This document shows, piece by piece, positions 1 to 64,000 of a DNA stretch of 64,000 nucleotides. Both the position numbers and the translations under genes were made by a program. The stretch comes from Siphonodentalium dalli. Taxonomy: Eukaryota; Mollusca; Scaphopoda; Gadilida; Siphonodentaliidae. The stretch lies in the NCBI GenBank assembly GCA_032622095.1, contig CP136069.1, positions 107,166,278-107,230,277 of the forward strand. Direction: 5' to 3'. Positions within the stretch are counted from its first letter, which is position 1, and every line of letters begins with the position of its first letter. The notes under the pieces are model-generated. The model was given only the letters and a program-made list of their open reading frames with translations, searched no databases and was not told the origin of the DNA.

Positions 1-1320
1 ATCAACAGTAGAGTGGCTTTTGCGAAATCAGGTTTGTGACTTACTTATTAAATCAACATCCTCTGCAAATGAGGTTAATCGGTTATTTAAAACGGAGGTA
101 AATAGTTTTGCTAAACAGCTCAAAAGTGTGATACCTCGGTAAGAGTCCGGCATATTTGGATCACCCGAACCCTTATAAATGGGCTGTATTAGACCAACTG
201 CCCAATCTTGATGAAATAATCCGCTATTTAGGATCAGGTTGAAAAGTCGAACGTATATGGGCATCATCTCATTTACTGAAGCCTTAATATATTCGTTAAT
301 TATTTGATCAGTACCGCCGGCCTTGCGGTTTTTCAGCTTCCCTATGGCACTATAAATTTCTTCCTCCGATATGGGGTTATTTAGATATGACTCATTTAGA
401 GTCTTAAAATATTCTCCAAAGATTTCAATATTTATTTTCGTTTGCCTCTTTTTGGGCTGCTTATCAGCGCACATTGAGTCGAGTTTGTCCCAGAATGACT
501 TCCCCGAATTCTTACATAATTCCCTGAGCTCGGCTATTTCAGACTCACGTGCTTGTTTGATTTTTCTATCCATCACGTGTCTGTATTTTAAACTGGCGTC
601 TTTCAACATTGCCTTGTTATAATCAGATTTGTTCAAATCGTATTCATGCTTGATACCATTGAAGCAATTTCTTGTTTCTCGGCATTCATCATCGAACCAA
701 GACTTGTTTTGGTGCACTTTTCTCCGCTTATTAGATTTCGGCCGATAGGTTCCCAGTGTGCGATTGGCCGCTGACTTTAATGAACATACTACATGTCCAC
801 AAAGTTCGTCGACATCTGACTGGGTGACATTGGCGTCCTCCCTTTCTAAAGTGTCGAACACATAAAGAATATCTTTAATCATATTGCGGTCAATATTGCT
901 AGAGAAATATGTCCCCTTCTGTGGGTCCCACCGTTTTATTCTGGCATCATTGTATACCGATATGGGTATGTCATCAGCATCGCTCTCTTGAGACACCATT
1001 GGTGTCTTTAAATTCAAAACCAGATGTAGCGCACCATGTATATCGGAGAATAAGGGACAGTGGTCATCGACTCGAAAATTTTCTACCATACTGAAGAGAC
1101 GCTTAGTTCCCAACGCGTAGTCTATCACTGTGCGGTCTGAGGAAGTAAACTTCCCCACATTTCTGTCTTCACCACATCTTCCGTTCAGAGTAATTAGGTT
1201 CATGGATTTACACATTGATATTAGTTTGTATCCATAGGCACTCACCTTACCTTTGTCCTGCGATACATATAAATCCCAATTACTCTGTTTGGTCCCAATA
1301 AAACATCTTATTGCATCCAA
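1..1320 (-). pseudogene. LINE ORF2 fragment (endonuclease end, linker, start of reverse transcriptase)
   Basis: Open frame on the minus strand from 1320 to a stop at 28-30. It enters in the second half of an AP-type endonuclease (DRTVIDYAL near residues 62-70, DDHCPLFSD near 85-93). A basic linker follows (KSWFDDECR near 206-214), then the start of a non-LTR reverse transcriptase (KLKNRKAGGTDQI near 328-340, SYRGITLL near 393-400). After the TGA at 28-30 the same frame stays open to the window edge, so this looks like one nonsense change. The catalytic palm of the RT lies outside the window. The 5' part is missing and the frame starts abruptly inside a Gypsy integrase at about 1320, as expected of a 5'-truncated insertion made by target-primed reverse transcription. 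The first listed codon is TTG, so no true start is present. Clade not assigned. Confidence 0.85.
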
Positions 1321-1961
1321 TAATGTACTTGCCCATTGGAAGAAGCGCGATGACTGGTTGTTCGACTTTTATGAATTCGGAGGGTTTTACACACCTCTTG
1401 AAAGAGCTCACTTTCAAAATTTGTCCCTCGGTCCGAAAATATTTCCAACGGGCACCCCAGTCTCGAAAACACCTGGGTAATTAAAGCCGTTGCGGTAACA
1501 TCTGCTGTTTGTGAGGGGACGGGTAAACACTCCACCCATTTAGTAAAATGATCTGTGACCATTAAAATATATTCATTACCCCTCGGTTTGTGGGGTAAAG
1601 GTCCCAAATAATCTATGTGTATTCTTTCCATAGGGAACCCAGAATAATATGGAAGCAGTGGATGTTTACTTTTTCTGCTGGGCTTTTTCTGCTTGTTGCA
1701 TACTGGGCATGCCGAAATGAAATTTTCTATATCTGATGCTAAATTTGGCCAAATTTGGGTTCGATTTATGCCCTGATGTCCTACTGAGGGCAAATCATGG
1801 CATATAGCTATTATATCAGCCCTCAAAGAATACGGTATAACCAAGACCTTATCTTTGTTGTACTTTTTGGTTTTACACAATAAATCATTTTCTAGTTGGT
1901 ACCTTTCCCGATTAGCCCAATAATATTTTGATCTCGGACTCAGGTGGGTCGATTTTATCAC
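1321..1961 (-). pseudogene. gypsy1 integrase fragment, cut before the catalytic Glu
   Basis: Ty3/Gypsy integrase that would insert the element's cDNA into chromosomes. A zinc-binding HHCC module is visible (His55, His62, Cys85, Cys88 of the 217-residue frame). The first catalytic Asp is in HIDYLGPL (Asp117) and the second in FSDRGTNF (Asp177). The frame reaches SSNGQV, where the third catalytic residue (Glu) should follow, and there changes into the LINE at about 1320. The core is therefore incomplete here; the rest may lie beyond the LINE, left of the window. The methionine at 1961 is not a real start: the upstream pol frame joins through a frameshift near 1925-1960. Confidence 0.9.
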
Positions 1962-2343
1962 CCAACCATTTTCTAATTAGGGTAAGATTTGAATCAACCT
2001 TCTGGGCTTCCAGGATATCTTTTCGGGATTTTCCCCCAAACATAAATTGGTCATCTGCATTCTCCAACCCCACATCTGGCACATTATCACTCCACGACTG
2101 CTCAATCTGAAGAATCTCCAATGGTTCGGAGAATAATGCTTGAATGTCCCCCACAATATTCCCTTGACACTCCATTTTCGCCACCCATTTATTGGTTCTA
2201 TGGGGTAATGGAACAATATCGTCCACTTCTTGAAAGAATTCACCCCAATTGTTTTGTATCCTTTGACAATATCTACACCCCTTGCACGGCAACTGGGATA
2301 CTGGGATTCCAATTCTATACTGCCAAACACTCATCCCATTCTG
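1928..2343 (-). pseudogene. gypsy1 pol connector between RNase H and integrase
   Basis: Minus-strand frame with a cysteine cluster (LPCKGCRYCQRI) followed by an acidic, glutamine-rich stretch and then KDILEAQKVDSNL, which precedes integrase. In this Gypsy type such a segment joins the RNase H tail to the HHCC module. It is not enzymatic. Two frameshifts bound it: one near 2310-2345, where the RNase H tail frame runs into a stop, and one near 1925-1960 before integrase. The ORF that reads across 2345-2367 starts in the wrong frame over the RNase H tail, so its N-terminal residues are not genuine. Confidence 0.75.
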
Positions 2344-2443
2344 GGAGTCTACTGAGGGCATCCGCATTTACATGTTTTGCTCCCGCCCTATGCTGAATGG
2401 TGAAATCGTATTGGCTTAATTCTTCCAACCAGCGGGCTATTTG
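2344..2443 (-). pseudogene. gypsy1 RNase H C-terminal tail
   Basis: Read on the minus strand from 2443, the frame gives GQIARWLEELSQYDF, then HRAGAKHVNADALSR, the typical end of a Gypsy RNase H and start of the connector. It continues the RNase H at 4186-4743 once the transposon at 2444-4183 is skipped. The frame ends in a stop a few codons later through a frameshift. Too short and too interrupted to appear as an ORF of its own. Confidence 0.85.
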
Positions 2444-2671
2444 CCCTTACCGAAATCATTAGCCATCTGTTAGCCATTCTTTAGCACTCGGAAGAGAAGG
2501 AATGATGGCTTACTGAAGGCTAGCAGTTTTCAGAGGATATGGATGGCTAATGCAAAATTTAGCCGTCGAGGCTAGGTGATGGCTAGATGATGGCTTATTA
2601 GCCATCGCTTAGCCCTCCTATAGGCCGAAATATTTAAATGAGCTAAGCCATCGCTTAGCCCTCGATGGATG

Positions 2672-2840
2672 GATGGCTAGTAGGCCGATGGCTAGTAGGC
2701 CGATGGCTAGTAGGCCGATGGCTAGTACACTACTGATGGCTTGTAAGCCGATGGCTAGTAGGCCGATGGCTAATAGGCCGATGGCTAGTAAGCCGATGGC
2801 TAGTAGGCCGATGGCTAGTAGGCCGATGGCCAGTAAGCCA
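2672..2840. repeat. 15-bp subterminal tandem repeat
   Basis: About ten direct copies of GATGGCTAGTAGGCC, with variants ending in AAGCC or with CACTACT inserted. They lie about 230 bp inside the left end of the 2444-4183 transposon. The same GATGGCT/AGCCATC motif recurs without tandem order at 3960-4165 near the right end, so the repeats may be transposase-binding sites (inference). Confidence 0.8.
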
Positions 2841-3255
2841 TCGGATTGTTAGCCCTGGACATTTAGTGATGGCTATATATGTTATATAACTTGCTTCAGG
2901 AGGAATAACTCTTTGGCATCATCTATTTGAGAATGAATTATCTTTAAAATAATATGTTATATCATAAAAATAATTTTTAACAACATATTTAACAAATGTC
3001 CATTATTTTTGTTATCTTTTGCCAAGTTTTCATCATAAATAAAGTGGAAACGATTTGCAATTGTATCACTGGACACACGGACTGCATGGTATCTGGAATC
3101 ATGCAACATCTTCACATTAGGCTGGGCCAGCCAAAGATTTCTTCAGATTTTTGTCAAAATTCAAAAGAAAATAGTCTGGTCAAGATAGATCTTTAACCCT
3201 TCCAATATGAGAACTATATATGCTGGTGCAGCATTAAAGAACCTGGTTCCAGCTG

Positions 3256-3318
3256 AATTCTCTTATATATGCGAGTTTCCCATCTATAGGGATCAAGCCT
3301 AGCATATATAAGAGAATT
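3256..3318. repeat. 17-bp perfect inverted repeat (hairpin)
   Basis: Arms AATTCTCTTATATATGC (3256-3272) and its exact reverse complement (3302-3318), separated by 29 bp, in the AT-rich interior of the 2444-4183 transposon. Role unknown. Confidence 0.8.
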
Positions 3319-4185
3319 TACTGGCTAGAATTGCATTGGTACAGGATTTTCAAAAAATTTCAAGAAGCTCCCATCGGAATGGTTAAATATGAATATGTTT
3401 TTTTTTTCAAGATGTTTAATGTGTCATATCATGCTCAATAAATTAGAAAATATAGTGCTGAGGATTGTACTTACCAATTTCCAGATTAATTTGTATATAC
3501 ATGTATCTTAGTGGCAGCAGGATATTTTCTCAGAATCTCAGGCAGAATGTTTGATAAACATGCGGATTTCTGAGAGTTATTTCATAACTTTTAAAATTAG
3601 CAGGCTCAGCTATCTTGAAGCCATTACAGTTCTAGTCCAATGAATCTCAACTAAAGAAATCACAAGTTTATAAGACTGCTAAGAACATAAGTGTAAAAAA
3701 ACTGGAACAACAAACTTCAATGAGCAGTGAATATAGACTAGCAGTTACAATTCAAATGTTGTTGAGTACAATAATCCCAGGATGCATTTATGCAGCCTCT
3801 ATCTGGTTGGACCAACATATGGCAGCCATATGTCAGGTCTATGGCAGTCTCAGGAGAGAAGGTCTCCTAACCATTAATATGACTTTGGTGAAGGCTATAA
3901 CATTAGAATGTTAAAAATTCTCCGGTCTGAGGTTATCGAATAAATTCTTAATCTCCAGTAATGATGGCTAGTGAATATAATTCCATGTTGTTAGCCATCG
4001 ACTAACCATCGCCTTAGCCATCACCAGAAATTCTTCCTGATTGGATGGCTACCTTAGCTACCCTTCTTATTCTTCATGAGTGCTAATATAACTATAGTGA
4101 TGGTTTATCTTAGCCATCATTGGTCTCTGATGGCTAAGCAAGTGCTTAGGGATGGCTTAATAAGCCATTCTGTTCGGTAAGGGTG

Positions 4186-4743
4186 CCCTTCGGGCTTCTT
4201 AAAATTCAGAAGCCATCGCAAACTATTATGATCCGACCGAATAATAAAAGGTCGTCCCAGAAGCCAATATCTGAATTGCCGCGTAAACCTGACCACCGCC
4301 AAAAGTTCAATTCGGATAGCACAATACCTACTTTGTTCGGGCGAAAGCCAATAACTCCCATATGCTATTACACTCTCGACCCCATCCTGTATCTGAAGGA
4401 GCTCCCCTCCTATTCCCTTTGTACTCCCATCACAATCCAATATAAATGGGTCAGTTTCATTTGCCAACGTGAGCAGTGGCGGCGAACCCAACGCGGTTTT
4501 GAGGGTTTCAAATGCTGTTTGTTCCATTTCGGTCCAATTAAATGGTTTCTTTCCCGTCACTTTATACAACGGGGCTGCACTCACCGCAAAATCTTTGATA
4601 AACATACGATGATAATTAGCCCAACCCAAAAATCGTTCCACCTCTTTGTTATTCTGGGGTATTGGCCAAATTTTAACGGCATCGGTTGCGGCATCCCCCA
4701 TTTCCAATCCTTTTGCAGTCACCAATCTACCCAAAAACATCAT
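4186..4743 (-). pseudogene. gypsy1 RT thumb/connection and RNase H
   Basis: Continuation of gypsy1 pol. Residues 1-90 carry the RT thumb and connection (FLGWANYHRMFIKDF, KKPFNWTEMEQTAFETLK). RNase H follows, with its first acidic residue in LDCDGS (Asp105), the second in RIELLAV (Glu146) and the third in IRSDHNSLRWL (Asp171). The last residues of the raw ORF (about 185-208) come from the inserted transposon, which begins after KKPEG. RNase H degrades the RNA strand during reverse transcription. The methionine start is internal; RT sequence continues upstream after a frameshift near 4750. Confidence 0.9.
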
Positions 4744-5129
4744 TTTGTCTTGACATAATAAATATTTTTTGGCTTCAATTTAAGCTTGTAATGTATGAAC
4801 CGAACAAACACTTTCTCCAAGTTCTCAAATTGGGACTCCATAGATACCGATAGTACAGAAATATCATCCAAAAAGGCCAAAGCCATCGGCTATGTATACT
4901 TGGAAGTGCGCCTGGTTAGCATCTAGCCGGGACCTTATTTTATGTTTACTTATTGTTTGAAAACATGCATCCCCTACAGTTACTGAATTTAAACCCCTGA
5001 AGTCCAAAGCCCACCGCACTGAACCACATCGTTTTCGCAATAACACCGGCGCGCTTGTCCATTCGGAATCACTGGGGCGTATTATTCCTGCTTTTAACAT
5101 TCCCGTTAGAAGTTTTTCTTCCTCCTCTG
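4744..5129 (-). pseudogene. gypsy1 reverse transcriptase palm, internally deleted
   Basis: Two pieces of RT palm. The upstream piece has GSVRWALDFRGLNSV and the first catalytic Asp in SRLDANQ (residue 60 of that frame). The downstream piece has the FLDD catalytic pair (codons at 4863-4868) followed by HYKLKLKPK. Between VYIAD and the FLDD block the conserved PFGL segment is absent, an internal loss of roughly 50 codons, and the frame shifts there to a stop at 4864-4866. A second frameshift lies near 4755. The same deletion is present in the second gypsy1 copy (20159-20526), so it predates their duplication. Confidence 0.85.
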
Positions 5130-5910
5130 TGTGTCAATACGGGTACATATAACTCTTAAGGCTATCAGAACGGTTTGATTATTTATTTACAACAAAGTCA
5201 ATAATGTTCAATCATCGGCATCTGGGTTTCTCCTGGTTGAGTTTATCTTCCTGTCGTCTGCTCGGTTTAGGGTCTTCTTCCGTCTTCTTAGATTGGGCGT
5301 GTCTCTTGTCTTCTACTCGGTTGAGTTCCGGTTGAGTTTGTCTTCCTGTCGGCGCATCAGTGGGGCGTTTGTTAGAAATACCAGCTCATAATGTTTACCT
5401 TGTATTTTCGTCCATTGCTTCAAACTGCTCTTCTACGCGTCCGAGGATTCTTGGTGATCGCTGGGGTGGTTGGTTAGAACTGGCCTCGGTTCTCAATTCG
5501 TCTGCCTTCAAATACGGAGACGGTATTATTCCGGGTCGGTTCGCATTTCATGGTACGTCAATTGGGGCGTTTCTAGTTTAACCAGGCGGATCAGTTTTCC
5601 TGTGTGTTCTTCAAACTCTGCTCCCTATCCATTACGCTGTGTTAGGTTTCAGTAGCTTTCCCTGCGAAGTATCTAGTCTCGCTAATCCCAAGATCGGTCT
5701 GTTTACTCCCCAATTATCCACCTGTGTATGTGTCGGACATGGGTACTGCCTGGATGTCCGCTAATCTGTTTTTGATGTCCAGTATTTCGCAATCTAGGTG
5801 TAGCCGACAGGGGCGCTGATATGTGTGGTAATCTAGAGACCCCTGCGACTTAGACATTGTCTGTCTTCTTCCCGGGTTGAAAGTTATGTCCCTGGGGTTG
5901 TCTTGGCACA
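5130..5910 (-). mobile_element. Solo LTR of the gypsy2 family inside gypsy1 RT
   Basis: A 781-bp LTR. On the plus strand it starts TGTGTCAA (one change from TGTGCCAA in the other copies) and ends TTGGCACA, inverted ends of 8 bp. It is flanked by TCTG at 5126-5129 and 5911-5914, a 4-bp target duplication. Removing LTR plus one TCTG leaves the RT frame uninterrupted across the site. The edge that adjoins the gypsy2 leader at 14313 has the same sequence, which assigns the family and a minus-strand orientation. Solo form implies LTR-LTR recombination after insertion. Confidence 0.9.
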
Positions 5911-6317
5911 TCTGTAAAACATGCTGGGACTCGGCGCATTCTATTTTTAACAGGACGGGCATCACCCGTGGGAATATTATGTTTCAGTGCTGTAAAATCC
6001 CCCAAATCATTTTCATCTTTCGCAAATGCCAATTGGTACCGAATTAATAATTTTTTCAATTGGACAGCTTGTTCGGGAGACAACAATTCCCGAGAATGAT
6101 CAAAAAGATCTTCTAAATACTCAGGGAGTTCATCTCCCTTACATAAATAAGGGGTCACATCTGGTTCTTCTATATCTAATTTTCTGATATCAACAACTTC
6201 TGAATCACCATTTGTTATTGCGGTCCCCACCATTCGGCCAGCTTTAAGCTTGATATCCCCATCTGATATGTTTAGGAACACCATCATAGGCTTAGTTTTT
6301 GCCCTATGAAATGTCAC
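5911..6317 (-). pseudogene. gypsy1 pol: RT N-terminal extension
   Basis: Frame with LPEYLEDLFDHSRELLSPEQ, LAFAKDENDLGDF and HNIPTGDARPVKNRMRRVPACF, the segment that leads into Gypsy RT. The last residues of the raw ORF (after CFTD) are read from the solo LTR and are not part of the protein. It overlaps the protease frame by a few bases at 6314-6317 through a frameshift. The second copy has this segment at 21281-21623. Confidence 0.9.
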
Positions 6318-7029
6318 CGTACCAAACTGGGTTCTATGACATAATCCGGTAAATTGATTCTTTGTTCAATAGCTACATATTTAGCTGAATTTGCGGGAAT
6401 AATTACCGATTTAGTCAAGGCAATTGTGACATGCCTTGCTGCTTCAGAGGGTCCTGATGTGTACAATTTCATGGGAATTATTTCATCTCCCAAATACATA
6501 TAATTTTCTTTCAAATTTAAGGACGCCTCAAATTCCTTCAGAAAATCTAATCCCAAAATCATAGGACATGTTATCGGTGCTACATACACTGTCCACAAAT
6601 ACCAACTCTCATGCGTATTGGGCCAACTACTTTACCCGTGATTGTATTTTGTTCCCGGCCTGCAGTTTGTACTTTTATTTCCTTAACTAGTTTGGGTACA
6701 GGTGCAAAGCTTTTGAAAATGTCATTCGATATTACCGTGACCTCTGCCCCAGTATCCACCAGGCAGTCGAGTTCTACATTTTCCACCTGAATACCCACAG
6801 TATATGATAGTCGCTCTGTCAATTGCTCGATTTTAATTATCTCCGGGGATCTATTACTTTCCCCGTACCTTTCGGTGCTATCGCGAGCGCTCACGGCCGG
6901 CTGTATATCTGTTACTTGGGTTTCGCCTTTGTATTCTGACCCACTATCGATTTGTTTTTTAGTTTCTAATCTGGGATTCACATTCACTAGGTCAAGGGGA
7001 GTTAATGGGGTCGGCTCTGTACCTAGCAA
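6314..7029 (-). pseudogene. gypsy1 aspartic protease, two frames
   Basis: Retropepsin-like protease that would process the polyprotein. The upstream frame (6580-7029) has the active-site triplet in CLVDTGAEVTVI (Asp92-Thr93-Gly94). The downstream frame (6314-6598) has the second conserved block MILGLDFL. They are separated by a frameshift near 6590-6600, explained by 8 bp missing relative to the second copy (compare 26700-26708). The N-terminal residues (TEPTPLTPLDLVN) form a low-complexity spacer. The element is inactive. Confidence 0.88.
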
Positions 7030-7640
7030 TCCTGCTCCGACCCACTGCTGTTTAAATCCACATTTTCCATGAATGCTACCCTTTGGGGATTTTTTGGTGC
7101 CCCCGGAACCGCGCCAGAATTTAATTTAGCCGACCTTTCCGGGCCCTCCGGATTTTAAAGTTGATCCTGAAATCGCAAGTCCAATCCGTCGCTGCGTAGC
7201 AGGTTGATGATTCGTCGGAGTAGTTCGCAACAGCGGCATCGGTGAATGAGAGGCCTCCGTTGTTCGTATGCCGTCGGTGTCGTTGGTACGGCTGCTGTCG
7301 TGCTCTAGCGTAGGTTCGCTGGCAAGTCTGGATCGGCTGTCGGTGTTCGTCCGTGAAGTAGTACCAATCGGGGTCGATGTCAGTTTCTCTGGGCGGCCTG
7401 TAAGGCGGGGGAGGTGACTGCATTGCGTAATATCGTCTATGCTCGTTGTAAGGCTGTACCCATGGTTGGTTGTAGGATGTTGGTGACTGCATGCGCGGCA
7501 TCATGTCGAGGTAGCTTTCATGCGGCCGCCTGCTGGTGGATGGTCGTGCATCTGAATTGGGTGTCATATTGTCATCATCGGACGTCGAGGTATTTTCGTC
7601 CTCAATGTCCGAGTATGGGGGGTAGGTTCTGACAACTGGT
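7030..7640 (-). pseudogene. gypsy1 gag-like Pro/Arg/Tyr-rich region
   Basis: A 148-residue frame (7121-7567) that stays open upstream to about 7640. Composition is biased: SPPPPYRPPRE, MMPRMQSPTSYNQPW and a basic RARQQPYQRHRRH stretch; upstream lies an acidic YSDIEDENTSTSDDD. I see no capsid fold signature and no zinc knuckle. It sits between a candidate LTR and protease, so it is probably the remains of gag, much shorter than usual. The segment 7121-7380 is present in the second copy at 27160-27435, with stops at different places. Confidence 0.55.
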
Positions 7641-7669
7641 CGACCCTTGTTCCACCGCCATGGTCAGCC

Positions 7670-8123
7670 TGTAATACTCAAACGGATATTTGTGTGAGGT
7701 TTGAGAACAAATGACACAGTCAGTATACACAATGGTTCATTTTCCAACTTATCGGTATCGCTTGAGGGTCGTCAGATCGGCCCAATACGAAAATGGAAGT
7801 TACAACTAATTATATAGATGGATTGGTTGACGAACAGTTAAACACAAGATAAGTCGGGGTGATTGATTTCAATCATCAAAACGTATGACTGAATGTCGGG
7901 ATTTATAGTCCCTATTCAACGCTTGCTATAATCATTCTGATGATTATACAACGATAATACCCTGGACATCGTTATGCAACAATTAATATTTGAAATATAT
8001 GAAATGCATAAATGTCTATTTACATGCAAATGATTCTGATATCCGCGCAACAATAATTACGGAGGAAATGCGGAATACATTAATATACGATACATAATTA
8101 ATACTAATCCAAATCCGCCACAG
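7670..8123 (-). mobile_element. Candidate gypsy1 5' LTR
   Basis: A 454-bp AT-rich segment that starts TGTAATACTC and ends CCGCCACA on the plus strand (TGT...ACA ends). It lies directly upstream of the gypsy1 gag-like frame. On the minus strand, 9 bp after its end comes TGGCGGTGGAACAAGGG, which could be a primer-binding site because it starts with TGG. There is no second copy in the window: the 3' LTR would be left of base 1. Ends and identity are inferred from position and termini only. Confidence 0.35.
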
Positions 8124-8689
8124 ATGTGGTCAGCCTCTGACGGCTATAATTGGATATACATGTAGGCGTTCCTGAGTGTTGTCCCGGAATAGCTCAGACG
8201 GCGTTGGTGCATCCGTCTCCATTGTTTCGTCTATGGGCTCTTTGAACACGGAATTCGGGATATCCCCAGGTCGCTGGTCTAACTGCTAATTATACATAAT
8301 GGCTAACCTTGGCAAATGATGTTTAACAAATTTCCACCAAAATCGGTGGGTCAAGATAATGAAAATTACTATTGAAGTTTTATAGGGCAAAATACCACCA
8401 TTCATTGGGGTAATACTTTTTCGTTCACTAAGTCAGTCGTGAGCATATTTTCGATCGCGCTTGATTTGTGCGGGATTCGCTTAAACGTAGTAACCCTAAG
8501 GGTGGCGGTGTGCACGTCGCCGTGGTGCTCGTTATCTCTCGGCGCGTGATTGTAGAGTTTAAAAGTTTAGTTATTGAATTGCCGCGCGCACGGGCCGTGT
8601 TTCATGGGGACGCGCGACCTGTGATCGATAGGGGCACGACTACTTATTTCGACTCGGTTTGGGCCACTGGGTTAAATATTACGGAGCCA
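8124..8689. other. Unassigned non-coding interval
   Basis: No credible ORF. At 8190-8201 TAGCTCAGACGG matches a Pol III A box, but I find no B box at the right distance. The plus-strand ORFs here lack any recognisable motif. Part of 8460-8689 is GC-rich and may be the 3' untranslated part of gypsy2; no gypsy2 3' LTR is visible. Confidence 0.5.
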
Positions 8690-9234
8690 GGTTAGGTTTG
8701 CCAATAAGCCAGTTAAGGCTAGGGTCGCATTTCTTCTGTAATGGACCCCAGGTCACTGTTTCGAGCACTCTATTATTATCGCTGATAGCAGGGCTTGAAA
8801 CGACGGTTTGCCTATTAAGTTGCTGCTCGCTCCATTCATGAGCTGCTTACACTCGCGTGGGGCCGGTACGGGCCTACATTCACGAGGGGTTGATTCAATG
8901 GCGGCCACTTCCATTAACTCATCCTCTGAGCTGTCATCATCTTTGTTATTTTGCGCCCGTGTCGACGAGGCGCGGGAGCGCGTCGTGCCTTGGCACTCGG
9001 CTCTGATCTCTCGTCCGTGGACGAGTCAGGGTTTTGTAGCGGCTCTGAGCGTGCGAGTCGCGCTTTTCTACGCTGTAAGCGCATCTTAAGCTCGCTTAAA
9101 GGGACATCTTCGTCATCGGAGTCCTGGGTTTTAGGAGATTGTCTATCGGGAACACGACGTCCCGGTTGTATAACAAGAAGAAGGGGGAGAATTTTGAAGT
9201 TTCATTTTTGTTAAATCGGATTGCAGCGAGTGCT
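8690..9234 (-). pseudogene. gypsy2 pol C-terminal tail, several frames
   Basis: Downstream of the integrase stop at 9211 a second minus-strand frame carries LAAIRFNKNETSKFSPFFL and VVFPIDNLLKPR, the typical post-core region of Gypsy integrase. Further on, alternate frames give acidic and basic stretches (QDSDDEDVPLSELK; NNKDDDSSEDELMEVAAIES), and the last frame ends with WGPLQKKCDPSLNWLIGK before a stop near 8692. At least three frameshifts separate the pieces. The plus-strand ORFs over this interval are shadows. Confidence 0.7.
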
Positions 9235-9460
9235 TGATTTAAACGTGTTTGTTTGGTACGCCACTTTCTTGGATACCACAGTTTTCAAAGTAGAATGAAA
9301 CCGCTCAACCCGGGCATTGCTCTGGGGGTCGTAATAGGACGTGGTCATGTGATGAATGTTCAGGGCCTTCAGGGTGTCCCTGACCTTGTAATTAATGTTC
9401 TCACTGCCGTTATCGGTGATTATTTCTAGGGGCATCCATGTTGCGGGAATATCTCGTCGA
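9211..9460 (-). pseudogene. gypsy2 integrase: second Asp and catalytic Glu
   Basis: Frame with PLEIITDNGSEN (second catalytic Asp) and the Glu in SNARVERFHSTLK. The spacing of YYDPQSNARVE is normal for Gypsy integrases, so this half of the core keeps its catalytic residues. The frame runs off into a false stop at 9211 by a frameshift near 9235. Confidence 0.88.
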
Positions 9461-9832
9461 TCAAGAGATGAACAACGTTATCGGCTGACTTGTCCTTGAC
9501 CGGAAACGCTTCTGCCCACCCGCTATATAAGTCCACGAAGCTGATAATGTAGCGGTTACCCGATAGCGACATGGGGTAGGGGCCTGATAGGTCCAAACAA
9601 ATTTTGGCAAAAGGGTAGGGGGGGGCGTGTCCGTTATTTGCATTTTAGGGGATTGTTTTTGCAGAGACCTGACTTGGCAGGTCACGCACTTGCCAACGTA
9701 GCAGTTTAGTTCCTTGTACAGTCTGGGCCAAAAATATTTCGACCTAATCGCATCATGCGTTTTGTCTACTCCCACGTGGCCATTATCATCATGGTATTGT
9801 TGGATTATGTTGGTTTGAAGATGTGCGGGCAC
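9461..9832 (-). pseudogene. gypsy2 integrase: zinc-binding module and start of core
   Basis: HHCC module: HDDNGHVGVDKTHDAI, then CYVGKCVTCQ. After KMQITDTPPP the frame is lost at a run of eight G on the plus strand (near 9617-9624), a likely homopolymer indel. In the shifted frame the core strand around the first catalytic Asp and the following VDLYSGWAEAF-type block are still readable. A further frameshift near 9460 leads to the 9211-9460 piece. Confidence 0.85.
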
Positions 9833-10029
9833 CCAAAGGCGTGGGGTCGGTTCCGCGTCAGCACTCGAGAGGTAATAGAGTACCCCTCAATCATCAAGTG
9901 TTTGTCATTCCGGGTGTCCTCGCCTTTGTCGAGGGCATCCAGAACTGACGCAATTTCCGGGTCTTTCTTTTGTTCCTCAAGCATGTTGAAGCCTGGCTTG
10001 TTGAACAGTAGGTTGGTAGGCCTGACCAA
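9805..10029 (-). pseudogene. gypsy2 connector upstream of integrase
   Basis: Frame with LLFNKPGFNMLEEQKKDPEIASVL and KGEDTRNDKHLMIEG, the spacer between RNase H and the HHCC module. It overlaps the end of the RT-RNase H frame in a different register (frameshift near 10020) and the zinc module (frameshift near 9860-9880). The last residues (SRVLTRNRPHAFGCPHIF) are out of frame. Confidence 0.75.
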
Positions 10030-11566
10030 TTTGAGTTTTATTCGGCAGTTCTTTTGGGGTTACCTCGCAGCTTGCGAAGTCTTTGGGTTTAAATCGAGAC
10101 GAATTTAAGGCGGCGATTTCCGCTTGGGTCTCGGCGACGGTAAGGTTATTGTCGTTTATATCTACCTCTACTTCTGCCTTCTCTCGTTCCGTATAAGCAT
10201 TAGGTGGCGTTCGACTGAGCAGGTCTGCGCAGTGATTATCTGGGCCAGCTATGTACTCAATGTTACAGTTATATCCAGTTATGCCCAAAGCCCACTGTTG
10301 AATTTTCTTGTTCTGCATGGGGGATTCCAAGATATACTTCAATGGTTTATGATCTGTTTTTATCGTGAAGGTGGCGTTATGAAGGTAATGGTCCAATCTT
10401 TGTAACGCGAAATGAATTGCATATGCCTCTTTCTCCACAGTTGGCCATCGGGTTTGAGTATCACTAAGTTTGTGTGAGAGATAATAAATTGGTTCTTCAA
10501 CGCCATCTGAGCCCAACTGGGTCAGACAGGCACCGATGCAAAGGTCGCTTGCATCAGTATACAATGAATAGGGCGTGGCCGTATTTGGGTAGGCCAGGAG
10601 AGGCACTGCCGTCAGATTTTCCTTTAGTTTGTCAAACGAAATTTGGCAAGCTTGGTCCCATTTGAATTTGGCATATTTTTTTGTAAGCTGCACCAAAGGT
10701 TCAGCGATTTGCGAAAATGAGGGGACAAATCTGCGGTAGTAGTTGCTCATGCCAATGAAGGAACTTACTTCTTTGACTGATGTTGGGGGTACAAGCGACC
10801 GGATGGCCTTGACCTTGTTTGGGTCAGGTCGGACGCCGTCGGTATCAATTATAAAACCCAAATACTGTGTTTCTTGCTTTAGGAATTGGCACTTTTTTAA
10901 TTTTAATTTTAGTGTATGTTGGCGCAACTTGTCAAAGACTTTCTGGATATGTTCCAAGTATAATTCTAGGGACTCGCTGTAGATGAGGACGTCGTCTAAG
11001 TAGGCAATGGCGTAATCACCCATCCCACATAACACCTGGGCCATAAGCTGGGAGAAAACGCCGCCAGCGTTCCGGAGCCCAAAAGGCATGGAGTTGAATT
11101 CAAAGAGACCTCGGTGGCAAGTGAATGCCGTCTTTTGCTTGTCCTCCTCTGCGAGGCCACTTTTAAGATCGATAGCGGTGAAAAATTTAGACTTTCCAAG
11201 AAGTGCCAAAATATCGTCGATAACCGGAAGTGGGTATGACATAGGTTTGGTTATGGAATTTAATTGTCTGAAGTCGACGCAAAATCGTTTTGTGCCGTCG
11301 CGCTTGTCTACGAGGACAATAGGCGCTGAATACGGGCTCGAACTCGGTCTGATAATGTCTGCTTCAAGCATATCATTTATGGCAATGTCAACCAACGGTC
11401 GTTTATTCAAAGGGGTGCGATACGGGCGAAGTTTTATCGGAGGGTGGTTTCCCGTGTCAATATGCATCTTGACTGTGCTCGTCTGCGGCAGCTCAGTGTC
11501 CTTGTCGGCAAAAATGTCCGAGTTGGACTTCAACAATTTTATCAGTGTCTCTCGGTATTGCTCTGG
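9977..11566 (-). pseudogene. gypsy2 reverse transcriptase and RNase H
   Basis: Longest pol frame in the window (519 residues from 11536, same frame open back to the stop at 11567-11569). RT: VDKRDGTKRFCVDFRQLNS, first catalytic Asp in TAIDLKSG (Asp123), SMPFGLRNA, and the YLDD pair (179-182). RNase H: YTDAS (Asp328), VEKEAYAI (Glu370), KTDHKPLKY (Asp395), then PDNHCADLLSR at the end. After LKSG the usual 5-7 residues of the first-Asp loop are missing in frame (AEEDKQKTAF follows at once), so activity is doubtful although the catalytic residues remain. The TTG listed as start is internal; pol is normally made as one polyprotein. Residues after about 490 are frameshifted relative to the connector. 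Confidence 0.93.
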
Positions 11567-12055
11567 TCATGAAACTTCGGCTAAATTTAATCTTTTCTCG
11601 ACGGTAGCGCGCGCTGACCTAGAGTCGTCTACCCTGTTACGGTCGGCGCGCCTAAGGGCATAGCCATTGTCGCGGTAATTATGGGTTGTCGGGAACTGGG
11701 AGCTTTGCGACAAAGAGTTGATTTTAAGATTGGTTTCGGGGTCACACACTACCATCTTGCCGATCACACTGCCCCGCCGTAGGCGAAACGTTTTGTTGGT
11801 GTTATTGACGAGTAATACCGGGACCTTATTCCTCTTGCCCACCCCAGAAACGGAGCTGCCAATTTCCAGACCGGGTTCTGATGCTAGGTTGCCTTTTTCG
11901 ATTTGGTCCACCTCTACTAATGTCGACTTGTAAAGAGAAGCTAAGTGTTTTGATTTTCCCATACATAAAGTTGATGTTTGGGGCTTTAAACTAACCTTGC
12001 TGGTCAATCTCAGCAGGGAAGCTATGTGCGCGTCCGATTCCAAGGGGACGTACAC
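11567..12055 (-). pseudogene. gypsy2 spacer between protease and RT
   Basis: Frame with MYVPLESDAHIASLLRL, KSTLVEVDQIEKGNLASEPG, KVPVLLVNNTNKTFRLRRG and VIGKMVVCDP, the non-catalytic spacer found between protease and RT in Gypsy pol. It ends at TGA (11567-11569). The RT frame continues in the same register, so this is a nonsense codon rather than a frameshift. Confidence 0.8.
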
Positions 12056-12108
12056 GTCACTGACCTTGAGACATCCCAGGTCATAATATAGTCTGAACCC
12101 CCGAGAGG

Positions 12109-12384
12109 TTAACCAGTCATATTCCGGGTCATATCGTTCACCACATAAAATTTATGGGTTAATTTTAGTTTCGCCATTCTGAAGGTTAGTTCCACGCTAC
12201 CAAGTACGCCCAGTGACTTCCCATTCACGGAGCTAAGGTTGATGTGTTCCCTAGTTAGTTTTGGTCGGAACTGTAATGCGTCATAGACGCGTTTGTGAAT
12301 CAATGACACTTCCGCGCCACTATCCACTAACGAGCGATATTTATCTTTACCTATTCTAACTAAACATGAGCTGGGGTTTCCCAC
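12109..12384 (-). pseudogene. gypsy2 protease, downstream duplicate
   Basis: Exact duplicate (91 residues) of the frame at 12791-13066, with the active-site triplet in SLVDSGAEVSLIH (Asp21-Ser22-Gly23). It lies in the downstream copy of the 682-bp tandem duplication. This copy is the one still adjacent to the pol spacer at 12055. Confidence 0.88.
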
Positions 12385-12790
12385 AATATTGATACTAAAC
12401 TTCCTCTCATATGTGGCCTCAATGAGAGGATTCCTTAGTTTTTTGCGTATGTGGGCGCGGTCATTAGTCGTGGTGGTTCGTTTAATGTCGGATATCTCCG
12501 GCTGTGACGCGGTGTATCATGGAATAGGTCACGTGATCGATTCGGCTGATCTCGGCGGATTCCACTAGGTGGCGTTACCGGCGCGTTCCATTGCTTTTGC
12601 TTCGAATCTCCGGATTTAGAGGGTCACACACTGCCATCTTGCCAAACCCAAGATATATGCCTTCGGTTTTCGGTCTTAAAGGGGCAGTCACGAGCGAAAT
12701 GGTCGCCTTGACACGTCCAACATTCGACTGTTCGTGGTTTAACCACTGCTTCGACATGCACCTGTCTCGGGCGTGATCGGTGTTCTCGGG
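12109..12790 (-). repeat. 682-bp tandem duplication, downstream copy
   Basis: From GTTAACCAGTCAT near 12109 to GTTCTCGGG at 12790, matched base for base as far as I can see by 12791-13472. It holds the protease frame and the C-terminal zinc-knuckle end of gag. The junctions share only 2-3 bases (GGT / GGGT), as expected of a microhomology-mediated or replication-slippage event. No difference between copies was seen, so it is either young or an assembly artefact. Confidence 0.9.
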
Positions 12791-13066
12791 TTAACCAGTC
12801 ATATTCCGGGTCATATCGTTCACCACATAAAATTTATGGGTTAATTTTAGTTTCGCCATTCTGAAGGTTAGTTCCACGCTACCAAGTACGCCCAGTGACT
12901 TCCCATTCACGGAGCTAAGGTTGATGTGTTCCCTAGTTAGTTTTGGTCGGAACTGTAATGCGTCATAGACGCGTTTGTGAATCAATGACACTTCCGCGCC
13001 ACTATCCACTAACGAGCGATATTTATCTTTACCTATTCTAACTAAACATGAGCTGGGGTTTCCCAC
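12791..13066 (-). pseudogene. gypsy2 protease, upstream duplicate
   Basis: Retropepsin-like frame: RIGKDKYRSLVDSGAEVSLI has the Asp-Ser-Gly active site, followed by a LSSVNGKSLGVLGSVELTF strand region. It ends in a stop after MTRNMTG. The second copy is at 12109-12384. In an active element there would be one protease. Confidence 0.88.
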
Positions 13067-13472
13067 AATATTGATACTAAACTTCCTCTCATATGTGGCC
13101 TCAATGAGAGGATTCCTTAGTTTTTTGCGTATGTGGGCGCGGTCATTAGTCGTGGTGGTTCGTTTAATGTCGGATATCTCCGGCTGTGACGCGGTGTATC
13201 ATGGAATAGGTCACGTGATCGATTCGGCTGATCTCGGCGGATTCCACTAGGTGGCGTTACCGGCGCGTTCCATTGCTTTTGCTTCGAATCTCCGGATTTA
13301 GAGGGTCACACACTGCCATCTTGCCAAACCCAAGATATATGCCTTCGGTTTTCGGTCTTAAAGGGGCAGTCACGAGCGAAATGGTCGCCTTGACACGTCC
13401 AACATTCGACTGTTCGTGGTTTAACCACTGCTTCGACATGCACCTGTCTCGGGCGTGATCGGTGTTCTCGGG
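12791..13472 (-). repeat. 682-bp tandem duplication, upstream copy
   Basis: Partner of 12109-12790 at an offset of 682 bp. The right end passes from GTTCTCGGG into TCGTGTGG, the unduplicated continuation of gag. Confidence 0.9.
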
Positions 13473-13559
13473 TCGTGTGGTTATCGCGTGCGCATATAAC
13501 GCAGGTTGCTCTTGCACGTTTGTTTCTGAAACTATCGATTTCCATTGCTTCTGGTTCAT
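13257..13559 (-). pseudogene. gypsy2 gag nucleocapsid region with zinc knuckles
   Basis: Two overlapping frames cover this region. The frame 13306-13545 has two Cys/His modules: CVICARDNHTTREH (C-x2-C-x4-H-x4-H) and CWTCQGDHFARDCP (C-x2-C-x3-H-x4-C). Both are close to, but not exactly, the CCHC knuckle of Gypsy nucleocapsid. Such knuckles bind and package element RNA. The frame 13257-13559 shares the DNA in another register. A duplicate 3' part lies at 12575-12757. Confidence 0.75.
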
Positions 13560-13644
13560 TTTCGTTGTAATTTTCGCGGCCCGTTCGTAGGTTGAATTAC
13601 ACGTCGGATTCCCATTTCCCGCATGGCGATTTCGGCTGCCAATT

Positions 13645-14016
13645 TTAGTGTCTTTGGTGCATCAACTTCATTTTCAAACTGTCGCTTCTTAAAGCGTCAA
13701 TATAAAACCCTACGAGTTGGCCTTCAACTGCGTTGATCCCACCGGGTTGATCTCGGTACGCGACCGTCGCTATCTCCAAAATTCGTTCGGCTAGCACATG
13801 TAAATTTTCGTTGTGTTTTTGCTTAATATTTCTTAGCATCCAAATGGCGAATTTGTTGTCATTTATTTCGGCAAATCGACTAGATAATTCAGTTTTTGTT
13901 TCTTGCCACGTGGCGTTAGGATTCGTGGCCAAATATCTTTGTAAAAAAATCCGAAACGGGGCCCGTACTACTCTGGAATGCCATATTTGTTTCGTTAGCG
14001 CCGGTGAGGATTGCAC
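13645..14016 (-). pseudogene. gypsy2 gag capsid-like region
   Basis: Frame with ATWQETKTELSSRFAEINDN, WMLRNIKQKHNENLHVLAERI and VEGQLVGFYIDAL, which match the retrotransposon gag capsid pattern (helical W..L...L..RF, then a QK..E....Y..R segment). About 25 residues at its N-terminus are out of frame with the upstream gag piece. Gag forms the particle in which reverse transcription takes place. Confidence 0.78.
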
Positions 14017-14191
14017 ATTTTTCTATTGACTTGACCCACCCGTGGTATTTCGCGGGGTCTCCGTCAAATGACGTCACTACCTGTGTCACCGTAGCCATGG
14101 CCATTGCAGCAATTTGAGAATTGATAGACTCTGTTAATGGGGCGAGAACACCAGCAGATGTAGATTGGGAAGCCATTATGATATTAAACAA
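13916..14191 (-). pseudogene. gypsy2 gag N-terminus
   Basis: Frame starting near 14191, or at the second Met (MASQSTS) at about 14176. It contains SFDGDPAKYHGWVKSIEKC, the usual N-terminal gag motif (F.GDP..Y..W...IEK). It joins the capsid region by a frameshift near 13985-13995. The start lies about 120 bp downstream of the LTR, consistent with a leader. Confidence 0.8.
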
Positions 14192-14280
14192 TTAGACTCA
14201 CGTTTTGCGAATTTTCCCACACTGTTTCTGTTCACACTGTTCCTCTTCTGGCTTCACGTTGTGTCTGCGATTAGCGTTCA

Positions 14281-14301
14281 GATCCTGGCTCGAAGGCACC
14301 A
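14281..14301 (-). promoter_or_regulatory. Candidate primer-binding site of gypsy2
   Basis: On the minus strand TGGTGCCTTCGAGCC starts 11 bp after the LTR end (14313). It begins with TGG, as expected for pairing with a tRNA CCA end. The tRNA is not identified. Confidence 0.6.
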
Positions 14302-14312
14302 GTTAAGAGATA

Positions 14313-14940
14313 TGTGCCAATACGGGTACATATAACTCTTAAGGCTATCAGAACGGTTTGATTTAATTTATTTACAACAAAGTCAATAATGTTCAATCAT
14401 CGGTATCTGGGTTTCTCCTGGTTGAGTTTATCTTCCTGTTGTCTGCTCGGTTTAGGGTCTTCTTCCGTCTTCTTAGATTGGGCGTGTCTCTTGTCTTCTA
14501 CTCGGTTGAGTTCCGGTTGAGTTTGTCTTCCTGTCGTCTGCTCTTCTTCTTCCGTCGGCGCATCAGTGGGGCGTTTGTTAGAAATACCAGCTCATAATGT
14601 TTACCTTGTATTTTCGTCCATTGCTCCAAACTGCTCTTCTACGCGTCCGAGGATTCTTGGTGATCGCTGGGGTTAGAACTGGCCTCGGTTCTCAATTCGT
14701 CTGCCTTCAAATACGGAGACGGTATTATTCCGGGTCGGTTCGCATTTCATGGTACGTCATTTGGGGCGTTCCTAGGTTAACCAGGCGGAGCAGTTTTCCT
14801 GTGTGTTCTTCAAACTCTGCTCCCTATCCATTACGCTGTGTTAGGTTTCAGTAGCTTTCCCTGGCGAAGTATCTAGTCTCACTAATCCCAAGATCGGTCT
14901 GTTTACTCCCCAATTATCCACCTGTGTATGTGTCGGACAT
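14313..14940 (-). mobile_element. gypsy2 5' LTR, truncated
   Basis: Same sequence as the solo LTRs at 5130-5910 and 20527-21280: the plus strand starts TGTGCCAATACGGG. It is cut at 14940 (TGTCGGACAT) and lacks the last ~150 bp including the TTGGCACA end. Its position directly upstream of the primer-binding site and gag links this LTR family to gypsy2. The cut end is joined to segment X. Confidence 0.85.
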
Positions 14941-14967
14941 GTCGCTAGAGATTTTAGAAATAATGGC

Positions 14968-15125
14968 GGAATCAACTATACTCTGATTCCACTAACTGAG
15001 CACGGAATCAACTATATACTGATTCCACTAACTGAGCACAGAGCATGCTTTGCATATCCATATGCACTATATATGTTTGTACATAGAGCAGAATCAACTA
15101 TACACTGGTTCCACTAACTGAGCAC
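14968..15125. repeat. 36-bp repeats with internal hairpin
   Basis: Copies at 14968-15003, 15004-15039 and 15090-15125, each of the form GGAATCAACTATA...CTGATTCC followed by ACTAACTGAGCAC. GGAATCA and TGATTCC form a 7-bp stem in the first two; the third has changes. They recur in X' from about 27547. Confidence 0.8.
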
Positions 15126-15633
15126 ATAATACGCTATGCATATCCAAATGCACTATATGATTGTACATATACGGAATTTGGTATCTAGTTACGGATTAGT
15201 TCAATACGTATCAGTATGTTATCCTTTGAAGAACCATACTGAGATACCCGCTGACACCACGGGTCACAAAACGGAAAATGGAGGAACCACAAAAGCAACA
15301 GGCCTCAATGAACTCATGAAACTCATTGTTATTTGTCAGTTGTGACACGATAACTGCTATACATGTACACCACATTCGTGGCTTGTTTCGGTTGACATTA
15401 AATGGATTTTAATGTATTTTCTTCTTATCACTGGTGACTTCGAACAACCGACTTTACCACCCTAGGTTTTAATTACCTACCCGGGTTACATCCACACACC
15501 GATTGATCAAATATATGTGGTCAAATCGACTACTGCGGGAGCTCATAAGGCCAATAGTAATTATTATTTAATTAAATAATAACTGTTACTATGCACCTAA
15601 AACTCGGTCTCTCTTGCATATAGAGATACATCA

Positions 15634-15705
15634 CCGATAGGACCTCAGTGGTACAGCATTTGCATCGGCTCCATGCAACTGGTGTCAATTAAATTGATAG
15701 CCACT
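15634..15705 (+). ncRNA. tRNA-like stretch (possible SINE head)
   Basis: GACCTCAGTGGTACAGCATTT resembles the D-arm region of a tRNA (A-box-like CTCAGTGGTA-AGCATTT). No convincing anticodon arm or B box follows. Also present at about 28224-28295. Likely a decayed tRNA-derived element rather than a tRNA gene. Confidence 0.3.
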
Positions 15706-15837
15706 CCCACTACTAAGCACCCATCGCCCATTGGATCTGAATGTGTGTTGACTTATCCACATATGACACACGGCTCAACTGCAGACTGTCTTCAGTCTTG
15801 AGATAGACTCGGCTTTCGACAGACCCTATTCTAATCT

Positions 15838-16122
15838 TGCCAGCCAACTATGACATGTGGTTCATTCCACATTGTTCTCTCGCTTCGGCGATCGAGGTTT
15901 GAGCTGAGGTGATTCCCCCGACAGGGGCGTTTGTCTGTCGGAGTGGTGTACCCACTCCTCGCATTACAGTACTCTAATGCCGCCAACCAACTATGACAAG
16001 TGGTTATTCCACTTTGTTCTCTCGCTACGGCGATCGAGGTTTGAGCTGAGCTAATACCCACGACAGGGGCGTTTGTCTGTCTGAGTGGTGTACCCACTCC
16101 TCGCATTAGAGCGACTGAGGGG
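15838..16122. repeat. 142-bp imperfect tandem duplication
   Basis: Two units, each from CCAACTATGACA(A/T)GTGG through GGCGATCGAGGTTTGAGC to ACCCACTCCTCGCATTA. X' (28437-28560) has one unit only, so this is a duplication in X after the two segments separated, or a loss in X'. Confidence 0.8.
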
Positions 16123-16256
16123 CATAAACAAAGAACACTGAGTAGCTCGAGCGTTACATCAGAAACAAAAAGAATCGTAGAGCCAAGCAACAACATGAGA
16201 AAGTAATATCTCGCTCCAGTTTGTACAACTCGCCTGAACACAAATTAGATCAGGCT

Positions 16257-16345
16257 ATGGAGTTGATACGGAATTTCTCCTACCACCCTCTATCTAATGA
16301 TGAGATTATGGTTCTGGGCTTGGGCCTCACCTCACACCAACGTCT
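16257..16345 (+). pseudogene. Short RT-linker-like fragment
   Basis: A plus-strand frame reads ELIRNFSYHPLSNDE then IMVLGLGL. This resembles the NLS..LS..E..VL..GL motif that precedes RT in Penelope-like and some other retroelements. Only about 25 residues are visible, with stops soon after. The same reading recurs at about 28705. Weak evidence. Confidence 0.3.
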
Positions 16346-17060
16346 AAGATAAACAGAATTGGTATATTGCAAGACTGAACGTTTTTTGAGCGCAGTTTCT
16401 TTGCACAATAATCAAGGATATTGACACAGCCGATAATCCACTTTATGGGTGTCCAGACACTTATCAAACAGATTCGGGCGTACTCCTTTGTCACAGCAGG
16501 GCATTGACCGATGCCGAGCGCTATGCGATTAGATTGCGCCTACACATATGGCGTTGAACGAGGGTGACCTAACACTGTACTTGATACCAAATGTCGCTAC
16601 GATCAAACAAGCTTGATCATGGGACATCTTGACTGCCATGGCACATCTATGCCGAAATCACAGATGCGCATCAATCATAGGAATTTTCCTATGTGTGGCT
16701 GTTGGCATATTTTGAGATCCAGCACATCAATGCGGTATTAATTGGTACTTTGATTCCCTTACATAATACCCTGGTGCCTATATCGCATATGTCTCCCCAG
16801 AATTAATTCTGGCTACCCGAGATTACGGTTTAACGCAGACTTAGCCAACCGTGGTTTATTTACATGGGTATCAAACATGTACACCTGCACATCTATACCA
16901 AGCTGTCTGCCGCACAAGGTCAACAATTGAACCATATCCTTGTTACATATACAGGCACAATGTGCACCAAGGCTGCATGCACTATTCTTCTGTGACGTTA
17001 AAGTCGAGCTAGTGTTGAAGTATCGGGCCTTCCTCACCTGAATAGCACGAGGCAGCATGT

Positions 17061-17324
17061 TCGAATGCACTCGCGCTCACTTCCCCTACAGTGTATACAG
17101 ACCCGATTGACCTGCATCCCTGATGAGACGAAGGTCATTAAACATATCTGTCGAAACAATAAATGGACCCATGATAACACTTATGGTTATACATGTTCTG
17201 CTCGTTTGAACATTTGCCCTATATACGAGCTCAAAGCGATATGGCCATTTTATTGTCGGGTGCCGACCAGCATTGGGGTTCTGCTGTGTCAGACAGTAGA
17301 TAGAAAAGGATTTCATTCATACAC
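17061..17324. other. Unassigned interval before the 5S-like cluster
   Basis: No gene seen. A hammerhead-like core (CTGATGAG...CGAAAC at 17120-17157) was examined and rejected for lack of flanking stems. Confidence 0.4.
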
Positions 17325-17376
17325 ACTTCGGTGATCGGACGAGAACCAGTGGTTTCAACGTGATATGGCCGTAGGC
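17325..17376 (-). pseudogene. 5S rRNA-like 5' fragment (a)
   Basis: The minus strand reads GCCTACGGCCATATCACG, then GGTTCTCGTCCGATCACC, the first ~50 bases of a 5S rRNA, then stops matching. Confidence 0.8.
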
Positions 17377-17428
17377 ATGAAGTCCCTGTAATGTGAACAT
17401 CATATGGCTCCACATCCACCTGTGTTTT

Positions 17429-17471
17429 GTCTACAGCACCCTTGATTCCCAGGCGGTCATCCATCCAGGTA
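17429..17471 (-). pseudogene. 5S rRNA-like 3' fragment (a')
   Basis: The minus strand reads ACCTGGATGGATGACCGCC, then TGGGAATC and GTGCTGTAGAC: the C box and 3' end of 5S. The spacer between a and a' shares its start and end with the other units but is shortened. Confidence 0.8.
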
Positions 17472-18081
17472 CGTTATTCCATTTTTCGGTCGAAATATTT
17501 TCTAAGTCGTATGTCTAGCGCCGAACGCCTAACCAACTTCACACGAGCAGTCTGACATTCGAATTTCATTTTCGAATTTCCTTGACAATTTTGACCAGAT
17601 TCGAGTGGGGGAGCACGAATTGGGTCAAAATATTATGTTTCGCGCAAAAAACTCGAAATCCATTTTTCGGTTGAAATATTTTCTTTTATCTAAGTCGAAC
17701 GCCTAACTGAAAGCCAGCATGACATTCGATTTCACTTAAAATCTTGAACTCGGCAACAGTCTGCGACCCGTGCATTTGGTTATGAAGATTACTACTGGGG
17801 TCACACTTCCTCGCCAAATTTGGAGTCGATCGGTCAACAAACGAGGCCTGTCCCCTCTATAGAACTTTATATATTTTTGGGTCGAAAATTTGATTGAGAG
17901 AGCACGAATTTGGGTAAAAAGAACACTTTTAGCGCAAAAAACTAAAATTCAATTTTTCGATCGAAATATTTTCTAAGTCGTATGTCTAGCGCCGAACGCC
18001 TAACCAACTTCACACGAGCAGCCTGACAATCGAATTTCATTTTCGAATTTCCTTGACAATTTTGACCAGATTCGAGTGGGG
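17472..18081. repeat. 5S-cluster spacer repeat S (block 1)
   Basis: A ~470-bp sequence beginning TTTTTCGGTCGAAATATTTT, with AGCGCCGAACGCCTAACC, followed by a second partial copy from about 17955. It recurs at 29812-30358 and 30838-31437 between 5S-like blocks. No ORF or RNA signature recognised. Confidence 0.75.
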
Positions 18082-18147
18082 GTCGACGTTTCTGAACTTA
18101 GCTGATCGATCGAGAACCGGTGATTTCAACGTGAAATGGCCGTAAAC
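18082..18147 (-). pseudogene. 5S rRNA-like 5' part (b)
   Basis: 5' half of a 5S with GCTAAGTTCAGAAACGTCGA replacing the usual GTTAAGCAACGTCGA. Closely matches the copy at 32147-32214. Confidence 0.75.
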
Positions 18148-18222
18148 ATAAAGTCCCTGTAATTTAAACATCATATGGCTCCATATCCACCAGTGTTTGA
18201 GAAATTGAAATGCAAAAGTTTT

Positions 18223-18324
18223 GTCTACAGCACCAGAGATTTACACGTACAAACCGGGCTCGACGTTGCTTAACTTCGGAGATCGGACGAGAACCGGTGG
18301 TTTCAACGTGATATGGCCGTAGAC
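18223..18324 (-). pseudogene. 5S rRNA-like, internal deletion (c)
   Basis: Both ends of a 5S are present, but the C-box region (GGATGGGTGACCGCC) is lost and replaced by GTACGTGTAAATC. The same rearranged form is at 32290-32391, so the two blocks are duplicates. Confidence 0.85.
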
Positions 18325-18399
18325 ATGAAGTCCCTGTAATTTGAACATCATATGGCTCCACATCCACATGTGTTTGAAAAATTGAAATGCAAAAGTTTT

Positions 18400-18517
18400 G
18401 TCTACAGCACCCGAGATTCCCAGGCGGTCATCCATCCAGGTACTAACCGGACTCGACATTGCTTAACTTAGGTGATAGGTCCAGAACCGGTGTTTTCAAC
18501 GTGATATGGCGATAGGC
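18400..18517 (-). rRNA. 5S rRNA-like, full length (d)
   Basis: 118 bp from GCCTATCGCCATATCACG to GTGCTGTAGAC on the minus strand, including TTAAGCAATGTCGAGTCCGG, a C box with one change (GGATGGATGACCGCC) and GGGAATCTCGG. A T4 run (CTTTTGC) follows the 3' end, as expected of a Pol III terminator. Several base changes suggest a pseudogene. It is the uninterrupted paralogue of the unit at which the satellite begins (32467-32509). Confidence 0.85.
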
Positions 18518-18579
18518 ATAAAATCCCTGCAATTTAAACATATCCACCTGTGTTTGAAAAATTGAAATGCAAACGTTTT

Positions 18580-18685
18580 GTCTACAGCACACGAGTTTCC
18601 CCAGGCGGTCACCCATCCAGGTACTAACCGGGCTCGAGGTTGATGGGACGAGAACCGATGTTTTCAACGTGATATGGCGATATGC
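18580..18685 (-). pseudogene. 5S rRNA-like with internal deletion (e)
   Basis: About 106 bp. The segment after the C box is shortened (CTCGTCCCATCAACCTCGAG), losing the GATCACCTAAGTTAAGC block. Ends intact. Confidence 0.8.
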
Positions 18686-18753
18686 ATAAAATCCCTGCAA
18701 TTTAAACATATGGCTCTACATCCATCTGTGTTTGAAAAATTGAAATGCAAAAG

Positions 18754-18842
18754 TCAGCCAACCATGTACTGACCGGGCTGGACGTTGCTTAACTTAGGTG
18801 ATCGGTCGAGAACCGGTGATTTCAACGTGAAGTGGCCGTAAA
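18754..18842 (-). pseudogene. 5S rRNA-like, 3' end missing (f)
   Basis: Good match from GTTTACGGCCACTTCACG through TTAAGCAACGTCCAGCCCGG to GTACATGGTTGGCTGAC, then joined directly to the spacer; the last ~30 bases are lost. Confidence 0.8.
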
Positions 18843-18918
18843 CATAAAGTCCCTGTAATTTAAACATCATATGGCTCCAAATCCACCAGTGTCTGAAAAA
18901 TTGAAATGCAAAATTTTG

Positions 18919-19035
18919 TCTACAGCACCCGAGATTCACAGGCGGTCACCCATCCAGGTACTAACCGGGCTCGACGTTGCTTAATTTACGTCATCTGACG
19001 AGAACCAGTGGCTTCAATGTGATATGGCCGTAGAC
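18919..19035 (-). rRNA. 5S rRNA-like, full length (g)
   Basis: 117 bp, GTCTACGGCCATATCAC to GTGCTGTAGAC on the minus strand, with the C box GGATGGGTGACCGCC intact. Changes in the A-box/intermediate region (GTCAGATGACGTAAATTAAG) make function uncertain. Confidence 0.85.
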
Positions 19036-19109
19036 ATAAAGTCCCTGTAATTTGAACACCATATGGCTCCACATCCACCAGTGTTTGAAAAATTGCAATC
19101 TAAAAGTTT

Positions 19110-19160
19110 TCTCTACAGCACCCTAGATTCCCAGGCGGTCACCCATCCAGGTACTAACCG
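19110..19160 (-). pseudogene. 5S rRNA-like 3' fragment (h)
   Basis: C box and 3' end only; cut at 19160 (CGGTTAGTACC) where the GC-rich segment begins. Confidence 0.8.
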
Positions 19161-20140
19161 CCAACGATCTCCACCAGTCCTCCACAAGGGAGGACTGCCG
19201 GTGGAGTGGCAGAGGCTGTTAATCCCCCCACCATCTCCTCCGGGGAGAGATCAGCCCTACCACTCCAGTGGAGCGCCCTTTCCAGTCCTAGACTGGCATC
19301 CCACAAGAGGAATGGAGTGTCATGGCTCCAACCCCCCGAGGCTTTATCGTGGTGTGGGTATTGGGCGACCTATCGGTATCTACGCCCCCATAAACCCACT
19401 AGTGTCTACCTGCATTAGGGGAGGTATCTCCAATGCAGAACGGGAGAGGGGCTGGTTCAGCCTAGTTGTGACGAGCCTGTTACCCTGACCCGCCCTCTCG
19501 ACCTGAGGGGGAGTTCGAGGCCCGCCAGGTTTTGCAACCTTGGCTGGCGGGGAACTCCGCACAGGAACGGCTTTACCCCCCACAGGGGGTACCACCAGTT
19601 CCTGCTGTCCTCCGGATCGCCCAGAGTCCCTGGGCCTCGACCTGGGGATTGCTCTCCCAGTCAGTACCCCCGGGTCCCGACGCCACCCTAGAGGACTCCC
19701 CCATGCCCCCCTGCCATGCTCACTACCTGGCCTGGCTGGGGGCCCGCTGTGCCGAGGCTTGGGAGTTTGCACCACCTGACCCGCGACACTGCGGGAGACC
19801 GCAGAACTAAGGCAGGTGTCGTGGCCGGTGGAGCCCGGGGCGTTGCTGCCCGCGGATCCCCATTGACCCCGAAACCGGCCCGCCACAACCTTGCTGCCAC
19901 CCAGCGAAGTACTCTCCAATGGAATAGGAGAGTAATGTTCTCTGGGTGGGCCAGCACCCTCCCATACGCATCAAACTTTGTGGCCTTAGTTGGGCTGATC
20001 TCGAAGGCCCTCTCCAGCTCCCCAACCTGATGCCTCATAGGCTCTGAGATAGGGAACGGGAAAGGGCCCTCCCGAGCCGCCACCCCCGCCAAGGCCTCCA
20101 AGGTAACCCTTAAGGGTTTCACGTAGGCCATGAGAGCCGT
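19161..20140. other. GC-rich unassigned segment with overlapping ORFs
   Basis: About 1 kb of much higher GC than its surroundings. Minus-strand frames 19688-20146 (VGELERAFEISPTKATKFDA, ITLLFHWRVLRWVAARL) and 19380-19919 (Pro/Arg/Gly-rich) are open, and plus-strand frames are open as well, as is common in GC-rich DNA. The first could be a gag-like remnant but I recognise no family. A 9-bp hairpin, CAGTCCTCC with GGAGGACTG, lies near 19176-19198. Confidence 0.45.
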
Positions 20141-20158
20141 CCGCATTCTGGGAGTCTA
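20141..20158 (-). pseudogene. Short gypsy1' remnant of the RNase H end
   Basis: CATTCTGGGAGTCTACT here equals 2336-2352 in the first copy. It is joined directly to RT sequence at 20159, so about 2.4 kb of first-copy DNA (RNase H and its transposon) is absent in this copy. Confidence 0.7.
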
Positions 20159-20526
20159 CTATTTTTGGGCTTCAATTTAAGCTTGTAATGTATGAACCGA
20201 ACAAACACTTTCTCCAAGTTCTCAAATTGGGACTCCATAGATACCGATAGTACAGAAATATCATCCAAAAAGGCCAAAGCCATCGGCTATGTATACATGG
20301 AAGTGCGCCTGGTTAGCATCTAGTCGGGACCTTATTTTATGTTTACTTATTGTTTGAAAACATGCATCCCCTACAGTTACTGAATTTAAACCCCTGAAGT
20401 CCAAAGCCCACCGCACTGAACCACATCGTTTTCGCAATAACACCGGCGCGCTTGTCCATTCGGAATCACTGGGGCGTATTATTCCTGCTTTTAACATTCC
20501 CGTTAGAAGTTTTTCTTCCTCCTCTG
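20159..20526 (-). pseudogene. gypsy1' reverse transcriptase palm, internally deleted
   Basis: Second copy of 4757-5129, nearly identical (for example AHFHVY for AHFQVY; an extra G in the TTTTTGGGC run). It keeps the first catalytic Asp (SRLDANQ) and the FLDD block, and shares the loss of the PFGL region. The upstream residues read from the LTR (MYPYWH) are not RT. Confidence 0.88.
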
Positions 20527-21280
20527 TGTGCCAATACGGGTACATATAACTCTTAAGGCTATCAGAACGGTTTGATTATTTATTTACAACAAAGTCAATA
20601 ATGTTCAATCATCGGCATCTGGGTTTCTCCTGGTTGAGTTTAACTTTCTGTCGTCTGCTCGGTTTAGGGTCTTCTTCCGTCTTCTTAGATTGGGCGTGTC
20701 TCTTGTCTTCTACTCGGTTGAGTTCCGGTTGAGTTTGTCTTCCTGTCGGCGCATCAGTGGGGCGTTTGTTAGAAATACCAGCTCATAATGTTTACCTTGT
20801 ATTTTCGTCCATTGCTCCAAACTGCTCTTCTACGCGTCCGAGGATTCTTGGTGATCGCTGGGGTGGTTGGTTAGAACTGGCCTCGGTTCTCAATTCGTCT
20901 GCCTTCAAATACGGAGACGGTATTATTCCGGGTCGGTTCGCATTTCATGGTACGTCAATTGGGGCGTTTCTAGGTTAACCAGGCGGAGCAGTTTTCCTGT
21001 GTGTTCTTCAAACTCTGCTCCCTATCCATTACGCTGTGTTAGGTTTCAGTAGCTTTCCCTGGCGAAGTATCTAGTCTCGCTAATCCCAAGATCGGTCTGT
21101 TTACTCCCCAATTATCCACCTGTGTATGTGTCGGACATGGGTACTGCCTGGATGTCCGCTAATCTAGGTGTAGCCGACAGGGGCGCTGATATCTGTGGTA
21201 ATCTAGCGACCCCTGCGACTTAGAGATTGTCTGTCTTCTTCCCGGGTTGAAAGTTATGTCCCTGGGGTTGTCTTGGCACA
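20527..21280 (-). mobile_element. Solo LTR of the gypsy2 family in gypsy1'
   Basis: 754 bp, TGTGCCAA...TTGGCACA, flanked by TCTG at 20523-20526 and 21281-21284: the same site and duplication as 5130-5910. It is therefore the same insertion event copied with its surroundings. It lacks about 27 bp present in the other copy near 5768-5794 (TGTTTTTGATGTCCAG...). Confidence 0.9.
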
Positions 21281-21623
21281 TCTGTAAAACATGCTGGGAC
21301 TCGGCGCATTCTATTTTTAACAGGACGGGCATCACCCGTGGGAATATTATGTTTCAGTGCTGTAAAATCCCCCAAATCATTTTCATCTTTCGCAAATGCC
21401 AATTGGTACCGAATTAATAATTTTTTCAATTCTACAGCTTGTTCGGGAGACAACAATTCCCGAGAACGATCAAAAAGATCTTCTAAATACTCAGGGAGTT
21501 CATCTCCCTTACATAAATAGGGGGTCACATCTGGTTCTTCTATATCTAATTTTCTGATGTCAACAACTTCTGAATCACCATTTGTTATTGCGGTCCCCAC
21601 CATTCGGCCAGCTTTAAGCTTGA
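21281..21623 (-). pseudogene. gypsy1' RT N-terminal extension
   Basis: Copy of 5911-6258 (LPEYLEDLFDRSRELLSPEQ, LAFAKDENDLGDF). It is cut at 21623 (AAGCTTGA) by the foldback element; 14 bp present in the first copy (TATCCCCATCTGAT) are missing at the cut. Confidence 0.88.
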
Positions 21624-22945
21624 AAATGCTCGGATCGATACAAGTCGGATAAAAGCGCCATTTTTTAGTATCTTGTAGGACAGCATCTCTAGTCTAGGAA
21701 TTTTCTCAAGAACCAACTTTTTGACCGACGTAGAGCCAAAAATTCAAGATGGCGTCCAAGATGGCCGCCAGTTTGACGGTGGCACACCTAATAGATCTGC
21801 TTCTCGATTTGATATGGTAAACATAATGAATTTCCCCACATTGTATAATAATGGTGTTTATAGAATAACAACCTTGACTCTTAGTTGAAAAATGGCCGCA
21901 ATTATTCAAGATGGATGCCAAAATGGCGGCCAAAACATGAGAAATTGGGTTTTTTCATTATTTTGTTATTAAATACTTTACAATTTTCGAGATAATATAA
22001 GAGAAGATATCAACTATGTGTTCATTATTTGATGGGATAACTTCTGTGGAAAAGTCATGCACATTAAAGGTGAAGTAGTATTGTTCGTTCTGGTAGTAAT
22101 GTAAGATAGAATATGTGCTATATAAAATGAATGAAATTATTCTCAGACTGTGTTTCATTCTGTAAATGCTTAATAACCAACCGTGAATGACACTAATGTC
22201 ATCAATTCTATTTGCGACACTACAATATGGTTGGATCAAATGAATACAACTTTGTATGTCGAGATGTTTACGAATAAAAAATCAATTTAGTAGTTGATTT
22301 ACCACGAATTTAGGAAACACTAAACGACAGACCCCATATTCATCAAACTCAATTTGGTTCTCAAAAAACAAGAACATATGGAATATATTCAGCAACATAT
22401 CTTCATCATCAGGCCTCGTATTCAAATTACCAATACTTAAATTCAGTGTTTTATGTCCAATTATACACAACATGATTGAAGCATATACTCGAAAGTATAT
22501 TTGAGTTCGGAATAAGAAATAATATTATTTCCTTGTATCATATAGTGTCCTCAATTATTCCCGCAACAGAACATGAAGTAATCATGCGAATAGCACATAT
22601 TCAACAGTATATACATTAGTGCAATGTATTGCATATATATGCATATGTATAATTTTGTATGTTCTATTGTTGCTGGGATATACTCCATGGGGCCATGTTG
22701 TGGGAAGACGGGATCAGCAAATATTAAAATACACTTTGTTTTAATAAATTGAATTGACAATTCACTACTCACAACCACATCTGCACAACTACGTACATGG
22801 AAGTTTGCTTTTTGAACATTTGCACCTGGAACAAACCGATTTGCAAACACAGTTATTCAATTCGGTGCACACTCTCGCCACTTCTGTGGTTGTCATCCAT
22901 ACAGGAACAAAATAATCATTAATAAATATCCACCAGAAGGAGTCA

Positions 22946-23626
22946 CATTGTGGGGGAACTGTTTCACCAGAATCAATTATATTACCCTTCCGGTTCCGTC
23001 TCCATCAAATTAAGTTCCGACTCTTTCGCGGTTTGTTAAAAAAATATTCGATAGGTTTTGATAGGTTGTTTATACACTGACTGTCAATACAGAAAGTATT
23101 CTCCAATAACAATCGACAGATTCGGTCTTTGTATGTGCAAAATCGGATGCTTGTTGTGCACATTTAGAGACGTGCATTTGAGTGTATTTCCCACGAGAAT
23201 TAAGCAGCAGTTTGATGCTCAGATTTGATCACATTCAATTTGGGCTGGAACTTGTCAGGTTTTATGATAGAAAATGTGGTTATTATAGTGTTCGATCATA
23301 CAGAGATACATGTTCCAGCCCAACTAAAAGTGTCAAGGCCGATAAACTTATCAAATTGCTGCTTAATTTAAATAGGAAATGCACAAAAATGCATTATGCC
23401 TCTAAGTGTGCACAAAATTGCTGATTTCGCATTATTATCATCAATAAGCACGAGCAAAGACCTAATCTACGGATATTTGTTTAGAAAATAGTTCTGTTTT
23501 GACATTTAGTGTATAAATGGCGGTCAAAACTTTGAAAATATTTGTTTTAAATCGCGAAAGAGTCGGGACTTAGTTCGATAGAGACAGAACCAGAATCGAT
23601 TCTTGTGAAATAGTTTTCCCCCAGTG
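22946..23626. mobile_element. 681-bp nested foldback element (MITE-like)
   Basis: Inserted in the left arm of the 4.76-kb foldback. Ends CATTGTGGGGGAAC and GTTTTCCCCCAGTG are inverted, and inverted similarity (TTTCAC-AGAATC, CCGACTCTTTCGCG) runs through most of the element to a centre near 23280 (GGGCTGGAAC / GTTCCAGCCC). Flanked by AGTCA at 22941-22945 and 23627-23631. The right arm of the outer element has no insertion at the matching place (near 25340). No ORF of note. Confidence 0.85.
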
Positions 23627-23814
23627 AGTCAGATGCTGGACACTTTGCATCTATTATGGGGCTCACAGTCCATATACCAACCTGATATATACTAGTAACA
23701 CGATTTCTTTGGTGGTAACTGTTCGTGTGCACGGCCTTTGCTGAACATTTCATGTCTATCTTCATTAACTGAGGTCATGTTCGCAGATTTGTCATAAACA
23801 ATCACGACGAAATG

Positions 23815-24450
23815 CTAAATACACACAAATAGTGGTGATGGAACATTAAGTACCACAAAAGGATTCCTCGTAATTGACATCAAGCATTCTGTTAGCCCTG
23901 GGTAAGCTTTGCAATCATCCCAAAATGTGCGCTTGCCCTTACCAATGAAAAAGGAAGTTGAGTCGCATCCTGATATCGCATGGAAATTATGTAATATTGG
24001 AAGCACAGTTGAATTTTTTTCTGAGCCCAATTGAATTGTACATATCAACTATGTTGCGGATAACATGGGATTTAGACTTGCCGAGAGACACAGTTTCAAA
24101 TCTTTGCATTGGAGTAGCATAACATGCAGATGTCACAGCAGAATCACGATAATATCCTTGTCAACAGTACGAAAAATAATCGATGAATAATGAGTGTGTA
24201 GCATATGAGATATATGTCCGACTAATCTACTGTCAGCTTCTTCATACGTATATCCAAAGAGTATAGGTTACACATTTGGACGGTGTCATCATCCTCCGTT
24301 ACGAAGATGGTTTTCCCTGTTAGGGTTTCCAATTTAAAGAGACATTCATTGACCAATGCAAACAATTCTTGCCTGTTGTGGTGTTTCTGAGAAAGTCATT
24401 CCAATTCGGTTGATTTTTTGAAGTAAGCCCTAACCTTACATCGAATGCCG
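23815..24450 (-). pseudogene. Decayed ORF in left arm and loop of the foldback (EADTR/DTDV/GCDT-type)
   Basis: The minus strand, over several frames, reads YEEADSRLVGHISHML, then IIFRTVDKDIIVIL, then NSTVLPILHNFHAISGCDST and FFIGKGKRTFWDDC. From memory this order matches a large uncharacterised protein family multiplied in invertebrate genomes (motifs EADTR, RTVDTDV, GCDT, GKGK). Its function is not established to my knowledge; a PIN-like nuclease fold is a guess. Stops and frameshifts show it is dead here. A mirror copy is at 24779-25092. Confidence 0.5.
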
Positions 24451-24778
24451 CAACCACGTTTCTCTCACGTTCCTGTTTCGATACTACCCTATATTTACCT
24501 GTCTAAAACCAAGTCAATACTTGTACAATCTGCGAGCTGCATCATAACATATGGAATAAACTTTGTGCGATATACATTGAGAAGGTAAGCCCGACTTCAG
24601 GTGTCAGTAAATGTATCAGAGCACCTCCGTCGAACACCTTACACTCGACCTTTGGATTTGGCTCTGCAGTTTCTATGCAGTTTGAATAGGATGGGGCCTT
24701 CATGCAGCTTAGGAAGTCACATTTATTACCGCCCCTCCTTTTATAGATGGGGGAATCGCTGGTTTTGGTGTGAGAAGA

Positions 24779-25092
24779 ACATATATTTCATATGCTACAA
24801 ACCGATAATTCATCGATTATTGTTCACACTGTTGACACATATATTATCGTGATCATGTTGGGACATCTGCATGCTATGCTTCTTCAATGCAAACATTTGA
24901 AACTGTTTGTCTTTCGAGAAGTCTAAATCCCATGTTACCTACAATATATGTGCAATTCAATGGGCTAAACAAAATTCAACTGTACTTCCAATATTCCATC
25001 CGATATCAGGATGCGACTCAACTTCCCTTTTCCTTGGTAAGGGTAAGCGCAATTTTGGGATGCTTGTAAAGCTTAGCTCACAGAATGCTTGA
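24779..25092 (+). pseudogene. Mirror copy of the decayed ORF in the right arm
   Basis: The plus strand reads SSIIVHTVDTYIIV and NSTVLPIFHPISGCDST with LFLGKGKRNFG, the inverted counterpart of 23815-24217. The two copies have different stops, so they have decayed separately. Confidence 0.5.
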
Positions 25093-26386
25093 TGCCAATT
25101 ACGAGGAATCCATGTGTGGTTCTTGATGTTTCATCACCACTATTGAGTGTATTTAGCATTTCGTTGAGATTGTTTATGACAAATCTGTGAACCTGACCTC
25201 AGTTAATGAAGCTAGACATGAAATGTTCAATACCACCAACGAGGAACATGCTCTTTCAAATGAATATCGTGCTATATATATCAGACTGGTATCTGGACTG
25301 TAAGCCCCACAGTAGATGCAAAGTTTCCAACACCTGACTTCTTTGGATGGAAATTGATTGACAGTTCTTTTGTTACTGTATGGATGACAACCCAGACGCA
25401 GATAGAGAGTGTACAGAGTTGATTAAATGTGTTTGCATATCGGTTTGTTTCAGGTAAAAATGTTCAAGAAGCAAACTTCCATGTACGAAGTTGTGCAGCC
25501 GTGTGGTTGTGAGAAGTGAATTGTTCAATTCAGTTTTTTAAAACAAAGTGCATTTTCAAATTTCATAGTATTTATAATTTGAATACGAGTCCGGATGATG
25601 AAGATGTGTTGCAGAATACCTTCCATGTGTTCCTGTTTTGAGAACCAAATTGAGTTTGACGATTATGGGTTTTGTCATTTGGTGTTTCCTAATTTCGTGG
25701 TAAATCCACTACTAAATTGTTATTTGTAAATATCTCGATATTAAAATGTTTATTCAATTTATCCAACCATATAGTAGTGTCGCAAATAGAATTGAAGACA
25801 TCAGAGCCATTCATGGTTCGTTTCTAAGCATTTACAGAATGAAAACCTGTCGGAGAATAATTTTGCTCATTTACATAGCACATATTCTACCTCACATTTG
25901 TACCAGAACAAACTACACTACTTCGCCTTTAGTGTGCATGACTCTTTCACAGAGGTTATTCCATCGAATAGTCAACACATTGTTGATATCTTCTCTTATA
26001 TTATCTCGAAAATTGTAAAGTATTTAAACAAAAATAAGGAAAACAAAAAAACATTTCCATTTTTTTGCCGCCATTTTGGCATCCATCTTGAATAATTGTG
26101 GCCATTTTTCAACTAAAAGTGGGGGCTATTATTCGATAACCACCATTCTTAGATAATAGGGTGGAATTCGTTATGTTAAACATATAAAATTGAGAAGCAA
26201 AGCTATTAAGTGTACCACCGTCAAACCGGCGGCCATCTTGGACGCCATCTTAAATTTTCGGCTCTACGTCAGTCAAAAAGTTGGTTCTTGAGAAAATTCC
26301 TAGACTAGAGATGCTGTCCAACAAGATATTAAAAAATGGCGCTTTTATCCGACTTGTATTGATCAAAACGCTAACTACCTACACTA

Positions 26387-27066
26387 ATATGTTTAGGAAC
26401 ACCATCATAGGCTTAGTTTTTGCCCTATGAAATGTCACCGGTACCAAACTGGGTTCTATGACATAATCCGGTAAATTGATTCTTTGTTCAATAGCTACAT
26501 ATTTAGCTGAATTTGCGGGAATAATTACCGATTTAGTCAAGGCAATTGTGACATGCCTTGCTGCTTCAGAGGGTCCTGATGTGTACAATTTCATGGGAAT
26601 TATTTCATCTCCCAAATACATATAATTTTCTTTCAAATTTAAGGACGCCTCAAATTCCTTCAGAAAATCTAATCCCAAAATACACTGTCCTCAAATACCA
26701 ACGCCTTCCCACTCTCATGCGTATTGGGCCAACTACTTTACCCGTGATTGTATTTTGGTCCCGGCCTGCAGTTTGTACTTTTATTTCCTTAACTAGTTTG
26801 GGTACAGGTGCAAAGCTTTTGAAAATGTCATCCGATATTACCGTGACCTCTGCCCCATTATCCACCAGGCAGTCGAGTTCTACATTTTCCACAGTATATG
26901 ATAGTCGCTCTGTCAATTGCGCGATTTTAATTATCTCCGGGGATCTATTACTTTCCCCGTACCTTTCGGTGCTATCGCGAGCGCTCACGGCCGGCTGTAT
27001 ATCTGTTACTTGGGTTTTGCCTTTGTATTCAAGGGGAGTTAATGGGGTCGGCTCTGTACCTAGCAA
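26387..27066 (-). pseudogene. gypsy1' aspartic protease
   Basis: Copy of 6281-7029. The downstream block (GLDFLKEFEASLNLKENYMY) and the active-site block are both present, but the active site reads VDNGAEVTVI, so the Thr of the first copy's Asp-Thr-Gly is Asn here. Relative to copy 1 it lacks 12 bp (CCTGAATACCCA), about 58 bp in the N-terminal spacer, and about 24 bp before GLDFL. It keeps 8 bp (near 26700) that copy 1 has lost. Confidence 0.88.
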
Positions 27067-27112
27067 TCCTGCTCCGACCCACTGCTGTTTAAATCCACAT
27101 TTTCCATGAATG

Positions 27113-27442
27113 CTACCCTTTGGGGATTTTTTGGTGCCCCCGGAACCGCGCCAGAATTTTATTTAGCCGACCTTTCCGGGCCCTCCGGATTTTAAAGTTG
27201 ATCCTGAAATCGCAAGTCCAATCCGTCGCTGCGTAGCAGGTTGATGATTCGTCGGAGTAGTTCGCAACAGCGGCATCGGTGAATGAGAGGCCTCCGTTGT
27301 TCGTATGCCGTCGGTGTCGTTGGTACGGCTGCTGTCGGGCTCTAGCGTAGGTTCGCTGGCGAGTCTGGATCGGCTGTCGGTGTTCGTCCGTGAAGTAGTA
27401 CCAATCGGGGTCGATGTCGATGAGTGCATCTTCAGTTTCTCT
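27113..27442 (-). pseudogene. gypsy1' gag-like region, truncated
   Basis: Copy of 7074-7388 (DPDWYYFTDEHRQ, RARQQPYQRHRRH). It ends at about 27442 (CAGTTTCTCT), where LTR sequence begins. It has nothing upstream that corresponds to the candidate LTR at 7670-8123. Confidence 0.75.
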
Positions 27443-27520
27443 GGCGAAGTATCTAGTCTCATTAATCCCAAGATCGGTCTGTTTACTCCCCAATTATCCA
27501 CCTGTGTATGTGTCGGACAT
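27443..27520 (-). mobile_element. gypsy2-family LTR remnant
   Basis: GGCGAAGTATCTAGTCTCAT to TGTCGGACAT equals the last ~78 bp of the truncated LTR at 14863-14940 and is joined to X' at the same base as in the first copy. Confidence 0.85.
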
Positions 27521-29502
27521 GTCGCTAGAGATTTTAGAAATAAGGGCGGAATCAACTATACTCTGATTCCACTAACTGAGCACGGAATCAACTATATACT
27601 GATTCCACTAACTGAGCACAGAGCATGCTTTGCATATCCATATGCACTATATATGTTTGTACATAACAGAGCAGAATCAACTATACACTGGTTCCACTAA
27701 CTGAGCACATAATACGCTATGCATATCCAAATGCACTATATGATTGTACATATACGGAATTTGGTATCTAGTTACGGATTAGTTCCATACGTATCAGTAT
27801 GTTATCCTTTGAAGAACCATACTGAGATACCCGCTGACACCACGGGTCACAAAACGGAAAATGGAGGAACCACAAAGGCAACAGGCCTCAATGAACTCAT
27901 GAAACTCATTGTTATTTGTCAGTTGTGACACGATAACTGCTATACATGTACACCACATTCATGGCTTGTTTCGGTTGACATTAAATGGATTTTAATGTAT
28001 TTTCTTCTTATCACTGGTGACTTCGAACAACCGACTTTACCACCCTAGGTTTTAATTACCTTCCCGGGTTACATCCACACACCGATTGATTAGATATATG
28101 TGGTCAAATTGACTACTGCGGGAGCTCATAAGGCCAATAGTAATTATGATTTAATTAAATAATAACTGTTACTATCTAATATGCACATAAAACTCGGTCT
28201 CTCTTGCATATAGAGATACATCACCGATAGGACCTCAGTGGTACAGCATTTGCATCGGCTCCATGCAACTGGTGTCAATTAAATTGATAGCCACTCCCAC
28301 TACTAAGCACCCATCGCCCATTGGATCTGAATGTGTGTTGACTTATCCACATATGACACACGGCTCAACTGCAGACTGTCTCCAGTCTTGAGATAGACTC
28401 GGCTTTCGACAGACCCTATTCTAATCTTGCCAGCCAACTATGACATGTGGTTCATTCCACATTGTTCTCTCGCTTCGGCGATCGAGGTTTGAGCTGAGGT
28501 GATTCCCCCGACAGGGGCGTTTGTCTGTCTGAGTGGTGTACCCACTCCTCGCATTAGAGCGACTGAGGGGCATAAACAAAGAACACTGAGTAGCTCGAGC
28601 GTTACATCAGAAACAAAAAGAATCGTAGAGCCAAGCAACAACATGAGAAAGTAATATCTCGCTCCAGTTTGTACAACTCGCCTGAACACAAATTAGATCA
28701 GGCTATGGAGTTGATACGGAATTTCTCCTACCACCCTCTATCTAATGATGAGATTATGGTTCTGGGCTTGGGCCTCACCTCACACCAACGTCTAAGATAA
28801 ACAGAATTGGTATATTGCAAGACTGAACGTTTTTGAGCGCAGTTTCCTTGCACAATAATCAAGGATATTGACACAGCCGATAATCCACTTTATGGGTGTC
28901 CAGACACTTATCAAACAGATTCGGGCGTACTCCTTTGTCACAGCAGGGCATTGTCCGATGCCGAGCGCTATGCGATTTGATTGCGCCTACACATATGGCG
29001 TTGAACGAGGGTGACCTAACACTGTAATTGATACCAAATGTCGCTACGATCAAACAAGTTTGATCATGGGACATCTTGACTGCCATGGCACATCTATGCC
29101 GAAATCACAGCCGTGCCATCAAATGCGCATCAATCATAGGAATTTTCCTATGTCTGGCTGTTGGCATATTTTGAGATCCAGCACATCAATGCGGTATTAA
29201 TTGGTTCTTTGATTCCCTTACATAATACCCTGGTGCCTATATCGCATATGTCTCCCCAGAATTAATTCTGGCTACCCGAGATTACGGTTTAACGCAGACT
29301 TAGCCAACCGTGGTTTATTTACATGGGTATCAAACATGTACACCTGCACATCTATACCAAGCTGTCTGCCGTACAAGGTCAACAATTGAAACATATCCTT
29401 GTTACATATACAGGCACAATGTGCACCAAGGCTGCATGCACTATTCTTCTGTGACGTTAAAGTCGAGCTAGTGTTGAAGTATCGGGCCTTCCTCACCTGA
29501 AT
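27521..29502. other. Segment X' (copy 2), unassigned
   Basis: Second copy of 14941-17044, nearly collinear. Differences: one instead of two 142-bp units (28437-28560), a small insertion near 29112 (CCGTGCCATCAA) and scattered substitutions. It holds the tRNA-like and RT-linker-like stretches again. The end at 29502 passes directly into a 5S-like unit, whereas X continues to 17060 and beyond. Confidence 0.65.
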
Positions 29503-29567
29503 AGGGCTGGACGTTGCTTAACTTAGGTGATCGGTCGAGAACCGGTGATTTCAACGTGAAATGGCCG
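29503..29567 (-). pseudogene. 5S rRNA-like 5' part (i)
   Basis: ACGGCCATTTCACGTTGAAA through TTAAGCAACGTCCAGCCC, then cut at segment X'. Confidence 0.8.
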
Positions 29568-29571
29568 TTTT

Positions 29572-29691
29572 GTCTACAGCACCCGAGATTCCCAGGCGGT
29601 CACCCATCCAGGTACTAACCGGGCTCGACGTTGCTTATAACTTCGGTGATCGGACGAGAACCAGTGGTTTCAACGTGATATGGCCGTAGGC
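29572..29691 (-). rRNA. 5S rRNA-like, full length (j)
   Basis: 120 bp, GCCTACGGCCATATCACG to GTGCTGTAGAC, with intact GGATGGGTGACCGCC. There is a 2-bp insertion (AAGTTATAAGC for AAGTTAAGC), shared with copy m. It abuts copy i with almost no spacer. Confidence 0.85.
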
Positions 29692-29750
29692 ATGAAGTCC
29701 CTGTAATGTGAACATCATATGTGTTTGAAAAATTTAAATGTAAATGTTTT

Positions 29751-29811
29751 GTCTACAGCACCCTTGATTCCCAGGCGGTCACCCATCCAAGTACTAACGG
29801 GCTCGACGTTA
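29751..29811 (-). pseudogene. 5S rRNA-like 3' fragment (k)
   Basis: AACGTCGAGCCCGTTAGTAC to GTGCTGTAGAC; the 5' half is replaced by the spacer repeat S. Confidence 0.8.
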
Positions 29812-30358
29812 TTCCATTTTTCGGTCGAAATATTTTCTAAGTCGTATGTCTAGCGCCGAACGCCTAACCAACTTCACACGAGCAGCCTGACATTCGAATT
29901 TCATTTTAGAATTTCCTTGACAATTTTGACCAGATTCGAGAGGGGGAGCACGAATTGGGTCAAAACATGATGTTTCGCGCAACAAACTCGAAATCTATTT
30001 TTGGGTTGAAATATTTTCTTTTATCTAAGTCGAACGCCTAACTGAAAGCCAGCATGACATTCGATTTCACTTAAAATCTTGAACTCGGCAACAGTCTGCG
30101 ACCCGTGCATTTGGTTATGAAGATTACTACTGGGGACACACTTCCTCGCCAAATTTGGAGTCGATCGGTCAACAAACGAGGCCTGTCCCCTCTATAGAAC
30201 TTTATATATTTTGTGTCGAAAATTTGATTGAGAGAGCACGAATTTGGGTAAAAAGAACACTTTTAGCGCAAAAAACTAAAATTCAATTTTTCGATCGAAA
30301 TATTTTCTAAGTCGTATGTCTAGCGCCGAACGCCTAACCAACTTCACACGAGCAGCCT
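29812..30358. repeat. Spacer repeat S (block 2)
   Basis: Same sequence as 17472-18035, from ATTCCATTTTTCGGTCG to CACACGAGCAGCC, with point differences. Confidence 0.8.
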
Positions 30359-30389
30359 GTGTGTTGAAAAATTGAAATGCAAAAGTTTT

Positions 30390-30507
30390 GTCTACAGCAC
30401 CCGAGATTCCCAGGCGGTCACCCATCCAGGTACTAACCGGGCTGGACGTTTCTTAACTTAGGTGATCGGTCGAGAACCGGTGATTTCAACGTTAAATGGC
30501 CGTAAAC
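30390..30507 (-). rRNA. 5S rRNA-like, full length (l)
   Basis: 118 bp with intact C box. Changes include GTTAAGAAACGTCCAGCCC. A T4 run follows the 3' end (CTTTTGC). Confidence 0.85.
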
Positions 30508-30581
30508 ATAAAGTCCCTGTAATTTAAACATCATATGGCTCCACATCCACCAGTGTTTGAAAACTGAAATGTAAAAGTTTT

Positions 30582-30701
30582 GTCTACAGCACCCGAGATT
30601 CCCAGGCGGTCACCCATCCAGGTACTAACCGGGCTCGACGTTGCTTATAACTTCGGTGATCGGACGAGAACCAGTGGTTTCAACGTGATATGGCCGTAGG
30701 C
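30582..30701 (-). rRNA. 5S rRNA-like, full length (m)
   Basis: 120 bp, the same variant as copy j including the TA insertion; followed by CTTTTAC on the 3' side. Confidence 0.85.
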
Positions 30702-30776
30702 ATGAAGTCCCTGTAATGTGAACATCATATGGCTCCACATCCACCTGTGTTTGAAAAATTGAAATGTAAAAGTTTT

Positions 30777-30837
30777 GTCTACAGCACCCTTAATTCCCAG
30801 GCGGTCACACATCCAGGTACTAACCGGGCTCGACGTT
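30777..30837 (-). pseudogene. 5S rRNA-like 3' fragment (n)
   Basis: 3' half only, cut at AACGTCGAGC where spacer repeat S begins; the same breakpoint as in copy k. Confidence 0.8.
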
Positions 30838-31437
30838 ATTCCATTTTTCGGTCGAAATATTTTCTAAGTCGTATGTCTAGCGCCGAACGCCTAACCAACT
30901 TCACACGAGCAGTCTGACCTTCGAATTTCATTTTCGAATTTCCTTGACAATTTTGACCAGATTCGAGTGGGGGAGCACGAATTGGGTCAAAATATGATGT
31001 TTCGCGCAAAAAACTCGAAATCCATTTTTGGGTTGAAATATTTTCTAAGTCGAACGCCTAACTGAAAGCCAGCCTGACATTCGATTTCACTTAAAATCTT
31101 GAAATTGGCAACAGTCTGCGACCCGTGCGTTTTGTTATGAAGATTACTACTGGCGACACACTTCCTCGCCAAATTTGGAGTCGATCGGTCAACAAACGAG
31201 GCCTGTCCCCTCTATAGAACTTTATATATTTTTGGGTCGAAAATTTGATTGAGAGAGCACGAATTTGGGTAAAAAGAACACTTTTAGCGCAAAAAACTAA
31301 AATTAAATTTTTCGATCGAAATATTTTCTAAGTCGTATGTCTAGCGCCGAACGCCTAACCAACTTCACACGAGCAGCCTGACAATCGAATTTCATTTTGA
31401 ATTTCCTTGACAATTTTGACCAGATTCGAGTGGGGGG
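30838..31437. repeat. Spacer repeat S (block 3)
   Basis: Third block of S, followed by a partial copy up to GATTCGAGTGGGG, where a solo LTR is inserted. Confidence 0.8.
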
Positions 31438-32145
31438 TGTGCCAATACGGGTACATATAACTCTTAATGCTATCAGAACTGTTTGATTATTTATATATAA
31501 CAAAGTCAATAATGTTCAATCATAGGCATCTGGGTTTCTCTTCCTGTCGTATGCTTGGTTTCGGGTCTTCTTCCGTCTTCATAGGTTGGGTGTGTCTGCT
31601 TGTCTTCTACTCGGTTGAGTTCCGGTCGAGTTCGTCTTCCTGTCGTCTGCTCTTCTTCTTCCTCCGTCGGCACATAATGTTTACCTTGTATTCTCGTCCA
31701 TTTCTCCACACTGCTTTTCCACGCGTCCGAGAATTCGTTGTTACTATAGGGTAGCTGGTTAGAACTGTCTGTTGATGTCGGTTTGCTTCTTCCTAAAATA
31801 CCCAGTGTCTGCTAATGACGGCCATGTGTATTTTCACGGCGCGTCGGTTCATCGTACTTAGGGTAATTGAGTTATCGTCATCTCCCCATGGGTCCTATTA
31901 ACTCTCCTGGGTTCAGTAGCTTTTCTAGGCGATACATCTGGCCTTGCTTAATCCTCAAGACCGTTTCTGTTTACTCCACAAATCATCATGGACGCTCGCT
32001 AATTCGATTTGGTGCTCAGTACTTTTGTGATCTATATGTGGTCAACAGCGACGCTGATATGTTTGGTAATCGAGCGCCCCTCTGACAGAGATTTCCTATC
32101 TTCTTCCCGGGTTGAAAGTTATGTCCCTGTGGTTGTCTTGGCACA
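31438..32145 (-). mobile_element. Solo LTR of the gypsy2 family, diverged
   Basis: 708 bp, TGTGCCAA...TTGGCACA, more diverged from the other LTRs than they are from each other. It splits GAGTGGGGG from TCGACGTT; the unsplit sequence is at 18075-18090. Flanking G runs (6 left, 4 right, against 5 in the empty site) imply a 4- to 5-bp duplication. Confidence 0.88.
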
Positions 32146-32146
32146 G

Positions 32147-32214
32147 GGGTCGACGTTGCTGAACTTAGCTGATCGGTCGAGAACCGGTGATTTCAACGTG
32201 AAATGGCCGTAAAC
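32147..32214 (-). pseudogene. 5S rRNA-like 5' part (o)
   Basis: Counterpart of copy b (18082-18147) with the same altered block (GCTAAGTTCAGCAACGTCGA). Confidence 0.75.
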
Positions 32215-32289
32215 ATAAAGTCCCTGTAATTTAAACATCATATGGCTCCACATCCACCAGTGTTTGAAAAATTGAAATGCAAAAGTTTT

Positions 32290-32391
32290 GTCTACAGCAC
32301 CAGAGATTTACACGTACAAACCGGGCTCGACTTTGCTTAACTTCGGAGATCGGACGAGAACCGGTGGTTTCAACGTGATATGGCCGTAGGC
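32290..32391 (-). pseudogene. 5S rRNA-like, internal deletion (p)
   Basis: Counterpart of copy c: the same replacement of the C-box region by GTACGTGTAAATC. Confidence 0.85.
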
Positions 32392-32466
32392 ATGAAGTCC
32401 CTGTAATTTGAACATCATATGGCTCCATATCCACCAGTGTTTGAACAATTGAAATGCACAAGTTTT

Positions 32467-32509
32467 GTTTACAGCACCCGAGATTCCCAGGCGGTCACCC
32501 ATCCAGGTA
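32467..32509 (-). pseudogene. 5S rRNA-like 3' end at the satellite border (q)
   Basis: 3' end and C box (GGATGGGTGACCGCC) of a 5S-like unit, the counterpart of copy d. It stops matching after AGGTA on the plus strand, where the 25-bp array begins. Confidence 0.85.
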
Positions 32510-33945
32510 TCACCAACACATACATATATAGGTATCCCCAACACATAAATATATAGGTATCCCCACCACATAAATATATAGGTATCTCCACCACAAACAT
32601 CTATAGGTATCCCCACCACATTCATATATAGGTATCCCCACCACATACATATATAGGTATCCCCACCACATACAAATATAGGTATCCCCACCACATACAT
32701 GTATAGGTATCCCCGCCACACACATATATAGGTATCCCCGCCACATACATATATAGGTATCCCCGCCATATACATATATAGGAATTCCCGCCACATACAC
32801 ATATAGGTATTCCCGAAAAACACATATACATGTATAGGTCTCCCCACCACACACATCTTTAGGTAACCCCACCACACACATATATAGGTATCCCCACCAC
32901 ACACATCTATAGGTATCCCCACCACACACATATATAGGTATCCCCACCACACACAGATATAGGTATCCCCATAACATACATATATAGGTATCCCCACCAC
33001 ATATATATATAGGTATCCTCACCACACACATATATATGTATTCCCACAACATACATATATAGGTCTCCCCACCACATACATATAGATGTATCCCCGCCAC
33101 ACACATCTATAGGTATCCCCACCACACACATATATAGGTATCCCCACTAAACACATCTATAGGTATCCCCACCACACACATCTATAGGTATCCCCACCAC
33201 ATACATATATAGGTATCCCCACCACATACATATATAGGTATCCCCTCCACACACATATATAGGTATCCCCACCACATACATATATAGGTATCCCCACCAC
33301 ATACATATATAGGTATCCCCACCGCATACATATATAGGTATCCCCACCACATACATCTATATGTATCCCCACCACACACATCTATAGGTATCCGCACCAC
33401 ATACATATATAGGTATCCCCGCCACATACATATATAGGTATCCCCACCACATACATATATAGGTATCCCCACCACACACATCTATAGGTTTCTCCACCAC
33501 AAACATCTATAGGTATCCCCACCACACACATATATAGGTATCCCCACCACACACATCTATAGGTATCCCCACCACACACATATATAGGTATGTCCAATAT
33601 ATACATATATAGGTATCCCCTCCACATACATATATAGGTATTCCCGCCACACAAATCTATATGTATCCCCACCACACACATATATAGGTATCACCACCAC
33701 ATACATATATAGGTATCCCCACCACATACATATATAGGTATCCCCACCACAGACATATATAGGTATCACCACCACACACATATATAGGTATCCCCGCCAC
33801 ATACATATATAGGTATCCCCGCCACTCACATATATAGGTCTCCCCACCACACACATCTATAGGTATCCCCACCACATACATCTATAAGTATCCCCACCAC
33901 ATACATATATAGGTATCCTCACCACACACATATATAGGTATCCCC

Positions 33946-36862
33946 ACCACATACATATATAGGTCTCCCCACCACACTCATATATAGGTAACCCCACCAC
34001 ACACATATATAGGTATCCCAGCCACACATATATATAGGTATCCCCACCACACACATCTATATGTATCCCCACCACACACATCTATATGTATCCCCACCAC
34101 ACACATCTATAGGTATCCCCAACACACACATCTATAGGTATCCCCCCACATAAATATATAGGTATCCCCACCACATACATATATAGGTATCCCCACCACA
34201 CACATATATAGGTATCCCCACCACATACCTATATAGGTATCCCCACCACATACATATATAGGTATCCCCACCACATACATATATAGGTATCCCCACCACA
34301 CACATCTATAGGTATCCCCGCCACATACATATATAGGTATCCCCACCACATACATATATAGGTATCCCCACCAAATACATATATAGGTATCCCCACCACA
34401 CACATATATATATCCCCGCCACACACATATATAGGTATCCCCACCACATACATATATAGGTCTCCCCACCACATACATCTATAGGTATCCCCACCACACA
34501 CATCTATAGGTATCCCAACCACACACATATATAGGTATCACCACCACATACATATATAGGTATCCCCGACACACACATATATAGGATCCCCGCCGCATAC
34601 ATATATGGGTATCCCCACCACACACATCTATAGGTATCCCCACCACATACATATATAGGTATCCCCACCACACACATATATAGGTATCCCCACCACACAC
34701 AACTATAGGTATCCCCACCACACACATATATAGGTATCACCACCACATACATATATAGGTATCCCCGCCACATACATATATAGGTATTCCCGCCACACAC
34801 ATCTATAGGTATCCCCACCACACACATATATAGGTATCACCACCACATACATATATAGGTATCCCCACCACATACATATATAGGTATCCCCACCACAGAC
34901 ATATATAGGTATCACCACCACACACATATATAGGTATCCCCGCCACATACATATATAGGTATCCCCGCCACACACATATATAGGTCTCCCCACCACACAC
35001 ATCTATAGGTATCCCCACCACATACATATATAAGTATCCCCACCACATACATATATAGGTATCCCCACCACACACATATATAGGTATCCCCACCACATAC
35101 ATATATAGGTCTCCCCACCACATACATATATAGGTATCCCCGCTACATACATATATAGGTATCCCCACCACATACATATATAGGTACCCCCGCTACATAC
35201 ATATTTAGGTATCCCCACCACACACATATATAGGTATCCCCGCCACATATATATATAGGTATCCCCACCACACTCATATATAGGTATCCCAACCACACAC
35301 ATATATAGGTATCCCAGCCACACACATCTATATGTATCCCCACCACACACATCTATATGTATCCCCAACACACACATCTATTTGTATCCCCACCACACAC
35401 ATCTATAGGTATCCCCTAACACACACATCTATAGGTATCCCCCACATACATATATAGGTATCCCCACCACATACATATATAGGTATCCCCACCAAATACA
35501 TATATAGGTATCCCCACCACACACATATATATAGGTATCCCCGCCACACACATATATAGGTATCCCCACCACATACATATATAGGTCTCCCCACCACCTA
35601 CATCTATAGGTATTCCCACCACACACATCTATAGGTATCCCCACCACACACATATATAGGTATCACCACCACATACATATATAGGTATCCCCGCCACACA
35701 CATATATTGGTATCCCCGCCACATACATATATGGGTATCCCCACCACACACATCTATAGGTATCCCCACCACATACATATATAGGTATCCCCCCACGTAC
35801 ATATAGGTATCCCACGACACACATATAGGTATCCCCACCACACACATCTATAGGTATCACCAACACATACATATATAGGTATCCCCAACACATACATATA
35901 TAGGTATCCCCACCACATAAATATATAGGTATCCCCACTACATACATATATAGGTATCCCCACCACAAACATCTATAGGTATCCCCACCACATAAATATA
36001 TAGGTATCCCCACGACATACATATATAGGTATCCCCACCACATACAAATATAGGTATCCCCACCACATACATGTATAAGTATTCCCGCCACACACATATA
36101 TAGGTATCCCCGCCACATACATATATAGGTATCCCCGCCACATACATATATAGGAATTCCCGCCATATACATATATAGGTATTCCCGCCAAACACATGTA
36201 TAGGTCTCCCCACCACACACACCTATAGGTATCCCCACCACACACATATATAGGTATCCCCACCACCACATACATATATAGGTAGCCCCACCACACACAT
36301 ATATAGGTATCGCCACCACATACATATATAGGTATCCCCGCCACATACATATATAGGTATCCCCGCCACACACATATATAGGTATCCCCACCACATACAT
36401 ATATAGGTATCCCCACCACACACATATATAGGTATCCCCACCACACACATATATATGTATCCCCGCCACACACATATATAGGTATCCCCACCCACACATC
36501 TATAGGTATCCTCTCCACACACATCTATTGGTATCCCCACCACATACATCTATAGGTATCCCCACCACACCCATATATAGGTATTCCCACCACATACATA
36601 TATAGGTATCACCACCACACACACATATAGGTATCCCCCAATTACATATATAGGTATCCCCACCACACACATATATAGGTATCACCGCCACATACATATA
36701 TAGGTATCCCCGCCACACACATATATAGGTCTCCACACCACACACATCTATAGGTATCCCCACCACATACATCTATAGGTATCACCACCACACACATATA
36801 TAGGTATCCCCACCACACACATATATAGGTATCCCCGCCACACACATATATAGGTATCACCG
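33946..36862. repeat. Higher-order repeat A, copy 1 (2,917 bp)
   Basis: Followed directly by copy 2 at an offset of 2,916-2,917 bp; unit variants and length variants match in order (for example 34107-34478 with 37023-37394, 35663-36499 with 38580-39416). Confidence 0.88.
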
Positions 36863-39779
36863 CCACATACATATATAGGTCTCCCCACCACACTCATATA
36901 TAGGTAACCCCACCACACACATATATAGGTATCCCAGCCACACATATATATAGGTATCCCCACCACACACATCTATATGTATCCCCACCACACACATCTA
37001 TATGTATCCCCACCACACACATCTATAGGTATCCCCAACACACACATCTATAGGTATCCCCCCACATAAATATATAGGTATCCCCACCACATACATATAT
37101 AGGTATCCCCACCACACACATATATAGGTATCCCCACCACATACCTATATAGGTATCCCCACCACATACATATATAGGTATCCCCACCACATACATATAT
37201 AGGTATCCCCACCACACACATCTATAGGTATCCCCGCCACATACATATATAGGTATCCCCACCACATACATATATAGGTATCCCCACCAAATACATATAT
37301 AGGTATCCCCACCACACACATATATATATCCCCGCCACACACATATATAGGTATCCCCACCACATACATATATAGGTCTCCCCACCACATACATCTATAG
37401 GTATCCCCACCACACACATCTATAGGTATCCCAACCACACACATATATAGGTATCACCACCACATACATATATAGGTATCCCCGACACACACATATATAG
37501 GTATCCCCGCCGCATACATATATGGGTATCCCCACCACACACATCTATAGGTATCCCCACCACATACATATATAGGTATCCCCACCACACACATATATAG
37601 GTATCCCCACCACACACAACTATAGGTATCCCCACCACACACATATATAGGTATCACCACCACATACATATATAGGTATCCCCGCCACATACATATATAG
37701 GTATTCCCGCCACACACATCTATAGGTATCCCCACCACACACATATATAGGTATCACCACCACATACATATATAGGTATCCCCACCACATACATATATAG
37801 GTATCCCCACCACAGACATATATAGGTATCACCACCACACACATATATAGGTATCCCCGCCACATACATATATAGGTATCCCCGCCACACACATATATAG
37901 GTCTCCCCACCACACACATCTATAGGTATCCCCACCACATACATATATAAGTATCCCCACCACATACATATATAGGTATCCCCACCACACACATATATAG
38001 GTATCCCCACCACATACATATATAGGTCTCCCCACCACATACATATATAGGTATCCCCGCTACATACATATATAGGTATCCCCACCACATACATATATAG
38101 GTACCCCCGCTACATACATATTTAGGTATCCCCACCACACACATATATAGGTATCCCCGCCACATATATATATAGGTATCCCCACCACACTCATATATAG
38201 GTATCCCAACCACACACATATATAGGTATCCCAGCCACACACATCTATATGTATCCCCACCACACACATCTATATGTATCCCCAACACACACATCTATAT
38301 GTATCCCCACCACACACATCTATAGGTATCCCCTAACACACACATCTATAGGTATCCCCCACATACATATATAGGTATCCCCACCACATACATATATAGG
38401 TATCCCCACCAAATACATATATAGGTATCCCCACCACACACATATATATAGGTATCCCCGCCACACACATATATAGGTATCCCCACCACATACATATATA
38501 GGTCTCCCCACCACCTACATCTATAGGTATCCCCACCACACACATCTATAGGTATCCCCACCACACACATATATAGGCATCACCACCACATACATATATA
38601 GGTATCCCCGCCACACACATATATTGGTATCCCCGCCACATACATATATGGGTATCCCCACCACACACATCTATAGGTATCCCCACCACATACATATATA
38701 GGTATCCCCCCACGTACATATAGGTATCCCACGACACACATATAGGTATCCCCACCACACACATCTATAGGTATCACCAACACATACATATATAGGTATC
38801 CCCAACACATACATATATAGGTATCCCCACCACATAAATATATAGGTATCCCCACTACATACATATATAGGTATCCCCACCACAAACATCTATAGGTATC
38901 CCCACCACATAAATATATAGGTATCCCCACGACATACATATATAGGTATCCCCACCACATACAAATATAGGTATCCCCACCACATACATGTATAAGTATT
39001 CCCGCCACACACATATATAGGTATCCCCGCCACATACATATATAGGTATCCCCGCCACATACATATATAGGAATTCCCGCCATATACATATATAGGTATT
39101 CCCGCCAAACACATGTATAGGTCTCCCCACCACACACACCTATAGGTATCCCCACCACACACATATATAGGTATCCCCACCACCACATACATATATAGGT
39201 AGCCCCACCACACACATATATAGGTATCGCCACCACATACATATATAGGTATCCCCGCCACATACATATATAGGTATCCCCGCCACACACATATATAGGT
39301 ATCCCCACCACATACATATATAGGTATTCCCACCACACACATATATAGGTATCCCCACCACACACATATATATGTATCCCCGCCACACACATATATAGGT
39401 ATCCCCACCCACACATCTATAGGTATCCTCTCCACACACATCTATTGGTATCCCCACCACATACATATATAGGTATCCCCACCACACCCATATATAGGTA
39501 TTCCCACCACATACATATATAGGTATCACCACCACACACACATATAGGTATCCCCCAATTACATATATAGGTATCCCCACCACACACATATATAGGTATC
39601 ATCGCCACATACATATATAGGTATCCCCGCCACACACATATATAGGTCTCCACACCACACACATCTATAGGTATCCCCACCACATACATCTATAGGTATC
39701 ACCACCACACACATATATAGGTATCCCCACCACACACATATATAGGTATCCCCGCCACACACATATATAGGTATCACCG
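36863..39779. repeat. Higher-order repeat A, copy 2
   Basis: Tandem duplicate of 33946-36862. Differences are few: single-base changes and a 1-bp length difference near 34580, where copy 1 reads TATAGGATCC and copy 2 TATAGGTATCC. Confidence 0.88.
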
Positions 39780-41980
39780 CCACATACATATATAGGTATC
39801 CCCGCCACACACATATATAGGTCTCCCCACCACATACATATATAGGTATCCCCGCCACACACATATATAGGTCTCCCCACCACACACATCTATAGGTATC
39901 CCAACCACATACATCTATAGGTTTCCACACCACATACATATATAGGTATCCTCACCACAAACATATATAGGTATCCCCACCACATACATATATAGGTCTC
40001 CCCACCACATACATATATAGGTATCCCCGCCACATACATATATAGGTATCCCCACCGCATACATATATAGGTATCCCCGCCACACACATATATATGTCTC
40101 CCCACCACACACATATATAGGTATCCCCGCCACACTCATATATAGTTATCCTCACCACACACATATATAGGTATCCCCGCCACATACATCTATAGGTATC
40201 CCCACCACATACATATATAGGTATCCCCACCACATACATATATAGGTATCCCCACCACATACATCTAAAGGTATCCCCACCACACACATATATAGGTATC
40301 CCCACCACACACATATATAAATATCACCACCACATACATATATAGGTATCCCCACCACATACATATATATGTATCCCCACCACACACATATATAGGTATT
40401 CCCACCACACACATCTATAGGTATCCCCACCACATACATATATAGGTATCCCCACCACACACATCTATATGTATCCCACCACACACATATATAGGTATCC
40501 CCACCACATACATATATAGGTATCCCCACCACATACATATATAGGTATCCCCACCACACACATATATAGGTATCCCCGCCACATACATATATAGGTATAC
40601 CCACCACACACATATATAGGTATCCCCACCACACACATATATATGTATCCCTGACACACACATATATAGGTATCCCCACACATACATACATAGGTATCCC
40701 CACCACACACATATATAGGTATCCCAACCACATACATATATAGATATCCCCACCACACACATATATAGGTATCCCCACCACATACATATATAGGTATCCC
40801 CACCACATACATATATAGGTATTCCCACCACATACATATATAGGTATCCCCTCCACATACATCTATAGGTATCCCCACCACACACATATATAGGTATCCG
40901 CACCACATACATATATAGGTATCCCCACCACATACATATATAGGTATCCCCACCACATACATATATAGGTATCCCCACCAAATACATATATAGGTATCCC
41001 CACCATACACATATATATAGGTATCCCCGCCACACACATATATAGGTATCCCCACCACATACATATATAGGTCTCCCCACCACATACATCTATAAGTATC
41101 CCCACCACACACATCTAAAGGTATCCCCACCACACACATCTATAGGTATCACCACCACATACATATATAGGTATCCCCGCCACACACATATATAGGTATC
41201 CCCGCCACATACATATATGGGTATCCCCACCACACACATATATAGGTATCCCCACCACATACATATATAGGTATCACCACCACATACATATATAGGTATC
41301 CCCACCACACACATATATAAGTATCCCCACCATATACATATATAGGTATCAGCACCACACACATATATAGGTCTCCCCACCACATACATATATAGGTATC
41401 CCCACCACACACATCTATAGGTATCCCCACCACATACATCTATAGTTATCCCCACCACATACATCTATAGGTATCACCACCACACACACATATAGGTATC
41501 CCCCCACGTACATATAGGTATCCCACCACACACATATAGGTATCCCCACCACACACATCTATAGGTATCGCCAACACATACATATATAGGTATCCCCAAC
41601 ACGTACATATATAGGTATTCCACCACACACAAATAGGTATCCCCACTACATACATATATAGGTATCCCCACCACAAACATCTATAGGTATCCCCACCACA
41701 TACATATATAGGTATCCCCACCACATACATATATAGGTATCCCCACCACACACAAATATAGGTATCCCCACCACATACATGTATAAGTATTCCCGCCACA
41801 CACATATATAGGTATCCCCGCCACATACATATATAGGTATCCCCGCCACATACATATATAGGAATTCCCGCCATATTCATATATAGGTATTCCCGCCAAA
41901 CACATATATAGGTCTCCCCACCACACACATCTATAGGTATCCCCACCACACACATATATAGGTATCCCCACCACACACAT
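39470..41980. repeat. Higher-order repeat D, copy 1
   Basis: Matched by 59530-62090 at offsets of 20,063, 20,013 and about 20,112 bp in successive parts; the steps are close to multiples of 25, as expected of unit gain and loss. Confidence 0.8.
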
Positions 41981-43475
41981 CTATAGGTATTCCCACCACA
42001 CACATATATAGGTATCCCCACCACATACAGATATAGGTATCCCCATAACATACATATATAGGTATCCCCACCACATACATATATAGGTAGCCCCACCACA
42101 CACATATATAGGTATCACCACCACATACATATATAGGTATCCCCGCCACATACATATATAGGTATCCCCGCCACACACATATATAGGTATCCCCACCACA
42201 TACATATATAGGTATCCCCACCACACACATATATAGGTATCCCCACCACACACATATATATGTATCCCCGCCACACACATATATAGGTATCCCCACCCAC
42301 ACATCTATAGGTATCCTCTCCACACACATCTATAGGTATCCCCACCACATACATCTTTAGGTATCCCCACCACACCCATATATAGGTATTCCCACCACAT
42401 ACATATATAGGTATCACCACCACACACACATATAGGTATCCCCCACATACATATATAGGTATCCCCACCACACACATATATAGGTATCACCGCCACATAC
42501 ATATATAGGTATCCCCGCCACACACATATATAGGTCTCCACACCACACACATCTATAGGTATCCCCACCACATACATCTATAGGTATCACCACCACACAC
42601 ATATATAGGTATCCCCACCACACACATATATAGGTATCCCCACCACACACATATATAGGTATCACCACCACATACATATATAGGTATCCCCACCACACAC
42701 ATATATAGGTCTCCCCACCACACACATCTATAGGTATCCCAACCACATACATCTATAGGTTTCCACACCACATACATATATAGGTATCCTCACCACAAAC
42801 ATATATAGGTATCCCCACCACATACATATATAGGTCTCCCCACCACATACATATATAGGTATCCCCGCCACATACATATATAGGTATCCCCACCGCATAC
42901 ATATATAGGTATCCCCGCCTCACACAAATATATGTCTCCTCACCACTCACATATATAGTTATCCCCGCCACACACTTATATAGTTATCCTCACAACACAC
43001 ATATATAGGTATCCCCGCCACATACATCTATAGGTATCCCCACCACATACATATATAGGTATCCCCACCACATACATATATAGCCTGGTATCACCGCCAC
43101 ATACATCTAAATGTACCCCCACCACACACATATATAGGTATCCCCACCACACACATATATAGGTATCACCACCACATACATATATAGGTATCCCCACCAC
43201 ATACATATATATGTATCCCCACCACACACATATATAGTTATTCCCACCACACACATCTATAGGTATCCCCACCACACACATATATAGGTATCCCCACCAC
43301 ACACATCTATATGTATCCCACCACACATTATATAGGTATCCCCACCACATACATATATAGGTATCCCCACCACATACATATATAGGTATCCCCACCACAC
43401 ACATATATAGGTATCCCCGCCACATACATATATAGGTATCCCCACCACACACATATATAGGTATCCCCACCACAC

Positions 43476-46400
43476 ACATATATATGTATCCCCGCCACTC
43501 ACATATATAGGTATCCCCACACATACATATATAGGTATCCCCACCACACACATATATAGGTATCCCCACCACACACATCTATTGGTATCCCCACCACACA
43601 CATATATAGTTATCCCCACCACATACATATATATGTATCCCCACCACATACATATATAGATATCCCCACCACACACATATATAGGTATCCCCACCACGTA
43701 CATATATAGGTATCCCCACCACATATATATATAGGTATTCCCACCACATACATATATAGGTATCCCCACCACATACATCTATAGGTATCCCCACCACACA
43801 CATCTATAGGTATCCGCACCACATACATATATAGGTATCCCCACCACATACATATATAGGTATCCCCACCACATACATATATAGGTATCCACACCAAATA
43901 CATATATAGGTATCCCCACCACACACATATATATAGGTATCCCCGCCACACACATATATAGGTATCCCCACCACATACATATATAGGTCTCCCCACCACA
44001 TACATCTATAGGTATCCCCACCACACACGTCTATAGGTATCCCCACCACACACATCTATAGGTATCACCACCACACACATATATAGGTATCCCCGCCACA
44101 CACATATATAGGTATCCCCGCCACACACATATATGGGTATCCCCACCACACACATCTATAGGTATACCCCCCACATACATATATAGGTATCACCACCACA
44201 TACATATATAGGTATCACCACCACACACATATATAAGTATCCCCACCATATACATATATAGGTATCAGCACCACACACATATATAGGTCTCCCCACCACA
44301 TACATATATAGTTATCCCCACCACACACATCTATAGGTATCCCCACCACATACATCTATAGTTATCCCCACCACACACATCTATAGGTATCCCCACCACA
44401 TACATCTATAGGTATCACCATCACACACACATATAGGTATCCCCCCACGTACATATATGTATCCCACCACACACATATAGGTATCCCCACCACACACATC
44501 TATAGGTATCACCAACACATACATATATAGGTATCCCCAACACGTACATATATAGGTATCCCACCACACACATATAGGTATCCCCACTACATGCATATAT
44601 AGGTATCCCCACCACAAACATCTATAGGTATCCCCACCACATACATATATAGGTATCTCCACCACATACATATATAGGTATCCCCACCACATACAAATAT
44701 AGGTATCCAACCACATACATGTATAAGTATTCCCGCCACATACATGTATAAGTATTCCCGCCACACACATATATAGGTATATCGCCACATACATATATAG
44801 GTATCCCCGCCACATAGATATATAGGAATTCCCGCCATATACATATATAGGTATTCCCGCCAAACACATATATAGGTCTCCCCACCACACACATCTATAG
44901 GTATCCCCACCACACACATATATAGGTATCCCCACCACACACATCTATAGGTATTACCACCACACACATATATAGGTATCCCCACCACATACAGATATAG
45001 GTATCCCCATAACATACATATATAGGTATCCCCACCACATACATATATAGGTAGCCCCACCACACACATATATAGGTATCACCACCACATACATATATAG
45101 TTATCCCCGCCACATACATATATAGGTATCCCCGCCACACACATATATAGGTATCCCCACCACATACATATATAGGTATCCCCACCACACACATATATAG
45201 GTATCCCCACCACACACATATATATGTATCCCCGCCACACACATATATAGGTATCCCCACCCACACATCTATAGGTATCCTCTCCACACACATATATAGG
45301 TATCCCCACCACATACATCTATAGGTATCCCCACCACACCCATATATAGGTATTCCTACCACATATATATATAGGTATCACCACCACACACACATATAGG
45401 TATCCCCCACATACATATATAGGTATCCCCACCACACACATATATAGGTATCAACGCCACATACATATATAGGTATCCCCGCCACACACATATATAGGTC
45501 TCCCCACCACACACATCTATAGGTATCCCCACCACATACATCTATAGGTATCCCCACCACATACATATATAGGTATCACCACCACACACATATATAGGTA
45601 TCCCCACCACACCCATATATAGGTATCCCCACCACACACATATATAGGTATCACCGCCACATACATATATAGGTATCCCCGCCACACACATATATAGGTC
45701 TCCCCACCAAACACATCTATAGGTATCCCAACCACATACATCTATAGGTTTCCACACCACATACATATATAGGTATCCTCACCACAAACATATATAGGTA
45801 TCCCCACCACATACATATATAGGTCTAACCACCACATACATATATAGGTATCCCCGCCACATACATATATAGGTATCCCCACCACATACATATATAGGTA
45901 TCCCCGCCACACACATATATATGTCTCCCCACCACACACATATATAGGTATCCCCGCCACACACATATATAGGTATCCTCACCACACACATATATAGGTA
46001 TCCCCGCCACATACATCTATAGGTATCCCCACCACATACATATATAGGTATCCCCACCACATACATATATAGGTATCTCCGCCACATACATCTATAGGTA
46101 TCCCCACCACACACATATATATGTATCCCCGCCACTCACATATATAGGTATCCCCACACATACATATATAGGTATCCCCACCACACACATATATAGGTAT
46201 CCCCACCACACACATCTATTGGTATCCCCCACACACACATATATAGGTATCCCCACCACATACATATATAGGTATCCCCACCACATACATATATAGATAT
46301 CCCCACCACACACATATATAGGTATCCCCACCACGTACATATATAGGTATCCCCACCACATACATATATAGGTATTCCCACCACATACACATATAGGTAT

Positions 46401-48050
46401 CCCCACCACATACATCTATAGGTATCCCCACCACACACATCTATAGGTATCCGCACCACATACATATATAGGTATCCCCACCACATACATATATAGGTAT
46501 CCCCACCACATACATATATAGGTATCCCCACCAAATACATATATAGGTATCCCCACCACACACATATATATAGGTATCCCCGCCACACACATATATAGGT
46601 ATCCCCACCACATACATATATAGGTCTCCCCACCACATACATCTATAGGTATCCCCACCACACACATCTATAGGTATCCCCACCACACACATCTATAGGT
46701 ATCACCACCACACACATATATAGGTATCCCCGCCACACACATATATAGGTATCCCCGCCACACACATATATGGGTATCCCCACCACACACATCTATAGGT
46801 ATACCCCCACATACATATATAGGTATCACCACCACATACATATATAGGTATCCCCACCACACACATATATAAGTATCCCCACCATATACATATATAGGTA
46901 TCAGCACCACACACATATATAGGTCTCCCCACCACATACATATATAGTTATCCCCACCACACACATCTATAAGTATCCCCACCACATACATCTATAGTTA
47001 TCCCCACCACACACATCTATAGGTATCCCCACCACATACATCTATAGGTATCACCACCACACACACATATAGGTATCCCCCCACGTACATATAGGTATCC
47101 CACCACACACATATAGGTATCCCCACCACACACATCTATAGGTATCACCAACACATACATATATAGGTATCCCCAACACGTTCATATATAGGTATCCCAC
47201 CACACACATATAGGTATCCCCACTACATACATATATAGGTATCCCCACCACAAACATCTATAGGTATCCCCACCACATACATATATAGGTATCCCCACCA
47301 CATACATATATAGGTATCCCCACCACATACAAATATAGGTATCCAACCACATACATGTATAAGTATTCCCGCCACATACATGTATAAGTATTCCCGCCAC
47401 ACACATATATAGGTATCCCCGCCACATACATATATAGGTATCCCCGCCACATAGATATATAGGAATTCCCGCCATATACATATATAGGTATTCCCGCCAA
47501 ACACATATATAGGTCTCCCCACCACACACATCTATAGGTATCCCCACCACACACATATATAGGTATCCCCACCACACACATCTATAGGTATTACCACCAC
47601 ACACATATATAGGTATCCCCACCACATACAGATATAGGTATCCCCATAACATACATATATAGGTATCCCCACCACATACATATATAGGTAGCCCCACCAC
47701 ATACATATATAGGTATTAGCCGCCACACACATATATAGGTATCCCCACCACATACATATATAGGTATCCCCACCACACACATATATAGGTATCCCCACCA
47801 CACACATATATATGTATCCCCGCCACACACATATATAGGTATCCCCACCCACACATCTATAGGTATCCTCTCCACACACATATATAGGTATCCCCACCAC
47901 ATACATCTATAGGTATCCCCACCACACCCATATATAGGTATTCCTACCACATACATATATAGGTATCACCACCACACACACATATAGGTATCCCCCACAT
48001 ACATATATAGGTATCCCCACCACACACATATATAGGTATCAACGCCACAT
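43476..48050. repeat. Higher-order repeat B, copy 1 (4,575 bp)
   Basis: 4,575 bp equals 183 x 25. Variant order is repeated by copy 2 (44381-44944 with 48956-49519, 46136-46642 with 50711-51217). Confidence 0.88.
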
Positions 48051-51000
48051 ACATATATATGTATCCCCGCCACTCACATATATAGGTATCCCCACACATA
48101 CATATATAGGTATCCCCACCACACACATATATAGGTATCCCCACCACACACATCTATTGGTATCCCCACCACACACATATATAGTTATCCCCACCACATA
48201 CATATATATGTATCCCCACCACATACATATATAGATATCCCCACCACACACATATATAGGTATCCCCACCACGTACATATATAGGTATCCCCACCACATA
48301 TATATATAGGTATTCCCACCACATACATATATAGGTATCCCCACCACATACATCTATAGGTATCCCCACCACACACATCTATAGGTATCCGCACCACATA
48401 CATATATAGGTATCCCCACCACATACATATATAGGTATCCCCACCACATACATATATAGGTATCCACACCAAATACATATATAGGTATCCCCACCACACA
48501 CATATATATAGGTATCCCCGCCACACACATATATAGGTATCCCCACCACATACATATATAGGTCTCCCCACCACATACATCTATAGGTATCCCCACCACA
48601 CACGTCTATAGGTATCCCCACCACACACATCTATAGGTATCACCACCACACACATATATAGGTATCCCCGCCACACACATATATAGGTATCCCCGCCACA
48701 CACATATATGGGTATCCCCACCACACACATCTATAGGTATACCCCCCACATACATATATAGGTATCACCACCACATACATATATAGGTATCCCCACCACA
48801 CACATATATAAGTATCCCCACCATATACATATATAGGTATCAGCACCACACACATATATAGGTCTCCCCACCACATACATATATAGTTATCCCCACCACA
48901 CACATCTATAGGTATCCCCACCACATACATCTATAGTTATCCCCACCACACACATCTATAGGTATCCCCACCACATACATCTATAGGTATCACCACCACA
49001 CACACATATAGGTATCCCCCCACGTACATATATGTATCCCACCACACACATATAGGTATCCCCACCACACACATCTATAGGTATCACCAACACATACATA
49101 TATAGGTATCCCCAACACGTACATATATAGGTATCCCACCACACACATATAGGTATCCCCACTACATACATATATAGGTATCCCCACCACAAACATCTAT
49201 AGGTATCCCCACCACATACATATATAGGTATCTCCACCACATACATATATAGGTATCCCCACCACATACAAATATAGGTATCCAACCACATACATGTATA
49301 AGTATTCCCGCCACATACATGTATAAGTATTCCCGCCACACACATATATAGGTATATCGCCACATACATATATAGGTATCCCCGCCACATAGATATATAG
49401 GAATTCCCGCCATATACATATATAGGTATTCCCGCCAAACACATATATAGGTCTCCCCACCACACACATCTATAGGTATCCCCACCACACACATATATAG
49501 GTATCCCCACCACACACATCTATAGGTATTACCACCACACACATATATAGGTATCCCCACCACATACAGATATAGGTATCCCCATAACATACATATATAG
49601 GTATCCCCACCACATACATATATAGGTAGCCCCACCACACACATATATAGGTATCACCACCACATACATATATAGTTATCCCCGCCACATACATATATAG
49701 GTATCCCCGCCACACACATATATAGGTATCCCCACCACATACATATATAGGTATCCCCACCACACACATATATAGGTATCCCCACCACACACATATATAT
49801 GTATCCCCGCCACACACATATATAGGTATCCCCACCCACACATCTATAGGTATCCTCTCCACACACATATATAGGTATCCCCACCACATACATCTATAGG
49901 TATCCCCACCACACCCATATATAGGTATTCCTACCACATATATATATAGGTATCACCAACACACACACATATAGGTATCCCCCACATACATATATAGGTA
50001 TCCCCACCACACACATATATAGGTATCAACGCCACATACATATATAGGTATCCCCGCCACACACATATATAGGTCTCCCCACCACACACATCTATAGGTA
50101 TCCCCACCACATACATCTATAGGTATCCCCACCACATACATATATAGGTATCACCACCACACACATATATAGGTATCCCCACCACACCCATATATAGGTA
50201 TCCCCACCACACACATATATAGGTATCACCGCCACATACATATATAGGTATCCCCGCCACACACATATATAGGTCTCCCCACCAAACACATCTATAGGTA
50301 TCCCAACCACATACATCTATAGGTTTCCACACCACATACATATATAGGTATCCTCACCACAAACATATATAGGTATCCCCACCACATACATATATAGGTC
50401 TAACCACCACATACATATATAGGTATCCCCGCCACATACATATATAGGTATCCCCACCACATACATATATAGGTATCCCCGCCACACACATATATATGTC
50501 TCCCCACCACACACATATATAGGTATCCCCGCCACACACATATATAGGTATCCTCACCACACACATATATAGGTATCCCCGCCACATACATCTATAGGTA
50601 TCCCCACCACATACATATATAGGTATCCCCACCACATACATATATAGGTATCTCCGCCACATACATCTATAGGTATCCCCACCACACACATATATATGTA
50701 TCCCCGCCACTCACATATATAGGTATCCCCACACATACATATATAGGTATCCCCACCACACACATATATAGGTATCCCCACCACACACATCTATTGGTAT
50801 CCCCACCACACACATATATAGGTATCCCCACCACATACATATATAGGTATCCCCACCACATACATATATAGATATCCCCACCACACACATATATAGGTAT
50901 CCCCACCACGTACATATATAGGTATCCCCACCACATACATATATAGGTATTCCCACCACATACACATATAGGTATCCCCACCACATACATCTATAGGTAT

Positions 51001-52625
51001 CCCCACCACACACATCTATAGGTATCCGCACCACATACATATATAGGTATCCCCACCACATACATATATAGGTATCCCCACCACATACATATATAGGTAT
51101 CCCCACCAAATACATATATAGGTATCCCCACCACACACATATATATAGGTATCCCCGCCACACACATATATAGGTATCCCCACCACATACATATATAGGT
51201 CTCCCCACCACATACATCTATAGGTATCCCCACCACACACATCTATAGGTATCCCCACCACACACATCTATAGGTATCACCACCACACACATATATAGGT
51301 ATCCCCGCCACACACATATATAGGTATCCCCGCCACACACATATATGGGTATCCCCACCACACACATCTATAGGTATACCCCCACATACATATATAGGTA
51401 TCACCACCACATACATATATAGGTATCCCCACCACACACATATATAAGTATCCCCACCATATACATATATAGGTATCAGCACCACACACATATATAGGTC
51501 TCCCCACCACATACATATATAGTTATCCCCACCACACACATCTATAAGTATCCCCACCACATACATCTATAGTTATCCCCACCACACACATCTATAGGTA
51601 TCCCCACCACATACATCTATAGGTATCACCACCACACACACATATAGGTATCCCCCCACGTACATATAGGTATCCCACCACACACATATAGGTATCCCCA
51701 CCACACACATCTATAGGTATCACCAACACATACATATATAGGTATCCCCAACACGTTCATATATAGGTATCCCACCACACACATATAGGTATCCCCACTA
51801 CATACATATATAGGTATCCCCACCACAAACATCTATAGGTATCCCCACCACATACATATATAGGTATCCCCACCACATACATATATAGGTATCCCCACCA
51901 CATACAAATATAGGTATCCAACCACATACATGTATAAGTATTCCCGCCACATACATGTATAAGTATTCCCGCCACACACATATATAGGTATCCCCGCCAC
52001 ATACATATATAGGTATCCCCGCCACATAGATATATAGGAATTCCCGCCATATACATATATAGGTATTCCCGCCAAACACATATATAGGTCTCCCCACCAC
52101 ACACATCTATAGGTATCCCCACCACACACATATATAGGTATCCCGACCACACACATCTATAGGTATTACCACCACACACATATATAGGTATCCCCACCAC
52201 ATACAGATATAGGTATCCCCATAACATACATATATAGGTATCCCCACCACATACATATATAGGTAGCCCCACCACATACATATATAGGTATTAGCCGCCA
52301 CACACATATATAGGTATCCCCACCACATACATATATAGGTATCCCCACCACACACATATATAGGTATCCCCACCACACACATATATATGTATCCCCGCCA
52401 CACACATATATAGGTATCCCCACCCACACATCTATAGGTATCCTCTCCACACACATATATAGGTATCCCCACCACATACATCTATAGGTATCCCCACCAC
52501 ACCCATATATAGGTATTCCTACCACATACATATATAGGTATCACCACCACACACACATATAGGTATCCCCCACATACATATATAGGTATCCCCACCACAC
52601 ACATATATAGGTATCAACGCCACAT
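48051..52625. repeat. Higher-order repeat B, copy 2
   Basis: Tandem duplicate of 43476-48050. The join near 48050 replaces the sequence expected after AACGCCACATACATATAT. Confidence 0.88.
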
Positions 52626-53378
52626 ACATATATAGGTATCCCCGCCACACACATATATAGTTCTCCCCACCACACACATCTATAGGTATCCCCACCACAT
52701 ACATCTATAGGTATCCCCACCACATACATATATAGGTATCACCACCACACACATATATAGGTATCCCCACCACACCCATATATAGGTATCCCCACCACAC
52801 ACATATATAGGTATCACCGCCACATACATATATAGGTATCCCCGCCACACACATATATATGTCTCCCCACCAAACACATCTATAGGTATACCAACCACAT
52901 ACATCTATAGGTTTCCACACCACATACATATATAGGCATCCCCACCACAAACATATATAGGTATCCCCACCACATACATATATAGGTCTAACCACCACAT
53001 ACATATATAGGTATCCCCGCCACATACATATATAGGTATCCCCACCACATACATATATAGGTATCCCCGCCACACACATATATATGTCTCCCCACCACAC
53101 ACATATATAGGTATCCCCGCCACACACATATATAGGTATCCTCACCACACACATATATAGGTATCCCCGCCACATACATCTATAGATATCCCCACCACAT
53201 ACATATATAGGTATCCCCACCACATACATATATAGGTATCTCCGCCACATACATCTAAAGGTATCCCCACCACACACATATATGGGTATCCCCACCACAC
53301 ACATATATAGGAATCACCACCACATACATACATAGGTATCCCCACCACTTACATATATATGTATCCCCACCACATACA

Positions 53379-55044
53379 TCTATAGGTATCCCCACCACAC
53401 ACATCTATAGGTATCCCCACCACATACATCTATAGGTATCACCACCACACACACATATAGGTACCCCCCCACGTACATATAGGTATCCCACCACACACAT
53501 ATAGGTATCCCCACCACACACATCTATAGGTATCACCAACACATACATATATAGGTATCCCCAACACATACATATATAGGTATCCCCACCACATAAATAT
53601 ATAGGTATCCCCACCACAAACATCTATAGGTATCCCCACCACATACATATATAGGTATCCCCACAACATACATATATAGGTATCCCCACCACATACAAAT
53701 ATAGGTATCCCCACCACATACATGTATAAGTATTCCCGCCACACACATATATAGGTATCCCCGCCACATACATATATAGGTATCCCCGCCACATACATAT
53801 ATATGAATTCCCGCCATATACATATATAGGTATTCCCGCCAAACACATATATAGGTCTCCCCACCACACACATCTATAGGTATCCCCACCACACACATAT
53901 ATCGGTATCCCCACCACACACATCTATAGGTATTCCCACCACACACATATATAGGTATCCCCACCACATACAGATATAGGTATCCCCATAACATACATAT
54001 ATAGGTATCCCCACCACATACATATATAGGTAGCCCCACCACACACATATATAGGTATCACCACCACATACATATATAGGTATCCCCGCCACATACATAT
54101 ATAGGTATCCCCGCCACACACATATATAGGTATCCCCACCACATACATATATAGGTATCCCCACCACACACATATATAGGTATCCCCACCACACACATAT
54201 TTATGTATCCCCGCCACACACATATATAGGTTTCCCCACCCACACATCTATAGGTATCCTCTCCACACACATCTATAGGTATCCCCACCACATACATCTA
54301 TAGGTATCCCCACCACACCCATATATAGGTATTCCCACCACATACATATATAGGTATCACCACCACACACACATATAGGTATGCCCCACATACATATATA
54401 GGTATCCCCACCACACACATATATAGGTATCACCGCCACATACATATATAGGTATCCCCGCCACACACATATATAGGTCTCCCCACCACACACATCTATA
54501 GGTATCCCCACCACATACATCTATAGGTATCCCCACCCCATACATATATAGGTATCACCACCACACACATATATAGGTATCCCCACCACACACATATATA
54601 GGTATCCCCACCACACACATATATAGGTATCACCGCCACATACATATATAGGTATCCCCGCCACACACATATATAGGTCTCCCCACCACACACATCTATA
54701 GGTATCCCAACCACATACATCTATAGGTTTCCACACCACATACATATATAGGTATCCCCACCACACAAATATATAGGTATCCCCACCACACACATCTATA
54801 GGTATCCCCACCACACACATCTATAGGTATCCCCACCACATACATATATAGGTATCCCCACCACATACATATATAGATATCCCCACCACACACATATATA
54901 GGTATCCCCACCACATACATATATAGGTATCCCCACCACATACATATATAGGTATTCCCACCACATACATATATATGTATCCCCACCACATACATATATA
55001 GGTATTCCCACCACATACATATATAGGTATCCCCACCACATACA
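53379..55044. repeat. Higher-order repeat C, copy 1 (1,666 bp)
   Basis: Matches 55045-56490 at an offset of 1,666 bp (53439-53873 with 55105-55539; 53533-54048 with 55199-55714). Confidence 0.85.
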
Positions 55045-56490
55045 TCTATAGGTATCCCCACCACACACATCTATAGGTATCCCCACCACATACATCTATA
55101 GGTATCACCACCACACACACATATAGGTACCCCCCCACGTACATATAGGTATCCCACCACACACATATAGGTATCCCCACCACACACATCTATAGGTATC
55201 ACCAACACATACATATATAGGTATCCCCAACACATACATATATAGGTATCCCCACCACATAAATATATAGGTATCCCCACCACAAACATCTATAGGTATC
55301 CCCACCACATACATATATAGGTATCCCCACCACATACATATATAGGTATCCCCACCACATACAAATATAGGTATCCCCACCACATACATGTATAAGTATT
55401 CCCGCCACACACATATATAGGTATCCCCGCCACATACATATATAGGTATCCCCGCCACATACATATATAGGAATTCCCGCCATATACATATATAGGTATT
55501 CCCGCCAAACACATATATAGGTCTCCCCACCACACACATCTATAGGTATCCCCACCACACACATATATCGGTATCCCCACCACACACATCTATAGGTATT
55601 CCCACCACACACATATATAGGTATCCCCACCACATACAGATATAGGTATCCCCATAACATACATATATAGGTATCCCCACCACATACATATATAGGTAGC
55701 CCCACCACACACATATATAGGTATCACCACCACATACATATATAGGTATCCCCGCCACATACATATATAGGTATCCCCGCCACACACATATATAGGTATC
55801 CCCACCACATACATATATAGGTATCCCTACCACACACATATATAGGTATCCCCACCACACACATATTTATGTATCCCCGCCACACACATATATAGGTTTC
55901 CCCACCCACACATCTATAGGTATCCTCTCCACACACATCTATAGGTATCCCCACCACATACATCTATAGGTATCCCCACCACACCCATATATAGGTATCC
56001 CCACCACATACATATATAGGTATCACCACCACACACACATATAGGTATGCCCCACATACATATATAGGTATCCCCACCACACACATATATAGGTATCACC
56101 GCCACATACATATATAGGTATCCCCGCCACACACATATATAGGTCTCCCCACCACACACATCTATAGGTATCCCCACCACATACATCTATAGGTATCCCC
56201 ACCCCATACATATATAGGTATCACCACCACACACATATATAGGTATCCCCACCACACACATATATAGGTATCCCCACCACACACATATATAGGTATCACC
56301 GCCACATATATATATAGGTATCCCCGCCACACACATATATAGGTCTCCCCACCACACACATCTATAGGTATCCCAACCACACACATATATAGGTTTCCAC
56401 ACCACATACATATATAGGTATCCCCACCACACACATATATAGGTATCCCCACCACACACATCTATAGGTATCCCCACCACACACATCTAT
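55045..56490. repeat. Higher-order repeat C, copy 2 (partial)
   Basis: Tandem duplicate of repeat C; similarity is lost after about 56490. Confidence 0.82.
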
Positions 56491-59400
56491 AGGTATCCGC
56501 ACCACATACATATATAGGTATCCCCACCACATACATATATAGGTATCCCCACCACATACATATATAGGTATCCCCACCAAATACATATATAGGTAGCCCC
56601 ACCACACACATATATATAGGTATCCCCGCCACACACATATATAGGTATCCCCACCACATACATATATAGGTCTCCCCACAACATACATCTATATGTATCC
56701 CCACGACACACATCTATAGGTATCCCCACCACACACATATATAGGTATCACCACCACATACATATATGGGTATCCCCGCCACACACATATATAGGTATCC
56801 CCGCCACATACATATATGGGTATCCCCACCACACACATCTATAGGTATCCCCACCACATACATATATAGGTATCACCACCACATACATATATAGGTATCC
56901 CCACCACACACATATATAAGTATCCCAACCATATACATATATAGGTATCAGCACCACACACATATATAGGTCTCCCCACCACATACATATATAGGTATCC
57001 CCACCACACACATCTATAGGTATCCCCACCACATACATCTATAGTTATCCCCACCACACACATATATAGGTATCCCAACACATACATCTATAGGTTTCCA
57101 CACCACATACATATATAGGTATCCTCACCACAAACATATATAGGTATCCCCACCACATACATATATAGGTCTCCCCACCACATACATATATAGGTATCCC
57201 CGCCACATACATATATAGGTATCCCCACCGCATACATATATAGGTATCCCCGCCACACACATATATATGTCTCCCCACCACACACATATATAGGTATCCC
57301 CGCCACACAAATATATAGTTATCCTCACCACACACATATATAGGTATCCCCGCCACATACATCTATAGGTATCCCCACCACATATATATATAGGTATCCC
57401 CACCACATACATATATATGTATCACCACCACATACATATATAGGTATCCCCACCACATACATATATATGTATCCCCACCACACACATATATAGGTATCCC
57501 CACCACACACATCTATATGTATCCCACCACGCACATATATAGGTATCCCCACCACATACATATATAGGTATCCCCACCACATACATATATAGGTATCCCC
57601 ACCACACACATATATAGGTATCCCAGCCACATACATATATAGGTATCCCCACCACACACATATATAGGTATCCCCACCACACACATATATATGTATCCCC
57701 GCCACACACATATATAGGTATCCCCACACATACATATATAGGTATCCCCACCACACACATATATAGGTATCCCCACCACACACATCTATAGGTATCCCCA
57801 CCACACACATCTATAGGTATCCCCACCACATACATATATAGGTATCCCCACCACATACATATATAGATATCCCCACCACACACATATATAGGTATCCCCA
57901 CCACATACATATATAGGTATCCCCACCACATACATATATAGGTATTCCCACCACATACATATATATGTATCCCCACCACATACATCTATAGGTATCCCCA
58001 CCACACACATCTATAGGTATCCGCACCACATACATATATAGGTATCCCCACCACATACATATATAGGTATCCCCACCACATACATATATAGGTATCCCCA
58101 CCAAATACATATATAGGTATCCCCACCACACACATATATATAGGTATCCCCGCCACACACATATATAGGTATCCCCACCACATACATATATAGGTCACCC
58201 CACCACATACATATATAGGTATCCCCACCACACACATCTATAGGTATCCCCACCACATACATATATAGGTATCACCACCACATACATATATAGGTATCCC
58301 CACCACACACATATATAAGTATCCCAACCATATACATATATAGGTATCAGCACCACACACATATATAGGTCTACCCACCACATACATATATAGGTATCCC
58401 CACCACACACATCTATAGGTATTCCCACCACATACATCTATAGTTATCCCCACCACACACATCTATAGGTATCCCCACCACATACATCTATAGGTATCAC
58501 CACCACACACACATATAGGTATCCCCCCACGTACATATAGGTATCCCACCACACACATATAGGTATCCCCACCACACACATCTATAGGTATCACCAACAC
58601 ATACATATATAGGTATCCCCAACACATACATATATAGGTATCCCCACCACATAAATCTATAGGTATCCCCACTACATACATATATAGGTATCCCCACCAC
58701 AAACATCTATAGGTATCCCCACCACATACATATATAGGTATCCCCACCACATACATATATAGGTATCCCCACCACATACAAATATAGGTATCCCCACCAC
58801 ATACATGTATAAGTATTCCCGCCACACACATATATAGGTATCCCCGCCACATACATATATAGGTATCCCCGCCACATACATATATAGGAATTCCCGCCAT
58901 ATACATATATAGGTATTCCCGCCAAACACATATATAGGTCTCCCCACCACACACATCTATAGGTATCCCCACCACACACATATATAGGTATCCCCACCAC
59001 ACACATCTATAGGTATTCCCACCACATACATATATAGGTATCCCCACCACAAACATATATAGTTATCCTCACCACACACATATATAGGTATCATCACCAC
59101 ATACATATATAGGTCTCCCCACCACAAACATATATAGGTATCCCCGCCACATACATGTTGAGGTATCCCCGCCACACACATATATAGGTATCCCCACACA
59201 TACATATATAGGTACCCCACCACACACATATATAGGTATCCCCACCACACACATCTATAGGTATCCCCACCACACACATCTATAGGTATCCCCACCACAT
59301 ACATATATAGGTATCCCCACCACATACATATATAGATATCCCCACCACACACATATATATGTATCCCCACCACATACATATATAGGTATCCCCACCACAT

Positions 59401-59529
59401 ACATAAATAGGTATTCCCACCACATACATATATAGGTATCCCCACCACATACATCTATAGGTATCCCCACCACACACATCTATAGGTATCCGCACCACAT
59501 ACATATATATGTATCCCCACCACATACAT

Positions 59530-62090
59530 ATATAGGTATCCCCACCACACACATCTTTAGGTATCCCCACCACATACATATAAAGGTATCACCACCACAC
59601 ACACATATAGGTATCCCCCAATTACATATATAGGTATCCCCACCACACACATATATAGGTATCACCGCCACATACATATATAGGTATCCCCGCCACACAC
59701 ATATATAGGTCTCCACACCACACACATCTATAGGTATCCCCACCACATACATCTATAGGTATCACCACCACACACATATATAGGTATCCCCACCACACAC
59801 ATATATAGGTATCCCCACCACACACATATATAGGTATCACTGCCACATACATATATAGGTATCCCCGCCACACACATATATAGGTCTCCCCACCACACAC
59901 ATCTATAGGTATCCCAACCACATACATCTATAGGTTTCCACACCACATACATATATAGGTATCCTCACCACAAACATATATAGGTATCCCCACCACATAC
60001 ATATATAGGTCTCCCCACCACATACATATATAGGTATCCCCGCCACATACATATATAGGTATCCCCACCGTATACATATATATGTATCCCCGCCACACAC
60101 ATATATATGTCTCCCCACCACACACATATATAGGTATCCCCGCCACACTCATATATAGTTATCCTCACCACACACATATATAGGTATCCCCGCCACATAC
60201 ATCTATAGGTATCCCCACCACATACATATATAGGTATCCCCACCACATACATATATAGGTATCCCCACCACATACATCTAAAGGTATCTCCACCACACAC
60301 ATATATAGGTATCCCCACCACACACATATATAAATATCACCACCACATACATATATAGGTATCCCCACCACATACATATATATGTATCCCCACCACACAC
60401 ATATATAGGTATTCCCACCACACACATCTATAGGTATCCCCACCACATACATATATAGGTATCCCCACCACACACATCTATATGTATCCCACCACACACA
60501 TATATAGGTATCCCCACCACATACATATATAGGTATCCCCACCACATACATATATAGGTTTCCCCACCACACACATATATAGGTATCCCCGCCACATACA
60601 TATATAGGTATACCCACCACACACATATATAGGTATCCCCACCACACACATATATATGTATCCCTGACACACACATATATATGTATCCCTGACACACACA
60701 TATATAGGTATCCCCACACATACATACATAGGTATCCCCACCACACACATATATAGGTATCCCAACCACATACATATATAGATATCCCCACCACACACAT
60801 ATATAGGTATCCCCACCACATACATATATAGGTATCCCCACCACATACATATATATGTATTCCCACCACATACATATATAGGTATCCCCACCACATACAT
60901 CTATAGGTATCCCCACCACACACATATATAGGTATCCGCACCACATACATATATAGGTATCCCCACCACATACATATATAGGTATCCCCACCACATACAT
61001 ATATAGGTATCCCCACCAAATACATATATAGGTATCCCCACAATACACATATATATAGGTATCCCCGCCACACACATATATAGGTATCCCCACCACATAC
61101 ATATATAGGTCTCCCCACCACATACATCTATAGGTATCCCCACCACACACATCTATAGGTATCCCCACCACACACATCTATAGGTATCACCACCACATAC
61201 ATATATAGGTATCCCCGCCACACACATATATAGGTATCCCCGCCACATACATATATGGGTATCCCCACCACACACATCTATAGGTATCCCCACCACATAC
61301 ATATATAGGTATCACCACCACATACATATATAGGTATCCCCACCATACACATATATAAGTATCCCCACCATATACATATATAGGTATCAGCACCACACAC
61401 ATATATAGGTCTCCCCACCACATACATATATAGGTACACCAACACACACATCTATAGGTATCCCCACCACATACATCTATAGTTATCCCCACCACATACA
61501 TCTATAGGTATCACCACCACACACACATATAGGTATCCCCCCACGTACATATAGGTATCCCACCACACACATATAGGTATCCCCACCACACACATCTATA
61601 GGTATCACCAACACATACATATATAGGTATCCCCAACACGTACATATATAGGTATCCCACCACACACAAATAGGTATCCCCACTACATACATATATAGGT
61701 TTCCCCACCACACACATATATAGGTATCCCCGCCACATACATATATAGGTATACCCACCACACACATATATAGGTATCCCCATCACAAACATCTATAGGT
61801 ATCCCCACCACATACATATATAGGTATCCCCACCACATACATATATAGGTATCCCCACCACATACAAATATAGGTATCCCCACCACATACATGTATAAGT
61901 ATTCCCGCCACACACATATATAGGTATCCCCGCCACATACATATATAGGTATCCCCGCCACATACATATATAGGAATTCCCGCCATATTCATAAATAGGT
62001 ATTCCCGCCAAACACATATATAGGTCTCCCCACCACACACATCTATAGGTATCCCCACCACACACATATATAGGTATCCCCACCACACAA
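59530..62090. repeat. Higher-order repeat D, copy 2
   Basis: Counterpart of 39470-41980 (for example 59965-60327 with 39952-40314). Confidence 0.8.
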
Positions 62091-64000
62091 ATCTATATGT
62101 ATCCCCACCACACACATATATAGATATCACCACCACATACATATATAGGTATCCCCACCACATACATATATAGGTATCCCCACCACAGACATATATAGGT
62201 ATCACCACCACACACATATATAGGTATCCCCGCCACATACATATATAGGTATCCCCGCCACACACATATATAGGTCTCCCCACCACACACATCTATAGGT
62301 ATCCCCACCACATACATCTATAAGTATCCCCACCACATACATATATAGGTATCCTCACCACACACATATATAGGTATCCCCACCACATACATATATAGGT
62401 CTCCCCACCACACTCATATATAGGTAACCCCACCACACACATATATAGGTATCCCAGCCACACATATATATAGGTATCCCCACCACACACATCTATATGT
62501 ATCCCCACCACACACATCTATATGTATCCCCACCACACACATCTATAGGTATCCCCAACACACACATCTATAGGTATCCCCCCACATAAATATATAGGTA
62601 TCCCCACCACATACATATATAGGTATCCCCACCACACACATATATAGGTATCCCCACCACATACCTATATAGGTATCCCCACCACATACATATATAGGTA
62701 TCCCCACCACATACATATATAGGTATCCCCACCACACACATCTATAGGTATCCCCGCCACATACATATATAGGTATCCCCACCACATACATATCTAGGTA
62801 TCCCCACCAAATACATATATAGGTATCCCCACCACACACATATATATATCCCCGCCACACACATATATAGGTATCCCCACCACATACATATATAGGTCTC
62901 CCCACCACATACATCTATAGGTATCCCCACCACACACATCTATAGGTATCCCAACCACACACATATATAAGTATCACCACCACATACATATATAGGTATC
63001 CCCGCCACACACATATATAGGTATCCCCGCCGCATACATATATGGGTATCCCCACCACACACATCTATAGGTATCCCCACCACATACATATATAGGTATC
63101 CCCACCACACACATATATAGGTATCCCCACCACACACAACTATAGGTATCCCCACCACACACATATATAGGTATCACCACCACATACATATATAGGTATC
63201 CCCGCCACATACATATATAGGTATTCCCGCCACACACATCTATAGGTATCCCCACCACACACATATATAGGTATCACCACCACATACATATATAGGTATC
63301 CCCACCACATACATATATAGGTATCCCCACCACAGACATATATAGGTATCACCACCACACACATATATAGGTATCCCCGCCACATACATATATAGGTATC
63401 CCCGCCACACACATATATAGGTCTCCCCACCACACACATCTATAGGTATCCCCACCACATACATATATAAGTATCCCCACCACATACATATATAGGTATC
63501 CCCACCACACACATATATAGGTATCCCCACCACATACATATATAGGTCTCCCCACCACATACATATATAGGTATCCCCGCTACATACATATATAGGTATC
63601 CCCACCACATACATATATAGGTATCCCCGCTACATACATATTTAGGTATCCCCACCACACACATATATAGGTATCCCCGCCACATATATATATAGGTATC
63701 CCCACCACACTCATATATAGGTATCCCAACCACACACATATATAGGTATCCCAGCCACACACATCTATATGTATCCCCACCACACACATCTATATGTATC
63801 CCCAACACACACATCTATATGTATCCCCACCACACACATCTATAGGTATCCCCTAACACACACATCTATAGGTACCCCCCACATACATATATAGGTATCC
63901 CCACCACATACATATATAGGTATCCCCACCAAATACATATATAGGTATCCCCACCACACACATATATATAGGTATCCCCGCCACACACATATATAGGTAT
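62075..64000. repeat. Higher-order repeat A, third partial copy
   Basis: Matches about 33640-35564 at an offset of 28,436-28,437 (for example 62543-62914 with 34107-34478; 63240-63614 with 34803-35177). It runs to the window edge. Confidence 0.85.

Follow-up and report, generated by a model that had tools for sequence, protein, structure and literature searches.

A 25-bp satellite array of Siphonodentalium dalli as a probable stretch of the genome's main (peri)centromeric satellite

The window, by which we mean the whole 64,000-bp stretch of DNA analysed here, lies on C9, a 214.9-Mb contig of the Siphonodentalium dalli assembly. As shown in Table 1, its left half belongs to a 40.5-kb island (C9:107158290-107198781) that interrupts the satellite block and consists of retroelement sequence, the pol fragments of which we take to be Ty3/Gypsy-like, and of 5S sequence, mostly degraded. 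Within the 5S-bearing repeats, Rfam 5S matches were found on the minus strand at 18222-19035 and 29571-30701, and copies of the LTR-like repeat elsewhere (91-99%) are often paired ~5 or 7.6-7.9 kb apart. Retroelement and 5S-derived sequence surrounds a satellite with a 25-bp unit, which fills the right half of the window. Tandem Repeats Finder, one of the checks proposed with the original prediction, reported one array of period 25 with 1264.2 copies and 88% matches, and wrap-around alignment resolved it into units of which 1,164 of 1,265 are exactly 25 bp long. Because no unit is longer than 31 bp, the array in the window holds no foreign insertion, in agreement with the predicted ~31.5 kb of ~1,260 uninterrupted units, and the variation predicted at mainly three positions was concentrated at positions 11 (A/G), 17 (T/C) and 22 (A/C). 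The predicted limits required correction: the array starts at 32505 and not at 32510, and it does not stop with the window, continuing to a 100-N gap for a total of 57.6 kb. Literature searches with pieces of the unit returned no match.

Table 1. Features of the window and regions of the 25-bp satellite on other contigs (positions refer to the window unless a contig is named)
Feature	Position	Strand	Remarks
Retroelement pol fragments of the island	1308..11566	-	integrase 1308-1976; RNase H 4117-4779; reverse transcriptase + RNase H 9977-11566
5S-bearing repeats	17471..31340	.	two duplicated stretches ~12.3-12.6 kb apart
LTR-like dispersed repeat, ~700 bp	31438..32140	.	seemingly single here
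Degraded 5S-derived repeat, 177-bp period	32146..32485	-	abuts array; Rfam 5S match 32289-32391, 68.5 bits
Junction of 5S copy and first satellite unit	32460..32530	+	AGGTA common to both; pattern also on C1 (two), C2 (two), C3
25-bp satellite array, consensus AGGTATCCCCACCACATACATATAT	32505..64000, on to C9:107256338	+	1,265 units in window; Tandem Repeats Finder, wrap-around alignment
Family A, two adjacent copies, 2,916/2,917 bp	33947..39797 (33947-36880 and 36863-39797)	+	99.7-100% identity
Family B, two adjacent copies, 4,575 bp	43476..52634 (43476-48059 and 48051-52634)	+	99.85% identity
Family C, two copies, 1,666-bp spacing	53361..56498 (53361-54832 and 55027-56498)	+	1,472 bp aligned, 99.5%
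Family D, segment repeated ~20 kb downstream	39830..41398 and 59843-61436	+	shifts 20,013/20,038 bp; 99.1-99.5%
C1 region	167.7-172.5 of 276.9 Mb		spans 4.8 Mb
C2 main region	39.6-40.7 of 234.9 Mb
C3 main region	134.8-135.0 of 301.4 Mb
C5 region	129.3-130.6 of 264.3 Mb		two stretches 1.2 Mb apart
C6 region	123.0-123.3 of 233.5 Mb
C8 region	0.2-0.75 of 189.9 Mb		near contig end

A coding reading of the array was rejected: open frames on the minus strand reach at most 378 codons in the 57.6-kb array, compared with 307-504 codons when the window's units are shuffled into arrays of 31.5 kb, so the unit by itself accounts for the long open frames. Pairing is possible at the unit boundary (ATATATAGGTAT with ATACATATAT, loop CCCCACCAC), and a hairpin or dyad was likewise rejected as a functional motif, only two of six folded 150-base stretches giving z < -2; the stem is broken by the variable positions 17 and 22, and C17 always lacks a partner because none of 1,164 units has G at position 5. 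The CENP-B box is a 17-bp motif in the monomer of CENP-B-box satellites; searching both strands of the 57.6-kb array for it gave no match.

We compared the C9 array with itself and found that duplication of multi-kilobase blocks has happened repeatedly inside it. Segment pairs of ≥500 bp and ≥97% identity number 74 in the 57.6 kb and cover 74% of it; five shuffled orders of the 1,265 window units, 31.5 kb long rather than 57.6 kb, contained none. All four higher-order families of the original prediction are present at their spacings of 2,917, 4,575, 1,666 and ~20,000 bp. Families A, B and C consist of two adjacent copies each, together with partial copies tens of kilobases off (for family A, at shifts of 25,520, 28,437 and 33,774), the 4,575-bp unit of family B holds inner shifts of 2,637 + 1,938 bp = 4,575, and the remainder is a mosaic of shifted duplications, with longer ones at shifts of 25.5 and 30.8 kb. 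C9, the one array analysed in this way, therefore lacks the many near-identical head-to-tail copies of an alpha-satellite-like regular higher-order array: its "higher-order repeats" amount to irregular, few-copy duplications rather than a regular unit present in many copies. The remark made with the prediction, that 25 bp is short for multi-kilobase higher-order structure, was a fair one, and it meets here a structure of irregular few-copy duplication.

The array is part of a long tandem block of the kind expected of centromeric satellite DNA, which can reach megabase size. The C9 block measures ~1.1 Mb and lies at 49.4-49.9% of the contig; satellite was found at 25 of 27 points sampled in C9:106.15-107.256 Mb (four of them set deliberately to bracket the non-satellite point at 106.5 Mb, none falling in the known 40.5-kb island) and at none of 14 points around the block. 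Near C9:106.495-106.500 the block has another, short stretch without satellite. Genome-wide, 6,066 exact two-unit matches were counted, against 0 for the reversed pattern. Calibration on 100.5 kb of array read (118 such matches) gives ~5.2 Mb of satellite and calibration on C9 by itself (77 matches in 57.6 kb) gives 4.5 Mb, i.e. an estimated 4.5-5.2 Mb, or ~0.2%, of the 2.23-Gb genome.

Seven of the nine contigs (C1, C2, C3, C5, C6, C8 and C9) carry this satellite, each mainly in a single region, which is the distribution of one main site per chromosome that is expected of centromeric satellite DNA; the exceptions are a second C2 block at 84.5-84.9 Mb, 44 Mb from the main block and in the opposite orientation, and a small patch on C3 at 0.51 Mb. 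Two long exact patterns gave 45 and 18 matches (both lists complete), of which 60 of 63 fell in the main regions and 3 in the second C2 block. The main regions are internal on six of the seven contigs and near the middle on C3, C5, C6 and C9, which is not the distribution of a subtelomeric satellite, as only the C8 region and the C3 patch lie toward contig ends. The regions are not solid: satellite was present at 6/9 points on C2:39.55-40.75 Mb, 4/7 on C8, 1/3 around the C3 region and 0/2 between the two C5 stretches. C4 and C7 had none of the 63 long-pattern matches, no satellite at 20 points sampled at their ends, and no place among the 100 of 193 edge-pattern matches listed (complete for 0-1 mismatch, n = 49; those with two mismatches reach C3). 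They were also absent from the candidates scored in two DNA queries (40 of 3,047 and 40 of 2,597), which do not show absence from C4 and C7 because C8 is missing from the scored candidates too. The arrays of these two chromosomes may be missing from the assembly, or other DNA may take their place there; C4 carries a different satellite of its own, with a 229-bp unit.

Some array segments and edges are common to several chromosomes far beyond chance. We compared C9 with loci on C1, C2, C3 and C6 that were selected for bearing the junction or matching C9, and with a C5 locus picked by consensus pattern only. Of 5,111 100-mers in the C1 array, 1,433 occur in the C9 array, as do 1,699 of 7,540 in the C6 array, against 73-133 and 87-163, respectively, in shuffled C9. 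Exchange between chromosomes is not general, however, since C5 shares no more 100-mers with C9 (52) than chance provides (10-74). Most 500-bp tiles of C9 find their best match within C9, with a median of 99.4% compared with 92.0-94.2% for matches to the other loci, where the sequence read was far shorter. Counting from the edge, bases 50-1450 of the C1a, C2 and C3 arrays are 98-100% alike per 200 bp, apart from one C2-C3 comparison at 86%. The presence of the 5S/satellite junction on four contigs (C1, C2, C3 and C9) shows that such blocks were copied, edges included, between non-homologous chromosomes; C5, C6 and C8 gave no zero-mismatch match to this edge. An origin of the unit from 5S was considered but is not favoured: by eye, AGGTA is all that the 5S sequence and the satellite unit have in common at the junction.

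From these sequence data we consider that the array is probably a stretch of the genome's main (peri)centromeric satellite, shaped by unequal exchange. The satellite regions would then mark candidate primary constrictions and would act as heterochromatin and/or a kinetochore platform; given that there is no CENP-B box and that compensating changes do not preserve the unit's weak hairpin, such a platform would work through chromatin (CenH3, heterochromatin) and not through a protein-binding motif. Of the two options in the original prediction, the chromosome-structural satellite is the one supported by the megabase block, the mostly internal regions on seven of nine contigs and the segments shared between chromosomes. 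The other, an expanding minisatellite at a single locus, would suit a 25-bp unit with irregular local duplications, but minisatellites (VNTRs), as characterized in the part of PMC8122249 cited here, are arrays of ~0.5-30 kb in euchromatin, and a satellite of 4.5-5.2 Mb by estimate, spread over seven contigs with a megabase block and segments shared between chromosomes, rules it out unless the assembly is wrong throughout. Errors of assembly behind part of the fine structure (the duplications, the second C2 block, the C3 patch and the end position on C8) are a real, though minor, possibility: the array stops at a 100-N gap, a CCCTAA array among the matches listed lies ~0.6 Mb from the right end of C1 and is oriented as an inverted terminal piece would be, and the opposite orientation of the C2 blocks is expected from a wrongly turned 44-Mb piece. 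Against this, the window is free of N, the satellite recurs on many contigs, and the duplicates in the window are not plain doubled reads, because the copies differ by a few bases (e.g. 99.85% over 4,584 bp).

Two further readings concern what the satellite would do. It might be a non-centromeric, knob-like heterochromatic satellite that by chance occurs once on most chromosomes. The C8 region near a contig end, the two C2 blocks, the second small C3 patch and the lack of matches on C4 and C7 in the searches described above would fit, but six of seven main regions being internal, four of them near the middle, and C4 bearing another satellite instead make this quite improbable. Alternatively, the satellite might be pericentromeric heterochromatin only, with the kinetochore on embedded islands of complex DNA (retroelements, 5S-derived repeats); in Drosophila, kinetochores lie on islands of complex DNA within satellite. 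The C9 island would be such a case, as it and both its junctions are free of N and satellite in the same orientation lies on either side, and both the second non-satellite stretch in the block and the recurrence of the exact 5S edge (C1, two; C2, two; C3; C9) point the same way. This reading seems rather unlikely to us, as the exact edge was not found on three of the contigs and the LTR-like repeat (31438-32140) has copies scattered over chromosome arms. Somewhat less likely still is a scenario of centromeres in turnover, in which seven chromosomes would share the 25-bp satellite with 5S-junction edges copied between non-homologous centromeres, C4 would have swapped to its 229-bp satellite, and kinetochores would possibly sit, Drosophila-like, on retroelement/5S islands within the 25-bp blocks.

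To our knowledge, centromere DNA has been mapped in few mollusc species. Read as (peri)centromeric satellite, the regions give seven chromosomes of a 2.2-Gb mollusc genome candidate centromere positions that are precise and testable, with C4 and its different satellite as a comparison case for centromere turnover. The part of Melters et al. 2013 (PMC4053949) on which we draw covers animal and plant centromeric tandem repeats, with higher-order structure in many species and no conserved length, GC content or motif; like those repeats, the present satellite forms long tandem arrays, whereas its higher-order copies are few and irregular. As stated there, the Sanger/PacBio read pipeline left out units <50 bp, so a 25-bp unit would be missed by it, and yet a unit below this cut-off here bears multi-kilobase duplications. 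Human satellites I, II and III are, in the cited part of PMC8122249, pericentric short-unit arrays, and satellite I has a 25-bp component, a likeness of description; here, in contrast, the blocks read on seven contigs are built from a single 25-bp unit. In the mollusc Crassostrea gigas, for which PMC7348941 gives CenH3 ChIP, Cg170 is reported among the CenH3-associated DNA; it occupies the primary constrictions of several chromosomes and is also interspersed along the arms, being the central part of a Helitron, whereas the 25-bp satellite is largely confined to a single region of a contig and no element from which it could stem was found. As far as the account of PMC11121367 cited here extends, PcH-sat of the limpet Patella caerulea (2n = 18) is pericentromeric, mainly on chromosome pairs 2 and 4-7, and the present candidate resembles it as a mollusc (peri)centromeric satellite found mainly on some chromosomes; PcH-sat differs in having a 179-bp unit with a SINE-like segment and in making up ~10% of its genome, compared with 25 bp and ~0.2% here.

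The 25-bp satellite array in the window is one run of units without foreign insertion, as the original prediction had it, and its variation falls mostly at positions 11, 17 and 22 of the unit. Among the 1,164 units whose length is exactly 25 bp, position 11 is A in 911 and G in 238, position 17 is T in 592 and C in 545, and position 22 is A in 887 and C in 262; these per-position base counts bear out the proposal of three variable positions per unit. The window spans C9:107166278-107230277, and the array continues past it to C9:107256338, where it meets a 100-N gap (C1 to C9 are the nine contigs of the assembly, 2,226,750,531 bases in total).

Coordinates of the satellite array and the adjoining island (bare positions count within the window)
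Feature	Coordinates	Extent	Relation to window
25-bp satellite array	32505 to window end (64000)	1,265 units	
Island	C9:107158290-107198781	40.5 kb	Window's first 32.5 kb are part of the island

We next considered the higher-order structure of the array, for which four repeat families, A to D, had been proposed at spacings of 2,917, 4,575, 1,666 and ∼20,000 bp, all of which are present. Families A, B and C each consist of two adjacent copies with 99.5–100% identity, spaced by 2,916/2,917, 4,575 and 1,666 bp, respectively, and shifts of 2,637 and 1,938 bp occur inside family B. When the whole 57.6-kb C9 array was analyzed, we also detected duplications shifted by 25.5 and 30.8 kb, and 74% of its length lies under at least one copy (at least 500 bp and at least 97%); in the shuffled control, none of five random reorderings of the 1,265 units in the window yielded such a pair. 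Because adjacent units are hardly closer to each other than random unit pairs (90.2% versus 89.3% alike), duplication took place mainly in blocks of units. Overall, the structure is what unequal exchange or amplification of blocks would produce. A regular alpha-satellite-like unit was rejected for the C9 array, given its two-copy families plus scattered shifted duplications.

The C9 satellite block extends over ∼1.1 Mb at 49.4–49.9% of the 214.9-Mb contig. Satellite was found at 25 of 27 points sampled in C9:106.15-107.256 Mb (four of them placed deliberately around a non-satellite point at 106.5 Mb and none within the 40.5-kb island) and at none of 14 points beyond this interval. The island, which consists of retroelement fragments, duplicated stretches and 5S rDNA-derived (5S) repeats, is flanked on its left by satellite in the same orientation as the window array, and no N occurs in it or at either satellite junction. 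Its left part also contains ∼122-bp repeats (C9:107162557-107164290). Within the window, we note a distinct short tandem array, with 11 copies of a 15-bp unit (2672-2839), a direct duplication with 682-bp spacing, next to a retroelement pol frame, in which a 135-aa frame occurs twice in identical form (12107-13198), and a GC-rich (0.60) stretch with open frames on both strands (19001-20000), in which the only frame tested (19380-19970, minus strand) had no Pfam match. A 164/67-bp tandem repeat occurs near the C9 block (positions 9375-10000 of L003, one stretch of assembly DNA read, and C9:107600001) and at the start of C7.

The distribution of the satellite was then determined genome-wide. An exact two-unit pattern gave 6,066 matches and its reversed control none, corresponding to an estimated ∼5.2 Mb of satellite when calibrated on 118 matches in 100.5 kb of array, or 4.5 Mb when calibrated on C9 alone (77 in 57.6 kb). 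A five-unit pattern had 45 matches (C1 14, C2 12, C3 2, C5 1, C6 1, C8 5 and C9 10) and a second long pattern 18 (C1 6, C2 9, C5 1 and C9 2); of the 63 in total, 60 map to the main 25-bp satellite region of their own contig (main region), and the other three to a second C2 block (C2:84.56-84.84 Mb). Among the matches listed, a C9-derived DNA query found C1, C2, C3, C6 and C9 (40 of 3,047 candidates scored), and a C5-derived query found C1, C2, C3, C5, C6 and C9 (40 of 2,597 scored); both matched the same regions as the long patterns, and C8 was among the matches listed by neither. With an edge pattern (at most two mismatches), 99 of the 100 matches listed, of 193, fall in main or second-block regions; this pattern brought in an extra stretch, C5:130.50-130.57 Mb, and one listed match, at C3:514895, where a sample was confirmed as satellite (C3:514801-515100). 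The relative positions are 61–62% on C1, 17% on C2 (second block, 36%), 45% on C3, 49% on C5, 53% on C6, 0.1–0.4% on C8 and 49–50% on C9. The regions are not filled throughout with satellite, which was present at six of nine points sampled in C2:39.55-40.75 Mb, at three of five in C2:84.5-84.9 Mb, at one of three around the C3 main region, at neither of two between the two C5 stretches and at four of seven in C8:0.2-0.9 Mb.

The two C2 blocks lie 44 Mb apart in opposite orientation, a layout that either a wrongly turned piece or a genuine inversion broken within the satellite would give. On C1, among the matches listed, a long CCCTAA array begins at C1:276277300, ∼0.6 Mb before the right end (276873094), and its orientation is that expected of an inverted terminal piece. 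Because a gap terminates the window array, the C2 blocks are opposed and the C1 CCCTAA array is internal, positions on C2, C3 (0.51 Mb) and C8 are less sure. Arrays of (TTAGGG)n are also present in the assembly, and C8:1-4000, where the sequence includes 1,500 N, contains histone H1-like reading frames. A 5S and an H1 sequence of the assembly appear molluscan.

Evidence of exchange between chromosomes came from the array edges. The pattern joining 5S to the first satellite unit has seven matches: two on C1, two on C2, one each on C3 and C9, and one at C2:177.9 Mb, which lies inside a homogeneous 5S array where one base change suffices. Four junctions (two on C1, one on C2 and that on C3) are identical across the 180 bases compared, and the C9 junction diverges from them beyond the first few units. 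Over array bases 50–1450 from the edge, C1a (with C1b, one of two C1 array loci with this junction), C2 and C3 are mutually 98–100% alike per 200 bp, except for one C2-C3 window at 86%; C9 resembles C1a, C1b and C3 for approximately the first 250 array bases and is 86–96% alike beyond. Further, 100-mers common to the C9 array and other loci were compared with C9 arrays shuffled as pieces cut at AGGTATC: 1,433/5,111 for C1a (73–133 shuffled), 1,150/4,946 for C1b (23–80), 741/6,775 for C2 (28–110), 683/4,599 for C3 (11–82) and 1,699/7,540 for C6 (87–163), with C5 at chance (52/8,616 versus 10–74). C1a, C1b, C2 and C3 were chosen by junction, C6 by its C9 match and only C5 irrespective of C9; therefore, the shared sequence demonstrates copying of some blocks, together with their edges, between non-homologous chromosomes, and generality beyond the chosen loci is not implied. 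Most C9 tiles have their best match within C9 (median 99.4% versus 92.0–94.2% elsewhere), in an uneven comparison of 57.6 kb of C9 with only 5–10 kb of each other locus. The homogeneous 5S rDNA array (C2:177899001-177905000; 194-bp period, ∼27 copies) is probably a functional 5S locus. Its copies score 96.3–113.9 bits, with 13 sharing the top score and one more cut by the stretch end, compared with 41.7–99.0 bits in the window and beside the arrays, so most of the latter copies are degraded, though not clearly all.

Two parts of the mechanism are demonstrated, the duplication of blocks inside the C9 array and the presence of common blocks and edges on several chromosomes; the satellite regions are probably the centromere regions. 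Because the 57.6-kb C9 array has no CENP-B box, the hairpin that the unit might form is not preserved and the open frames are accounted for by the unit itself (a coding reading of the array was rejected on this ground), the satellite, if it acts, most likely does so by supporting CenH3 chromatin and heterochromatin as a platform rather than by carrying a binding motif. CenH3 may reside on either the satellite or the islands. In oyster, CenH3-associated DNA is described as heterogeneous, with Cg170 interspersed along arms as well (PMC7348941). Six pieces of the 25-bp unit, on both strands, have no occurrence in the open-licence PMC texts searched. The Sanger/PacBio pipeline described for a 282-species survey of centromere repeats left out units of <50 bp, and among the 171 species for which that survey had Sanger data, 76 showed higher-order structure (PMC4053949). 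Human satellite I is described as including a 25-bp component (PMC8122249), and nine haploid chromosomes are published for molluscs (PMC11121367, PMC10379862, PMC12005716).

C4 and C7 had no match with the long patterns, the DNA queries (40 candidates scored in each) or the listed edge-pattern matches, and satellite was found at 0 of 20 points sampled at their ends; an equal share would be ∼7 of the 63 matches each, assuming the same mix of variants. The start of C4, as read over C4:1-3000, carries a 229-bp satellite, present at four of five points sampled in the first 0.8 Mb. With a 458-bp query of it (38 of 543 candidates scored), all matches listed are on C4, from its first base to 1.75 Mb (C4:1-1750469), and are 93–100% alike, with none listed on other contigs. 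This repeat may be the centromeric satellite of C4 or a subtelomeric satellite.
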